Shown piece by piece: positions 1-64,000 of a stretch of 64,000 nucleotides of DNA; the first letter of the stretch is position 1, and each line of letters starts with the position of its first letter. Source of the stretch: Alitta virens (taxonomy: Eukaryota > Annelida > Polychaeta > Phyllodocida > Nereididae). The position numbers and the translations under genes were made by a program. The notes under the pieces are model-generated. The model searched no databases. It worked only from the letters and a program-made list of their open reading frames with translations, and had not been told where the DNA came from. Location: assembly GCA_932294295.1 (NCBI GenBank), contig OW028585.1:15470771-15534770 (forward strand). The letters are read 5' to 3'.

Positions 1-490
1 ATGGTGATGGTAATACTCCAGGTTAAAATTGCATTTGTTAATGGGTGTTTGGACTGTTATATCTATGAACAATGCCCCCCCCCCCCCCCCCACCAAACTC
101 ACGTTAATTAAGCTGCATTCAACCTGCTTGTCATCTGCCCAGACTGACTTTTGGTGATTTGTAATTTGCTGCAGTCCCTGCAACCTGCCCAATACCTCCA
201 ATAGCTTTTGCCTTGCCATAATGCTGACCCCACTGGAATGATTCTGTGGTCGTTATCACGCCCACGAATAAAAAAAAGATGGTAATCTCAGCTTTCAGAA
301 AAGCTTTGAATATTCAAAATCAGATGTAATTAACTGACAGTTAATATACAGTTCAAAGAACAATTTCCTATGGTGATTTTCTACTTTGCCTGATTTCTGA
401 CAATATAATTCCTCACATTTCTTTATATTTAACTAGGAATTAGTAAAAAATTTCACTGAGTATACTTCCCATTGGGATAGTCTTCTTAAG
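1..490. other. upstream spacer of zinc-finger copy 1
   Basis: No coding potential is visible. The stretch holds a run of 17 C at 75-91. At about 150-275 there is a segment ending in an A-rich run that resembles 33390-33470, possibly the tail of a shared retroelement. From about 275 onward it becomes similar to sequence upstream of the two other zinc-finger copies (about 6715 and 9310). Confidence 0.5.
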
Positions 491-571
491 TTTACACCAG
501 GTGGCAGCCCATTACAGTTAAACAATATTCTAGGGGTGATATACCTTGAGACACAGGTGACCTACTTCCTA
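491..571 (+). promoter_or_regulatory. conserved upstream block of zinc-finger copy 1 with CTCF-like motif
   Basis: This block recurs at 6911-6987 and 9419-9491, each time upstream of a zinc-finger array and better conserved than the surrounding sequence. It contains CACCAGGTGGCAGC at 495-508, close to the known CTCF core, then an AT-rich stretch, then ACACAGGTGACCTACTT with a 9-bp palindrome. The repeated conservation is seen directly. A regulatory role, such as a promoter or an insulator bound by CTCF or an E-box factor, is inference. Confidence 0.45.
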
Positions 572-648
572 TCCATGCAATCACAACAACCAAAGATATC
601 ATCACATTTGAAGTGATAAAAAACGTTCTAGTAGGCTAACATTTGAAG

Positions 649-1740
649 ATGGATGGTAAGAGTGCACATGAGAGAGATCAACGTTATCCGTGTGAAGTTT
701 GTGGAAAGGAATTTACAAGGAAATATCTAAATAAACACATGAAAATTCACAGTAGGGAGATAGCTTACACTTGCAATGTCTGTGGAAAAGGATTTACACA
801 GCCAGGTCCCCTGATCCAACACATGACAGTTCACAGTGAAGAGAGAACTTCAACTTACATTTGCCAAATCTGTGGAAAAGGATATAACTGGCTAAGTAGC
901 TTCAACAAACACATGATGGTACACAGTGGAGAGAAACCTTATACATGTGATGTCTGTGCTAAACAATTTAAACTACAAAGTGACCTGACAAGACACATGA
1001 GGGTACACAGTGAAGAAAGACCTTACACTTGCGAAGTCTGCGAGAAGGGGTTTACGTGGCAAAATGGTCTCAAACTGCACATGATGACACATAGTGGACT
1101 GAGTGGAGAGATGCCTTATACTTGCAATGTCTGTGGAAAAGGATGTAAAGCGCAAGGTAACCTGATCAGGCACATGAGGGTACACAGTGGAGAGACACCT
1201 TATGATTGTGATGTGTGTGGGAAAAGGTTTAAATACCAGAGTAGTCTGAAAACACACAAAATAATGCACACTGAAGAGAGACCTTACACTTGCAATGTCT
1301 GCGAGAAGAATTTTCCCGTGTCAAATGCTCTAACCATGCACATGAAAGTGCACAGTGGGGAAAAGAATTGCATGTGTGATGTCTGTGGGAAAAGATTTAG
1401 ACAACAAGGTGAACTGACGGTGCACATGAGGATACACAGTGGAGAGAGACCTTACACTTGTGATGTATGTGGTAAAGGATTTAACAGGAAATCTGCCCTG
1501 ACCAGACATACGAGTATACATATACACAGTGGAGAGAAACCTTACTGTTGCAATGTATGTGAGAAAGTATTTGCAGAGCAAAGTTACCTGACCAAACACA
1601 TGAGGATACACAGTGGAGTGAGGCCTTACACTTGCAATGTCTGTGGGAAAGGATTTATACAGCAAAGTGACCTGACCAGACACATGAGAATTCACACTAG
1701 AGAGAGACTTACACTTGCAACGCCTGTGGGAAAGGATTAA
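649..1740 (+). CDS. C2H2 zinc-finger protein, copy 1 (12 fingers, frame-broken tail)
   Basis: An intronless reading frame of 363 residues consists almost wholly of C2H2 fingers of the CxxC-x12-HxxxH type, joined by HSGEKPY/HSGERPY-like linkers. I count 12 complete fingers, from about residue 14 to the end. The ATG at 649 is chosen because the frame extends only to a TTG upstream and the first finger follows a short leader. Arrays like this bind DNA, with helix residues reading bases, and act in the nucleus; the target cannot be told from the sequence. No KRAB, BTB or other effector domain is seen. The last residues leave the finger frame because a base appears to be missing near 1706 (GAGACTT where sibling repeats have GAGACCTT), so translation ends early at 1740. 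The paralogues at 7110-8321 and 10079-10909 lie downstream in the same orientation. It could be expressed as a truncated protein or be a young pseudogene. Confidence 0.75.
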   Translation: MDGKSAHERDQRYPCEVCGKEFTRKYLNKHMKIHSREIAYTCNVCGKGFTQPGPLIQHMTVHSEERTSTYICQICGKGYNWLSSFNKHMMVHSGEKPYTCDVCAKQFKLQSDLTRHMRVHSEERPYTCEVCEKGFTWQNGLKLHMMTHSGLSGEMPYTCNVCGKGCKAQGNLIRHMRVHSGETPYDCDVCGKRFKYQSSLKTHKIMHTEERPYTCNVCEKNFPVSNALTMHMKVHSGEKNCMCDVCGKRFRQQGELTVHMRIHSGERPYTCDVCGKGFNRKSALTRHTSIHIHSGEKPYCCNVCEKVFAEQSYLTKHMRIHSGVRPYTCNVCGKGFIQQSDLTRHMRIHTRERLTLATPVGKD

Positions 1741-1951
1741 CACAGCAAAGTGACCTGACCACACACATGTGGATTCATAATGAAGAGAACCCTTACATGT
1801 GATGCATGTGGGAAACAAATACACAGGCCTGGCCATCTACATCATGCACATGAGGATACACATTGGAGAGAAACTTACACTTGCAGTGTTTGTGGGAAAT
1901 GATATGCACAGCAGAATGGTCTGAATGCACACTTGAAGATACATGGTTGAG
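1741..1951 (+). pseudogene. decayed C-terminal fingers of zinc-finger copy 1
   Basis: After the premature stop, finger-coding sequence continues in other frames: a finger-like unit at about 1741-1790, one at about 1790-1860 and a last one at about 1875-1951. The end matches the C-terminus of the intact paralogue (residues like NAHxKxHG then stop). At least two frame changes and an in-frame TGA in the last unit show that this tail is no longer translated with the array. Confidence 0.7.
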
Positions 1952-1959
1952 CGAGGTCT

Positions 1960-2830
1960 TATGCTTGCAAATTGCATTGATCGAAGGAGATTCACCCTAG
2001 AAAATTCACATAGACAGACATCCAAAAAAGATTTTGATGGAAAATATCTTGTATGGGACATTGTCCCCTTGTTACTGAAAACCAGCAGGACATCTTGGAT
2101 ACCAATGGGATGCGCATTACAAGCAGACTACCACCTACTACTAGTACTACATGAGGAGTAATAACCGCACGCAGGTAGGTGTCCTGTAGTTCCTTATAAT
2201 TAACGCGTAATATGGTATACATATTATGCATATCAATGTGTTGCTTATAAAAGTGTAATCTGTTTGTTTCAGATGCAAGATGAGAACCCTCAGTGCAAGA
2301 TGGTTTCACTTAATCTACAACGTTGGGCGCTACTCTGGTTCACTCATCCCATGTGATCACCTTCGCCATTCTGTCCGTCGGGGTGGCAACATATATGCTG
2401 AGACTTTTTACATGTTAGATAATGTGCATATTACCCAAATATGAAATAACCAAACATGAAAAGTATGTCATTTGTCTTGATCAGAATGTGAAGCTCTCTT
2501 CAAACCAGTTTAAAACCATTGTGGCTCATCTGGTCCATATTGAATATGGTGTGCCCGAACTGAGTATAACCAAACCCTGTTATCTTAATGATGACCATCA
2601 GAATCAGATGGGTTATTTAGCTTCTTCTGAATGTAACCCTGACCAAGAACATGACTGGGTTGATTAAACCAGCTAGTAAGTGCCTATGTGCACTCTGTGT
2701 TTCACTCTGTATATAGCCGATACACAATAAAAAATGTTGTAGCAAACAACTCTAAAATCGATGTGTTTCTTATGTGTATATGAATATGTAATATAATTGG
2801 ATGGGCATATAAAGCTCTACTTCCCACCAG
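1960..2830. other. spacer after zinc-finger copy 1
   Basis: I recognise no gene here. Short open stretches (for example 2422-2667, 81 residues) resemble no family I know. AATAAA occurs near 2726 and could serve as a poly(A) signal for the upstream gene. Confidence 0.4.
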
Positions 2831-3059
2831 ATGATCTATGAGACACTTCCATGTCATATGGAGAACTTCAATAACTATGAGGGATCATTTTATCCTGAGA
2901 CACGAGTTAAACGGAAGCTCTCTGTCCACACAGATTTCTGTGGCATCAGATAAGTGGTTTGTGATGGGACGTGCAAAAGAGTCAAATTGTCTTTCTCAGT
3001 CAGATTGTAATCCTCACCGAAGAACTTGCTGCTACACTGGTTAGGAGTGGTGTGTCTGA

Positions 3060-3900
3060 TCGAGCAGGCATGATGGTTGTCAGTGGAACTGCAAGAAGTC
3101 TTTGGCTCACAGACTTGGCATGAAACTGCCGCTCGATCTATTCGATGAAAGCGTCGTCAGCTCCGGGAAAAAGGGGCCAGAGCTATCAGAACTACATTTG
3201 AGCCAAAAGTACCACTTATTACATGTACACTGGGATGGTAAACTTCTGCCTGATCTTACTGGATCAGAGACTGTTGATCGGCTTCCTGTGTTAGTTTCAG
3301 GTCAAGGTGTTGCTCAACTGTAAGCAGTCCCCAAGCTTCAGACAAAGTGGTGTGGCCCAAGCACATGCTGATATATTGAAGCAGTGGAGAATGACCAGCA
3401 AGTCTGTGTTTCGATACTTGGCCGTGATCTCCTCCAAAAGTATGCAGAAATCAATAAAGCCATTTCTGAAGTCACCAGCCAGAAGATCATCTTTGGTATC
3501 TATCAGAATCCCTTCTTGGACTCACCCTTTTGACATGGATGTAACCGATGAGACCAAATCACTTATGGTTGATGCTATGAACACAAGTGATGGTTAGAAA
3601 AAGCCTCTAAACAGAGCTGTAGTTAACATGAAAACATTAAATACGAAGACACTTCCCAATTTTACAACTAAGAATACCATGAAGTTCCTGTTGACCCTTG
3701 AAATCTCTCCAAAGTTTCTTGAGACTCCACCGTCAACTTGGAGCAGCTGAGATGATTTTCAATCCAACAAGATTAAGTCTCTGCAGTCTGTCATCAATGA
3801 CCATGCTGAGTGTGGTGTTGTCTTGGTCCAGGACTTCAGTGGCACCCTAATACATGATGAGGAGCAGCTTCAGTTCCTCCTGCAGAAGGTTCCCTAATGC
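3060..3900 (+). pseudogene. degenerate coding relic of an unrecognised, probably mobile gene
   Basis: Protein-like fragments follow one another on the + strand in changing frames. One at about 3102-3323 contains HWDGKLLPDLTG and VDRLPVLVSG. One at about 3405-3530 contains GRDLLQKY followed by a helix. One at about 3745-3895 contains INDHAECGVVLVQDFSG and EEQLQFLLQKV. The pieces feel like a family of long invertebrate proteins of transposon-like distribution, but I cannot name it with confidence. Frame changes and stops (such as TGA near 3748) make it a pseudogene. The order is colinear, as expected for a single decayed gene. Confidence 0.4.
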
Positions 3901-3904
3901 CCTC

Positions 3905-4800
3905 AAATGGACTATGAAAGAGCAACATTAAACTGCTGATAATGTCTGGTACTGAGTAGGAGATTCGCAAATGAACACTCTTACAAGTTATTGTACATAT
4001 ACTGCATTATGTGTGTTAATATTTCCTTTGCTGTACAAATGCTGTGTTGTTGTTGGAATTTATCATTTATTCTAGTTTATTTTAGGCAATATTTCATTTC
4101 AGTGTTTGCACAAATTGGGCTCTTTTCTATGCTAAATATATGATACACATATTGATGTTACCTCAGAGTATAAGAAGATATCTTAAAATTCTTTTGCATG
4201 TCCACTCTGTATATCTAAGTATGTCTAACGTTCATTGATGAAATATACTTAAATATGAATATTGCTGGATTAAAGAAATATTTCCAAATTTGTTAAATGT
4301 GTGTATGTTATGATAATAAACATTCATTTAGGTCCTTCCTTAGAGAAAATTAATACAGAGCAATATCCTTTATGTAATGCCTTTATGAGTAGAAATTCAA
4401 GAGCTTTGAGCGACCTCTAAATATGTGCAGACTTTTGTTAAATTAGGTACATCATAATTTTGAAACAAATGCAAGATGTTTACAGGGGGTCGGAAAAAAA
4501 AAAGTATACCTTTTTTTTCTTAATGGATAAGGACCATGGGTAGCAAGCACCCAAGTGGACAGGAATGTTTTAATATGTGTGCCATATGGCAACTCGTTGG
4601 TGAGCTCACCCAGATGGTCCCCTGTTTCCAATAATTCCTTTTCCCAGGTTTTTTCTGGTATACTGAAAAGATGAAGGTGAGCGAGAGAGGTTGTAAACGC
4701 CTATGATTTCGTTTGTGAATTTGTTCTCCTCCACAAAGGTCTCTGCAGATTTCAACTTGACTACAATCACTTCAATGTGAAAGTTACCATCTAAGCTGGA
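3905..4800. other. AT-rich spacer
   Basis: I see no gene, RNA or clear mobile element here. It contains A- and T-runs around 4493-4520. At its right end the sequence runs into the polymerase relic. Confidence 0.4.
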
Positions 4801-5965
4801 TCGTTTCTGATTTTGGTGTATTCAGACTTTGTCTTCATGTACTGTGTACGGGGGAGGTCACTGCATTGAATATACTTGCCTCACTCGAGACCAAATTTTT
4901 GGGATGCCGAAGGCATGGACATACATGCCTCAAAGACAGACATGCGCGTAATCGAAAACTGGAACTACTCTGGAAAGATCCACCAGAGAACTCTCTCCAG
5001 ACTGAAAGAAATTAGTAGCAAAGGGTTCAATGTTGTGCATATATGGGAACATAGGCGTAGGAGGCACCTTTCTTTTGGGGGGGCAAAGGTCATCTTGCCC
5101 GAATTTTAAGGCTTTTATTAGCACCCCTTTATGCCCGAATTTTTCAACTTTTTGCCCGAATTTTTGGCTTTCCTGGACACTTGGGGGGCGGGGCCATTGC
5201 CCCCCCCCCCCGCCCCTCCCCCACCTCCTACGCCTATGTATGGGAATGTGAGTTTCATAACATGGTCAAACATAACAGGGACCTCAAAGAGATTGTAGCA
5301 TCAGTGGACCTGGCTACACCTCTGAAAATATGTAATTCTGTTTTTGGTTGACACGTCTCACCTGTGAGCCTGTTTCATAAAGCAGCGGAGAATGAGGAAA
5401 TCAAATATTATGATGGGACCTCCCCCTATAGTTACATTAACGTGACAGCCAGGTACCCTACATGTCACCCTGAGATAATAGCGGAATAGACCAAAATAGA
5501 TTACATATTGCAGTCATATTATGGTTTGGGGAAAATTAAAGTGGCTCCTCCAAGGAAGCTGTTCATTCCTGTGCTCCCTATGAGATGCAATATGTGAATC
5601 TGTAATGGGTAATTGAAGTTTCCATTGTGCACATTATGCACCCAAACAGAAAGCAGCGACCCTTGTAACTGTAGTGAAGCCCAGAGAGCTATCTTGTACA
5701 TGGACAACAGAGGAGGTCAAGGTCTTCCTTAAACATGGATATAAAATCCTCAAAATTTATGAAATTTATCACTATGCCGAGACCACCCATGATATTAACT
5801 GTAACATTTTTCATGAATATGTTAAAATGTTCCTGAAAGTCAAGCAGCTAGGAGGCCTCAGGCTACCCAAGCGTCAGAGAAAGACAAAGACACATACATT
5901 CAGTATTATCATGAGAAGCAGGGATACTTCTCGAGGGTCTAGTAGATATCAAAGCATTGCGAGAT
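4800..5965 (+). pseudogene. relic of a family B DNA polymerase (Polinton/Maverick-like)
   Basis: Pieces in several frames resemble the protein-primed family B polymerase of Polinton/Maverick elements. At 4876-5049 a helical piece ends in VVHIWE. The same coding continues after a 189-bp inserted MITE as ECEFHN (from about 5247). A piece with YYDGTSPYSYINVTARYP lies near 5406-5460, corresponding to the polymerase palm motif in which D, Y and P are typical. A cysteine-rich piece lies near 5590-5690. The last part, around 5695-5850, has CTWTTEEV followed by GYKILKIYE. Several in-frame stops and frame changes show that it is dead. No integrase, ATPase, protease or capsid gene is visible next to it, so it is a fragment. 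Family assignment rests on pattern recognition. Confidence 0.55.
5050..5238. mobile_element. hAT-type MITE (189 bp) inside the polymerase relic
   Basis: Terminal inverted repeats CATAGGCGTAGGAGG (5050-5064) and CCTCCTACGCCTATG (5224-5238) are perfect. They are flanked by identical 8-bp direct repeats TATGGGAA at 5042-5049 and 5239-5246, the duplication length typical of hAT transposons. The interior is non-coding and has a C-run at about 5200-5210. It splits the polymerase relic between a tryptophan-glutamate pair and the next residues. Confidence 0.85.
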
Positions 5966-5974
5966 AGGCCGTGG

Positions 5975-6700
5975 AAGTCACTACGCACGTTAAATTTAAC
6001 TAAGCGGTGAACAAAATAGTTCTTTATAATCGGTTTGGTATGACGTTGCATTGGTGTATTTAGTACAGGAACGTGGCATATTCAATTCTCATGATTAATA
6101 TAAACCTTTCTACATAGTCAAATGGCTTGCTCCCCCATTGGGATCCTTGCTCCCCCGAATTCTCCAAGACCCTCTCCTGCGGAAAGGTGTTATTGAGGGC
6201 CTTGCGTCAAGACAGGCCCATTTCCCTGATTGATATTGCAAAGCATACTGCATCATTGACAGCTGACTATAAGTATCATAAACATCTCTAAATCTGGCTA
6301 TCGAAGTTTTAGTAGAATCAAGTCTAACCATCTAGTGGGGACAAATTTAGAATGTTGTGCAGATGGCTAAACATCCTTTACCATTTTTGTCTGCAGTCCA
6401 AGATACAAGGTTGGCTGAACTTTGGGATTTTCAGAAAATGTACACTTCAAACTTTTTTAGGTACCTTTATAAAAGAACCCAGGTTTAGTTTTCCCCCTTT
6501 TTATGTTTTCAGAGATGACATTTTTTTACAGGGAGGGGATAGAGGCTAGGGTTAGCATTAGGTTTAGGGTTAATTTGGGTGCGGGCCCATACACTTGGTC
6601 ATCATCGCAGTCCCTATATGGTGGTGGACCCTCTGCCTCACGTCATGATGTCCTTGTCATTGACAACATGCCCTTCAAAGCGACTGTTACTTTTCATTAT
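5975..6700. other. spacer between the polymerase relic and zinc-finger copy 2
   Basis: I find no supported gene. Around 6545-6580 there is a short run of telomere-like units (GTTAGC/GTTTAGGGTTA), too few to mean more than a simple repeat. A stretch at 6600-6700 is GC-richer than its surroundings but remains unassigned. Confidence 0.35.
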
Positions 6701-6910
6701 TTTATTCATAAATTAAGATGGTACTCTCAGCTTTCAGAAAATCTTTGAATTTTCAAAATCAGATAAAACTGACATTAAAGTACAGTTTAAGACAATTTCA
6801 CATGATTTTCTGCAACTTTGCTGATTTATGTAGGCAACATATATAAATTCTTTCAAATTTCTATTTAACAGGCCAATGAAATAATTCCCATTGGGATTTC
6901 CCTCTTCATT

Positions 6911-6987
6911 TTACACCAGGTGGCAGCACACTACAGTTAACAATATTCTAGGGGTTATATACCTTGAGACACAGGTGACCTACTTCC
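6911..6987 (+). promoter_or_regulatory. conserved upstream block of zinc-finger copy 2 with CTCF-like motif
   Basis: This is the second of three matching blocks. It holds CACCAGGTGGCAGC at 6914-6927 and ACACAGGTGACCTACTT at 6970-6986, about 120 bp before the start codon of the intact zinc-finger gene. Similarity to the first copy extends back to about 6715. Binding by CTCF or another factor is inferred from the motif only. Confidence 0.45.
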
Positions 6988-7109
6988 TCTGCATGCAGTT
7001 CACAACAACCTATGATTTCAATGAAATCCCTTTGAATGTTCATTAGCAGTCTGTGATCTGTTTGCTTGCTGCAATCACTACTACTCTGGTGACCAACTCC
7101 AGTGTAAAG

Positions 7110-8321
7110 ATGGAACGTTATCCTTGTTATTTTTGTGGAAAGGCATTTGTAAGTAAATATCTAATCAAACATATTAGGATACACAAAAAAGAGACCACTT
7201 ACACTTGCAAAGTCTGTGGGAAAGGGTTCTCACAGCCAGGTGACCTGATCCAACATATGACAGTTCACAGTGTAGAGAGAACTACTTCAACTTACATTTG
7301 CCATATCTGTGGAAGAGGATTTAACCAGCAAAGTGGCTTCAACAGACACATGATGATACACAGTGGAGAGAAACCTTATAAATGCAATGTCTGTGGGAAA
7401 GGATTTCCAGTGTCAAATGAATTGACCAACCACATGAGGATACACAGTGGAGAGAAACCTTACACTTGCAAAGTCTGTGGGAAAGGGTTTGCATGGCAAA
7501 ATGGTCTTAAACTGCACACAATGATACACAGTGGAGAGAGACCTTATACTTGCAATGTCTGCGGGAAAAAATGTCACTCGCAGACTAACCTAGTCATACA
7601 CAAGAGGGTACACACAGGAGAGACACCTTACACTTGTGATGTGTGTGGGAAAGGGTTTAAATACCATAGTAGTCTGAAAACACACAAAATAATGCACACT
7701 GAAGAGAGACCTTACACTTGCAATGTCTGTGGAAAAAGTTTTCCAGTTTCAAATGCTCTGACGGTGCACATGAAAGTGCACAGTGGGGAAAAGAATTGCA
7801 TGTGTGATGTCTGTGGGAAAAGATTCAGACTGCAAGGTGATCTGAATGGGCACATGAGGACACACAGTGGAGAAAGACCTTACATTTGTGAGGTATGTGG
7901 TAAAGGATTTAACAGGCGAGATACTTTAACCAGACACATGCGGACACACAGTGAGAAAAGAGATAAAAGGAGCCTGACCGTACATGTGAAAAATCACTGT
8001 TGCGATGTATGCAAGAAAGGATTTGCTAGGAAAAGTGACCTGACCAGACACATGTGGATCCACAATGGAGTGAAACCGTTTATTTGCAGTGTCTGTGGGA
8101 AAGGCTTTACAATGCAATATGGTCTAACGAGACACATGATAATACACAGTGGAGAAAAACCTTACACTTGCGATGTATGTGGAAAAAAGTTTAACCGGAA
8201 AGAATGCATATCCCTCCACATGAGGTTACACAGTGGAGAGAAACCTTACAAATGCAGTGTCTGTGACAAAGGATATGCACAGCAGAACGGTCTGAATGCA
8301 CACATGAAGACACATGGTTGA
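7110..8321 (+). CDS. C2H2 zinc-finger protein, copy 2 (14 fingers, intact)
   Basis: A 403-residue intronless frame encodes 14 tandem C2H2 fingers from about residue 4 to the C-terminus, with linkers of the HSGEKPY kind. The start is the ATG at 7110, directly before the first finger (MERYPCYFCGK). The only earlier in-frame start-like codon is a GTG. Between fingers 10 and 11 the linker is unusual: a basic segment plus a degenerate half finger replaces a normal unit. The protein should bind a long DNA site in the nucleus; no effector domain is present. Fingers 7 to 9 are very close to those of copy 1, which fits recent duplication or gene conversion. AATAAA occurs at 8493-8498. It is the best preserved of three tandem paralogues and the likeliest functional one. 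Confidence 0.85.
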   Translation: MERYPCYFCGKAFVSKYLIKHIRIHKKETTYTCKVCGKGFSQPGDLIQHMTVHSVERTTSTYICHICGRGFNQQSGFNRHMMIHSGEKPYKCNVCGKGFPVSNELTNHMRIHSGEKPYTCKVCGKGFAWQNGLKLHTMIHSGERPYTCNVCGKKCHSQTNLVIHKRVHTGETPYTCDVCGKGFKYHSSLKTHKIMHTEERPYTCNVCGKSFPVSNALTVHMKVHSGEKNCMCDVCGKRFRLQGDLNGHMRTHSGERPYICEVCGKGFNRRDTLTRHMRTHSEKRDKRSLTVHVKNHCCDVCKKGFARKSDLTRHMWIHNGVKPFICSVCGKGFTMQYGLTRHMIIHSGEKPYTCDVCGKKFNRKECISLHMRLHSGEKPYKCSVCDKGYAQQNGLNAHMKTHG

Positions 8322-8329
8322 GAGAGGTC

Positions 8330-9290
8330 CTACATCTTGACAGACATCCACCATCAATGTTTATGTGAAGAGTGCTGGAACAAGGTTATTGTTAGGATTA
8401 CTAATGTGCCTCAAAGGGGTCTCTCTCAACGAAGTTAAATCACATATATATCTATAGATTATTGGTACACCTGTCAGTTTAATTTTTCTGTAAATAAATG
8501 AATCTTGAGTTCTGTGAACATACAAATTTATTAGTTTGGGTTGTGATTGAAATATTATTATTATGTGTATTTTGTCCAAATTATCAATGTTTTGTAGTAA
8601 ATTTATTCATCTTACAAGTAAGATTGTAAATTACCGTTGTTATTGATTAAATAACAATTTAATTCCAAGGAATAATAAAGGGAAATATCTGAAACTTTTA
8701 AAATTATGTAGATTTAAGAGGGCAGGTGAGAAGTGTACGAAGCAGTTACAAGTAAAGGAAAATGAAATTATTATTGATTATTATGAAAGATTTGAGCTGT
8801 TTTTCTCACACATAATTTTGCTTAATTGCTTAAACATTAAATTAAAGTGCTTAAAAATAAGTTTCTATTCTAATAAGTATGTCAAGTTAATTATACTAGT
8901 TTCTTCCTTGCAAGTCAATTGGCCTTAATTTGCAGCAAATTTGGCCGTGTCTGCAGGACAGTGCAGGTCAACTCCTGAATCATTCATGAGCTTGCTAAAA
9001 CCCTTTCTTAGTCAAGATCTTCTCATACACTATATGTGAGAAACTGGACATTTTGAAGGATGTGTAATTAGCCTTCCATGATTACCCTTCATATGAACTG
9101 AGGTAATCTGCCAGTTATACATTTTTGCTGTGCGTACACGTTCAAGTGTCCTGGTCTTATTTATGATATTATATTATATGTATAATTTTGAGATATAATT
9201 AAAAACTATAAAATTATACAATGGTAACAAGTGAGAAATGAGATGCATTTTCTAAGTTATTTTTCATTATTTACATTAAAAAAAGATAGT
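8330..9290. other. AT-rich 3' region and spacer after zinc-finger copy 2
   Basis: This is probably the 3' untranslated region followed by intergenic sequence. AATAAA hexamers occur at 8493 and near 8673. I see no other gene or recognisable mobile element. Confidence 0.4.
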
Positions 9291-9418
9291 GCCCTAGCTG
9301 TCTTCAATTTTTAGAAAGAAATAATCTCAGCTTTTAGAAAGCGTTGAATTTTAGCCGATGAAAACTGACAGTTAATGTACAGTTCGAAAGAAGACCAAAG
9401 GTAATTTTCTGCAGAAGT

Positions 9419-9491
9419 TTGCACCAGGTGGCAGCACATTACAGATAAATAATCCAGGGGCTACATAGATTGAGACACAGGTGACCTACTT
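9419..9491 (+). promoter_or_regulatory. conserved upstream block of zinc-finger copy 3 with CTCF-like motif
   Basis: This is the third matching block, with CACCAGGTGGCAGC at 9422-9435 and ACACAGGTGACCTACTT at about 9475-9491. It is retained although the coding start just downstream is destroyed. That fits either recent decay or selection on the block itself. Confidence 0.4.
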
Positions 9492-9539
9492 GCTGTGTAT
9501 ACAGTTCACAACATTGTTATTGTTAGTTACGCTTGAAGA

Positions 9540-10075
9540 GGGAAGTACACAACATGGAAGGATGTTATCCTTAATGTTTGTGGTAAGGAATTTACAAGGA
9601 AAAATATTAACACTTGTGACATAACATAATAAGCATTGATAAGGATACACAGTAGCTCACAGTGGAGATAGAACGTAGGGTTTGGACTGTCCTACTCCTA
9701 CAATGTATAGGGAAAAACGGCAACTCAAATCTTGCATATATTTAATCACTGTAGCCTGTAGGGTCAAGGAGGGTAATTCCGTCCAATTGTGGTTTAGAAT
9801 GACGCCACATGAGGGACCATAGGTTATTTTTTGAAAAATCAATTATTACATTTTTAAAGTATAAGGAGTCCAATTCTGTCCTTGTGGAGGGTGAATCCGT
9901 CCAACTAAAATATATGCTCCCTGCGAATGCTTCAGCTGCACTATAGATGGCAGCACTTTTCCTAGCTTGAAGATAAACCTTACAACTGCAATCTCTGTGG
10001 AAAAAGATTTACATTGCAAAGTACACAAAAATACAAACGTACACAAAAATACACAGTGGGTAAAAAATTACATTT
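9540..10075 (+). pseudogene. decayed N-terminal part of zinc-finger copy 3
   Basis: At 9556-9605 a fragment matches the leader and first finger of copies 1 and 2 but with frame loss. At 9965-10075 further finger fragments (CNLCGKRF, then ICDECGKRF) appear in another frame. About 350 bp of unrelated sequence lies between them. The original 5' end of this copy is broken. Confidence 0.55.
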
Positions 10076-10078
10076 GTG

Positions 10079-10909
10079 ATGAGTGTGGAAAAAGATTTAC
10101 AGAACGAAGGGAGCCTGACCATGGACACAAAGACACGCAGCGGAGAGAGACCTTATACTTGCAATGTCTGTGGCAAAGGATTTAACATTCAAAGTAAGCT
10201 GACCACACACATGTGGATACACAGTGGAGAGAGATGTTATACTTGCGATGTCTGTGGGAAAGGATTTACAGAGCAAGGTTCCCTGACCAAACACATGAGG
10301 ATACACAGTGGAGAGAAACCTTACACTTGCTATGTCTGTGGCAAAGAATTTAACAGGAGAGATACCCTAACCAGACATGTGAGTATACACAGTGGAGTGA
10401 GCCCTTACATTTGCCATGTCTGTGGGAAAGGGTGGTCAGCGTCAAATGAACTGACCAGACACATGAGGATACACAGTGGAGAGAAACCTTACATGTGCAG
10501 TGTCTGTGGAAAAGGATGTACAGAGCAAGGTCACCTGACCACACACATGAGAATACACAGTGGAGAGAGACCTTACACTTGTATTGTCTGTGGGAAGGAA
10601 TTTAACAGGGCAGATACACTAACCAGACACGTGAGGATACATAATGGAGAGAGACCCTATAATTGCAATATCTGTGGGAAAGGCTACAAACTGCAAGCTC
10701 ACCTGACCACACACATGAGGATACACAGTGGAGAGACACCTTACAGTTGCAATGTCTGTGGGAAAGGATTTAACAATCAAAGGAACCTGACCACACACAC
10801 AAAGATACACAGTGGAGAGAGACCTTATACTTGCAATATCTGTGGGAAAGGATTTAACAGGCAAAGTAACCTGGATAGACACATGAGGACACACAGTAAG
10901 CAGTTGTGA
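10079..10909 (+). CDS. C2H2 zinc-finger array, copy 3 (9 fingers, broken ends)
   Basis: A 276-residue frame holds nine regular C2H2 fingers from about residue 29, with HSGERPY/HSGEKPY linkers. The first 25 or so residues are out-of-frame finger sequence, so the present start at 10079 is not the ancestral one: a frameshift near 10110 joins it to the array. After the stop at 10907-10909 a tenth finger-like unit continues to about 10980 in another frame. The array could still be translated from the ATG given, but the broken leader and tail make a pseudogene about as likely. It is the third tandem member of this small cluster. Confidence 0.55.
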   Translation: MSVEKDLQNEGSLTMDTKTRSGERPYTCNVCGKGFNIQSKLTTHMWIHSGERCYTCDVCGKGFTEQGSLTKHMRIHSGEKPYTCYVCGKEFNRRDTLTRHVSIHSGVSPYICHVCGKGWSASNELTRHMRIHSGEKPYMCSVCGKGCTEQGHLTTHMRIHSGERPYTCIVCGKEFNRADTLTRHVRIHNGERPYNCNICGKGYKLQAHLTTHMRIHSGETPYSCNVCGKGFNNQRNLTTHTKIHSGERPYTCNICGKGFNRQSNLDRHMRTHSKQL

Positions 10910-10989
10910 GGAAAGACCTTACACTTGTGTAATATCTGTTGCAAAGGATTTACAGTGAAACATGATGTGACCAGACACATGATGATACA

Positions 10990-11680
10990 TGTTTTTTTAA
11001 TTTTATATTATTATTGACAACAAGGCATCAAAAAACAGATACATGTGTCATATCGGAAATAAAACATCTACAAACATCTATCTAAATAAAAATACCCAAC
11101 ATTCTCTAGGGTTTCAGTCATACAAGAACACATATTATTAAAGAACACATTTTCCAGTAATGTATTCACAAAGATCATCCAAAGCACCATCAATAAACAT
11201 GTCTGAACTCTGATTTCTGACCTATTCTGTAAACCAGGACATTACCAAGTAAGCAGAGGCATACTGAGTGTTATCATCAGTGTAGGAGGCATTTTTTCGG
11301 CTCAGAAGCGCCAGTGTGCCGGGAAATTTTGATCACTGTAGGTAGAAATATCAGGCTTATTGCAACTGGCAAATCTATTCTTGATGACTCATGCATTAAG
11401 GAAGTTGTGCTCACAAAGCACAATTGTTCACTAGCTGATATAACTGTACTCCAGGCCATAAGAGATTTGCGGCATTCAACAATTCCAGGCTTCACCAGTG
11501 AAGATCAAAATGAACTTTTTACATACCTTTCTGTAAATTAATGTATTTTATTAATATTTATTGTTTTCCTTTACCCTGTCATTTCCTGCATTTATTTATT
11601 GCTACGGAAAAACGTATGTAAATAAGTACACCTTGTAAAAGTGTGTGTAATAAATAAATATATATAAATGTCATTGAGAA
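10990..11680. other. spacer with one unassigned short ORF
   Basis: An open stretch at 11317-11541 (+) could encode about 74 residues ending in a stop, but I recognise no family. The surrounding sequence is AT-rich and otherwise featureless. AATAAA occurs near 11058 and could end transcripts of the zinc-finger copy. Confidence 0.3.
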
Positions 11681-11683
11681 GCA

Positions 11684-11876
11684 CGGGTCGGTCCTAGGAT
11701 AAGGCGGCAGCGTTGGGCATCGCACCATAATAGGCCTCGTGCCTCAGCAATATTAGGGCCCAAAAAATAATTTGGGACTGAAAAAAAAAAGGTCTTAAGT
11801 TTCACAAGTAAGGGAAAAACATTGGGACATATATAGGCCCGCTTTGGGCCATGCTCATGCTAAGACCGGCCCTTGT
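11684..11876. mobile_element. probable MITE related to the hAT-like element at 46611
   Basis: GGGTCGGTCCTAGGA near 11688-11702 and CTAAGACCGGCCCTTG near 11860-11875 form imperfect inverted ends. Both ends resemble those of the element at 46611-46786. The interior is non-coding with an A-run. I could not establish a clear 8-bp flanking duplication. Confidence 0.4.
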
Positions 11877-12247
11877 TACCGATTTCTAACTCATAAAAAC
11901 TCCTCTCTGAACACAAATTAATAAAAAAATCCCTATCTTTGCAATATAGTTTTTGAAATCATTATATATAGTCATTTGTTGTGGTCACAATAAAGTAGAA
12001 ATAAAAAAGGAGAATCAAATTCAAGATATTATTTCTTCCCCAGAAGTGTTTTATCAGCTAGAAAGTTGGGATTTGAATTGTTGCGAACATTTCTGTCCAT
12101 TTTGTGCTGCTCCCTGCCATTTGTGATTTGTGGCAAAATATGCCCCAAAAAAAAACAAGTGGACATTTATTATGGATCTGAGTATAGTTGTGAATATGAT
12201 TCAATGACCTGTTTTAATCATTAAAGTAAATAATAATGTGTAAAATG

Positions 12248-12404
12248 CAGGGGCGGACTGGGATGAAATAGTGGCCCTGGAAATTTGAGTAACAGCGGCC
12301 CAGATGTATCTCTGGGTATATATTTTTTTTAATTTATTTTTTATTATAATTTTTTTACACCATCGGCCCACCGGGAAACCTCCCGGCGGCCCAGTCCGCC
12401 CCTG
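12248..12404. mobile_element. hAT-type MITE, 157 bp
   Basis: Inverted ends CAGGGGCGGACTGGG and CCCAGTCCGCCCCTG are perfect. The flanks GTAAAATG at 12240-12247 and 12405-12412 are an exact 8-bp target duplication. The interior is T-rich and non-coding. The perfect duplication indicates a fairly recent insertion. Confidence 0.88.
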
Positions 12405-12412
12405 GTAAAATG

Positions 12413-13580
12413 CGATTATTATTGATAAAACAACTGTTTCTATTTCTATGGACTGACTTCTTGACATTTATGTGGCTATATAAATAATCTATACTTGTTT
12501 CGGTGATGTTTATTCATGGCATCTTTATGGAAATAAAATTGAATCAAATACCCGTTTCATTGAAACTTCACTTAGTGGCAAATATATAGGCCTATGTCCA
12601 ACATTGATCATAGTCATACATTTGATCCTTGTGGGTTCGCAAGGTTCTCTATATTTCCACCAGATGGCTATAACAGAATACTGCAATTCTATTGGCTGAA
12701 AAAGTTCTATTGGCTGAAAAAGTTCCCGCCCTTGGCTGTGATTGGCTGAAGCAAAGTGCATCCTAGCATCAGTATTTTTAGTGCATTTTAATGAATATTT
12801 GACACCTGATCATTCAGTTGATTTTTGTTATTTTTCTGAGAAAGTTATATTTATTGAATAAGTCCGTGATTATCTTCTATGTCTTAAAAGCAAAATGAGT
12901 AATAAGAGGAGAGGAAGACTTATGTCTTACTGAACTCAGGGCTCTTCAGTCAAAAGACTCTATTGTTTTCATAGCCACCTGCTGCCAATATCCAATATCT
13001 GCTGAGATGCATATTGGGCTGGATATTGTGTCCTTTGGGCCGATAGGCAGGTCTCTGGGTGACGAGCAAGCCTTCACGCTGCTTCGCCAAAAACCCCTAT
13101 GATTCACTCAAAAGACATTTAGTCTTTGGGCTGGCTGGTGAATCCACCTAATATCGCTCACTTGGTATTTCTCAGAAACCCTTGCTCCGTATGTGTTGTA
13201 AATTGCGGACCATGCAGACCGTTGGACCAAGTCATTTATAAATAAAATTTTCATTTCTTTAAAAATATATGATTGATTTAATTAATCCTAACGTTTTATA
13301 AAAAATTTAGAATCAGATATATACCGAGAAATGGAAAAAATATACCACAGTCAGAATCGTGTCCAGCAGTTTTGCATATAATCAAGAATTGAATAGTAAT
13401 ATACAACTGATTTGTTATTTAGAACTGTGTGTACATATATCATCTCATAAAGTGTGAGTGATCGACACACTTAATTAATTCTGAAAGAACTGTATGGCAA
13501 ATTATGCACTTTTAACGTTCATAGAAAGAAAATAAAGTTTTACTACCACAGGTTCAAGGATATTTTATGCAATTGACATT
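12413..13580. other. AT-rich spacer
   Basis: I see no gene here. A short local repeat (TATTGGCTGAAAAAGTTC, twice) lies near 12690-12725. Confidence 0.35.
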
Positions 13581-13585
13581 TTTAA

Positions 13586-13689
13586 CCCTCAGGGAATGAA
13601 GTTTGTTTGAGAGGGTTATTGTTATCATCCAACGGGCAGGCGGGCTTAACACTTTCGTTTCCGGGAGCAGAACTCTAACATTAATGCTC
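13586..13689 (+). mobile_element. left end of a TTAA-CCCTCAG repeat element, interrupted by Harbinger
   Basis: TTAA at 13582-13585 is followed by CCCTCAGGGAATGAAG and then by sequence closely similar to 40102-40215, including AACACTTTCGTTTCC and GCAGAAC. The element continues after the Harbinger insertion at 16943. TTAA with a CCCT-starting terminus is characteristic of piggyBac-like elements. No transposase of that family is visible. Confidence 0.55.
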
Positions 13690-13730
13690 TTAAGGGGGGT
13701 TCTCACATAACTGGTTTTTCCCGGAGAAGC

Positions 13731-13776
13731 CGTATTGCTCTCGTAGAATGATGTATTGCTCTCGTAGAATGATGTA
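13731..13776. repeat. 20-bp tandem duplication inside the Harbinger left end
   Basis: ATTGCTCTCGTAGAATGATG occurs twice in succession just inside the left terminal repeat. The right terminus carries only one equivalent copy, so this is a local duplication in this element. Confidence 0.7.
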
Positions 13777-14099
13777 ATATTGTGCAAAATTGGTTATTGG
13801 GAGGTAGTAGTAGAAAACTGTGAACACACTTACTCGTTTCATCGCAGTCGTCCCCGAACCAAGAACAACCACCAAAATCGACAGATGTTTTGCTCATGTT
13901 CAAACTTTATGTAGAAAACTGGCGGGTGATTGTTTATAGTTAGAAATCATAGTGAACCTGTCGTTGCCGTAGAGGCACTCGTGGCATATGCCAAGTCACA
14001 CGTGCGACGATTAAACCGTCGGCTTCTACGTGTGCACTCATGTGTACCACGGATAAGTCACCGGTTTCTCTGTATAGAAAAATCAATACCTACATACGC

Positions 14100-14170
14100 T
14101 ATGAGGGTTATTGTTATCATCCAACCGGCAAGCAGGCGAGCTTAACACTTTCGTTTCCAGGAGCACCTCT
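14100..14170. repeat. second copy of CCCTCAG-family interior, located inside Harbinger
   Basis: The stretch GAGGGTTATTGTTATCATCC onward to the CACTTTCGTTTCC motif repeats 13610-13670 almost exactly, although it lies inside the Harbinger element. Either the transposon captured flanking sequence or a local rearrangement copied it. Confidence 0.5.
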
Positions 14171-14257
14171 GCCTTTGATAGAAACTGATCAACCTCGCCG
14201 TACTCTTCTCTGCTGCTGTTGCTGTTCCTGTTTGCTGTTTCAACTTTACCTTTTCAT

Positions 14258-15000
14258 TATGAGACCCAATAAGAGACGCAATCTTGGAAAGGAAAAAAGT
14301 CACAGGAGAAGAGCTTTCTGCACTTGCCTCTGGGGAAGAATTATTTGAGTTGAAGAATCCAGTGTTCCTGCAGCTCCTGCTAGTCCTGCCAGTTCTACTT
14401 ATTACGCTCCTACCAAGTCTCCTGCAAGGTATTCTGCCAAGCACCTGCCAAGTCTTCTGCCAAGTCCACTGCCAAGTCTTCTGATGTTGACATGGATGAC
14501 AGCGACAGGGATCCAGACTTTGATGTAGAGAAGGAGAAGAAAGACACCAAGAAGAGGATGATGATAGTGATTTCAGTGAATTTTCTGCCACCCAGGCCTC
14601 CACTGCTCCTGCTGCATCTCAGAAGAAGCCAAGAAGAAAGACTGAGAAGTTTTTTTTACCTCTCAATGATGAGCAAGAAATCGCTGACTGGTACCAGGAG
14701 AATGACATATTCTATGACAGGACCAGACGTGACTACAAGGATCATCAGAGGAAGATGAGGCTCATCGAGGACAAGGCACAGACCCTCAGTGTCCCCTGTA
14801 CTGGGCTACAGTTGAAGACCTGGCTTGAGTCTATCAGAACCAGTGCTGAGAAGCTCATCAAGCAGAGCCCTTCAGGTACAGCCAAGAGAAATCTGACAGA
14901 GAAGAAGTGGATTATCGCCAACTTTGGCTTTACATCATGTCAACCTAAAGAAGAAGATTGCGAAAAGCTAGAAGCAACTGCCCAACTTTGATGACAGCTC
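14258..15000 (+). pseudogene. Harbinger DNA-binding (MADF/Myb-like) protein gene, frameshifted
   Basis: The + strand encodes the accessory protein of the element. An acidic, low-complexity N-terminal part around 14492-14555 (MDDSDRDPDFDVE) shifts frame near 14555. It then continues through a Ser/Ala-rich linker into a helical domain at about 14650-14970 that contains EIADWYQEND, RTRRDYKDHQRK and LKTWLESIRT. This is the pattern of MADF/Myb-like proteins that help Harbinger transposases bind terminal repeats and enter the nucleus. Upstream, 14258-14490 looks like the same gene in yet another frame (Pro/Ala/Ser-rich). The frame changes suggest it is no longer functional. Confidence 0.6.
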
Positions 15001-15282
15001 CTGTGCAGGGCAGCCAGATTCTGGGCCTGAAGAACTGGGAGAAGTTGAAGAAGTTGACATCGAGCCAAATCAGCAAGGATCCCACTGAAGGAGGGTTCAA
15101 GGAAGAAGAACAAGGCACCACTGGAGAAGGTATATAGCGGGGCATAGTGGTTAACAGACACCTAATGAACATGATGAAGATGAAGGCCAGGGTCCAGAAG
15201 ACTGGTAGCTACCTGCAGGCCGACCCGTGGCAACTGAAGAAGCTCCTGCAGGCGGGTTGTTTTGTGAAATCTTGCAGGCTTC

Positions 15283-16501
15283 TCAAATCATATTGTCTTG
15301 CCATGGGACACTTCCTTCCTCTGAGTTGACATATTCCACCAAGTACAGGCATTGTAATTTGGCACTCTGGATAGCATAGTTCCTTCCAATCCTATGTGGT
15401 GGCATTTCAGCAATTTCTCCAGCTTCCCGCCAAGCCCAAGGATTGACCTGATGGGTGACTGGATCTTCGTGGTCAAGCATGTTGTTCTGGGTTGTCGGAT
15501 ATCTGATTCTCATGAGGTTGTGGAGGCAGCAACATGCAAGGACTAAAGATTCCACAGTCTTGGTTTTCTGGGGCATAGTGGTTAACAGACACCTAAACCT
15601 TGATGCCAGGATACCAAAGGCATTCTCCACAATTCTTCTGGCTCTGGAGAGCGTGTAATTGTAGATCCTCAGCTGTTTGGTCATGTTGCGCAGAGGCAGT
15701 GGTTTCATCGGCCAGGTTCTCAAAGGGAAGGCATCATCCCCAACGATGAAGTTATCCAATGGTCCCATATTCTAGAGCTTCCCTCAGGGCTGTAGCAGCA
15801 AAAACTCCTCCATCAAATCCAGAACCATTTGCTCCACAATCCACATAGATGAACTTGTAGTCTGCATCCACAATAGCCATGAGTACAATGGAATGGAACC
15901 CCTTGTAGTTATAGTAGAGTGAACCTCCTTTGGAAGGACACCTGATGGCCACATGCTTCCAATCTATGGCACCAATACAATTAGGGAAAGTTCCATCTTG
16001 CCTCAAACAGTGTGCAACTTCTCTCCACTCTTCTGGTGTTGTTGGACAGGAGATAACATTTTCTGCATACTGATGCTGATGGTGTTGTGGGCCACTCTGA
16101 AGCCATACATCAATGACTTGTAGCTGTTGCCAGTTGCCAAATACCCCAGGTCCTGGCTCCAGAGCTTTCCACCGGAAGGCCCAACTTTGGCAAGCAGCTC
16201 TTGGAACATGGCTGGCTGCATTCTCACAAAGTTCCTTGTAGTGGGTTCCATCCTCCATCAATATTTCATTCATCAAGCGTTCGTATTGGCCCATATGAGG
16301 TCTTCGCAATAGCCTTGGCCTCACCCAAAATGTCTTCCTTCTCCTTCTCTTAATGACTGTTTGTCTTCTTTCTGCAGCTCTTCTGGACTGTTCTTCATCA
16401 TGCAAAATAGCCTGTGCAATAGTCGCTAGTTGCACATTTAATTCCAAGCTGGCCTGAGCCAATTTTACAATGGCTGTTGGTTGGTCTACTGCATGTGCCA
16501 T
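15283..16501 (-). pseudogene. PIF/Harbinger DDE transposase (HARBI1-like), one frameshift
   Basis: The reading frame starts at the ATG at 16501 (first residues MAHAVDQPTAIV), runs for 249 residues to 15752, and continues in the next frame at 15768-15283 for 161 residues. The two pieces overlap by 17 bases, which marks a single frameshift near 15760. The catalytic DDE triad is visible: D in GAIDWKH, D in VDCGANGSG(F)D, and E in RARRIVENAFG. The middle part SKGGSLYYNYKGFHS is typical of DDE_Tnp_4 proteins. Total length, about 400 residues, is normal for the family, so the gene is nearly complete. It cuts and pastes the surrounding element together with the MADF-like partner. With the frameshift it is probably inactive, though the damage looks recent. 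Confidence 0.85.
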
Positions 16502-16942
16502 GGTCCTTTCTCTGTGGTAACCAGGAGCAGAATGAAGGCTACAGACAATTAAGCAGCCACTTATATATTCGTAGTTTACGTACTTAACTCACCGGGTCGT
16601 TTCTTGTAACCTTCACAGTCGTGATTGACACATGCTTGATATGCCCGTCACACGTACAGGCCTGCGGGTGGTATGTAGATGCCGATGAGTCGCCTGTCAT
16701 AAACGTGATTTAACCGTGGCTCACCCGGCATCAGACCGGGCATCATCCGTCGGGGTTTGGTACATATCCTACGTGTGATCCACCGGGTGACCGTGATTCA
16801 CACCTCGCTGCCGCCAACTCACCCGTCGCCTTAAGCCCGCTCCATTTTGCTTCCAACAACCGTGGTTCGGTCGTCAAAATGGGGTGGTACATAATTCTAC
16901 GACAGCAATACGGAAAACCAGCTATGTGGGAACCCCCCTTTA

Positions 16943-17300
16943 CCCTAACAAAATTAAGCTACCCTATGCGACCTTGCTAGAAATAGGCTTGATTACCTGT
17001 TTGTACAGATCAGTCTGATTGGTTGCGACAATCTGTGGAGTGCCAAATCAGCAGCATTGTTTATGAAATATATCTATATTTAGCACAGCAACGTGGCCTG
17101 CAGTGACCGTTGAGTCTTTTGAAACATTGGTGCATCGCTTGCATTTGCTGACCTACTTAGTCACACACCTTTTTACCACTAGAGGGCTTAATTGCTTTGG
17201 GAAGATTGGATAAACAATACTTTTGATGCTCATTTGGCTTATATCTGAACATGATGAATTGCTATATTCACACCTGTTCAGATGCTTTTAACAAATGGAG
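16943..17300. mobile_element. continuation of the CCCTCAG-family element after Harbinger
   Basis: 16943-16975 continues the repeat interrupted at 13689 (compare 40216-40260). From about 16985 to 17280 the sequence matches the reverse complement of about 44118-44440, for example TTTAGCACAGCAACGTGGCC. This shows that both places contain pieces of one repeat family. Confidence 0.5.
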
Positions 17301-17394
17301 GAATTTAAGAGTTCAAAAATTAGGACATCTTGCAGGGAGTTAAAAATTGTGAATAGGAAAAGTAATGAGATCGAGATGTCTGAACTCAGTTGCT

Positions 17395-17560
17395 GGGTTC
17401 CATTTCCTAGATAGTTCCTAGTTAGTTCCCACATGTTTAAACCTAGTTCCTAGATAGTTCCTAGATAGTTCCCAGATAGTCCTAGCTATAGTTCCTAGGT
17501 CCTACATAGTTCCTAGCTACTGCCAAGACACTTCCTAGGAACTTCCTTAATATATAATTA
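17395..17560. repeat. degenerate short tandem repeat (AGTTCCTAGAT-like)
   Basis: Some ten imperfect copies of an 10-12 bp unit around AGTTCCTAGAT follow each other. The sequence is non-coding. Confidence 0.65.
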
Positions 17561-17639
17561 GTACCCTGGACTCCACGGTTAAAGACATGGGCTAGCCATG
17601 CATTGAATAAATTGTCATTTATTGGCTACTGTCATATAT

Positions 17640-17975
17640 ATACCCAGTTCTTAGTCATATTTTCCTGATAGAAAATACTCTCTGACATACAAAGGCCTAG
17701 GAACTGGATAGTTATCCATGCAGTTACAACCAATGTTTGGTAGGAAATAGGCTATCCAATGAATAGACTATCTTCTATACTACTATTTTGTATAGCCAGC
17801 TCCTAGACATTTACGTCATATTTTACATAAAAGAACATTCTCTGACATACAAATGTCTAGGAACTGGATAGTTATCTATGCAGTAATTCAAATGTTTGGT
17901 AAGAATCAATAGCTAAGGGAATAGGCTATCACATGAATAGACTATCATCTATATGCTACTATTTTATATACCAAG
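17640..17975. repeat. tandem duplication, about 160-bp unit, two copies
   Basis: CTCTGACATACAAA and the following TCTAGGAACTGGATAGTTAT recur at about 17680 and 17840. The flanking similarity (AATAGACTATC, TGCTACTATTTT) shows two diverged copies of one unit of about 160 bp. Copies of the GGAACT motif link it to the short repeat just upstream. Confidence 0.6.
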
Positions 17976-17979
17976 ATGA

Positions 17980-19130
17980 TTATGAAGTTAAATAAATTGA
18001 AACAAAGTTTTATATAAAAAAAATTAAAATCTAAATAGCTATATATGATTTGAATTTAAGTATTAATATATATTTTGAAGCTTTATTTTTTTTAATCTTT
18101 GTTTTCTGAATTTCCTGCAATTCTTGTTTTGCATTTAATTTAAAGTGATACGAAGTCTCACATCTAGGTCAAACTGAGAGTTTCTTTAAATTTACCCCTG
18201 AATGATAGTGAAGGATGTGTATTGCCAGAAACCACTTTGCTATGTGTCCATCTATTTGTTAATAATGAGTATTTTCTTAAAATCGGCGTAGTGATTTTTG
18301 TGTACACCAAAATGATTTGAAACTTGGCTGGACTATTGCTGGAGTGACGTGACCACACAGCCATGCAGGCAGAGCCAAAATCCATTGCATTGGATACAAC
18401 CACCATGAACCACGAGGGTTTTGTTTACTCTGGACATTGTTTATACATTAGTTGAAGCTATGAAAAGTGATTCTGAACAAGGTAAACTGTTTTCACAATT
18501 CATATGAGTGAATATCATACACTGTGAATGGAGGACAAGCCCATCTAATTGTTTCTGTTAGTTTGACAGCTCTGACCTGGTGGGCCACATGAATAAATTA
18601 TGATAATACCCAAACTTTGTGTGACTTGCCTAGCTCCTGGGTACCCTGGGTGTGAATTGATAGAAATAGAATAACTTCATTCTTCTTTGGAATGCTCTAA
18701 TGAGCTACCCCCTAACCCTAGAAGCTCCTAAACATTGCAGCTGTGGTCAGTGACAAACTAGCCATGTGCTTGTTGTTTACATCTCGCAAAATCTCGTGCT
18801 AAAAATTGCCTGCATCAGCAGCAGCCCATGACACAGTGACTCCACCATGATGCCCAAATCTTGCCTAATGGATTTTACCATTGCTTTGATGCTGTGTACT
18901 GTCAAGAATATGACTTAAATCTTTCAAAAAAGTACAAAACAAGTAAGTTTAGTGGTAGATGTAGCTATTCCTTCAGTTAAGGGCTGGATATTTCTTGGAT
19001 ATTCTAAGACATCGTATCACTTTAAACTTCATTTCTGGGTAGTATTTACAGCTTCGGCTTATATATTGCTCATTCAATAACTAATGTAATTATGAATTAC
19101 TCCAGTAAGTCATGCTGATAAATTTAAATA
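17980..19130. other. AT-rich spacer
   Basis: No supported gene or mobile element is seen. The open frames in this stretch are short and not protein-like. Confidence 0.35.
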
Positions 19131-19139
19131 ATTATAATT

Positions 19140-20250
19140 AATCTTTAATTATGTTTCATAATCTTCCCCTTGTTCTTTAGACTGACTTAGAAATTCAGTT
19201 GCGCCACTGGAAGGATCTTTTGTTATTTTTATGTGTTTTACCAAATCGCAGAGTTTGTCCTTGTTTTCTATTGTGAATACTTTGTTTTCATTTGTTTTGC
19301 AAATTATTTTCAAATCCTTCGTCCATGCAGTGATCTTTCCTGGTTTTGTTTTTTTCATTATTCTGCATTGATAGAAAATATTCTCTTTTTCCCTGTTCAA
19401 GTCTTCATTTAAGAAAATGTTGGTATTTTTTAGGTGACTTCTTCCATTATAAATATCTTATCGTTTCCAAATATTAGATTTTTTTACTTTTCATAGGACT
19501 TTGATCTGATTGTATCTCTTTGTGATTTTTCTGTCTAATTATCCTACCCAGATAGCATTCCGAATCATTTTGACATTGGCGCGATGTCGGCGATGTCAAA
19601 ATGATATAGAAACGACAGTACTGGCCCGATTTGGAATGCTGTCTGGGTAGGGGTTTGAAAAAATATGTCTTTGTTTGGGTCAAGGATCCTTTCAGTTCTA
19701 CCTTCATTCTTTCCTTAGCTATATTGATATAGGCTTGTTCGCTTCTTTTAAATCTGTGGGTAATTCCACCACTGTTAGAATTTGCAGTCTTGCGAGTTTT
19801 TCTTGCGAGTTTACTTTTTTGTTGAACTAGATATATCTATATTAAGATTTAGCTCTTTCTTGTGTACTTTCCTTTTCAGATGGTAAATCTTTGCCTCTTG
19901 TTCATTAACTGATTAAGCTGTTTTTGTTGGCCTCTAATTACATTTCTGTTTGACATTATTGTCAAGTAATGGTTTAATTGCATTTGTGACTGATTTTGCA
20001 AATTGGTGGCTTTCGAAACAATCCAGAATGGCATTTTGAATACTGTTTACTTGAGACTGGTTGTCGTTGCTAAGGGTTGCTAGGGGTGCTTCTGATTGTC
20101 CTTTGGCTCATCTTGGCATGACTATTGTCAATTCCTTTTTCCCCTTCTATATTTCTATCCGGTTTTAAATTGATGTTTAAATATTGTCCTTGATTTTTTA
20201 TGGTGTTGTTTTGATTCTCAGTTTTCTTTAAGATAGTTACATCCTCTTCA
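19140..20250 (-). pseudogene. LINE ORF1-like relic (coiled coil plus FP-like domain)
   Basis: On the minus strand a frame at 19149-19440 reads NEDLNREKENIFYQCR followed by KPGKITAWTKD and a KDKLCDLV-like end. This is the pattern of the FP25K-like C-terminal domain found in ORF1 proteins of several invertebrate LINEs. Upstream pieces (19474-19707 and about 19900-20050, such as GQQKQLNQLMNKRQRF) look like the charged coiled-coil part. Stops, frame changes and an inserted 105-bp MITE show that it is a relic. No reverse transcriptase remains next to it. Such proteins coat the element's RNA. Confidence 0.45.
19545..19649. mobile_element. 105-bp palindromic MITE, copy 1
   Basis: It begins TACCCAGATAGCATTCC and ends GGAATGCTGTCTGGGTA, nearly exact inverted ends. 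The interior also pairs, for example TCATTTTGACAT with ATGTCAAAATGA. A relative lies at 28533-28630. It sits inside the LINE ORF1 relic. Confidence 0.75.
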
Positions 20251-20334
20251 ATCTGAGTTGTTTAGTCCGAGCATTTTACTACTTGCGTTGATTATGCATT
20301 GGCGTCATTAAACAATAAGACAAACTATGTATAC

Positions 20335-20462
20335 TACAGGGCCAAATGTGCCACGTGCATTGTCAAATGCATGGTTTTCTCCTCATTATAGTTAGGCAAA
20401 AGCTGTGCGTTTTCCATACGTTTATCCTTCGCATGGAAAACGCATGTTGCACTGGCCGTGTA
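20335..20462. mobile_element. long-palindrome MITE, copy 1
   Basis: It is a member of a family with ends TACATGGCCAAATGTGCCACGTG and the inverse, here diverged (TACAGGGCCAAATG and GGCCGTGTA). The body contains TTTTCCATxxGTTTATCC and its complement. Relatives lie at 26370, 27263 and 49941. The TA at each end fits a TA-target element. Confidence 0.6.
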
Positions 20463-20724
20463 GCATAACTATTTTCCTTGATTTCAGATAAGACAGACTG
20501 AGGAATTCAGATTGAGAGCTCAACGGGTTACCTGGTTCTCATTTTTTGCAAGTGTCAAGAATAATTGCTGAGCAAGATTTTGGAGGAGGCCAGATAACTG
20601 ATCCTGCCCTTTCGCAGTTAGTCAGCATTAGTCAAAATGCTGCAAAAAGAATTCAACATTGCACATGAACTGAAGGAAGATCCCATGGCAGTTTAATCCT
20701 TTCGAGACAAAAAAGAGAAACATA

Positions 20725-20753
20725 ATGGATATTCCACCAGGACCAAATAAAAG
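20725..20753 (+). CDS. exon 1 (start codon) of the ankyrin-cGLR gene
   Basis: ATG at 20725 opens a 29-base coding part (MDIPPGPNK plus two bases) before the donor GTAACA. It ends in phase 2, exactly what the next exon at 26914 needs, and joins it as a codon for R. No other start with matching phase was seen nearby. The intron that follows contains a whole YR retrotransposon. This is a tiny exon chosen by phase and position, so it is the weakest part of the model. Confidence 0.45.
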
Positions 20754-23700
20754 GTAACAAATCTTTGCACATATGACTAAAATAAGGAGTAAAACTGCCA
20801 TCTGAAAGTCTAGAAACACAGATAATACACCAGAATATCCAGTCACTTATAGATGCCTATCTAGAACAATGGGATGTTTCTATCAAATCAAAATATGATT
20901 GTTCAGTTTGAAATGTGGCTCTACATCAATGTAAATGACATAAAATGCCGTGCTATTTATTTTACATTTGTGCCAAGCTTGGTAAGTAACAAATTACTAT
21001 TGTTGCTGTTTGTCATGCTTCTTCACAAACATTATGCATGAAACTATTGATAGTTATGAACCATAAAAGCAACTGTCACAAAATGATCCCCACCAGAACA
21101 AAGTTCATATTTTTGGCAACAAGCAACAAAGACAAATGTGGGATTTGATATTTTATTAAAGTTGCAAGCATTTACAAAATGGTAGATGTTTGAACATGAG
21201 TATTTGATTTAAAATATATAATCCCAATAGAGATTTAGTTTAAGAGTAATACTATGTAACATAAATGTAGGACTAGTGAAGACTAGGTATTGACTACAAC
21301 AATCCAGATAAATGATGAGAACATAATGTACAAGAGTAATACAAGCAATGAGGATATAAATTTGTTCAGAGTTCATGGATAGATGTTGGGAAACCCTCGA
21401 AGAGCGCCATAAAGAGATGACTGAACAGGCATTGACTAGGTTCCCAACCTGAATCCAAGATCAAGTCTCTGATCGCACTGGTCGAAGCTGGGAATCATCT
21501 GGCTTGCCGGAATGACACCCCAAATGGGCTTAGATAAAGATGGTGCCCTCTGGCGTGGCCAGAAGGGGCAGTGGTAGAATAAAGGAGAGAAAGGCATATT
21601 GCTGGATGTGCCACCTGGCATGGCCGGAATGACAAGTGGAAGAATGGAGATATGGTGAATGTGTCACCTGGCATGGCCGGAGTGACAAGTGGACATATTG
21701 GTGACATGGCCGAGGTATCACCTGGCACCCCGGAGAACAATTGGGAAGAATGGAATGTATGGATGGCTGTGTCACCTGGCGTGGCCGGAGTGACAAGTGG
21801 GAATGGATATGCTGGATGTGCCACCGGGCATGGCTGGAGTGGTCACTGAGAGAGGATGTGATGCCAGGGCCGGATGTACTGGAGATAGGCACTGCTACGC
21901 CAATGGCCAGCTGTGCGGATGGTGTTGTCAGTGTGCTGGTCTTGTGCGCTTGTGCGAGCTGGGTAGCTTGTCCAATACGAAAGGATATGAGACCAGCCCG
22001 TTGTATTGTGGCTTTCAACACACGACTGAATGTGTCTCAATCAACAGGGATTTTGTCTTGGAAAAGGAACAGTGGTCCTTTGGATTTTCCCCGGAGGGCT
22101 AGTTAACTGGAAAGATGGGCAATGGGGCAGCATGTATGGTCTGGGTCTGGGTTCAGGATGAGAGTAGGGATGTGCTGTCTACTATGTTTGTAGGAATTAA
22201 ACGTTATTGTCAAAGAGGTTGGTGAAAGGCCAATTGTGTTGCGTTCTGGACCCCATGCAGGGCTTTCGACACAAGGAAAGTGGTAGTAGGATCAGGTACA
22301 TGGTGCAGCTTATGAATAAAAGATATGGCGGACATGTAGGTCTTGATAGTCCGGTATTGCAGGCCTTTTTTGGTGGAGGTGTGTTATAAATAAGCACACA
22401 TCCTGTGGGGATGATGGAAATTGGAGTTCCTTATGAAGTTTGTTTGAGTGAAACAAACGAAATGCATTCCAATTTCTCTTGTTAAATATCTGCTGTGGAA
22501 GTCTGGAGGGAGGCTTTTAGCAGCTTGTGAAACTCAGATTTAAGTTTGCTGGTGTTAGGTGTGGTGGAACCGACGTAGGGGATGGCAACATCCCATATTT
22601 GTTGAGGAGCTCCTTGGTGACAGCCTGTCGAGAAATAAGATCACATAATGTGTTATTTACGCAAGGAATATGCTGAGCAGTAAGAAGGATGTTATGCTGC
22701 AAAAGGACTAAGACAAGTGGGCGCAGTATCTGCGTGATAAGGGGGCATTTGGAAGTTTGATTATTGAAGATGTGAACAACAGCTATGTTGTCTGTGTAGA
22801 AGAGGATATTGCTATTTTGGAGCTTTGTAGCAAACATGGCTATAATAACATTGACGGGGTAGAGTTCGAGTACTGTGATATTGAGATTCTGCCAAAGTGG
22901 GGGCCAAAGGCCCTGTAACCACCGGGAACCGTAGATGGCGCCAAATCCAGTTTTTGACACGTCAGAAGCTAGCTTGATGGCTGTGGACTCGTAGCTGTAT
23001 CTTGGCTTTAACATGGTAATGCCATTGTGATGTGCAAGGAAATCTGACCAGGTGGTTAAGTCGAGTTTCGTGTCCTTTGTTAGGGTTACATAGTGAGCAG
23101 GGTTCTTGATTCCTATTGTGCGGTCATGGAGACGCCTCAGGAAAGCTCGCCCACAGGGGATGACTGTTGTTGAAAATTGTAATTTGCCAATAAGTGATTT
23201 CAAGTCTCTTAATGTGAGGGAACGTTTAGTTAATGCTATTTGGAGATCCTGGTGATATTGTGTAAGCTTAGTTGGTGGTAGTTGAGCCTGCAGTGGCCGG
23301 TTTCTTGGTGCTTGTTTGACGGAAGGCTTTCAGGAGGGCCTTAGTCACCAGGTCTGCCCGGAAATTAAGCCAAGAGCACTTAGTATGCTCCCGGTCGACC
23401 CTGAACTGTATGTCATGAAATTGCCAGTTGGCACCCGAGCTCATGAGCTCCTTGATCTGCCGGCAGTAGGTGAGCATTGGGGCAATTTGATCCGGGAACT
23501 TTTTGGTGTACACAGCTATGTAGCCATCTTGCGTTTGGGGGTGAGATTGAAGGCCGCATGATCATCATCCAAGGATGGATTAGGCAAGGAAATCTGAAAT
23601 GATTGGGCCTGGAGGGGGTACAGCAAGTCAGCCAGATCGATGAACTTGTCGGCCCAGACACGTTCCTTGATTTTCTTGGGAACATTCATTCCAATCGGTG

Positions 23701-26700
23701 AACCAGCAAGTACTGGGCGTTGGGCGGGTAGTGTGGAGAGGGACAAGGGTAACACTTTTAAAGGCCGGGGGTCCCGTATATAAGGCAGCAATTGCGGCAC
23801 CCCATCATTCTGGGTTTGGCCTTCAAGCAGTCAACATCTCCCTCCCCCTTGCATAGAAACTTGAATATCTAAATAAACACGGCGGGAGTTAGCAGTGAGA
23901 CAATAGAACCCCAAACAGATGTTGGTTCTACATATGTACATCCTCATGTGGTATTATGTAACACCTTTGCATCTTTCTGTGCATCTCATGTTTGAAGCTG
24001 ACACCAATTTATGTGACATTGTCACAGGGATAATTAATGACCCATTACTGTAATATTTTGAATATTTACAGGCATCACATTTTTATATCATATTGTTGCT
24101 AATTACACTTTTCAAATTTTAGATAGCAGAATAGCTGGCTAGATAGCTGACTAGATAGATAGATACTTCATGCACATTTATTGTGCCAAAGGTTTTCTAT
24201 AGTTTTATTTTATTTTTTTCAATAACTGTTCCATGAAAGTATGCATTTTATTTAACTAATATTTCAAAATTATGTATGGGTTTCAACAAACTGGTAATCA
24301 CCATTTTAACCATGTCATAATAAATGACCAGCTAAGCTATGTATATTAAGAGGTGTGACAGCATCTTTGTTCTCATGGTCAGCAACAGCAACAAAGATTG
24401 CTCTACCCCGATGGTCATTGGTCAGTCTGACATAATGACCACTGTTGATTACCCAATGACTACAAGGGTATGCAGCAGTTTCTAGCACCCCAATTACCTT
24501 ATATGGTATGTGGAGCTAATTGCCGACCCAGGGGTAATCGCTACCCCTAGTCCCCCGGCCTTTAACTCACCTGGAGGGATGAAATTTTGTAGATTGCTAG
24601 GTAACACTGGTGCAGTTGGTTGTAGGGTCTGGTTGGTGTTGTTAGGAAGAGAATGATGAAGGTTTGTCGGTAACGTACTCAGAGTGGACTGCATCGATAA
24701 GAATGCAGCCTGTTGTTGCTTCAGCAATTCTGCCATTGTGCCCAGAGTGCTTAGGATACTGTCATTGGCATTGTTGGTTGCTGGCTGTTGTGCATCACAT
24801 CCACTATTTGTCTGCTGAAGGGTCTGAGTAGTGGCGGGTGGCGAAGCAGTTTCCTCATCCTCAGAGCTGCTTCCGAGTGGTTGTTGGGACTGCTGGTAGC
24901 GTACTGGTAGTTGTTGTCGTCAGAATGGTCTGGCGGTTGCCGAGGCTCGCTTGGCCTTCACCTTAGGATGTTACCTGCAACAGAAGTGGAGAAGCAGCAG
25001 TACCCATAATATAGTGGATCAATAAGTAGTGCAATAGTACTAGTCGTTTGAGTGAAAAGGTGTAAGTTATTAAGATATAGGACTGTGTTGGCACCCAAAA
25101 TATAAATAAATTAAAATTTTTGGGAGACACGGCAGGCGACAACAAGTAGGCTGAGTATTGATGTAAGGAAGTGGATAAAGTGTCGGCACCATGATGAGAT
25201 GAAGACAAAGAAGGCATGGCAATTTGAAAAGATGTAGCAGTGAAATGTCGGCACCACAATTGAGTGGAGACAAATAATTATAAGGAATGGAGAAGGCGTG
25301 ATAGAGCTTGTAGGTGTCGGCACCACAGCAGAGTGGAGACACGCAGGAATAGAGACATATTAGAGTGAGATGTCGGCAGCTCAAGTAAGTTGTGAGTATA
25401 AATGTTCAGATGAAAGTTGTAAAGTGCCGGAGTAGAGACACTAGGCAGAATATGGTGGATTAGTGAGCCAAGGAATTAGAGAGCTTAGTCGGCTGGGGAA
25501 TTAGAGAGCTTGTTGACTGCAAGGAAAATGGCCTTGCGGAGAGAGGCTATGTACTTAGTTCTCCCAAACTTTGTATTAGGATGGATGTCATCACGCGACC
25601 ATTGAGAGACTGGAATAGCCCAAAGTCCTTTATGAACATAATAAGTCAGTTGTCTCTCACCGTCACACATTGTACGAAGAAAATGGTTTAGCTGGTAAGC
25701 GTTTTGCTTGAACTGGTCCGGGGGGATGGCATGTAGGGCAGAGGTACGATTTAGAATGGAAGGATGAATGCCTGAGAGACTGCATACTGGGAGATGAGAA
25801 TGTTGGCAAGATTGACAATAGTAGTTGCTATATGCAATGGATATGCACCATCCACAATATCGTTCGAGCCGTACTGTAAAATGACAAAGTCTGGGGAATA
25901 TTTACGCAGGTCGTGGTTAGGGAGAGCAAAATTTGAATGAGTTACCCTGGCACCATGTTCTCCAATGAGTTTTAAATGAGAAATTCGATCTGACACCTTG
26001 AATAGATGTGGCAGTTGAGTAGAAGTGATGGAGGATTGTGAAGAGATGGAATGAAGAGTGCCATGTATAAAACTGTGGCCTAAAACAAGGCCGACAAGAC
26101 CATGTGGCATTGCTCAAAATGTTGTTACAAACAGTAAAAAGCAACAGTTACAAAATGATCCCCACCAGAACAAAGTTCATATTTTCATTATATCTCATGA
26201 GGACAATTAATTAAAAACATGCCATCAAGTTGTCTTCTCAGTTCCCTAATTTGATGTGAACTGTGGCAATATTGTCAAACCTGACTAGAAACCAAGTTTT
26301 TAAATCCCATGGCTGTCACAGCTCAGTTATCTTCCAATGACTTTTCAATGAGCACCAATAATAGTAAGCTACATGGCCAAGTGTGCCACGTGCATTTTCC
26401 ATGAGAAGGATAAACACATAGAAAACGCATGGTTTTTAGCTCATTATAATGAGGCAAAAACCATGCGTTTTCCATGTGTTTATCCAAACGCATGGAAAAC
26501 GCAAGTTGCACAGTTGGCCATGTATGGTATGTATATAATTCAGACTAAGGCATAGATTTATTTCACAATTCTTTTTTGCAGAGATTTAGACAGCAGGACA
26601 GGACAACTCCCTTCATCTGCTTCACTCTTTTGTTACTTTTTTTTTTTCCAAAGTTATGCTAGTATTCTCCGTTCTTCCTGTGATCCTCATAATGTCAGGC

Positions 26701-29700
26701 AGTTTGAGAAATGACAGAAATTATGCTGTAAAAAAAACAGTAAAATTTGTTATTTGTGGTTGAGAGGTGTTATTGTTGAATGTTGGGGGGTCTGATTAAT
26801 TGATAAAATAATATCTCAATTATGGTGACTGCTGGGATTGACTGTAAGTTGCCCACCAAGACGTTACCCAATGTTTGCTGGATGAACATATGTATGACTG
26901 TATTTATTTGTAGGCCTCTTGAAAAAGGATCTGCAAAGGATGGAAAAGTTCCAGAAAATGAAGATGATGAGCCAAAACCCATGTAAAATTACTTCATCTC
27001 TTGAAATGATTCTGAATTGAAATATGCATAGATATATAACTTTGATGAATTGACATGTTCTTGCACATCTGACCATTTCCTTTGGTACATTTCTTTCAGG
27101 TGCTCAATGGGATCGGAGCTCAGTCCACCTCAGAAAAGAAAAAGGGGTTCATTTTTTTATGGAAAAGTTGCAGAAGATGAAGATGATGAGCTGAAGGCAA
27201 TGTACATATCTTTACACATATCTTTTCATGTAATCCATAATATGAACGTTATATTATCATAGTACATGGCCAAATGTGCTACATGCATTTTCCACCTCAT
27301 TTTAATTAGGAAAAAACCGTTTTACATGCGTTTTTTCATCTCATAGAAAACACACGTGGCACATTCGTCCATGTTGTACTATTTACTGCCCAATAGTATA
27401 CAGCTTTTAGATAATTTTGTGACATTTTAGATAGTATTTAAAAACTCATTTATTTACAAAAGCTTTTAGTGATTTCAATCTTTGATTTTATTTCTTAAGT
27501 TAATTTATAACATTTTTGTCTACATTTGTTTTCTCGTATATAGTTAAGTGCCATTGCACGTTCAAAATAATTGTGCACTGTAGAATATTATTAAACATGT
27601 TAAACTTAACTTAGAAGAATAAAATTGACATTCTTATAATTTTTTTCTGAATAACTTCTCTTAAGTTTTTTTGTTAAACAACTTTGGTGCCATAAGTTGT
27701 CCATGTAGAAGTGCAGTTGAATGATGAAATCATATTTAAGAAATGAATATTGTAGATCCTTTTTTTTATGTATTTCAGTGTCTGTCCCTATTCTGTGCCA
27801 TTTTGGGGCATGCCTAAACACTTAATGTTATTTCAAAACACCAACATTACTTCTATAGTAATCTTAATGTTTTTACAAAACACATGTTTATTAACGATTT
27901 GCGGTGCAGCAACATTTTCAATATTGTAACAATAACTATAGAATGTTTCAGAATTTGGTCAATTTAAATAATAACTGTAAACAGACAAACAGCGAAACTG
28001 TTATATTGCTTATAGTACCCAACAAAAACATTTACATAACAACTCAGAAATGCTTAAAGCCCATTCATTACCTGGCATATTATTAGTAAAAATACTTACA
28101 TGGAGCCCCTTGTCCAGATAAACTTTTACAATGAAGTCTAGTCTGTTCACAAAGAAGTCTAGTCTGTCCAGAGGATAGCCCAAGTGTGCGCAAACTACCA
28201 GTCTTTCAGCCAGATCATGTGCACTTCTTTACCAAATACCCCATGACAACCCTGTGGTTTTATATCAGGCTTTTCATTTGTCTGCATAACAGTGTCCTAT
28301 TTACATGCTTTTCTTCTCTTTGAAATCCAGAAATGCATATCATATAATGCTTTCACAACAATCATGACGTCACCATTTGTTATTTTAGCATAACATTACC
28401 ATACCACCCTAGCCTTTTCAACCTACGGTAAAATTTACAACTGTGATCAGCTCATGAAGACTAAATTATTACACTTTTGCATACATACTGATTCATATAT
28501 ATTTTAAGGATAATAATTTCTGAATGGTCAAGCCCAGATAGCAATCCAAATCGTTTTGACGGTCGGCCCGTTGTCAGCGAAGCCAAATGATATAGAAACG
28601 AAGCTGGCCCGATTTGGAATGCTAGCTGGGAGGCTACCAGAATAAACAAAAGTGACTTAATGCTTCATCAGTTGACAGATTTGTGCAGTTACTCATCCAT
28701 CATCTCCGCTGCTACTGTTTGATTCATAATAAATTACACATGACAATTATTATCAGGTGTTTGGAGATCATAGACAAGCTTGAGGAAAAGCAAGACCTGG
28801 ATGACAAGGGACAAAGAATTCTGGACTTACTCGCAGAAGGTGGTACAAGTATTCTGGATGGAGACTCAGAGGTGTTCTTGAAGATGGTCAGAAAAGCTGG
28901 CAGACTGATAGAATCAACATTCTACTGTGAGATAATACAGGTACATCAGAGATGTGTAATGCATGGATTGTTGTGAGAACATTGAATTTGAGAAATATTT
29001 AAACTATGCAACTTAAAAAATATTTTTATAGTCTTTTACAAACTAGATTTAGAAAGATATATATAACGAATTTAAAATTCTGCTCTCTACAATTAAAGAA
29101 ATTTCTGTTGGAAGCCACACCCAAAAGTTCACTAGTGTGATTGATATGTGAAAACTTAGTCTATTAATTAAATGTAATTTCCTGGACCATTTTGAATTTC
29201 ATCATTATACTTGACTCTGGCAGTTGGTCATATAAGAATTGATAATGAATACTTTACTTATTAAAATTATCATTCAACAAATTTATTTTGTAGAAAATGG
29301 CTGATGTCTACATGAGAATCCCAAACAAGGTGCAGAAAGGCCCTTTGGACTGTTTAGTGCAACAGATGGATGACAAGAAGACCTTGAGATCATTCGTAGA
29401 GAACCAAGGGAATTTCTTGTCAATGGTCAAGGTTAGTCACTCAAAAGTCAGATTAAACTTAATGATAATGAAAACTGTACAGAAATATTAGTGTAATTTC
29501 TACATAAGCCAGCTCATGAATGTCCCAGGTTTTTTTCAATTTATTTATAGATATATTTTTCTTGGTGACACATTCTTAAACAGAAAGTTTTTAATGTGGC
29601 CCAGATATATAAAAACAAATACATAAAAACAATTGTAGCATAAAACAAAAAAAAAAACACTATACAGTTGCAGTTGAACCCAATATGTCTTTTGAACAGG

Positions 29701-32700
29701 GGCAAGCAAAACATCCCAGTTTTAAGTAACATGGTGTGAACTCCAAGTCCTACTGTTTCATCATTATACTTGCCTCTGGTGGTTGGTCATATAATCTGGC
29801 TGATAAGATTCAGACCAGTAGCATTGAGACATTGACATTGACACAATTACCAGCACTTCATTGTAAGTCACTCATCTTAATGTTCTCCCCATCTATAGGA
29901 GCAGACAATTATCATCAGATTCTCATTTTGTAAATGATTAATCACTACTTACTCACACCAAGATACTATACTGACATCTGAATGGCAACAAAATAGTGGT
30001 CAGTTAAGAACGACAAGGTTGTAATCCATCTGGGTTCAAGTTGACGGTCTCTAGCTTTAAAGCAAATCATCCCTTCAAATGCCTCTTGTCATTTGCTAAT
30101 AAAAAAAGATAAAAAAAGAAATACAAATCATTTTTAGTTTCTGAGAAATTAAGGGATAACATTTTTGGTATTTTGAAGGTCATAATGTCCATTTTTATAG
30201 ATGTTGTTTTCTGATGTTATCAGATTTGTGGTCAACACCACAACTTGAGTTATAACATAAAACCCTCTATTTAGGGCCATTAGAGGGTGAATACATGTAT
30301 GGCAGATTATTTCATATGAGATGAGAGATAATTTTGTCTTGCACCATCGACTATTAATAAAGTTTATCTTATCTTATCTTATGAAACTAGGTGAAATTCC
30401 ATGGAACTTGTCTGTAAATGTTAAAGAAGGGGCGAGAGTGTTTTCACCAAAATCAGAGCTGACCCCCAAAACTAAGCTGGAAGATTCCCTTTGAAGAATT
30501 GCACCCAAAATATTGACTTATTATTTAATTTAGCTTTCTTCATTCCTGCAGATGCTGACACCTACAGAAATCAGTGTAAGCTCATGGTGAGTGTAACATA
30601 TTAGTACATGGTTTAGCATTGATCTTGAGTAACTGATTAATTAGTATATGAGATGATATGAATGCTGAAAGTAAATGATTTGCACGACTAGATGACTTGA
30701 GCAATACCTTGTTCAAAATGCTTTTAATTTATGAATCTTTATTTTAGGAGCAAGTGTCTCCAGGTTGTCATCATGAAGTCAGAGTATGAACATACAGCAT
30801 CAGAGTCATCATTCAGGTGCATTAAGTGGACAGAAGAATTCCTGACTACTTTGAAACTTCTGCTTGAGAAAGGGGCAGATCCAACTTGGATACCCCAAGA
30901 GCAGTTGGAGACACTTGACAGGAAAGGTCGATGCTCTGCTCAGTATGGGTTTTTCAGGGCCATCAAGTATGTTCTTATGTACAAGAATCACCTTTTCAAT
31001 TACTTAATGGAAGTCATGCCCCTGTTTCTGTCTCCTAAAGGTTTGACCAATGACCATCTCCATAACACTTCACTACATGATCTTGTGGCACCTGACTGGG
31101 AATGGCTCACTGAAGAGCTTGAACATTTACCAGATGATTTCTTTCAGCAATATAAAGAAGTTATATCCAGACTCATAGAGCATGACCCTGCCATTGTTGA
31201 TATGACTGACTCTGATGAAGATGCCCCATTGCAGTGGTTTATCAATGGTATGAAACTGCCGGAGGACATCTTAGAAAATGTCAGAGACATTGTACGTTTA
31301 CTAAGATCAGATAAAAACATAGCCAATAAGAACACTGAAGGAAAGAATTGTTTGCATTACCTTGCAGAGTCATTTCCTATATTTGTTAAACCTGTCTCTC
31401 AAAATGGACACGAGACATTTCTTGATCTTGTCAAGTACTTGATATCTGATTCAAGCATTGATGCCCAGGATGACAATGGACAAACAGCCTTACATATATT
31501 GGCAGAAAAATACAAGAAAGATATTCCAGAGCATAGCCTCAGTATTTACTGGGAGCTTGTTAAGAGATTAGTAACTGATTCAAACATCAATGTTCAAGAC
31601 AACCAAGAATGCACCGTTCTTCATATACTCATGAGACAAGTGTTTTGGGATCCATGCATAGGAAAGCATATATTGCCACATCTTCAGACAATCACAACAT
31701 CTCAAAATGTGAATGCTCAGGACAAACATTCAGTGACCCCATACAGCTGGACCCTGAGAGGGAAGTTGGAATATCAGGAAGATGGCTCAGATGCCGGTGG
31801 AATCTTCTCTGATATTGAAAAGATCTTACTCAGGAATGGTGCAAATGCTGATCTTGCAAGAAGAGGATTTCCTTTTATTCAGTAAGTAGACTTTATAAAG
31901 GATATATTTTTTATACTATCTAAAATATCACAGAAACATGCTTTTAAGGTAAGTGGGAGTGGGTAGATTAGGGCTTTGCATCCTGTATTTCTGCACCAGT
32001 TGGGCTAACTAGGACAGGCAGGGACCATGGCAATGAGATGATGGATGAAACAGCCATCCAACTTAGGCTCGACCAGGAATCAAACCTGGGACCCAGTGGT
32101 TGGAAACCCAGTAACTCCCAATGTGCTACCACTGAGGCCCCCAGCCCCATGCATAAATATAATTGAACAACTGTAGTTTTATTAATATAGCTGTATTTTA
32201 TGTGAGACTTGTTAATATGATAGGAAATACTTCATTATTTTTGCACTAGGCCGTAACATACATAAATGATGGAAACATGCATTGACATTTTAAGTGACCC
32301 TGCTAAGTTTAATCACAGTAGTGAGGCATTAAACCGAACCAGAGTGTATTCTTACTTAACTTACAATTTGTAAATAAATAATGGCAGATGCTTTGAGTGG
32401 TTTGGCTAAATTGATACTTGGCGCTATTAACTAGGAAATATACTTTACTCGATTCAGAAAGTTGTAACAAATGATACATAATAATTATTATCAGGTGTTT
32501 GGAGATCATAGACAAGCTTGAGGAAAAGCAAGACCTGGATGACAAGGGACAAAGAATTCTGGACTTACTCGCAGAAGGTGGTACAAGTATTCTGGATGGA
32601 GACTCAGAGGTGTTCTTGAAGATGGGCAGAAAAGCTGGCAGACTGATAGAATCAACATTCTACTGTGAGATAATACAGGTACGTCAGAAATGTGTAATGC

Positions 32701-35700
32701 ATGGATTGTTGTGAGAACATTAAATATGAGAAATATTTGAACTATGCAACTTAAAAAGTATTTTTATAGTCTTTTACAAACTAGATTTAGATAGATATAT
32801 ATAACTAATTTAAGATTCTGCTACCTACAATTAAAGAAATTTCTGTTGGAAGCCACAACCAAAAGTTCACTATTGTGATTGATATGTGAAAACTTAGTCA
32901 ATTAGTTAAATGTAATTTCCTGATTGCAATTGCATTAGAGCATATGCCATAAGTTTTTGATCTCAGGAAAATGATCAATGTCAGCTACTGCGTGTGAGAA
33001 TGTTTGTAAGATGATCATTAGGAACATTAAATTGTGTAGACCTGTGATAATAGTCCCCATGCTGTTGTTCATAAGACAAACTAAAACACAGGCAATTCAC
33101 TGGACCATTTTGAAGAGGGGTGAGGGGCAGCTGAGGCTGAGGGAGGCCAAAGCAAGTCAAATTTCCTGCCATTGAGCCCCCATTGACTCCAATGCTAAAT
33201 TGATATACTTTTAACGCCAATTCTTGCCAAGAAATCCAAATATTCAGACTGAATTTTTCTAAGTAGTAGAGCCGATGCTGGTAGATTAAGCCCCATGCCA
33301 CCTTCTTGTAATCCTGTCAAAATGACTAGTTTTGAAATTTCCTAGATTCCCATCAATTTCCCCATTCCCTCAATGGCTTTAGCCACTGGCTTCCTGCTTA
33401 ACCTGTCCGATGCCCACCAGGCTGACTGGACTAATTCTTGGGTGTTGTTACGCGCACAAATAAAAAAAACTACCTTGAATAAATAGTGTAACATCCTATG
33501 CACCACATTGCGCTTAAATTGATATTTCCCTTTTTGCATTTCATCACTGTTCCTTCCTAGAAGTACAAAAGGTATCAGCAGTGAAGTATTCAAATATTTT
33601 ATGTTATTCTCTCCAGTTTCTAACAGTGTAAAGCTTTCAAACAAAGTATTCATTATATAACTAATTGTTTGTATAATATTATAAATACAAACAAGAGATG
33701 GAACCCGATTATCTAAAGAATTAGTCTTGCTTTGTTGGTTAATGTTGAAAAGATTAAGTGGTGAAAATTCTGAACTGCTCTATTGTAACCTGGAAAGGAA
33801 ATTTAATATTTTCCTCCAGAACACCAGAGTATAAATTTAAATTCCAATATAGCTTATTTAATGGTAGTTAACAACAAAAAGGAAAATAGATTTTAATTCG
33901 AAGTGAATTGAAATTTCAGTTGAAGACTATACCTTGAATGCTGTCAACAATTTGTTTGCAACTTTTTTCTACATTATAATTGTTCTTCTTGAGTACCATG
34001 CTGTACTGTTTAACACTTTTTATTACTTATCTATTTAAAAGAAATATATGAAAATGTAGAAAGAAGGTATCATAGAATTTCATGGAGCTCCTTGAAACAT
34101 TCTTATTAGTTTCTGTTTTTATTTAAAGTTGCATGGAGTTTTGTTTATTATGAATCTGAATATTTGGTATCATGAATATTCTTATTTGTCCCCACTTGAT
34201 AGATTGCCTGCTGAAATGTTATTGTTTTAATAAAGAAAGTTCACCTACAATGGATAAAAGCCTGTTAGGATATATTTCTACAGCTCCCAGTAGCTATATA
34301 CATAATCCACATGAGTCGGTCTGTGATAATTGATATGGTTTCTAGTATCTTGGTTATGGCATATGAGCTCATAACATATCTTGGTTTAAAATATCTTGTT
34401 AAAAGCTGTTTCCCATAACAAACTACAAAGGTGCTATAAATACAAATATGTAAATTATACATGTGGTCACTTATCAAGTCTTGCTCATTCTGGTGGATTT
34501 TTCTTCTTTCTTTTTTTTTAAATGATAATCTTGATCAGGTGAATATACATGCATACATACATTTTTTTCACAGCTATTACTTTTTACACTCACTTCAGCA
34601 CAAGTGTATTTCATCTGTGAATTAATGTGTATTTATTTGTGTATATATATATATATATTCTCTCATTTGCAATATAAGTATGTAACGGTCGTGCATATTT
34701 CCCTCATTTAAGGTCGCAAGAATTGATAATGAATACTTTACTTATTAAAATTATCGTTCAACAAATGTATTTTTGTAGAAAATGGCTGATGTCTACATGA
34801 GAATCCCAAACAAGGTGCAGAAAGGCCCTTTGGACTGTTTAGTGCAACAGATGGATGACAAGAAGACCATGAGATCATTCGTAGAGAACCAAGGAAATTT
34901 CTTGTCAATGGTCAAGGTAAGTCACTCAAAAGTCAGATTAAACTTAATAATGATAATGAAAACTGTACAGAAATATTTGTGTACTTTCTACATAAGCCAG
35001 CTCATGTGAATGTCTCAGGTTTTTATTTATAGATATATATGTTATTCTTGGTGACACATTCTTAAACAGAAAGTTTTTAAAGTGGCCTAGATATATATAT
35101 ATAGAAACAATTGTAGCGTAAAACCAAATAAAAACCAGTTTACAGGTGCAGTGTTGACCCTCATGTCTTTTTAACAACCCCATACTGAACAGACATGATC
35201 AAATGCAGGCATTATATAAGTACAGCATGTCAACTTTAGTCAAAGGTTTGGGGTTTGATTCCTGGCACTGGCTGCACCGTCACTCTTCTCATGAAACATG
35301 CCAAGTACTGTGTCTATGCAACAAGCAAAATGCCCAGTCATGGGTAACATGGTGTGAACTCCAAGTCTTACTGTTTCATCATTATACTTGCCTCTGGTGG
35401 TTGGTCATATAAGCTGGCTGATAAGATTCAAACCAGTGAGACATTGACATTGACACAATTACCAATACTTCATTGTAAGTCACTCATCTTAATGTTCTCC
35501 CCATATAAAGGAGCTGAAAACTTAGTGGCAGATTCTCCTTAAACATGTTAAAATTCCCGTTTTGTAAATGATTAATCAACAAGCAGCAACTTCCTACAAA
35601 TAAGTGACAGATGAATATGAATTCGATTTTTGCTGCTAGCTTTAAAGTGAACCTTTCCTTCAACTGCCTCTTGGAATTCAATGTCAAATTACCATATCTG

Positions 35701-38700
35701 GGCTACGGCATTTGGTAGTGAAAAAAAAAAGAAATAACAATCATGTTTAGTTTCTGAGAAATTAAGGGATTTAATTGGCTTTTTTTTTTCTCCTTTTTTT
35801 TTTTTGTTGCCTGTTGTTTTCTGATAACATCAGATTGTGGCCAACATCTTGGGATTATTTTCTGAAGCATTTTATACCGAGTCATAAAAAACCCCCTCTA
35901 TTGAGGCCATTAGAGGGAATATAGTGCTCTATGGCCCATTACTGCAGCCTCTAAGGCAATGTAATCTCAGCTGATTATTCGAGCCAAATAGGCAGCAATT
36001 TCTAAATTTTTAATTAAATAATTCATTAAAATGTAAGTGCAACTAGGTGAAATTCCACGGAACTTGTCTATAACTATTAAAGAAGGGATGAGAGAAGCTT
36101 TGAGAGTGTTTCACAAAAATCAGAGCTGACCCCCAAACTCAGCTAGAAAATTCCCTTGAAAGAATTGCATCCAAAATATTGACTTATTATTTAATTTAGC
36201 ATTTTGAACTCTTTCAGATACTGATACCTACAGAATTCCGTGAAAGTTCATGGTGAGGGTTACATATTGGTATATGTATATAATTTAGCATTAATCTTGC
36301 AGAGTACCTGATTAGTCATTATATGAACTTATAGGAATTCTGAAAACATATAAATTGCACTGATAGGTTTAATTGATAAATCTTTCTATCTTTAGGAGCA
36401 AGTGTCTGTGGATTCTCATTGGGAAGTCAGAGTATGTGATGCAACATTCAGAATCAGATGAACCAGGATTACATGAATCAGAACCAGAGGATTCAGAATC
36501 AGATGTATCAGAATCAGATGGATCAGAATCAGATGGATCAGAATCAGATGAATCAGAATCAGATGAACCAGTCGAGTGCATTGAGTGGACAGAAGAGTTC
36601 CTCACTACTTTGAAACTTCTGCTCGAGAAAGGAGCAGATCCTACTTGGATACCCCAAGAGCGATTGAAGACACTTGAAAGGAATAAGCGATACACTGCTC
36701 AGTATGGGTTTTTCTGGGCCATACAGAAAATACTTCGGACCGAAAATCACTTTTTCAATTCCTTAATGGAAACCATGCCCTTGTTTCTGTCTCCCAGAGG
36801 TCTGACCTATGACCATTTCCAAGGCACTGCACTCCATGTTCTTGTGGAAACTGACTGGCAGTTGCTGAGTGGACAACTTGAACAGTACAAGAAACTTATT
36901 TTCCAAGTCATAAAGCATGACCCAGTTCTTACTGACATGACCAACTACAAGGGAGATACTCCATTGCATTTGTTTCTCCAGGGCATGAAATTGCACGAGG
37001 ACATCTTAGAAAATGTCAGAGACATTGTACGTTTACTAAGATCAGATAAAAACATAGCCAATAAGAACACTGAAGGAAAAACTTGTTTGCATTACCTTGC
37101 AGAGTCATTTCCTACATTTGTTAAACCTGTCTCTCAAAATGGACATGAGACATTTCTTGATCTTGTCAAGAATTTGATATCTGATTCAAGCATTGATGCT
37201 CAGGATGACAATGGACAAACAGCCTTACATGTATTGGCAGAAAAATACAAGGAAGATATTCCAGAGCATAGCCTCAGTATTTACTGGGAGCTTGTTAAAA
37301 GATTAGTAACTGATTCAAACATCAATGTTCAAGACAACCAAGGACGTACTGTTCTGCATGCATTAGCAGACAAATATGGCCACAATATTCCAGAGCACAG
37401 CCTCAGTATTTACTGGGAGTTTGTTCAGAGATTAGTAACTGATTCAAACATCAATGTTCAAGACAACCAAGGACGTACTGTTCTGCATGCATTAGCAGAC
37501 AAATATGGCCACAATATTCCAGAGCACAGCCTCAGTATTTACTGGGAGTTTGTTCAGAGATTAGTAACTGATTCAAACATCAATGTTCAAGACAACCAAG
37601 GACGTACTGTTCTGCATGCATTAGCAGACAAATATGGCCACAATATTCCAGAGCACAGCCTCAGTATTTACTGGGAGTTTGTTCAGAGATTAGTAACTGA
37701 TTCAAACATAAATGTTCAAGACAACCAAGGACGTACTGTTCTGCATGCATTAGCAGACAAATATGGCCACGATATGCCAGAGCACAGCCTCAGTATTTAC
37801 TGGGAGTTTGTTCAGAGATTAGTAACAGAATCAAACATAAATGTTCAAGACAACCAAGGACGTACTGTTCTGCATGCATTAGCAGACAAATATGGCCACG
37901 ATATTCCAGAGCATAGCCTCAGTATTTACTGGGAGTTTGTTCAGAGATTAGTAACAGAATCAAACATCAATGTTCAAGACAACCAAGAATGCACCGTTCT
38001 TCATATACTCGTGAGACAAATGTTTTGGGATCCATGCATGGGAAAGCATATATTGCCACATCTTCAGACAATCACAACATCTCAAAATGTGAATGCTCAG
38101 GACAAACATTCAGTGACCCCATACAGCTGGATCCTGACAGGGAAGTTGGAATATCAGGAAAATGGCTCAGATGACGGTAGAATCTTCTCTGAAATTGAAG
38201 AGATCTTACTCAAGAATGGTGCGAATGCTGACCTTGCAAGAAGAGGATTTCCTTTTATTCAGTAAGTACAATTCCTAAATAAAATTGTTTTTTTACTATC
38301 TAAAATATCACAGATACATGCGGGGTGAACCAACCATTTGATACTAGTGCCACCTAGAAACTACTTCACTGACCAACACTCTACAAGTCCAATTCTAATT
38401 TAGATAATATGATGTAAATGCTGCCAAGCAAGAACTGATGACTTTTTGTAGTACCTGACTGAAGAATAACTTTGGTAAGCAGAAAGTACTGAGACTTCGC
38501 AATCTCTGAAATAATTTTACAATACCTTTAATTTATGAACAGCCTGTCAGTCCGCTATTATCAAGAAACATATATGCTCTTCTCTTCTCTATTCTGCTGA
38601 TAATACTGTAAATTTACTTCGAATCTTTATCATTCCTTTTCCCGTTGGTCATCAATTAATACCTGTAGGGCCAATCTTTTTTTTTTTACCCAGGAGGCTC

Positions 38701-41700
38701 ACCAGTTGGGACAACTGTTTCATTTATAAAAATCTTGTTCTGATGTCTCTCACCTCATAAAACCTACATGCATTACCTGTCTGTATACCATGCACATGGT
38801 ATCTGTCTGTCTGCCACAAAAAAAAAGAAAAAAAAGAAGATAAACTGGCCATGCAATCCCTGGTTTCAATTTCAGTAAGCAGAAAATTGTGCATTTTTCA
38901 TGACCACAAAACTGTTTTGAAAATATCGAAGTTTGACCAGGTGCGACAAAATGCGCAGACACTTGTTGCTTGAAGTAGATGTAATATTTCTACTGATATA
39001 TGTTTAACATTTTTTGTTTGTTTAAGGACGTCCGCTGAGCAGTCGTAGGAAGCCCCAAAAAAGTCGCTACTGGCTTCTCAATGACCCGCCGGTCGTTTTC
39101 CAGCCAAGCAGTCAAGGGACGTCCCTCTAACGCTCATAGAAACCCTTTTTATGTGATAACAGCCACGAGTGAGCACGTGTAGTCCCTTCTTGATGGCTGT
39201 GGTCACTTGTCTCTCTTAGGAGTTTGTGATAGTGCGAACTGGGCTTAAGAGACCTGCTTCCTCAGTCAACTGATGATGGTGCTCTAAATCATCTGCCATC
39301 TAATGTGCTGTTGTTTTTATTCGATATCAGAATAATGTGGTCGTTTTTTTGTTTCAGGAATTGGGAGATCACAAAAATCACCGAGGTCATAGAAAAAAAG
39401 CAAGAATTGGATAAACAAGGGAAAAGAATTCTGGATTTACTTGCAGCAGGTGTAACTGATATCCTGGAAGGAGACCCACAGCTTTTTTTGAAGATGATCA
39501 GAAAAGCTGGCAGTCTGTTAGAATCGCCACTCTACTGTGAGATAATACAGGTATGTTTGATGTGTAATGCATGGATATGAAATTATTGTAAGGACACTAA
39601 TTTGAAATATTTTAACTATGCAACTCAGTTTCAGTCTTGTATTTATTTATATCTTTTACCCATACACTTAACATAAAGTATGTATTTGAAAGTGGCCAAA
39701 TATCAACAAAACAATATTTAGAAAATTACAGTTTACAAACTGGATTTAGAAATATTTATTGTAAAAAGGGGTCATCCTTTTTTTTTTTTCTTAATACAAT
39801 TTTCAAGTACAGTCAAATCTGCCCCTGTCCAAATATTGGCATTTCAGCTAATCCTTATACTTTCCTTAATCTTTCTTACACTCTAAAAATTCAAAGAATT
39901 TTAAAATAAAAAAATCTGAAAAAAAAAGAGAAATATTTACTAAGCTTATCCTTGATGTCCTTTTTTATCATTTACCTGTGTAGTGAATTAGAAAATCAAT
40001 GCACCTGTGTGTTCCAAGCAGCATTGATAATTCAAAGCAGCATTTAGTCATTTATTTTGTCAAATTAAAGATGCTCTTTCTAAATTAGATGACAGTTTTA
40101 ACCCTCAGCGAACAAAGTGTGAAGAGGGCCGATTATTTTTATCCCTTGGAGAAATCTATATCCGTCTGATGGGTGGGCGGTGTAACACTTTCGTTTCCAG
40201 AGCAGAACACTATTACACTTACCCTGACAAAAGTTTGTACCGAAATACTCTATATGACCTAGTGGTGCCTTTTGATAGTCACATTGACGTATGTCGGCTA
40301 TGTTTTACAAAATTTGGAAAAAATTGACAAAAAATAGTTTTTTAGTTTCCAGAACTTTGCCATAACTGTCTAAAATAGTGTAGTGGTGCCTTTTGGGGGT
40401 CTCATGGCTGTAAAATACCAGAGAATTATTAAAATAAGGAAAAAAAAATTATAAAATGTGCACTTAAATATACTAAATAATAAAATATATCCTGTTTGGG
40501 TCCTGTGCTTGGCCAAACCCAGAAGATTTTAGTTAACTCTCATAACATAGTCAATCAGGTGAATGTAGTATACAGCTGTACAATAGCTACAATAAAAACT
40601 TTTCAGCACATGTATAATCTTGTGTATTTTACCTTTGATTTAGTATTTATTTCTGCCTTTTTTCATTTTCCATGCACATGCCAATTACTGATATTAGAAA
40701 TGAAATATAATATGCTATATTTCAAGCATTCAACTGTAAGCTAATGTAACTGAAACTGATAATAAACAGTCTGTACTAATCTAATTGCAGTTCAATAAAT
40801 GCCTTTTGCAGAAAGTGGCCGATGCATATGTGAGAATCCCAAACAAGGTGCGGGAAGGCCCTTTGGACTGTTTGGGGCATCAGATGGACGATGAGTTTAT
40901 CATGCTATCATTCGTAGAGAATCAAGGGAAATTCTTGTCACTGGTCAAGGTAAGTCACCAAACAAATCTGACAAAAAGTTATAAAGAAGATGATTATTCT
41001 ATGACCTTCACGTAATCTCAATATTTCATTGGAATTTTTCTCATTGTATTCCTCACACTTAGGAGAACAATGAAGAAAAGTTAACATAGTGAAATTGTCA
41101 TGAAAATTACTTTCTTACTCAATAGCTCTCAATGATGATCTAGATGTCCATCATTAAAGGGGTACTAACACCTTCAGCACTTTATCTCTCAGATATTAGC
41201 TTGGGTCCATTAAAACACATCCACGCTATTCATAACTTGTATATATGCACTGCTAATGAAATATCCTGCATTTATTAGCTCTGTGTTGTGAACCACGGAG
41301 GCTGCCATTTTGGACTATCCCGGGTGTTTTGCACCAGCCGGAAATACGTCACTGTTGTACTGGTGAGAACTGAAGAGTTTCAGAAACAGGTGTTAATTGC
41401 ACTTGAGCTCTTAATTTGTTGAGAACATGTCACTGGTTATCACCAAGTGTCAAGTAAACTGCTATTGAACAATTTGAGACAATGTACATAAGTAACTCAT
41501 TTATGCATGGACAATTAATTAAAAAGAATTACGGCCCTTTCACCTTGATCTCATGCTGAGAAATATTGATTGAAGTCAATTGACTTTGTAATACAAATAT
41601 TGAATGCTTGGATAACTGAGTACTATATAGATAGGGGGCCTATATTTATATATAAACTCACATGGAAAAAAAGGAAAAAATCATAAAACAGTTTATATAA

Positions 41701-44700
41701 AATCATAAAAGCAAATAACTGTGTGCAAGTAATTTCGTATAAAATACTCATCAGTCCATAGCTTTACATAATTATCATCTTAAATATTATAGATTTTAGG
41801 CCATTAAAAATTGAAGTGAATCATACCTGCTATTTTTCAGTAATGGAGTAATGTATGACTATTTATCTATCTAACCATCCAGGAAAATTTTTCTTTTAAA
41901 GTAGACAATACAATTTAACTACATTTGTTTAAAATCAAAATATTGTGTGAATAGTTTATAATACCTCATGGTATTGTACTGCATTACTTTAATACCCTAC
42001 ACAGCTTTTTATTTTTAAGCATCCGTTATTGGGAAAAAAATATTGTGTTTATATTATTCTTTAGGCATTCAGACAATGGAAGCATAATATTTGCCCAGGA
42101 CTTCACTGCAATCAGTAATTAATCCCAGTAATTAATTGGCATTAAAGAAGTATAATTAACACCTGGTGTGCAATCTATTCTGTTTTTTTCTTTAATTGCA
42201 ATGAAATTAAGAAACCGATTGCAATCTATTAGTTAATATGTAGGTAGCCTAGCTGTATTCATACATTCAGTAGGACATAAGTGACGTCACTAGCCTTGGT
42301 GCCGTGTGCAATAATGGCGGCCACCTACATGTTGGCGGTTGGTGTAAATTGCACTTTTAACTGGCCTAAAACCACACTAAACTTGACTTCTAGACATACT
42401 TTTTCACTGCAATATATTCTTTTACATCTAATTGATCATTTAAGCTTAACATGCAAACTTCCTTTAGTTCCCCTTTAACAAAAAATCATGCAGAAGTTGA
42501 AAGCTACAGCAATACATTTTGTTTCTTGACCATATCATGTGTTTCATTATTATGCATCAAGTAAGTAATAAATCATGAAAATTCACTGAATTACATAGCA
42601 AAATATGTAAGACTGAATCACTTGGTCAGCGCCCTCTGTCATGTGATTTGTTTATATCCCACACTTGGCTGTTTTCCTCATAGAAAACCTATTAGTAACA
42701 ACCCATTTGGTATTTATTGTGATCCACCATCCTTGATTATAATAAATTGTGATCTACTATCCTAAATTTAAATATTGGACAGATTACTTCAGGTTCATCA
42801 GTTTCACTTTCATTTTCACTTTCCGCTACTTTCACACTAAGATCACAGCTTTGGCAATTATATAGACTACTGTTCATGAACAAAAACTAGTAAAAAGTAA
42901 ATATGCTATTTAAAGGTAATTTTGAAAACTGAAAATTGTACTTAGTGGTCATTGCCACTCATTGGACATACATCTGGACGAGCATTCAGTTCAAAGCACT
43001 TCCTTTTTCAACAGAGACTAACATTTAAAGCTGCACTGTCTGTCAAATTTGCAATTTACTAAGACTCATCAAATAGTTGAAAATAACCTTTATTAATCAG
43101 GGCACACTAAATTTGTGTTAACTAATTATTTTATCAGACATTAATAAAAAATAAATCTAACATTGAGAGAAAATCCAGACTAAAACAATGGAAACACACT
43201 GGGTATGTTTACATATTGAGTTTTGATGGCATAAAAAGCTAATATTTAAATTATTGATTGTGAATTAAGACTAAATTGTTGTGCAAAAGTGGGCATGTAA
43301 TGGTGAAAAATATCATGAGAGAAGAAGGCAGTATTGGTTTATATAATTACTTGAATACATGGGCTAAATCTGGCGACGCAGACACTTTAAATTGTCATAT
43401 AGACATACATAGCTTAGCTCACTCCTGGCATTAACAGCTACATATTATGACCACAATTAAGAAACCACCATCATGATGACAAGCAGATTCACAGGCATTT
43501 GATGTCTTCAAGACAATTTGTCAAATGTCAAATTGAACATTCTTTGTATCTGATGATCATAGGATGCACCTTGAAAAGAGAGATGTAAATAATGTAACCA
43601 TCCATTATTGATTATAAAATTATATAGGTATAGTTATTTCATGCATTAAGCATAATCATAGGCTGCGCTGCAGCAAACCCCTCAGCGAATCCCTCATAGC
43701 ACACAGGCATTATTAAAATTGCTTAGCGTCCATCCGACCAGCAGGAAGGCGAGCGAAACACTTTAGTTTCCAGAGCAGAACTCCCAACACTTATGTTATC
43801 CTAAAAACATTTCATACAGTGATACCTTTTGATAGTCACAATGACATATGTCAGCTGTTTTACAAAATTTGGAAGAAAAAAATGTTTTTTTTTTCTTTCG
43901 TCGCCGAAGCAGAACTCAGACACTGAGTATTCGAAATAAGCGATACCTAGTTGTCCGAGACCACCATTTTCTGTTAAGGATGATCAATTATGTAACCCAA
44001 CTATGTGGCATGTTAGGCAATGGCAATTAGAGTCCAAGATGTCCAATTTTTTAACTATTGAATTTCTCCATTTGTTAATTGCATTTGGAAAGCTTTCAAT
44101 ATGTTAACAGAAAACCATCATGTTCAGATTAAAGCCAAATGAGCATCAAGAGTATTGTATATCCAATCTTCCTGAATAAGCCCGCCATCTTCGTATAACT
44201 ATGCTTGGGGGCCTTGCTAGATTTCACGGCAAAGCGGTGGTTTTCTTTTTGCCGTGGCCCTCTATTGATAAATATGTGCGTCAATAAGGAGATCAGCCAA
44301 TGCAAGCCTGGTGACACACCAGTGTTTCAAAAGACTCCATGGTCACTGCAGGCCACGTTGCTGTGCTAAATATAGATACCTTTCGTAAACACTGGCTGAT
44401 TTGGCGCTCCACAGATCGTCGTAACCAATCAGACTGATATTAGCTTTAAAATTGGTGGTTTATAAAAATATGTTTTCAAAAGATTGCTCCCCAGACCTTT
44501 TCCTGTTTCTATGATAAAGATCAACTGCCATCCAAATTTCAGCTCCAATTTTTTTGTTAAATCCTTGCCACTATCCACTTGAAGCTTCCATGCAAATCGC
44601 AATAGAGCCAATGGAGAGACCAGGTCTTAAAAAGGATAACAACACGTTGCTCCTTGGTAAACCAATTTTTAGCATTTTTATCCAGATTTTCCTTTACTAT

Positions 44701-47700
44701 GACACAAAATGGATGAAACAAATTTCAAAATAAATCTTAAACGGTAAAAGTACAACAATTAAGATATGTTATGCAAAATTTCACTTGCTGTCTTTAATAT
44801 GGGGTTTGAAAGAGTACCAAATTTTCATATTTTCCCCCTATTACAAAATTATATATCATTAATGGTCATGGAATCCTAAAAATCTGTCTCTAATCTATTT
44901 GAGACATATCTATTTTTTTGTCATAATTTTGTAAAAGACAGCAGAGATATGTCGATGTGACCATCAAAGGGCACAACTAGGCTATATAGGGTAATACCAT
45001 ATGAAATTGTGTTGGGTAAGTGCATTAGCAATGATTAGTGCCAGAGTTCTGCTTCAGAAACTCAATTTTTCAAAATATTTAGCATTTTTTTTAGATATTC
45101 CGTTAGTATAAAAACAGCATATTATTTAGATATTTTATTTACACAATTTCATTCGTGTTGGGTAAATCGTGTTTTTGATATGGGGGTATGAAAAAGTAAG
45201 AATTTTCCTTATTTTCCCCTCATTTTAATAATTATCTTGTACTTCATGAGACCCCCAAAAGGGACCACTACACCATTTTAAACATATTATAGCAAAGTCT
45301 TAAGCATGTAGGACATTGTAGGTGCAGTAGTGTCAGAGTTCTGCTCCGAAAACAAATATTTTTTTTCAAATTTTTCCAAATCTTGTAAAACATAGCCAAC
45401 ATATGTCAATGTGACTATTAAAGGCACCACTAGACCATATAGAGTATTATTCTACAACATTTTGTTTGGTTAAGTGCATTAGTGTTTGAGTTCTACTGCA
45501 GAAACGAAGGTGTTATGCTCGCCCGCCCACCCACTTGCCCACTGTCGGATGGACATAAATTTTTGTTCGCTGAGGGTTAAAAATGATTGAAATGCAATAT
45601 TGCTGTGTCATAGAAATCAAGTAATTTCAATCCAATCAGAGCCAAAACCTTTTTTATTTTCTGAAATAATGAAAAGTAACCCTTTAGCTAAGTTTGTAAC
45701 TTGCACTTGCACATTTTGCAGTAATTTAAATATTTGACTTTTTATGCAGATGTTGATTACTGCTGGCCCGATTATGTCAAGGTTTGTACTGTTCACATTT
45801 TTTGAATTTTCTTCTGGTGTTTGTTTCATAAAATAATGTATACCATAAATGATTGCTTCAATGTATATCTTACAGGTCAAAGGGCCTCAGGCTGCTCATA
45901 ATGAATGCAGAATATACATCTGGGAGGCGGAAGGATAAACTCAAGTGGACAGATGAGTTGATAGTCACATTACAAGTGTTGCTTAATGAAGGAGCAGATC
46001 CAACATGGATACCAGAAGGTCAAGATGAATCTGCTCTTTACATATTTTACCAGGGAGTTTTCCCTATCCTTGCCAATAGACAGCACCTTACAAGTGCATT
46101 AATGAAAATTCTTCCATTCTTCCTGACTGAGAAATGTCTCAACCACAAGGAACCTAAAGGTACTGTGCTTCATGCATTGCTCAACTGGGATGAGCTCAAC
46201 CGGGAAGAGACTTTTCTTCCTGAAGATTTACCAGCTGAAGTGTTTGAGCACTATAAGAAAATTGTTTATGGAGTTATCAAAGGAAATCCTACTCTGCTTG
46301 GTAGTACAGAAGCACTAGGAAGAACTGTTTTGTATATCTTTGTGGAAGGTATATTTAGACATCCAAATGAAGCACAAGGATTGTTTTCTCTCTTTCCTGA
46401 TCTCATTACACCAGAGAATGTGAATGCCAGAGACAAACACTCAGTGACACCATACTCCTGGATTCTGGTTGGGTTAGCCAGATGGGAAAATGACCCAGGC
46501 ATGAAGAGGATGTTCTCACAGATGGAAGAAATATTGCTCAGCAAAGGGGCAGATAAAGTTCTTGGGCAGGTTGCATTAGAAGTTCCAACGTAAGTATCTA
46601 ATTACTGGGTCAGGGTCGGTCTTAGGGTGTGCAAGGCCCAATGCGAGGCCTATGGATCCCACAGTTTTTACTTTCCTGAAAAAATCTGAAGACCTTTTAA
46701 TCTTTTTTTTTAGTCATCAACTGGGCCTATTTAGGCAAGAGGCCCAATGCAGCCACCTTGCTCGCATTGCCCTAGGACCGGCCCTGTACTGACTTTTATT
46801 GGACAGAGAGACAGCTAGACAGAGAGACACAGCATTATTTTATTTGATAATAAGTTTACATGTGTACACGTTTACAAAACAAAAGAATTGCTGGTTGTAT
46901 AATGGTGGCTGGAGACATGTGCAACGGCCAAAGGCCACAGACTTTTGTAATTTTTATAGTTTATTCCAGCATCAGACTAAATAAATGCAGATACCACATA
47001 CATGTTGGCCTACGGTGCATTTTAGGGGTAAAATTGTTTTTATATCTGTGTTCAGAGCAGGGTTGGCAAATTTAACCCACCCACCGGGTTTAACCCGGGG
47101 TTAGACCGACATGGGTTGGGCTATATAAACATTTTGCATTAAGTGGGGTTAAAGCTGAGTTAAAACCCATAATTTAATTAATAAATATTTTCATTGAATA
47201 TGGTTATCTATGCTATAATTTGTTTTGAGTGATATTACAAGATAAAACCTGTAGAAAAGAATATTAATATTTCAGGTACTGAATATTATTTTATTTGATA
47301 CATTCTAAAACATAATGTTTAATTTTGCAGACTGAGATGGATTGAGCAAGAATTTGGAGCTGAGAAATGGACACAGGAGAGACTTGATAAGTTGCTGAGT
47401 TTGACGAAGACTGTGAAAAACTGGGAATCACACTCATACAAGATGAAACTGAATTATACAGCCAAGAAGAATTTGAAGGAATTGAGCAATCCAAGATTCA
47501 TGGGCATTGTGATGGACATAGTGAGGATTATTGTGAAAAACAGATGCTCTGCACAACATGTATGGCATGCAATATACCCTGAAAAGGATTATGATTGGTT
47601 CAGTATTAAATTGATGGTTGTGGAAATGCTGATTGTGTGTGCAGAGGGTGGAGCACAGCCCACAGATAATCAGCTGGAAGCGATTCTCTCAAGGACCAAA

Positions 47701-50700
47701 AAACTAACAAGGAGTGAAGAGTGGACTGTGTCATACTTGAAGATTCTTGTTTCACTGAGCAGAAATAAGTATTTTACTCATGATAATATTTTAGATTCTA
47801 ACTTTGATCTGAATTTCCTGGGAGAATTTTATACAGTTTCTAAGGACATGATTCAGTCAGGAAGGGAGCTGGTGCATTTGAGGTACAACACATGGGAAAA
47901 ATGTTTGAAATCAAGAAAACTGATCAACTGCTTTCTTTTTATTACAAATGAACAAGAAATATTTAGTGAAGAATTAATAGAAAAATCGTTTAAAGAGATG
48001 TGCCTGCAATGGAAATACTCGGATGGAACATTCGATTACTATAACTGGATGAAAAGGAGTCCCCTTCATCTGGCTGTTATATTCCTTGACTCTCTCAAAT
48101 TTCTTCCTCCTAAGATAATCAAGAAATACATTGAAGAAACAGACGTGCATGGGTGCACTCCTTTGCATGTGGCAACCTTGCACCGCAATGAACAAGCAAT
48201 TCAATTCCTATTATGTTTTAGGAATAATGAAAATGCTGCTGATCGATTTGGATTTACCCCACAAGATCTTGGAAGCCGCACTAGAACATCTGATGATTAC
48301 GATGTGAGCGATTCATTACAAGAACCCCACCCTGACGTCAGACATAAAGAACTGTGTCGTGAAGTAATAGTAGCAAATGAAGGACTTCTTGAGAAAATGA
48401 AACCGATGCTAGTCTTATCAGAAAAAGAAGCGGAAGATTTAAGTGATGAACTTGTGAAACTTTTCGAGCGCTTGGTCGAAATGACGCAATTTAAGGAAAA
48501 TGCTAAAATTAAAATTTGTGGGAGCATGAGGGAGAAATTGAAGAGCGGCCGACTGGATGAAGGGGATTTACAAATAAAGCTCCCTGCGTATTTTGATAAT
48601 CAGGGTCCGTCAATTGTATATATTGCAGGAGTGGAGTGGGATAGACGTCAACTCCTTATGGAACTGCATTTGAGTCTGATAGAGGCCCTAGGCAGGATCA
48701 GCTGGGAGGGCATTGACCTCAGACCAGTTTGTGTCACAGGTCCTTGGAAGTTGATCAGAGAAGGAAATGGTTCTTGTAAAGGAATGGAAGTTTCTCTCGA
48801 TGCAGTCGCTGTCCTTTTTGAAGAGGAAGATAATGAAGATGCAGAGAGATTGCGGGGAGAGATGTTGGAGGGTGATCTTCTTCCTCTGCACAAAACCATG
48901 TGTTTCTCAACACTGCAAACATGGAATGATGACAGAATTAATCAATTTAATTTGACTTATTTTGCATTTGAGTGGGACATGATCGACTGCCTCCCTCCAT
49001 GTTGTCGGTTGGCCATTGTTATGTGTAAGGCCCTAGTTCAGGTGAGTTAACTTATTGTATTTAATTTATTAAATTGTTGAAAAAATCAAAGATGGCTGAC
49101 AAAATTCAAGATGGCTGCCGATCATTAATTTTTACACTTGTTATGACTTGTGATGTCACAGGCCTTGAAATTGTTATGGTTGTCATGGTTACCCTTAAAT
49201 TAATAACACAGAATAAATAGTGTTTTAACTAGGCAACATATATATCTTTTTTGTGTGTGTGACACTGTGTATTTATAATACTGGGATGCTGACCAGGGAC
49301 ATTTATTTATTTGCTATGCTTTAATTAATCTTATTGAATTATATGTAGTCATGTGATGTTAAATTTAATTGTATCAAAGAATTACATGTAGTCGTCACCT
49401 GATACCGGAAAATTCATTTAGCAAAAATATCATTGGTTTTGCTGGAACCCTAACCACAATTCTTTGAACATCACAGAAAGTATTTTGTTGTCTTGCACTT
49501 CTATTCAATAAGCAGAAAATAAGTTAAACTGCATTTTGATTTTATTTCAATAACTTATAATAATGGGCCTAATTTTATGATTACCGTGTACCATAGCAAT
49601 AATCACGACAGGCATTTTAGAACTATAACAGATATAAAGCCCTCAGAAAAAATTGAACAAAATAACAGAGGGATATTGAGAGAGTTCTGATTCGAGTTGA
49701 CAAAATAATTTTTGGGGGGAAATGGTGACGTCACTTAGTGTTCCATTTGAGCATGGCGCTGCGTATTTCAGCAAACAGTGTGTTACTCATTCTGGTTGTG
49801 GTTGCTTCTTCTGTTCTCTGTGCACAGATTAGAATGTAACACAAATAACAATTAGAAATAGCCAAATAATTAACTGCAAAAGACAATAGTGCAAGATGGC
49901 GCCTGTGGTCTGTGGATACTTTGTCAGTAATACTATCCACTACATGACCAAATGTGCCACGTGTGTTTTCCATGAGAAGGATAAACGCATGGAAAACGCT
50001 TGGTTTTAGCTAATTATAATGAGGCAAAAACCATGCATTTTCCATGCGTTTATCCAAAAGTCATAGGAAAAATGCACGTGGCACTATTGGCCATGTATGA
50101 TAACAGCAATTATATGCCAAGTTAAAAATAAGAAAGAGAGAAAACTTGCGTGGATACCTGGCTTTACAGATATATAGGAAAGCTTCAGAATGTAGTTCAA
50201 AGCGATGTCACCGATAAAGCGTGTGTTGGGCTGTATACTCCCAAGGGAGCTGAGTTTGAGGCCAGGGGAGCTGCTGTATCCCACTTAATGGGCTCTTTAA
50301 AATAGTGCACTATTTGCTCACTAAGACTTGTTAGAATCCAATCTTCAGGTTGCCAATAAAGGCCATGTGCCCCAGTATACATTTACATTAGTTTATCTTT
50401 TAAAATAGCATAATTGTTTTATGCTTTAATGGAATTATTATTCCATGCACATCGTATGAAACTGTTACTTGACTTGAAATGACTTGATAATTTGGAATGT
50501 CATATTTTAATATCCAATCATCAGCTAAATTACTTTTTTGATCATTAAAATTTAAAGTGTTAATAGCTTTTGTAATCCACAATGCACACATACCCACATA
50601 GTTCTGTTAGGTTTTTTCAATAAAGTTGATTTAATTAGGTCCAGTATTATTTCTACGGCTTAAATTAACTTTCTATCTATTAGGGTATTGTGCTCTGTGA

Positions 50701-52148
50701 AATGTTTAGTCAGACATATTGCTGACATTATTTATATTTTGTGAAATTATTACAAAAGGGTGTATTGTTTTAATCAAGTTTTTGAATGGAGTATTAGTGG
50801 TTCTATTCAATGATTTTGCTTAACTGAATGGACATGTAGATGCAGTGGAGCTAAAGACTCAGATATTTTACATGTGATAATATAATCTACCTTATAATTA
50901 AAGCCCTGCCATAAAAGTTTAGCTCATTATGTGTGAGTATAGAACTTCACCTGACCACAGCCTTGCTATTAAAGGCAGAACATCAAAAATCCCATAATGT
51001 TAATAAATAATGTATAAATCTACCTCAATTTAAAGACCTCACTTTTAAAGACACCTCACAATTAAGAATGCTCAAAGAGGAAAAATAATTGTACATGGGT
51101 GAAATCTACATGGGTCCCAAAAATAGGAAGCAAATGTCCCATATTGCCATTTAGGAGAAAATCTAATGTCCCATTTCACTTTTTAACTTAATAAACTATA
51201 ACTAAGCATATAAAACATGTCATCTGTCTATTTTTAAGAATATATTTCTCTTATGTCCGTCATTATTTAAGAACTCTAGTGTCACTTTGTCCCTAGTTAA
51301 GAAAGGCTATGTCGCAATGTCGATTTTGTCAATTTTTACCCATGTAGACCCCTAAATAGCAAGATTCTGTTGTGATATCAAATAATGATAATTTTATAAT
51401 CCTCAAGGTTCTAATAAAGTTTAAATATTCAATGTTATTCTTACCATTAGAAAATAAACAACTATTAAATAGCAAATAGGTCTTTAGAATCACACGCGCT
51501 AAAAATACTGAATAATTCATAACAATCATGTATGGTAAATGTTCTTGTATTTTGGTCAAATGTACAGTTGATTTTATCTATTTGCATTAGATGTGTTTCT
51601 TATATGTCATCCTGTATTATCTAATGTATGCATATATTTTCTTGTATTTGCAGGCCTATGACTGGTGCACAGGGGAGAAGGTGCATGTCAAAATGCCCAT
51701 CACATCATACACCATAAAGACTGCCCTCTTCTACCTCTTTGGTAACCGGACTAGTCAACTTGAAATGAAAGCAGATCTCTACAACAGAGAAAGCTTTGAG
51801 GCAACCATACAGGCATTTAGGAATGCATTGGGCCATGTGGACGGCCAAGTTGAAAAAAGAAGGAACAAGTTGGAATTCCAGCCACATCCCAAATGGACAA
51901 CTGATGAAGACTTGCAGCTACACGGAGAGGAAGCGAGAGTTTGGGCCTGCAAGATTTTCTCGCTGATCAAACACCTTGCAGAACAAGGGTGGAAACTGAA
52001 CAACTACTGGGACAGAATGGAGCCTGTTGTTGAAATAATGGATGAAGAGCGCAGAAGAGGGTTTGGAGAGGCTGAGTATATCTGTGATATTTGTGACTGT
52101 GCATTAGATCGCCTGAAGAAAAATACATTCGGAGTCAACGTTAAATAA
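20725..52148 (+). CDS. ankyrin-repeat cGAS-like receptor (Mab-21 nucleotidyltransferase), 17 exons, 2398 aa
   Basis: Joined exons: 20725-20753, 26914-26982, 27100-27201, 28757-28940, 29294-29431, 30552-30586, 30748-31881, 32495-32678, 34779-34916, 36218-36252, 36396-38261, 39358-39550, 40812-40949, 45750-45781, 45876-46589, 47331-49041, 51654-52148. All introns are GT-AG, all phases agree, and the sum is 7197 bases, exactly divisible by three. The product has a short acidic leader with a basic patch (residues 1-67), three helical-plus-ankyrin cassettes (67-564, 564-1305, 1305-1664), a helical part and canonical ankyrin repeats (1664-1980), and a Mab-21/cGAS-like enzyme domain (about 2000-2340). 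GS at 2061-2062, E2074, D2076 and D2154 match the catalytic residues of cGAS-like receptors, which make cyclic nucleotides on sensing nucleic acid or other ligands. The cGAS zinc ribbon is not seen. Exon 1 is the least certain. Ligand, product and expression are unknown; two shorter genes are possible but phase continuity argues against it. Confidence 0.72.
21065..21113. repeat. direct repeat flanking YR retrotransposon copy A, left
   Basis: A 49-bp stretch with AAAATGATCCCCACCAGAAC recurs with few differences at 26136-26185, on the other side of retrotransposon copy A. It could be an element terminal repeat or duplicated flank. Confidence 0.7.
21231..21480. repeat. 3' part of copy A, also present inverted at the right edge of the window
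   Basis: Sequence from the AGTAATACTATGTAACATAA stretch to about 21480 recurs as its reverse complement at about 63640-64000, there with an extra 110 bp at about 63781-63893. Confidence 0.8.
21490..21850. repeat. 54-bp tandem repeat in the 3' part of copy A
   Basis: CACCTGGCATGGCCGGAGTG recurs with a 53-54 bp step near 21612, 21665, 21719, 21773 and 21822, with weaker copies at about 21500 and 21545. The long minus-strand open frame across it (about 163 residues, rich in Pro, His and Ser) is best seen as a by-product of the repeat. Confidence 0.75.
22185..22560 (-). pseudogene. tyrosine recombinase N-terminal fragment, copy A
   Basis: Following RNase H, the minus strand encodes the core-binding part of a tyrosine recombinase. 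A first piece ends near 22390 (VCLFITHLHQK) and continues one frame over as TYMSAISFIHKLHH and FLVSKALHGVQ down to about 22210. The catalytic R-HxxR-Y half is not visible, so the enzyme is truncated. Confidence 0.6.
22517..23265 (-). pseudogene. RT C-terminal part and RNase H, copy A
   Basis: The frame of 228 residues starting at 23203 reads through the RT thumb (KSLIGKLQFSTTVIP) into RNase H, with SDVSKTGFGA, ELYPVNVI, FYTDN and CDLISR marking the four acidic sites; the first is changed from DAS to DVS relative to copy B. The RT palm with motifs A to C is missing because gag sequence is joined directly near 23270. Confidence 0.7.
23268..24880 (-). pseudogene. gag-like gene fragments, copy A, split by an inserted element
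   Basis: N-terminal gag (24494-24880, with MAELLKQQQAAFLSMQ) and C-terminal gag (23268-23757, with FIDLADLLYPLQAQ) are separated by the 800-bp element at 23762-24561. Relative to copy B, about 48 bp is missing near 23524 (residues after LTPKRK), and the zinc-knuckle end is deleted together with the RT palm. Confidence 0.65.
23762..24561. mobile_element. piggyBac-like non-autonomous element in gag of copy A
   Basis: TTAA at 23758-23761 and 24562-24565 flank an 800-bp insert absent from copy B. Its ends are inverted: AGGCCGGGGGTCCCG and CCCCTAGTCCCCCGGCCT. The interior has no transposase; it includes AT-rich sequence and a short GATA-like repeat near 24130-24165. TTAA duplication is the piggyBac signature. 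Confidence 0.8.
25100..25445. repeat. leader tandem repeats (GTCGGCACC units), copy A
   Basis: TGTCGGCACC followed by a GAGTGGAGACA-like motif recurs roughly every 65-75 bp between the SGNH gene and gag. The same array is present in copy B at 55310-55680, so it is part of the element. Confidence 0.75.
25490..26110 (-). pseudogene. SGNH-hydrolase-like gene, copy A, frame-broken
   Basis: From the ATG at 26110 the frame keeps GHSFIHG (Ser block), GARV, and QYGSNDI (GxND block), then breaks near 25760. The C-terminal block with SQWSRDDIHP is in another frame near 25610. It is the damaged relative of the intact frame at 55727-56353. Confidence 0.65.
26136..26185. repeat. direct repeat flanking YR retrotransposon copy A, right
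   Basis: This is the counterpart of 21065-21113 (core AAAATGATCCCCACCAGAAC), in the same orientation. Copy B diverges from copy A exactly where this repeat begins. Confidence 0.7.
26370..26524. mobile_element. long-palindrome MITE, copy 2 (best palindrome)
   Basis: From TACATGGCCAA to TTGGCCATGTA the 155-bp element folds on itself almost throughout: AAAACGCATGG and CCATGCGTTTT, CTCATTATAATGAG at the centre. TA is present at both ends. It has no coding capacity. It lies in intron 1 of the receptor gene. Confidence 0.75.
26914..26982 (+). CDS. exon 2 of the ankyrin-cGLR gene (acidic leader)
   Basis: The acceptor TTTATTTGTAG and donor CAT|GTAAAA bound 69 bases, phase 2 on both sides. It encodes residues 10-33, charged and low in complexity, with ENEDDEPKP near its end. 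This ending resembles the end of exon 3 (EDEDDELKA), so the two exons may be an old duplication. Confidence 0.6.
27100..27201 (+). CDS. exon 3 of the ankyrin-cGLR gene (basic patch)
   Basis: A good polypyrimidine tract and TTTCAG precede 102 coding bases, phase 2 to phase 2. It encodes residues 33-67 with QKRKRG, a possible nuclear localisation signal, followed by an acidic run EDEDDE. The last codon, ATG, is split across the junction with cassette 1. Confidence 0.65.
27263..27376. mobile_element. long-palindrome MITE, copy 3 (short, diverged)
   Basis: It starts TACATGGCCAAATGTGC and ends near GTCCATGTTGTA, with the same inner CATTTTCC/AAAACACACGTGGCAC features as its relatives. The central part is shortened. 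Confidence 0.55.
27380..28530. other. intron 3 of the ankyrin-cGLR gene
   Basis: This is AT-rich intron sequence between exon 3 and the first cassette. No coding part or mobile element is recognised until the palindromic MITE at 28533. Confidence 0.4.
28533..28630. mobile_element. palindromic MITE, copy 2 of the 105-bp family
   Basis: The ends are CCCAGATAGCAATCC and GGAATGCTAGCTGGG. The inner part TGATATAGAAACGA and CTGGCCCGATTTGGAATGC is shared with 19545-19649. It lies in intron 3 of the receptor gene. Confidence 0.65.
28757..28940 (+). CDS. exon C1, cassette 1 of the ankyrin-cGLR gene
   Basis: The acceptor TTATTATCAG and donor GTACAT bound 184 bases (phase 2 to 0), residues 67-128. It encodes a helical segment with EKQDLDDKGQRILDLLAEGG and FLKMVRKAGRLIES. 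I recognise no named domain. It is almost identical to exon C2 at 32495-32678. Confidence 0.8.
29294..29431 (+). CDS. exon D1, cassette 1 of the ankyrin-cGLR gene
   Basis: Exactly 138 bases (46 codons, phase 0-0) between TTTTGTAG and GTTAGT encode residues 129-174, including MADVYMRIPNKVQKGPLDC. The length is the same in all three D exons. No named domain is recognised; it looks helical. Confidence 0.8.
30365..30383. repeat. ATCTT microsatellite in an intron of the ankyrin-cGLR gene
   Basis: There are four copies of ATCTT in a row, in the intron between exons D1 and E1. Confidence 0.7.
30552..30586 (+). CDS. mini-exon E1, cassette 1 of the ankyrin-cGLR gene
   Basis: A 35-base exon between CTTCATTCCTGCAG and GTGAGT (phase 0 to 2) encodes MLTPTEISVSS plus the start of a W codon completed by exon F1. 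It is supported by its counterparts at 36218-36252 (same length) and 45750-45781, and by the need to bring phase 0 to phase 2. Confidence 0.75.
30748..31881 (+). CDS. exon F1, ankyrin block of cassette 1
   Basis: 1134 bases (phase 2-2), residues 186-564. It starts after ATTTTAG and ends TTCA|GTAAGT. Early on it has EFLTTLKLLLEKGADPTWIP, the end of an ankyrin-like unit. About five more elongated ankyrin-like units follow, of which DDNGQTALHILAEK and the following SLSIYWELVKRLV are typical; units are about 43-50 residues rather than 33 because of an insertion between the helices. The last unit ends LLRNGANADLARRG. The five extra 43-residue repeats of exon F2 are absent here. Confidence 0.85.
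31968..32145 (-). mobile_element. tRNA-derived SINE fragment
   Basis: Read on the minus strand, GGCCTCAGTGGTAGCACAT (32120-32138) resembles a tRNA A box and GGTTTGATTCCTGG (32073-32086) a B box, about 50 bases apart as in tRNA genes. There is no full cloverleaf, so it is read as the head of a SINE. It lies in the intron between cassettes 1 and 2. Confidence 0.55.
32495..32678 (+). CDS. exon C2, cassette 2 of the ankyrin-cGLR gene
   Basis: 184 bases, residues 564-625, between TTATTATCAG and GTACGT. It is nearly identical to C1; within the exon I note FLKMGRKAG where C1 has FLKMVRKAG. The first codon is completed by the last two bases of exon F1, so cassette 1 splices straight into cassette 2 in frame. 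Confidence 0.8.
32925..34715. other. extra intron sequence in cassette 2
   Basis: This 1.8-kb stretch lies between exons C2 and D2 and is absent from cassette 1. It has no protein-like frame. At 33390-33470 it resembles 150-275 and ends in an A-run, possibly a retroelement tail. A TA microsatellite lies at 34641-34658. Confidence 0.5.
34779..34916 (+). CDS. exon D2, cassette 2 of the ankyrin-cGLR gene
   Basis: 138 bases (phase 0-0), residues 626-671, between TTTTTGTAG and GTAAGT. Apart from one L-to-M change (KKTMRSF) it encodes the same residues as D1. Confidence 0.8.
34920..36210. other. intron between exons D2 and E2
   Basis: Most of this intron matches the D1-E1 intron. A stretch at about 35190-35330 has a B-box-like GGTTTGATTCCTGG at 35250-35264 and is not in cassette 1, so it is probably another SINE fragment, here on the + strand. 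Confidence 0.45.
36218..36252 (+). CDS. mini-exon E2, cassette 2 of the ankyrin-cGLR gene
   Basis: 35 bases between TCTTTCAG and GTGAGG, phase 0 to 2. It encodes ILIPTEFRESS plus a split W codon. It is more diverged from E1 than the C and D exons are from theirs. Confidence 0.75.
36396..38261 (+). CDS. exon F2, ankyrin block of cassette 2 with expanded repeats
   Basis: 1866 bases (phase 2-2), residues 683-1305, between CTTTAG and TTCA|GTAAGT. Near its start is an acidic Ser/Asp/Glu tract (36446-36570) built from an 18-base unit. The ankyrin block follows: LLEKGADPTWIP, several elongated units, one diverged 43-residue unit at 37204-37332, five near-identical 43-residue units at 37333-37977, and the same closing units as F1 (DKHSVTPYSW). 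Each repeated unit carries the ankyrin TxLHxLA motif followed by a second helix. The frame is open throughout, and the repeat length of 129 is a multiple of three. Changes between repeats are few. Confidence 0.88.
36446..36570 (+). repeat. 18-bp coding repeat (acidic Ser-Asp tract)
   Basis: TCAGAATCAGATGGATCA-like units repeat in frame, encoding SESDGSESDGSESDESESDE. Exon F1 lacks this tract. It could be a flexible linker or a phosphorylation target (CK2-like sites); that is inference. Confidence 0.8.
37333..37977 (+). repeat. five tandem 129-bp ankyrin-coding repeats
   Basis: AAGGACGTACTGTTCTGCAT starts at 37340, 37469, 37598, 37727 and 37856, an exact 129-bp step. Units differ by only a handful of bases, for example CACAATATT becoming CACGATATG or CACGATATT, and ACTGATTCA becoming ACAGAATCA. 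Residues 996-1210 of the model. Confidence 0.95.
38265..39350. other. intron between cassettes 2 and 3
   Basis: There is no gene here. GGACGTCC motifs in opposite orientation near 39027 and 39118 bracket a GC-richer 100-bp stretch that may be a small mobile element. An A-rich run lies at 38816-38840. Confidence 0.35.
39358..39550 (+). CDS. exon C3, cassette 3 of the ankyrin-cGLR gene
   Basis: 193 bases (phase 2 to 0), residues 1305-1369, between TTTGTTTCAG and GTATGT. It keeps the core KRILDLLAAG and FLKMIRKAGSLLES of C1 and C2, but is three codons longer at the start and clearly older. Exon F2 joins it in frame. Confidence 0.8.
39640..40095. other. intron after exon C3
   Basis: This is AT-rich with a T-run at 39778-39790. 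No gene or element is recognised. Confidence 0.35.
40102..40480. mobile_element. TTAA-CCCTCAGCGAAC repeat, left arm
   Basis: TTAA (40098-40101) is followed by CCCTCAGCGAACAAAG. The arm contains the CACTTTCGTTTCC/GCAGAAC motif and CTAGTGGTGCCTTTTGATAG, and it is repeated in inverse orientation at about 45200-45576. Internally the GTGGTGCCTTTT motif occurs twice, so the arm itself is made of repeated units. Confidence 0.65.
40812..40949 (+). CDS. exon D3, cassette 3 of the ankyrin-cGLR gene
   Basis: 138 bases (phase 0-0), residues 1370-1415, between CTTTTGCAG and GTAAGT. It shares RIPNKVREGPLDCLG and SFVENQGKFLSLVK with D1 and D2. It lies between the two inverted arms at 40102-40480 and 45200-45576. 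Confidence 0.8.
41158..42474. mobile_element. piggyBac-like non-autonomous element, 1.3 kb
   Basis: TTAA at 41154-41157 and 42475-42478 flank inverted ends AGGGGTACTAA and TTTAGTTCCCCT. No transposase frame is present inside. It lies in the intron after exon D3. GC-richer parts near both ends (41290-41360 and 42270-42330) contain TACGTCAC and GTGACGTCAC, CRE-like motifs. Confidence 0.7.
42480..43670. other. intron sequence after exon D3
   Basis: This is AT-rich; I see no exon or recognisable element in this part. Confidence 0.35.
43679..45576. mobile_element. CCCTCAGCG-family element(s) with inverted ends
   Basis: A + strand terminus CCCTCAGCGAATCCCTC at 43679 and an inverted terminus GTTCGCTGAGGG ending at 45576 (followed by TTAA at 45577-45580) bracket 1.9 kb. 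Inside, 44118-44440 matches the reverse complement of 16985-17280. At 44880-45060, 45230-45350 and 45350-45500 there are repeated units with GTAAAA(C/G)A(C/T)AG and CACNACTAG motifs. No transposase is found. The left flank is not TTAA, so the true pairing of ends is uncertain. Confidence 0.5.
45750..45781 (+). CDS. mini-exon E3, cassette 3 of the ankyrin-cGLR gene
   Basis: 32 bases between TTTATGCAG and GTTTGT (phase 0 to 2) encode MLITAGPIMS plus two bases. It is one codon shorter than E1 and E2 but keeps the phase change. The donor GTTTGT is weaker than the others, so the exact end carries some doubt. Confidence 0.6.
45876..46589 (+). CDS. exon F3, ankyrin-like block of cassette 3
   Basis: 714 bases (phase 2-2), residues 1426-1664, between ATCTTACAG and CAAC|GTAAGT. 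It shares KWTDELIVTLQVLLNEGADP and WIPEG with the other F exons, and closes with RDKHSVTPYSWILVG and EEILLSKGADK. Between them lie about two elongated ankyrin-like units (GTVLHALLNW, GRTVLYIF). It is the oldest and shortest of the three F blocks and lacks the 43-residue repeats. Confidence 0.85.
46611..46786. mobile_element. hAT-like MITE just after exon F3
   Basis: Inverted ends CAGGGTCGGTCTTAGGG and CCCTAGGACCGGCCCTG are nearly perfect. The flanks TACTGGGT and TACTGACT (46603-46610, 46787-46794) agree in six of eight positions, fitting an older 8-bp duplication. It begins only 21 bases after the donor of exon F3. It is related to the element at 11684-11876. Confidence 0.75.
46800..47325. 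other. intron sequence between exons F3 and G
   Basis: No exon is seen. Near 47076-47160 there is a GGGTTTAACCCGGGGTTA-type motif with short inverted parts, perhaps a small mobile element end. Confidence 0.35.
47331..49041 (+). CDS. exon G: ankyrin repeats and Mab-21/cGAS-like nucleotidyltransferase core
   Basis: 1711 bases (phase 2 to 0), residues 1664-2234, between TTAATTTTGCAG and GTGAGT. Residues 1664-1900 are helical and unassigned. Residues 1907-1980 are canonical ankyrin units (SPLHLAVIFLD, GCTPLHVATLH, FGFTPQDLG). The nucleotidyltransferase core follows: GSMREKLKSG with GS at 2061-2062, then DEGD with E2074 and D2076 in the place of the NEFD motif of human cGAS, and EVSLDAV with D2154 in the place of its third acidic residue. 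PPCCRLAIVMCKAL near the end begins the C-terminal helical half typical of Mab-21 proteins. All catalytic positions look intact, so activity is plausible but unproven. Confidence 0.85.
49050..49935. other. intron sequence after exon G
   Basis: No exon or clear element is seen in this part. GTGACGTCAC-like and AAGATGGC motifs occur near 49080-49160 and 49725-49740. Confidence 0.35.
49941..50097. mobile_element. long-palindrome MITE, copy 4
   Basis: From TACATGACCAAATGTGCCAC to TTGGCCATGTA it is colinear with 26370-26524, including AGAAGGATAAACGCATGG and the central TTATAATGAGGCAAAAACCA. TA lies at both ends. It is in the last intron of the receptor gene. Confidence 0.75.
50100..51645. other. 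last intron of the ankyrin-cGLR gene, remaining part
   Basis: This is AT-rich, with no exon-like frame and no element that I recognise. Confidence 0.35.
51654..52148 (+). CDS. exon H: C-terminal Mab-21/cGAS-like helical half, stop codon
   Basis: 495 bases, residues 2235-2398, from TTGTATTTGCAG to the stop TAA at 52146-52148. It completes the enzyme's C-terminal lobe. SYTIKTALFYLFG (residues 2252 onward) matches the conserved S-Y-x-x-K-T-x-x-x element of Mab-21/cGAS proteins. The rest is helical and ends without a known motif. AATAAA overlaps the stop codon at 52144-52149. A retrotransposon remnant begins about 66 bases later, so the 3' untranslated region is either very short or runs into the element. 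Confidence 0.83.
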   Translation, partial: AYDWCTGEKVHVKMPITSYTIKTALFYLFGNRTSQLEMKADLYNRESFEATIQAFRNALGHVDGQVEKRRNKLEFQPHPKWTTDEDLQLHGEEARVWACKIFSLIKHLAEQGWKLNNYWDRMEPVVEIMDEERRRGFGEAEYICDICDCALDRLKKNTFGVNVK

Positions 52149-52213
52149 ATAATTCTTTAGAGGGAAGCAGAGTAAATGTCGTATATATGCATTGAGGCAA
52201 ATACACTGCACTA

Positions 52214-53480
52214 GATGGTGCAGCTTATGAATAAAAGATATGGCGGACATGTAGGTCTTGATAGTCCGGTATTGCAGGCCTTTTTAGTGGAGGTGTGTTA
52301 TAAATAAGCACACATCGTGTGGGGATGATGGAAATTGGAGTTCCTTATGAAGTGTGTTTGAGTGAAACAAACGAAATGCATTCCAATTTCTCTGGTAAAT
52401 ATCTGCTGTGGAAGTCTGGAGGGAGGCTTTTAGCAGCTTGTGAAACTCAAGATTGAAGTTTGCTGGTGTTAGGTGTGGTGGAACCGGCGTAGGGGATGGC
52501 AACATCCCATATTTGCTGAGGAGCTCCTTGGTGACAGCCTGTCGAGAAATAAGATCACATAATGTGTTATTTACGCCAGGAATATGCTGAGCAGTAAGAA
52601 GGATGTTATGCTGCAAAAGGACTAAGACAAGTGGGCGCAGTATCTGCATGATAAGGGGACATTTGGAAGTTTGATTATTTAAGATGTAAACAACAGCTAT
52701 GTTGTCTGTGTAGAAGAGGATATTGCTATTTTGGAGCTTTGTAGCAAACATGGCTATAATAAAATAGACGGGGTAGAGTTCGAGTACTGTGATATTGAGA
52801 TTCTGCCAAAGTGGGGGCCAAAGGCCCTGTATCCACCGGGAACCGTAGATGGCGCCAAATCCGGTTTTTGACGCGTCAGAAGCTAGCTTGATGGCCGTGG
52901 ACTCGTAGCTGTATCTTGGCTTTATCATGGTAATGCCATTGTGATGTGCAAGGAAATCTGACCAGGTGGCTAAGTCGAGTTTCGTGTCCTTTGTTAGGGT
53001 TACATAGTGAGCAGGGTTCTTGATTCCTTTTGTGCGGTCATGGAGACGCCTCAGGAAAGCTCGCCCACAGGGGATGACTGTTGTTGAAAATTGTAGTTTG
53101 CCAATAAGTGATTTCAAGTCTCTTAATGTGAGGGAACATTTAGTTAATGCTATTTGGAGATCCTGGTGATATTGTGTAAGCTTAGTTGGTGGTAATCGAG
53201 CCTGCATGGCCAGAGTGTCAAGTTCAACGCCTAAAAAGGTAATTGTAGTGGATGGGCCATCTGTTTTATGTGGTGCTATCGGTACATTAAGGTAATGGCA
53301 CAATGATTGGAAGGTGTTAAGATCTCGTAAGCACCGTTCGTGTGTTGGTTGGACAAACAGGAAATCATCTATTACCTTAACAGTAGATGTGAGGCAGTAT
53401 TTTGTTTGAAGAATCCATTGAAGGGCTGAGGAGAAAGCCTCAAATATGCGGCATGATGGTGCAGCCCCCATACTTAGCAT
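52214..53480 (-). pseudogene. RT palm/thumb, RNase H and recombinase N-terminus, copy B
   Basis: A 398-residue frame begins at RT motif B (MLSMGAAPSC), contains motif C as VIDDFLFV, and continues through the thumb to an RNase H with SDASKTGFGA, ELYP, FYTDN and CDLISR. It ends with the first helices of a tyrosine recombinase core-binding domain (LLKASLQTSTADIYQRNW, FITHLH). A point change makes a stop in HLH|TAA where copy A reads on. The reading frame upstream is joined through a one-base shift near 53485. Confidence 0.75.
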
Positions 53481-54151
53481 TTTTTCATAATATACTTTCC
53501 ATCAAATTGGAAACCAAGTAAGTGGTAATGTGATGGGCTGACAGGTATTATCCTGAATGCGTCTGCTATGTCGCTTTTAGCTAGATAGGCATTGGGAGAG
53601 TGATGGTGAATAAGTTGTATAGCATCATGGAGTGATTGGTATTTAACAGTTGTATATGAGCGGTCTATGTTATAGTTGAATGAATTAATATCGTAGGGGT
53701 AGGAGAGATTATGAAGTAATCGATACTTTCCAGGGGTAGACTTTTCACGGAGGGCAAGCGGGGAACATTTAAAGTTGGGGAAGGGCGGAGTTGTGAATGG
53801 GCCAGCTATGCAGCCAAGAGCAAGTTCATGTTGAATCTTTTGTTTGACTATGTCCGGCAAGTCGAGCACTGTTTGGGAATTCTTAGATTGGAGTGGGATA
53901 TTTGGCCCATCAAAATGTAGGGAAAAACCTTGGACAAAGCCATTTACTATGTAGTCATGGTGTGGGTAACCCTGCAAGAGGTTACTTAGTCTCCTTGCGT
54001 TTACCGGAGTTGGAAGGGTGGTGTCGGTTGTGGGAGTCAGTGGAGTGGTCCTGGCGATATGGGCATCTGTTGGTGTAGCAGGGCTGGAACATTGGGTGAT
54101 TACGGCCACAGTTGGCACAAGTGTGGCGGTAGGTGCATTGCTGGTTTTCAC
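53474..54151 (-). pseudogene. reverse transcriptase N-terminal half, copy B
   Basis: A 225-residue frame overlapping the end of gag contains LPDIVKQKIQHELALG, GPFTTPPFP, and motif A as AKSDIADAFRIIPV. It runs into a stop just before motif B because of a one-base frameshift near 53485. This half and the next together make the usual RT fold of DIRS/Ngaro elements. Confidence 0.72.
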
Positions 54152-55072
54152 ACCTTGTTCCTTTCTGGTGGTATGAGAAGCAGTACCCGAATGGCACTCG
54201 AAAAGACTTGGCGAAAGGGCTGCTGGGAGGCCGATGTAGCGGTGACCGGTTTCTTGGTGCTGGTTTGACGGAAGGCTTTCAGGAGGGCCTTAGTCTCCAG
54301 GTCTGCCCGGAAAGTAAGCCAAGAGCACTTAGTATGCTCCCGGTCAACCCTGAACTGCATGTCATAAAATTGCCAGTTGGCACCCAAGCTCATGAGCTCT
54401 TTGATCTGCCGGCAGTAGGTGAGCATTGGGGCAATTTGATCCGGGAACTTTTCGGTGTACACAGCCATGTAGATGTCCATGGCTCTGCTCCATTCCTCTT
54501 CTGTGAGCTCCTTCTTGCGTTTGGGGGTGAGGTTGAAGGCCGCATGATCATCATCCAAGGATGGATTAGGCAAGGAAATCTGAAATGATTGGGCCTGGAG
54601 GGGGGTACAGCAAGTCAGCCAGATCGATGAACTCGTCGGCCCAGACACGTTCCTTGATTTTCTTGGGAACATTCATTCCAATCGGTGTACCAGCAAGTTG
54701 TACGGGGCGTTGGGCGGGGAGGGTGGAGAGGGACAAGGGTAACACATTTAACTCACCTGGAGGGATGAAATTTTTTAGATTGCTAGGTAACACTGATGCA
54801 GTTGGTTGTAGGGTCTGGTTGGTGTTGTTAGGAATAAGCTGGTTGCTGCTGTGAGGAAGAGAAGGATGAAGGTTTGTCGTTAACGTACTCAGAGTGGACT
54901 GCATCGATAAGAATGCAGCCTGTTGTTGCTTCAGCAATTCTGCCATTGTGCCCAGAGTGCTTAGGATACTGTCGTTGGCATTGTTGGTCGATGGCTGTTG
55001 TGCTTCACATCCACTATTTGTCTGTTGAAGGGTCTGAGTAGTGGTGGATGGCGAAGCAGTTTCCTCATCCAA
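53982..55072 (-). pseudogene. gag-like gene, copy B, two frameshifts
   Basis: The frame starts MDEETASPSTTTQTLQQ at 55072 and runs to about 54600, where a G-run has one more base than in copy A and the frame changes. It continues to about 54200 (SRAMDIYMAVYTEKFPDQ) and shifts again into a Cys/His-rich end at 54197-53982 (YCFSYHQKGTRC, CANCGRNHPM), a zinc-knuckle-like nucleic acid binding part. The protein would package element RNA. Confidence 0.65.
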
Positions 55073-55309
55073 GCGGTTGTTGGGACTGCTGGTAGCGTGC
55101 TGGTAGCGTGCTGGTAGCGTGCTGGTAGTTGTCGTTGTCGGGATGGTGTCTGTCTGGCGGTTGCCAAGGCTCGCTGGGCCTTAACCTTAGGCATGTAACC
55201 TGCAACAGAAGTGGAGAAGCAGCAGTACCCATAATATAGTAGATGGATAAGTAGTGCAATAGTACTAGTTGTTTGAGTAAAAAAGGTGTAAGTTATAAAG
55301 ATATAGGAC

Positions 55310-55680
55310 TGTGTCGGCACCCAAATATAAATAAATTTAAAAAATTTTTTTTTATTTTTGGGAGACACGGCAGGCGACGGCAAGTAGGCTGAGTATTGAT
55401 GTAAGGAAGTGGATAAAGTGTCGGCACCATGATGAGATGGAGACAAAGTAGGCATGGCAATTTGAAAAGATGTAGCAGTGAAATGTCGGCACCACAATTG
55501 AGTGGAGACAAATAATTATAAGGAATGGAGAAGGTGTGATAGAGCTTGTAGGTGTCGGCACCACAGCAGAGTGGAGACACGCAGAAATAGAGACATATTA
55601 GAGTGAGATGTCGGCAGCTCAAGTAAGTTGTGAGTATAAATGTTCAGATGAAAGTTGTAAAGTGCCGGAGTAGAGACACT
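55310..55680. repeat. leader tandem repeats (GTCGGCACC units), copy B
   Basis: GTGTCGGCACC and the GAGTGGAGACA-like motif recur about every 65-75 bp, as in copy A at 25100-25445. They lie between the SGNH gene and gag. Confidence 0.75.
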
Positions 55681-55726
55681 AGGCAGAATATGGTGGATTT
55701 GTGAGCCAAGGAATTAATTAGTGAGC

Positions 55727-56353
55727 TTAGTCAGCCGAGGAATTAGAGAGCTTGTTGACTGCAAGGAAAATGGCCTTGCGGAGAGAGGCTATGTACTTAG
55801 TTCTCCCAAACCTTGTATTATGATGGATGCCATCACGCGACCATTGAGAGACTGGAATAGCCCAAAGTCCTTTATGAACATGATAAGTCAGTTGTCTCTC
55901 ACCGTCACACATTGTACGAAGAAAATGGTTCAGCTGGTAAGCATTTTGCTTGTACTGGTCCGGGGTGATGGCATGTAGGGCAGAGGTACGATTTAGAATG
56001 GAACAGATGTATGCCTGAGAGACTGCATACTGGGAGATGAGAATGTTGGCAAGATCGACAATAGTGATCGCTATATGCAGTGGATCTGCACCATCCACAA
56101 TATCGTTCGAGCCATACTGTAAAATGACAAAGTCTGGGGAATATTTACGCAGGTCGTGGTCAGGGAGAGCAAAATTTGAATGGGTTACCCTGGCACCACG
56201 TTGTCCAATGAGTTTTAAATGAGAAATTCGATCTGACACCTTGAATAGATGTGGCAGTTGAGTAGAAGTGATGGAGGATTGTGAAGAGATGGAATGAAGA
56301 GTGCCATGTATAAAACTGTGGCCTAAAACAAGGCCGACAAGACCATGTGGCAT
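55727..56353 (-). CDS. SGNH-hydrolase-like protein of YR retrotransposon copy B (intact frame)
   Basis: A 208-residue open frame starts at ATG 56353 (MPHGLVGLVLGHSFIHG). Block I has GHS in place of the usual GDS, with the likely nucleophile Ser. Block II has GARV with the oxyanion Gly. Block III is QYGSNDI (GxND). Near the C-terminus SRDGIHHN provides the Asp-x-x-His pair. All four family blocks are therefore present and the frame is unbroken, while the neighbouring gag and RT are not. SGNH/GDSL enzymes act on esters such as lipids or acetyl groups. Similar domains have been reported in some Ngaro-type and CR1-type elements, as far as I recall. The role in the retrotransposon cycle is unknown. 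It is the first gene of the element on the minus strand. Confidence 0.72.
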   Translation of the reverse strand: MPHGLVGLVLGHSFIHGTLHSISSQSSITSTQLPHLFKVSDRISHLKLIGQRGARVTHSNFALPDHDLRKYSPDFVILQYGSNDIVDGADPLHIAITIVDLANILISQYAVSQAYICSILNRTSALHAITPDQYKQNAYQLNHFLRTMCDGERQLTYHVHKGLWAIPVSQWSRDGIHHNTRFGRTKYIASLRKAIFLAVNKLSNSSAD

Positions 56354-56529
56354 TGCTCAAAAAGTTGTTTACAAACAGTACTCACACAGATTCGGCCGTC
56401 AGGCTGCACTGCAGGCACTTGTCAATGTTTACGTTCGTCAAGCGAGATGTCGTGAAGAAATGGGAGTGGTCGTAGAGGCAGGCAGTTGGTCTCAAGGGAC
56501 GAAATATTTGTAATTATTAAAGTTGGTGG

Positions 56530-57150
56530 AGGAAGTTGTAGTGCAATGGCGAATCTGAGTTCGAAGAAGCCATGCAGTGATTGGCTGGTAGTGGTCATGT
56601 GACCGCTTTTGGCGCGAGAGGCACTGAAGGGTTTCCCAGAAATTGCTTGTCATGCAAAAACCCAGCTGTACATGCACAACTGGTTGATATGTGATAACAA
56701 ACAAAAATATCAAACTGCTTATGTTTAATGTGAAATAAAGCAAAATTATGAAGTTTTAGTGTACATAATTATGATAACTTGTTGAATAGCATGACAGTGT
56801 TGGAATAACATATATAAAAGCATTCAAAATAATTTCGATTACTTCCACTTATATACTTTAAATATTACAATGTTTTGTGAGAGCAACAAAATTTCAAAAT
56901 AAACAGTAATGTGGTATCTTTTTCAGTTCAAAGTGAGAATAAGTAATTCTCAAATGTTTCCAGTTCAGTCTCAGTTTTGAGCTAAGAAGTTGAAATGAAG
57001 CCTCATTATGAATGTTCAATTCCAGCCCTCTTTGATGAATTTCAGACCTTTTATGTTTTGCTTGTCACTTGGGAGTAATAATTAATAAAATGAGCCTATG
57101 CTATGATTAACAAATATTTAGAAGTTTTTCTGGCTACACAAGCAGTGGGG
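56530..57150. other. spacer right of copy B
   Basis: No gene is recognised. The 5' end of retrotransposon copy B probably lies between 56360 and 56600 (GC-richer), then AT-rich unique sequence follows. Confidence 0.35.
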
Positions 57151-57152
57151 CT

Positions 57153-57225
57153 AATGGTAAAAGGCGAAACGGAACGGAACCGAACGGAACCGCTAGGGGG
57201 GGGGGGGGTCACTTCACTTTAAATT
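57153..57225. repeat. GGAACGG-rich motif with G-run, inverted relative to 63265-63330
   Basis: GGCTAATGGTAAAAGGCGAAA, then GGAACGGAACCG-type units, a run of about 14 G, then TCACTTCACT. The same order appears as a reverse complement at 63265-63330. Confidence 0.6.
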
Positions 57226-57229
57226 TATC

Positions 57230-59165
57230 AAAAATTGTAATAGCACCATAACTTGGTTGCTACTAATGAAATGGCCATTAGGGAACACAGGGGTTGGTTC
57301 ATGCATGGAATGTGTTTATGATTTTGTTTGAACAATTGTACTCTTCAAACTCCCTGAAGAAAATTAGCTTGTAAACGTTTTTTTAACACATGCATGGTGT
57401 AGTTTGTTATTGTATTATTCTATGTTCTCAAAAAAAAAAGAAAAGAAACCAAATTAAACCATTAAATACCGACTACTATTGTTCCAGGCCTTTTTTCTGT
57501 GCATATAAAATGGAAATATCTGCATACTGTCACATACTTTTTATGATAATATACTATATTTGCCTTCCAGTTGAACAAGCATTTGACAACCAAGGCTCTG
57601 TATGACGACTTATAGAAGTCTAAATTTACATAGGCGTAATTTATAAAGAAATAATGTTTTGGATGGTGAAGAAAGGAAACAATAGAAATTCTACCTAATG
57701 TGTATGGAGTCACATTATTCTAAAATGTGTGACATCTGATTGCATAATGCTGTGAGTGCACTTCAAGTATCTATCTAAGTATCTATCTATCTATCTATCT
57801 ATAGTCATTTGTTGATGTCGATGGCCGTAGGGCGTAGATTCAATTTAGGCCTAAAAAAGATCCCATGAATTTTATTATGGTAACTTGCATAAATCAGCTT
57901 TTGAGTGTTATTACTGACAATCAACTCCTTATTCAATATATATAGTTCATAAAAATGACTTAATAGTTAACTGCTACTAGCCCCAAGAAGTTAGATGAAA
58001 CTTTTTTCTTCAAAGATATTAGGCCTGTCACTATATAGACCTAAGAAGTGTCTTTAACACAAGATGTCGACACTGGTCATACAATTATCACTCACAAGGT
58101 GACATTGGGGAGGGGGGTCCCCACAAAGCATTGACAACATGTGGTGCTACTACTCTGGTCTCCGTGCCCTGCTAAACTCTAATACATAGATCAACTCCAG
58201 GAAACATCCAGTATATTTTTCTTTATATTGTGGATATTTTGTGTCTCCCTTCCTATTAATAATTAGAGAGGTGGTCTTAATATTGAGGCAGTTTTAGTAG
58301 TGAGGTGGTGTTTCACTTCAAATGATGCGCGATACTATATGGTTATAGTTCGCGATACTATATGGTTATAGTTCGCACTGCAAAGTGATTGACAGGCAGG
58401 GGGCTGGCTCTTAACTAGTTTGACTGCCATGCAACCATTCAACACCACAATTACCCATAGATATAATAAGATTTGTACACAGTATGTAGTAGTTCAATAC
58501 AGTTATAGTCAATAAAAGATATTAGCATACTGTGGGCATAGACAGACAGATAGGTAGAAACGTAGATAGACAGATAGATAGATAGGTAACTATAGATATC
58601 AGCTGGTTTTCATTCCATACCATTGTAACCATTTAAAGTATTATAACATAACATCATGGGTATATTACATGCAATATGCCTTCACTCTGGCCCAGTTTTT
58701 TTTGGCATTGTGCCAGCGTAATAATACAGTTTAATCTCTAGCTTAAAGACCACACTACATCTAACACTTGGTTTTACCAGTAAAAAAAATATATATATAT
58801 TGTTGAGTGGAATATACACTTCATTGGCTAATGTGTTGAGTGGGCGGGGCATTACCAATTTTCTCTTTTAATTTGATTGGTTAATAGGCATATTATGGCC
58901 GTGATTGACAGGTTTGGTAAAACTATTTTATTTACTGAAATGGTGAACCCGGCTGGTAGCCACGCCCCCAGCTGTCAATCCTATCGCACAGCTATGGGCG
59001 CAATTAAGAAGTTGACAACACAGCTTAAATGCCCCCCCCCCCCTCCAAAAATAAACCAAACAAACAAGGATTACTTTCACAAAGTAGAAGACAATAAATA
59101 CACAACATGGTAACATATATCATGCATTCATAAGCATGAAAATATTTTGATATTAATTATAATCA
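57230..59165. other. gene-free stretch with small repeats
   Basis: It contains a TATC microsatellite at 57768-57803, a 24-bp tandem duplication (CGATACTATATGGTTATAGTT) at 58328-58375, GATA/GACA microsatellite sequence at 58541-58590, and a C-run at 59033-59042. No gene is supported. Confidence 0.45.
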
Positions 59166-59170
59166 GGAAG

Positions 59171-59326
59171 CCGTGTCTACTCATCATCATCTTGCCCAAT
59201 GCTGAGCCTGTCTCGTAAGTCGTGTCTACCCATCATCACCTTGTCCAATGCTGAGCATCGTCTGGCGTCTCGTAAGTCGTGTCTACTCATCATCATCTTG
59301 CCCAATGCTGAGCCTGTCTAGTAAGT
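59171..59326. repeat. minisatellite, three units of 49-57 bp
   Basis: CGTGTCTACTCATCATCATC begins units at 59172, 59221 (variant) and 59278; the middle one has an 8-bp insertion. A following TCTxGTAAGTCGTG joins the units. Confidence 0.75.
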
Positions 59327-59329
59327 CGT

Positions 59330-62310
59330 GCTTTGCGTGTAGGCCTATACCCATTTTTTCTGCTGTTCATTTTGTTATAAAATCAAAAAGGCTCAATTGA
59401 TTTGCCTCAAACTTTCAGACAATGCTAACAACATATACAAAATATTAAGATAAATATAAATAACAACTGTAGAATTAGAAGTACAGTTGTATTTAATGTA
59501 AGACTAAATATGATATCAAAGGCTTCATTATTTTTGCACTAGGCCTTATGTGATTTAAAGTTGAACCTCCTACTTTGTATATATATATATATATATATAT
59601 AAAGACCTTCGCTCCTCTTTGCCAGTGTACCCTGATGTTGTATTGGTGTTAATGCACCAGGTTTGGTAAACTTCCTCTTTATAACAATATTACACAGCAG
59701 AATACTATTAACTGTTTTACAATATAAATCTTTTCAAGGTTTATTATTTCTTAATAAACTGAGGAAAATGACAGTATCCTGTTTAGTTCACATTGTTTGT
59801 AAAAGGTCTCCACCAGAGCTGATACAAATACATTTTCTTCTTCATTGTTGTATACTAATTTCTGATGGTTGTCAGATAGTTATATGCTTGGAACATCGTT
59901 CCCATTGTTAGTGAATTTCTGTTATCTGTAAACTTTGTGTAGTAATATTTGTTTTGTGCATTATTTTTTATTGGAGTTTGGCCAATAGTTGTTTTGTACA
60001 CCTTTAATAACATATTCCTTGTGTAACAAATTTTGCGAAAGTCCCTACATTTTACATTGTCCAGGGTTATGTTCACTGAAATTAAGATTTTTTTAATCAG
60101 AATCTCAATCCATACATATCCTATAATAGCAGAACTCATAGAGATATAGATACTTCATAAGATTGGTTTTACGAAATATCTTCTGAGCCTTGTGAAGATT
60201 GCCAGTGACATCACTGATGTTTGTGTAAATTTAAGCTGTGGCCAGATCACTGATCTTCACATATTTGAAAATGGCTTAAATAACCTAACTATGGCATATT
60301 TGTCTTCCTTGAATAAAATAAAGCAACTTTGAATGGAGGACCATATGTCAAAAGTGCCTGGTTTTATTGTATAAAGTACTTATTAAATCTTAACAGTGCC
60401 CCACTCAAACATCAATGGACTCATCCATGTTAGTCTGATTTCTGGGAAATTGGCATGGTTCATTTAGGTCTTAGGGGTGAAAGCTTGTGAAGGTGTTCAA
60501 CAAATATCTGTTGGAGGCCCATCATGTAAAATGCCGAGCAACTTAACAAAAGCTTAATATCTACTTACATTATTTTTTTCCGATGAAAACACATTTGATT
60601 TGAATGGTAACTATGGTGCTTTGGCTGTTAACAAAAATCCAGCATTAAATGTGCTTGTGATACTGCTGGTGTTATACCAGTGTTGCAGTGGTCACTGCAT
60701 TCCAGGCATCTGGCCATGATTGGCCAGTTGAGTGACACACCCACACTTTGACCTATAAAATGAATGAAACTGGCCACACAAACTCTGTTCTCACTCTTTC
60801 TTAAGTGAAAAAGTGTAATTACACAAATTGGATTTGTCAATTGCTCTTTATGTTTCTGATAGCTGATTGTATTTAAAACTGTACACTGTAATTAATTTCA
60901 AGTATTTACAAATTGGCCAATGTTGAAATGAAATTATTTCTCAAACTGTTTTAAACAGCAGATATGCAGTTCAAAACACTACACTCACTGAACCTGTCAA
61001 TTATGTATGTCAATGTGAAAAAAATGAAACATGATTATATTTTTTTAAAATTTGGATCTGAATTATTCTATTAGATGTGCAAAACATGTCACATTTTTCT
61101 GAAAGACTGTTTTTTTGGCTGTAAATTACAGAATACTAAAAGTACTATAAAATAATTCTATGTAAATTAATAGAAAGTTTGAAATATATATACATATATA
61201 TATTTTTTTTTTCATAGTATGTCTGACAAGCAAAGGTATCTTTTTATAATTACTAATACTCTAGATGGTGCAAGTGGTCGATTTGCAGACAGTTGTGGGT
61301 AGCTAGGCAAGAGTAGCGAAGATCTATAGAAAAGTACATTTTATTGCATTATATGAACTATACTAATTGATTGTAATATTTTGACATGATACCTTGTCAT
61401 TATCTGTCACCTGCAACTAATACCCTTTAGTCTGTACAATTCATTTTTTATTTTTGCATGCCTAGGCTACATGAACCAATTCTGATACAGGTCTCTTTTT
61501 TAAAGAGAGCTTTTCTTGTTAAAAATAGTGACACTGAGCTGTTTTACATGTATGTTTCATATTGTAATATAGACCTTGTAATTTTTGTGATGTTTAGTTT
61601 GGTACGTTGATCCAAAGGACTTAGGGGTTAAGTCTGTACAGTGTACAAGTGATTTCTAGTCAGTTAACTCATTACAGAAGCAATGTATTTATATAATGAC
61701 CAAATGAAAATGTACGCCTATGTATGTATACATATATTATGTATGGTATGTATTCAGATCAGCTATTTCATAATTAATTATAGGCCTATTGCTTTACATG
61801 TTCAGGCCTATTTCGTATTGTGAGCCAAACAATATGAATTAATACAACTGGACTGAACCTGCCAATTAAGTACTTTTGACTGTTGTAATAAATGAGCAAT
61901 CACATCTTTGGAAATTGTATTTGTTGTCTTCTTTAAAATTTGATTATTGATTCATAAAAAGTAAAAAAAACTAACAATTACATATTTCAAATTATGCTTA
62001 AATATATAACTTTCAAGTCGTGAGTATTATGACCTTGGTTTTTAAGGTAAAGGTCTGAACTGATACCAATTAAGCCCATGCTGTATGTAAAAGCAAACGT
62101 GACCCACTATGCACAGCTGAGGATAACATTTTTTATGGATTTAAAGAAAATAAAACTCATTTAATCGATGAGCATGACCTCTCCTATGCTCATATAGGCA
62201 AAATGACCCAAGCTGCTTGCAGCACCACCCCTCCTCTAACACGTGATCACCTTGTGACCCTGTGTGACACCCTGGACCATGGTTATTTGAGAAAGGCAGG
62301 GTGAAATAAG
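59330..62310. other. gene-free AT-rich stretch
   Basis: A TA microsatellite lies at 59577-59601. A small segment at 59520-59560 (CTTCATTATTTTTGCACTAGGCC) also occurs at 32228-32252 and may belong to a dispersed repeat. No protein-like frame or RNA gene is recognised. Confidence 0.4.
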
Positions 62311-62314
62311 GTCA

Positions 62315-62393
62315 TTCATTTGTTCGGTTCCGTTGATTACCAATACCCCATAGGGGGTATTGGTAATCCACGGAACGGAAAAGAGACAAATGA
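62315..62393. repeat. long hairpin with GGAACGG motif
   Basis: GATTACCAATACCCC and GGGGTATTGGTAATC face each other across a few bases. The pairing extends outward through CGGTTCCGT/ACGGAACGG to CATTTGT/ACAAATG, giving a stem of about 33 bp with few mismatches. Confidence 0.7.
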
Positions 62394-62399
62394 GTAGTT

Positions 62400-63260
62400 T
62401 ATACCAATGAAGTATGATTCCAAGTAAATTTAAAATGTGGTATATCAACTATTAGGAGCCAGTATACCCAGTCGCGGAGGTGGTCGTGATTATGATTTAC
62501 CAAAATGTAAGATTCAATAACATCCATTCAGTATATTAATTCATTTTAATCATTCTTCAGGAATTTATGAAAAAGTGCAGCACTCATACTTTAATCACCA
62601 ATGTTGTTATGACCATAAAACAAACAAATTATCCACACTTTGCCGTTATAGAGTCAAAGTTAACTTTCAATGCTCTAAATGAGACGTAGGAATACAAATA
62701 TTTATGCTATGTTTCTAATTCAAAATTGCTTAGTGAATCAGCCACATTTTTATATATTCAGTGATTTAAAACTTGGAGAATGCCCATATTTCGACACATT
62801 ATCTAATTTTGACACCACATGCTTTAATTCTGACACCCTGGTTGTAATAGGAAAACTGTTAAAGAAATATTGTTTTTTTCTTGACTTTGCATAAAAAATG
62901 CTGTAAAACAGTAATCCTTTGCAGCTGAAATTATGCTATATATATACTGATTTGCAAAGTCTAATATTGAATAAGTGATAGGAATTAAGTAGGCCTACAT
63001 TAGAGAAGCCTCTATGTATTTCTTCCAAGGTCGGATTGAGTCCAGATTTTCATTTGCCCACTGACCCGTGGCGGCCTCTTGTGTTTTGCTGACAAAACAG
63101 ATTGTTTGCTACAACAGCAAGGTCGTTTAGCCCGGTTTGGGATCACTATGTTGTTAAAAATCATTGATTCAGGCTATAGCACTCTAGTGTAGACACATGT
63201 CCACCTGCTGCAAAGTTGAAATTACCACTGATAAAGTCAACACTGAAACTACGTTTTTTT
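62400..63260. other. gene-free stretch
   Basis: No gene or recognisable element is seen. Confidence 0.35.
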
Positions 63261-63264
63261 GTTT

Positions 63265-63330
63265 TTTAGTGAAGTGACCCCCCCAGCGGTTCCGTTCTGT
63301 TCCGTTTCGCTGTTTACCATTAGCCAGCAG
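63265..63330. repeat. inverted partner of the GGAACGG-rich motif at 57153-57225
   Basis: AGTGAAGTGACCCCCC, then GGTTCCGTTCTGTTCCGTTT and TTTACCATTAGCC, form the reverse complement of 57153-57225 with a shorter homopolymer. Together they could be ends of a 6.2-kb element, but nothing coding lies between. Confidence 0.6.
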
Positions 63331-63639
63331 TGGCAAGAATATTTGCAGCACATTTATTTATTTAAAAGTAATTCCCTATAATAGGTCATTTCAACTTAAG
63401 TTTCAGATCAATTAGTTCATATGTTATTGTCTGAAACGGCGGCATTGTCTTTTTGAATGTATTAAGTGAACTCTGCTATCACAATCGACAAATGGTTGCA
63501 CAAGAATTGTTGGAATATACCCGTTGCACCCCCCCCCCCCCCCCCTTACTGAACTTCATAAGCAGATCGAGGCAAGTTTTTGTATACTTTATACTTATGT
63601 ACTCTTGCCCTACATCAAATTATCTACTTCATTATGTTT

Positions 63640-64000
63640 GACTTACCTTTCAATCTGATCAATGTGATTCTTGAAATTCATGTTGGGAACCCAGTCAATG
63701 CCTGTTCAGTCATCTCCTTATGGCGCTCTTCGAGGGTTTCCCAACATCTATCCATGAACTCTAAACAAATTTATATCCTCGATGTTTTGTAGCATTACTA
63801 TATGCCAATTGCTTACATTCTTTACATGTCATGTATAGCTCGCTAATGTTTATACAAATGTTTATAACTCCAATCTAAATCCATTATTTTGCTTGTATTA
63901 CTCTTGTAGATTATGTTCTCATCATTTATCTGGATTGTTGTAGTCAATACCTAGTCTTCACTAGTCCTACATTTATGTTACATAGTATTACTCTTAAACT
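63640..64000. repeat. inverted copy of 21231-21480 with a 110-bp insertion
   Basis: TTGGGAACCCAGTCAATGCC through to the right edge is the reverse complement of the 3' part of YR retrotransposon copy A. At about 63781-63893 it has extra sequence not found in copy A. It probably belongs to a third element copy continuing beyond the window. Confidence 0.8.

Follow-up and report, generated by a model that had tools for sequence, protein, structure and literature searches.

A predicted 17-exon gene of Alitta virens with three repeated modules, ankyrin repeats and a C-terminal region of likely distant cGAS/Mab-21 relationship

According to the accessible part of a recent survey, 87% of cGAS-like receptors (cGLRs) are single enzymatic proteins and some bear ankyrin or TPR modules; ankyrin-repeat cGLRs are reported there from animals including the coral Stylophora pistillata, in which 3 of 42 combine ankyrin repeats with a cGAS-like nucleotidyltransferase (Li et al. 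2023, PMC9980059). The same text recognises a cGLR by a G[S/G] activation loop, an [E/D]h[E/D] motif with hydrophobic h, a third acidic residue 50-90 residues on and a predicted cGAS-like structure. The available portion of a 2021 oyster study describes a TRADD-N protein that combines a Mab-21/cGAS domain with TPRs (PMC8195603), and that of a shrimp study describes three Mab21 proteins that bind neither dsDNA nor dsRNA, do not produce cGAMP and work through IKKepsilon (PMC12928593).

Here we describe a gene in a 64,000-nucleotide stretch of Alitta virens DNA (hereafter the window) that appears to encode a large ankyrin protein ending in a cGAS relative, a kind of fusion already in print. A preliminary description of the locus, which had held such an arrangement to be undescribed, was wrong on this point, since PMC9980059, in the part available, reports cGLRs with ankyrin repeats, S. 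pistillata among the sources. The Alitta protein would share with them the joining of ankyrin repeats to a cGAS-like nucleotidyltransferase; those proteins, however, were gathered by homology to cGAS, as the accessible text has it, whereas the window protein lacks a Mab-21 profile match. With the oyster TRADD-N proteins it would have in common a cGAS domain set inside a large multi-domain immune-type protein, although the partners named in the available part of PMC8195603 are others (HEPN, immunoglobulin, DED-TRADD-N and TPR). A literature search by title and abstract, with subscription journals mostly outside its coverage, found no further papers on ankyrin-cGLR fusions among the entries listed. 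Judged by the published descriptions available, the apparently unusual features are the size of the gene, its tripled module, an enzyme region invisible to Pfam and a paralog fragment lacking the catalytic core.

The gene lies on the plus strand at window positions 20725-52148. We rebuilt it from these two end coordinates by combining open frames, comparison of the repeated modules and splice-site reading (Table 1). The rebuilt model comprises 17 exons with GT-AG borders at all 16 introns, compatible splice phase at 16 of 16 junctions and 7197 coding bases, that is, 2398 codons with a single stop; the exon number, borders, junctions, coding total and stop given in the preliminary description were thereby reproduced exactly.

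Table 1. Predicted exons, repeat array and enzyme-region landmarks, in window positions
Feature	Position	Strand	Evidence or remark
Exon 1, ATG, 29 bases, ends in phase 2	20725..20753	+	donor site and phase only; least certain exon
Exon 2, acidic N-terminal segment	26914..26982	+	splice-site reading, model; resembles exon 3
Exon 3, basic stretch PPQKRKRG	27100..27201	+	splice-site reading, model
Module 1 exon a	28757..28940	+	module alignment, model, dN/dS
Module 1 exon b	29294..29431	+	module alignment, model, dN/dS
Module 1 exon c, 35 bases	30552..30586	+	module comparison, model
Module 1 main exon, ankyrin repeats	30748..31881	+	model; Ank_2 E 1.3e-10
Module 2 exon a	32495..32678	+	module alignment, model, dN/dS
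Module 2 exon b	34779..34916	+	module alignment, model, dN/dS
Module 2 exon c, 35 bases	36218..36252	+	module comparison, model
Module 2 main exon, ankyrin repeats and acidic Ser/Asp/Glu stretch	36396..38261	+	Pfam, model
129-bp (43-residue) ankyrin tandem array, 5.7 copies at 98%	37256..37987	+	repeat search, unit comparison
Module 3 exon a	39358..39550	+	module alignment, model, dN/dS
Module 3 exon b	40812..40949	+	module alignment, model, dN/dS
Module 3 exon c, 32 bases	45750..45781	+	module comparison, model
Module 3 main exon	45876..46589	+	aligns with main exons 1 and 2 at about 28-35% identity; Pfam negative at E<=1
Exon 16, helical/ankyrin region followed by the first part of the cGAS-like region	47331..49041	+	Pfam, relatives, model
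GSMREKLKSGRLDEGD, residues 2061-2076, with the GS loop and the first acidic pair spaced as in cGAS	48520..48567	+	relatives, motif test
Third acidic residue, Asp of SLD, residue 2154	48799..48801	+	relatives, motif test
Exon 17, C-terminal helical part of cGAS-like region and stop	51654..52148	+	relatives, model
SYTIKT, the SY..KT landmark common to cGAS and cGLR1	51705..51722	+	sequence comparison

Exon 1 is separated from the next exon by 6.2 kb that include a retroelement. Exons 2 and 3 show a weak likeness to each other (58% over 19 residues, E 0.005), and the basic stretch of exon 3, judged by eye, looks like a nuclear localisation signal. At the other end of the gene, the join of exons 16 and 17 is confirmed by homology, because in the relative P0001 a single open frame covers the entire enzyme region and reads straight through the join. 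Other relatives have this same boundary, seen from the intron: P0002 reads on beyond the corresponding donor, and in five fragments (P0003, P0007, P0008, P0010 and P0011) intron-like sequence runs into QAYDW. We infer that all modules and the enzyme exons are carried on one mRNA.

Each module is built of exons a, b, c and a main exon, with identical order and phase in all three copies. This agrees with the triple cassette recognised earlier and goes beyond chance: copies of exons a, b and main are present in every module, and a and b align across all of them, their splice sites falling at matching places. In modules 1, 2 and 3, respectively, exon a measures 184, 184 and 193 bases, exon b 138 in every case, exon c 35, 35 and 32, and the main exon 1134, 1866 and 714, the differences always being multiples of three. 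Because every module starts and ends in phase 2, a whole module can be gained or lost without a frameshift.

Modules 1 and 2 seem to have arisen by tandem duplication not long ago. Their exons a are identical at 183 of 184 positions and their exons b at 136 of 138; the introns reach 79-97% identity over six within-module pieces that had been preselected as alignable by BLAST. Exon c agrees at 29 of 35 positions, no better than its introns, so its assignment rests on splice sites, phase and length. Compared with module 3, modules 1 and 2 yield dN/dS values of 0.29-0.48 in exons a, b and main, with synonymous sites of the main exon near saturation (dS 1.7-2.0). Between modules 1 and 2 the ratio is 0.21 in exon b, undefined in exon a (dS 0) and 0.61 in the main exon, the last value suggesting weaker constraint or diversification. 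In most of these module comparisons, exons a, b and main evolve as coding sequence would. Judged from the sequences, module 3 is older than the other two.

Pfam recognises ankyrin repeats above the curated cut-offs in module 1 (Ank_2, 42.1 bits, E 1.3e-10, cut-off 27.3), module 2 (Ank, 101.5 bits, cut-off 21.1) and exon 16 (Ank, 24.8 bits, cut-off 21.1), whereas module 3, from exon a to the end of its main exon, has no match at E<=1; its main exon still aligns with those of modules 1 and 2 (Table 1). The earlier proposal of ankyrin modules followed by a C-terminal cGLR is therefore clear in its ankyrin part for modules 1 and 2 and exon 16, and lacks a Pfam match for module 3. We hold with moderate confidence that ankyrin modules lie upstream of a C-terminal cGAS-like region. 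The 129-bp unit of the tandem array in module 2 encodes a 43-residue ankyrin-type repeat, which exceeds the Pfam unit of 33 residues; two of the five full units are identical over all 129 bases, and every pair shares at least 120. We regard this array as recent, its copy number being probably variable. The same main exon contains a 15-bp repeat (36448-36571) that encodes the acidic Ser/Asp/Glu stretch and is missing from module 1.

Two related retroelement copies occupy 22297-26136 and 52212-56380 on the minus strand, the former inside intron 1 and the latter starting 63 bases after the stop codon; their aligned pieces are 97%, 88% and 92% identical. Pfam finds in them a reverse transcriptase (E 8.6e-5) and a GDSL/SGNH hydrolase (E 1.1e-6), neither of which reaches its curated cut-off, a combination that we take to suggest a DIRS/Ngaro-type element. 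Three plus-strand C2H2 zinc-finger arrays (640-1737, 7047-8318 and 10064-10906) contain 12, 13 and 9 zf-C2H2 stretches with a tandem 84-bp periodicity; like the intron-rich gene, they are what animal DNA would be expected to contain. A minus-strand ORF at 15755-16588 matches the transposase profile DDE_Tnp_4 (E 4.7e-8, above cut-off). Intron 1 (21237-21454) and the last part of the window (63676-64000) share near-identical pieces in inverted orientation, with 99% identity over 112 bases and 96% over 105. Rfam gave no match in the window.

Protein searches returned 17 distinct relatives from ENA or JGI sources, mostly short fragments; none turned up in a scan of viral contigs. P0001, with 752 residues on a contig of 2447 bases, is 47% identical to the enzyme part (E 3.1e-103) and bears ankyrin Pfam matches in the same open frame. 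The last exon has 14 relatives at 44-75% identity, which suggests a multi-gene or multi-species family. One relative, P0017 (a single 147-residue ORF on a 757-base contig), joins the sequence preceding GS directly to that following the third Asp, so that about 190 residues, the catalytic positions among them, are apparently missing; a pseudogene or a misassembly could account for this.

The G[S/G] activation loop is present in the window protein as GS at residues 2061-2062. Its first two acidic residues enclose a glycine (E-G-D), so that [E/D]h[E/D] does not occur literally, whereas P0001 has it as E-A-D; the third acidic residue follows within the published 50-90 residues, with 77 between in the window protein and 75 in P0001. 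The literal cGLR pattern as a whole, found in P0001 and not in the window protein, was reached by 4052 of 20000 shuffles, which makes the third-Asp spacing unspecific. Within the C-terminal part of 734 residues, G, S, E, D and the third D (positions 397, 398, 410, 412 and 490, corresponding to residues 2061, 2062, 2074, 2076 and 2154) are invariant in the three sequences that cover them, and because one of these is about 50% diverged, the GS loop and three acidic residues would seem to be needed. With cGAS (5n6i) and cGLR1 (8gjy), the region shares an identically ordered series made up of the GS loop, the E.D spacing, the third Asp, CR and SY..KT: these proteins read GSYYE..K.....EFD, CR and SYH.KT, where the window protein reads GSMREKLKSGRLDEGD, CR and SYTIKT. 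It departs from them in the glycine between the first two acidic residues and in an overall similarity below the reach of sequence searches. OAS (4ig8, 9h1z), of the same enzyme class, shows the comparable layout GS ... D.D ... D but lacks SY..KT. In shuffles of the window's enzyme region, GS..E..K.....E.D appeared 2 times in 20000, SY..KT 11 times in 20000, and the whole ordered landmark set, which was written after the sequence had been seen, 0 times in 20000.

Pfam returned no family at E<=1 for the last 406 residues, and hence no Mab-21 profile match, the outcome that the preliminary description had named as speaking against its reading. In P0001 and P0002, Mab-21 (PF03281 / PF20266) was absent at E<=10; one of 18 family members matches Mab-21_C at E 0.14, a match that we discounted because unrelated families score better there. 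The enzyme region is not to be classed as a member of Pfam Mab-21. A single-sequence search of PDB sequences with these residues and a profile search likewise found no cGAS/Mab-21 match; the lone match of the profile search, a methyltransferase (E 0.036), was taken as chance. In another profile search, the best 60 of 354 matches were ankyrin or designed ankyrin proteins, or ankyrin-bearing fusions and channels.

Comparison of the family profile with one built from MAB21L1, 8gjy and 5n6i gave an hhalign score of 28.6, a value as high as which came from 1 of 150 column shuffles, at a probability of only 6-9% and with a scored core of only 13 columns at GS. Alignment in forced global mode came out non-collinear (score 5.75), which counts against the relationship; in a loose realignment, GS/E.D, SLD, CR and SY..KT line up in order. 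The OAS profile scored 18.9, reached by 16 of 100 shuffles, and OAS was rejected as the closest family on that score. OAS and Mab-21 are known relatives, yet with the same shallow profiles they score only 17.5 and neither finds the other; the test is thus insensitive, and a low score does not exclude homology. AlphaFold models were too poor for conclusions on the enzyme fold because of too few related sequences: P0001, with a 4-row alignment, reached a mean pLDDT of 42.9, with only about residues 200-340 (ankyrin) mostly at 57-89, and exon 17 with 15 relatives reached 43.3. The Mab-21/cGLR identity proposed earlier thus fails in Pfam but is favoured indirectly by landmark spacing and a weak profile alignment, and the C-terminal region is likely a distant relative of cGAS/Mab-21.

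The main rival to an active enzyme would be a Mab-21-like scaffold that has the fold, does not catalyse and signals through protein contacts, its binding part being the ankyrin array. A precedent is offered by the shrimp Mab21 proteins, which, in the accessible text of PMC12928593, make no cGAMP and take the IKKepsilon route; the glycine in the middle of E.D and the apparent loss of the GS and acidic-residue stretch from P0017 would fit the same reading. Set against it are the invariance of these residues in all three covering sequences, the diverged one included, and the standing of P0017 as a single, possibly degenerate or misassembled fragment, and we regard a scaffold as a tentative alternative, on the unlikely side. 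It seems to us quite improbable that the C-terminal region is not a nucleotidyltransferase at all and matches the motifs by coincidence or very distant convergence. Missing Pfam and PDB sequence matches and AlphaFold models with a mean pLDDT of about 43 are what this would predict, but the landmarks keep their spacing and order, the profile score lies above 149 of 150 shuffles, and the match is stronger to Mab-21 than to OAS by a method that misses OAS against Mab-21 too.

The gene model might also fuse separate pieces, modules 1 and 2 or the N-terminal exons being other transcripts, alternative exons or in part an assembly artefact. Polyadenylation-like hexamers occur between modules too, modules 1 and 2 have nearly identical exons a and b, and a retroelement separates exon 1 from the rest. 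No module, however, has a stop of its own; every main exon ends at a phase-2 donor that fits the next exon, and module 3 continues into the enzyme exon with the phase kept. Between modules 1 and 2, introns differ by 3-21% and main exons differ in length, which does not suggest an uncollapsed haplotype. We judge such a joining of separate pieces to be unlikely.

Our preferred reading, to which we assign a probability of roughly 0.5, is a single protein of about 2400 residues, with a short N-terminus, three four-exon ankyrin modules, a further helical region that contains ankyrin repeats and, at the C-terminus, a nucleotidyltransferase-like domain whose relationship to cGAS/Mab-21 is distant. 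For this domain, a nucleotidyltransferase fold and catalytic activity are predicted. In the working that we propose for this protein, the ankyrin array would bind a microbial or host partner, and binding would relieve inhibition of the C-terminal enzyme or cluster it; the enzyme would then join nucleotides into a second messenger, which a STING-type receptor might read. Since the modules are phase-symmetric (2-2) and recently duplicated, the binding array can lengthen or shorten with the frame intact, and such changes in length would suit a fast-evolving recognition part. A wider proposal, which we put forward as speculative and rather doubtful, is that the gene represents a profile-invisible branch of cGAS-like enzymes, multi-gene in some animals, whose sensor is a large ankyrin array growing by duplication of whole modules and single repeats; the specificity of a nucleotide-second-messenger receptor might then evolve through changes in repeat number, and paralogs with a deleted core could act as decoys or regulators.

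If only the scaffold reading were true, the gene would encode a large ankyrin protein such as has been reported before. If the enzyme reading is true, surveys of cGLRs that rely on profiles or are seeded with cGAS may overlook whole animal branches, and the putative recognition part would be a modular ankyrin array whose duplication is still under way. The locus would then offer a system for asking whether the sensing of something other than nucleic acid can attach to nucleotide-messenger signalling.
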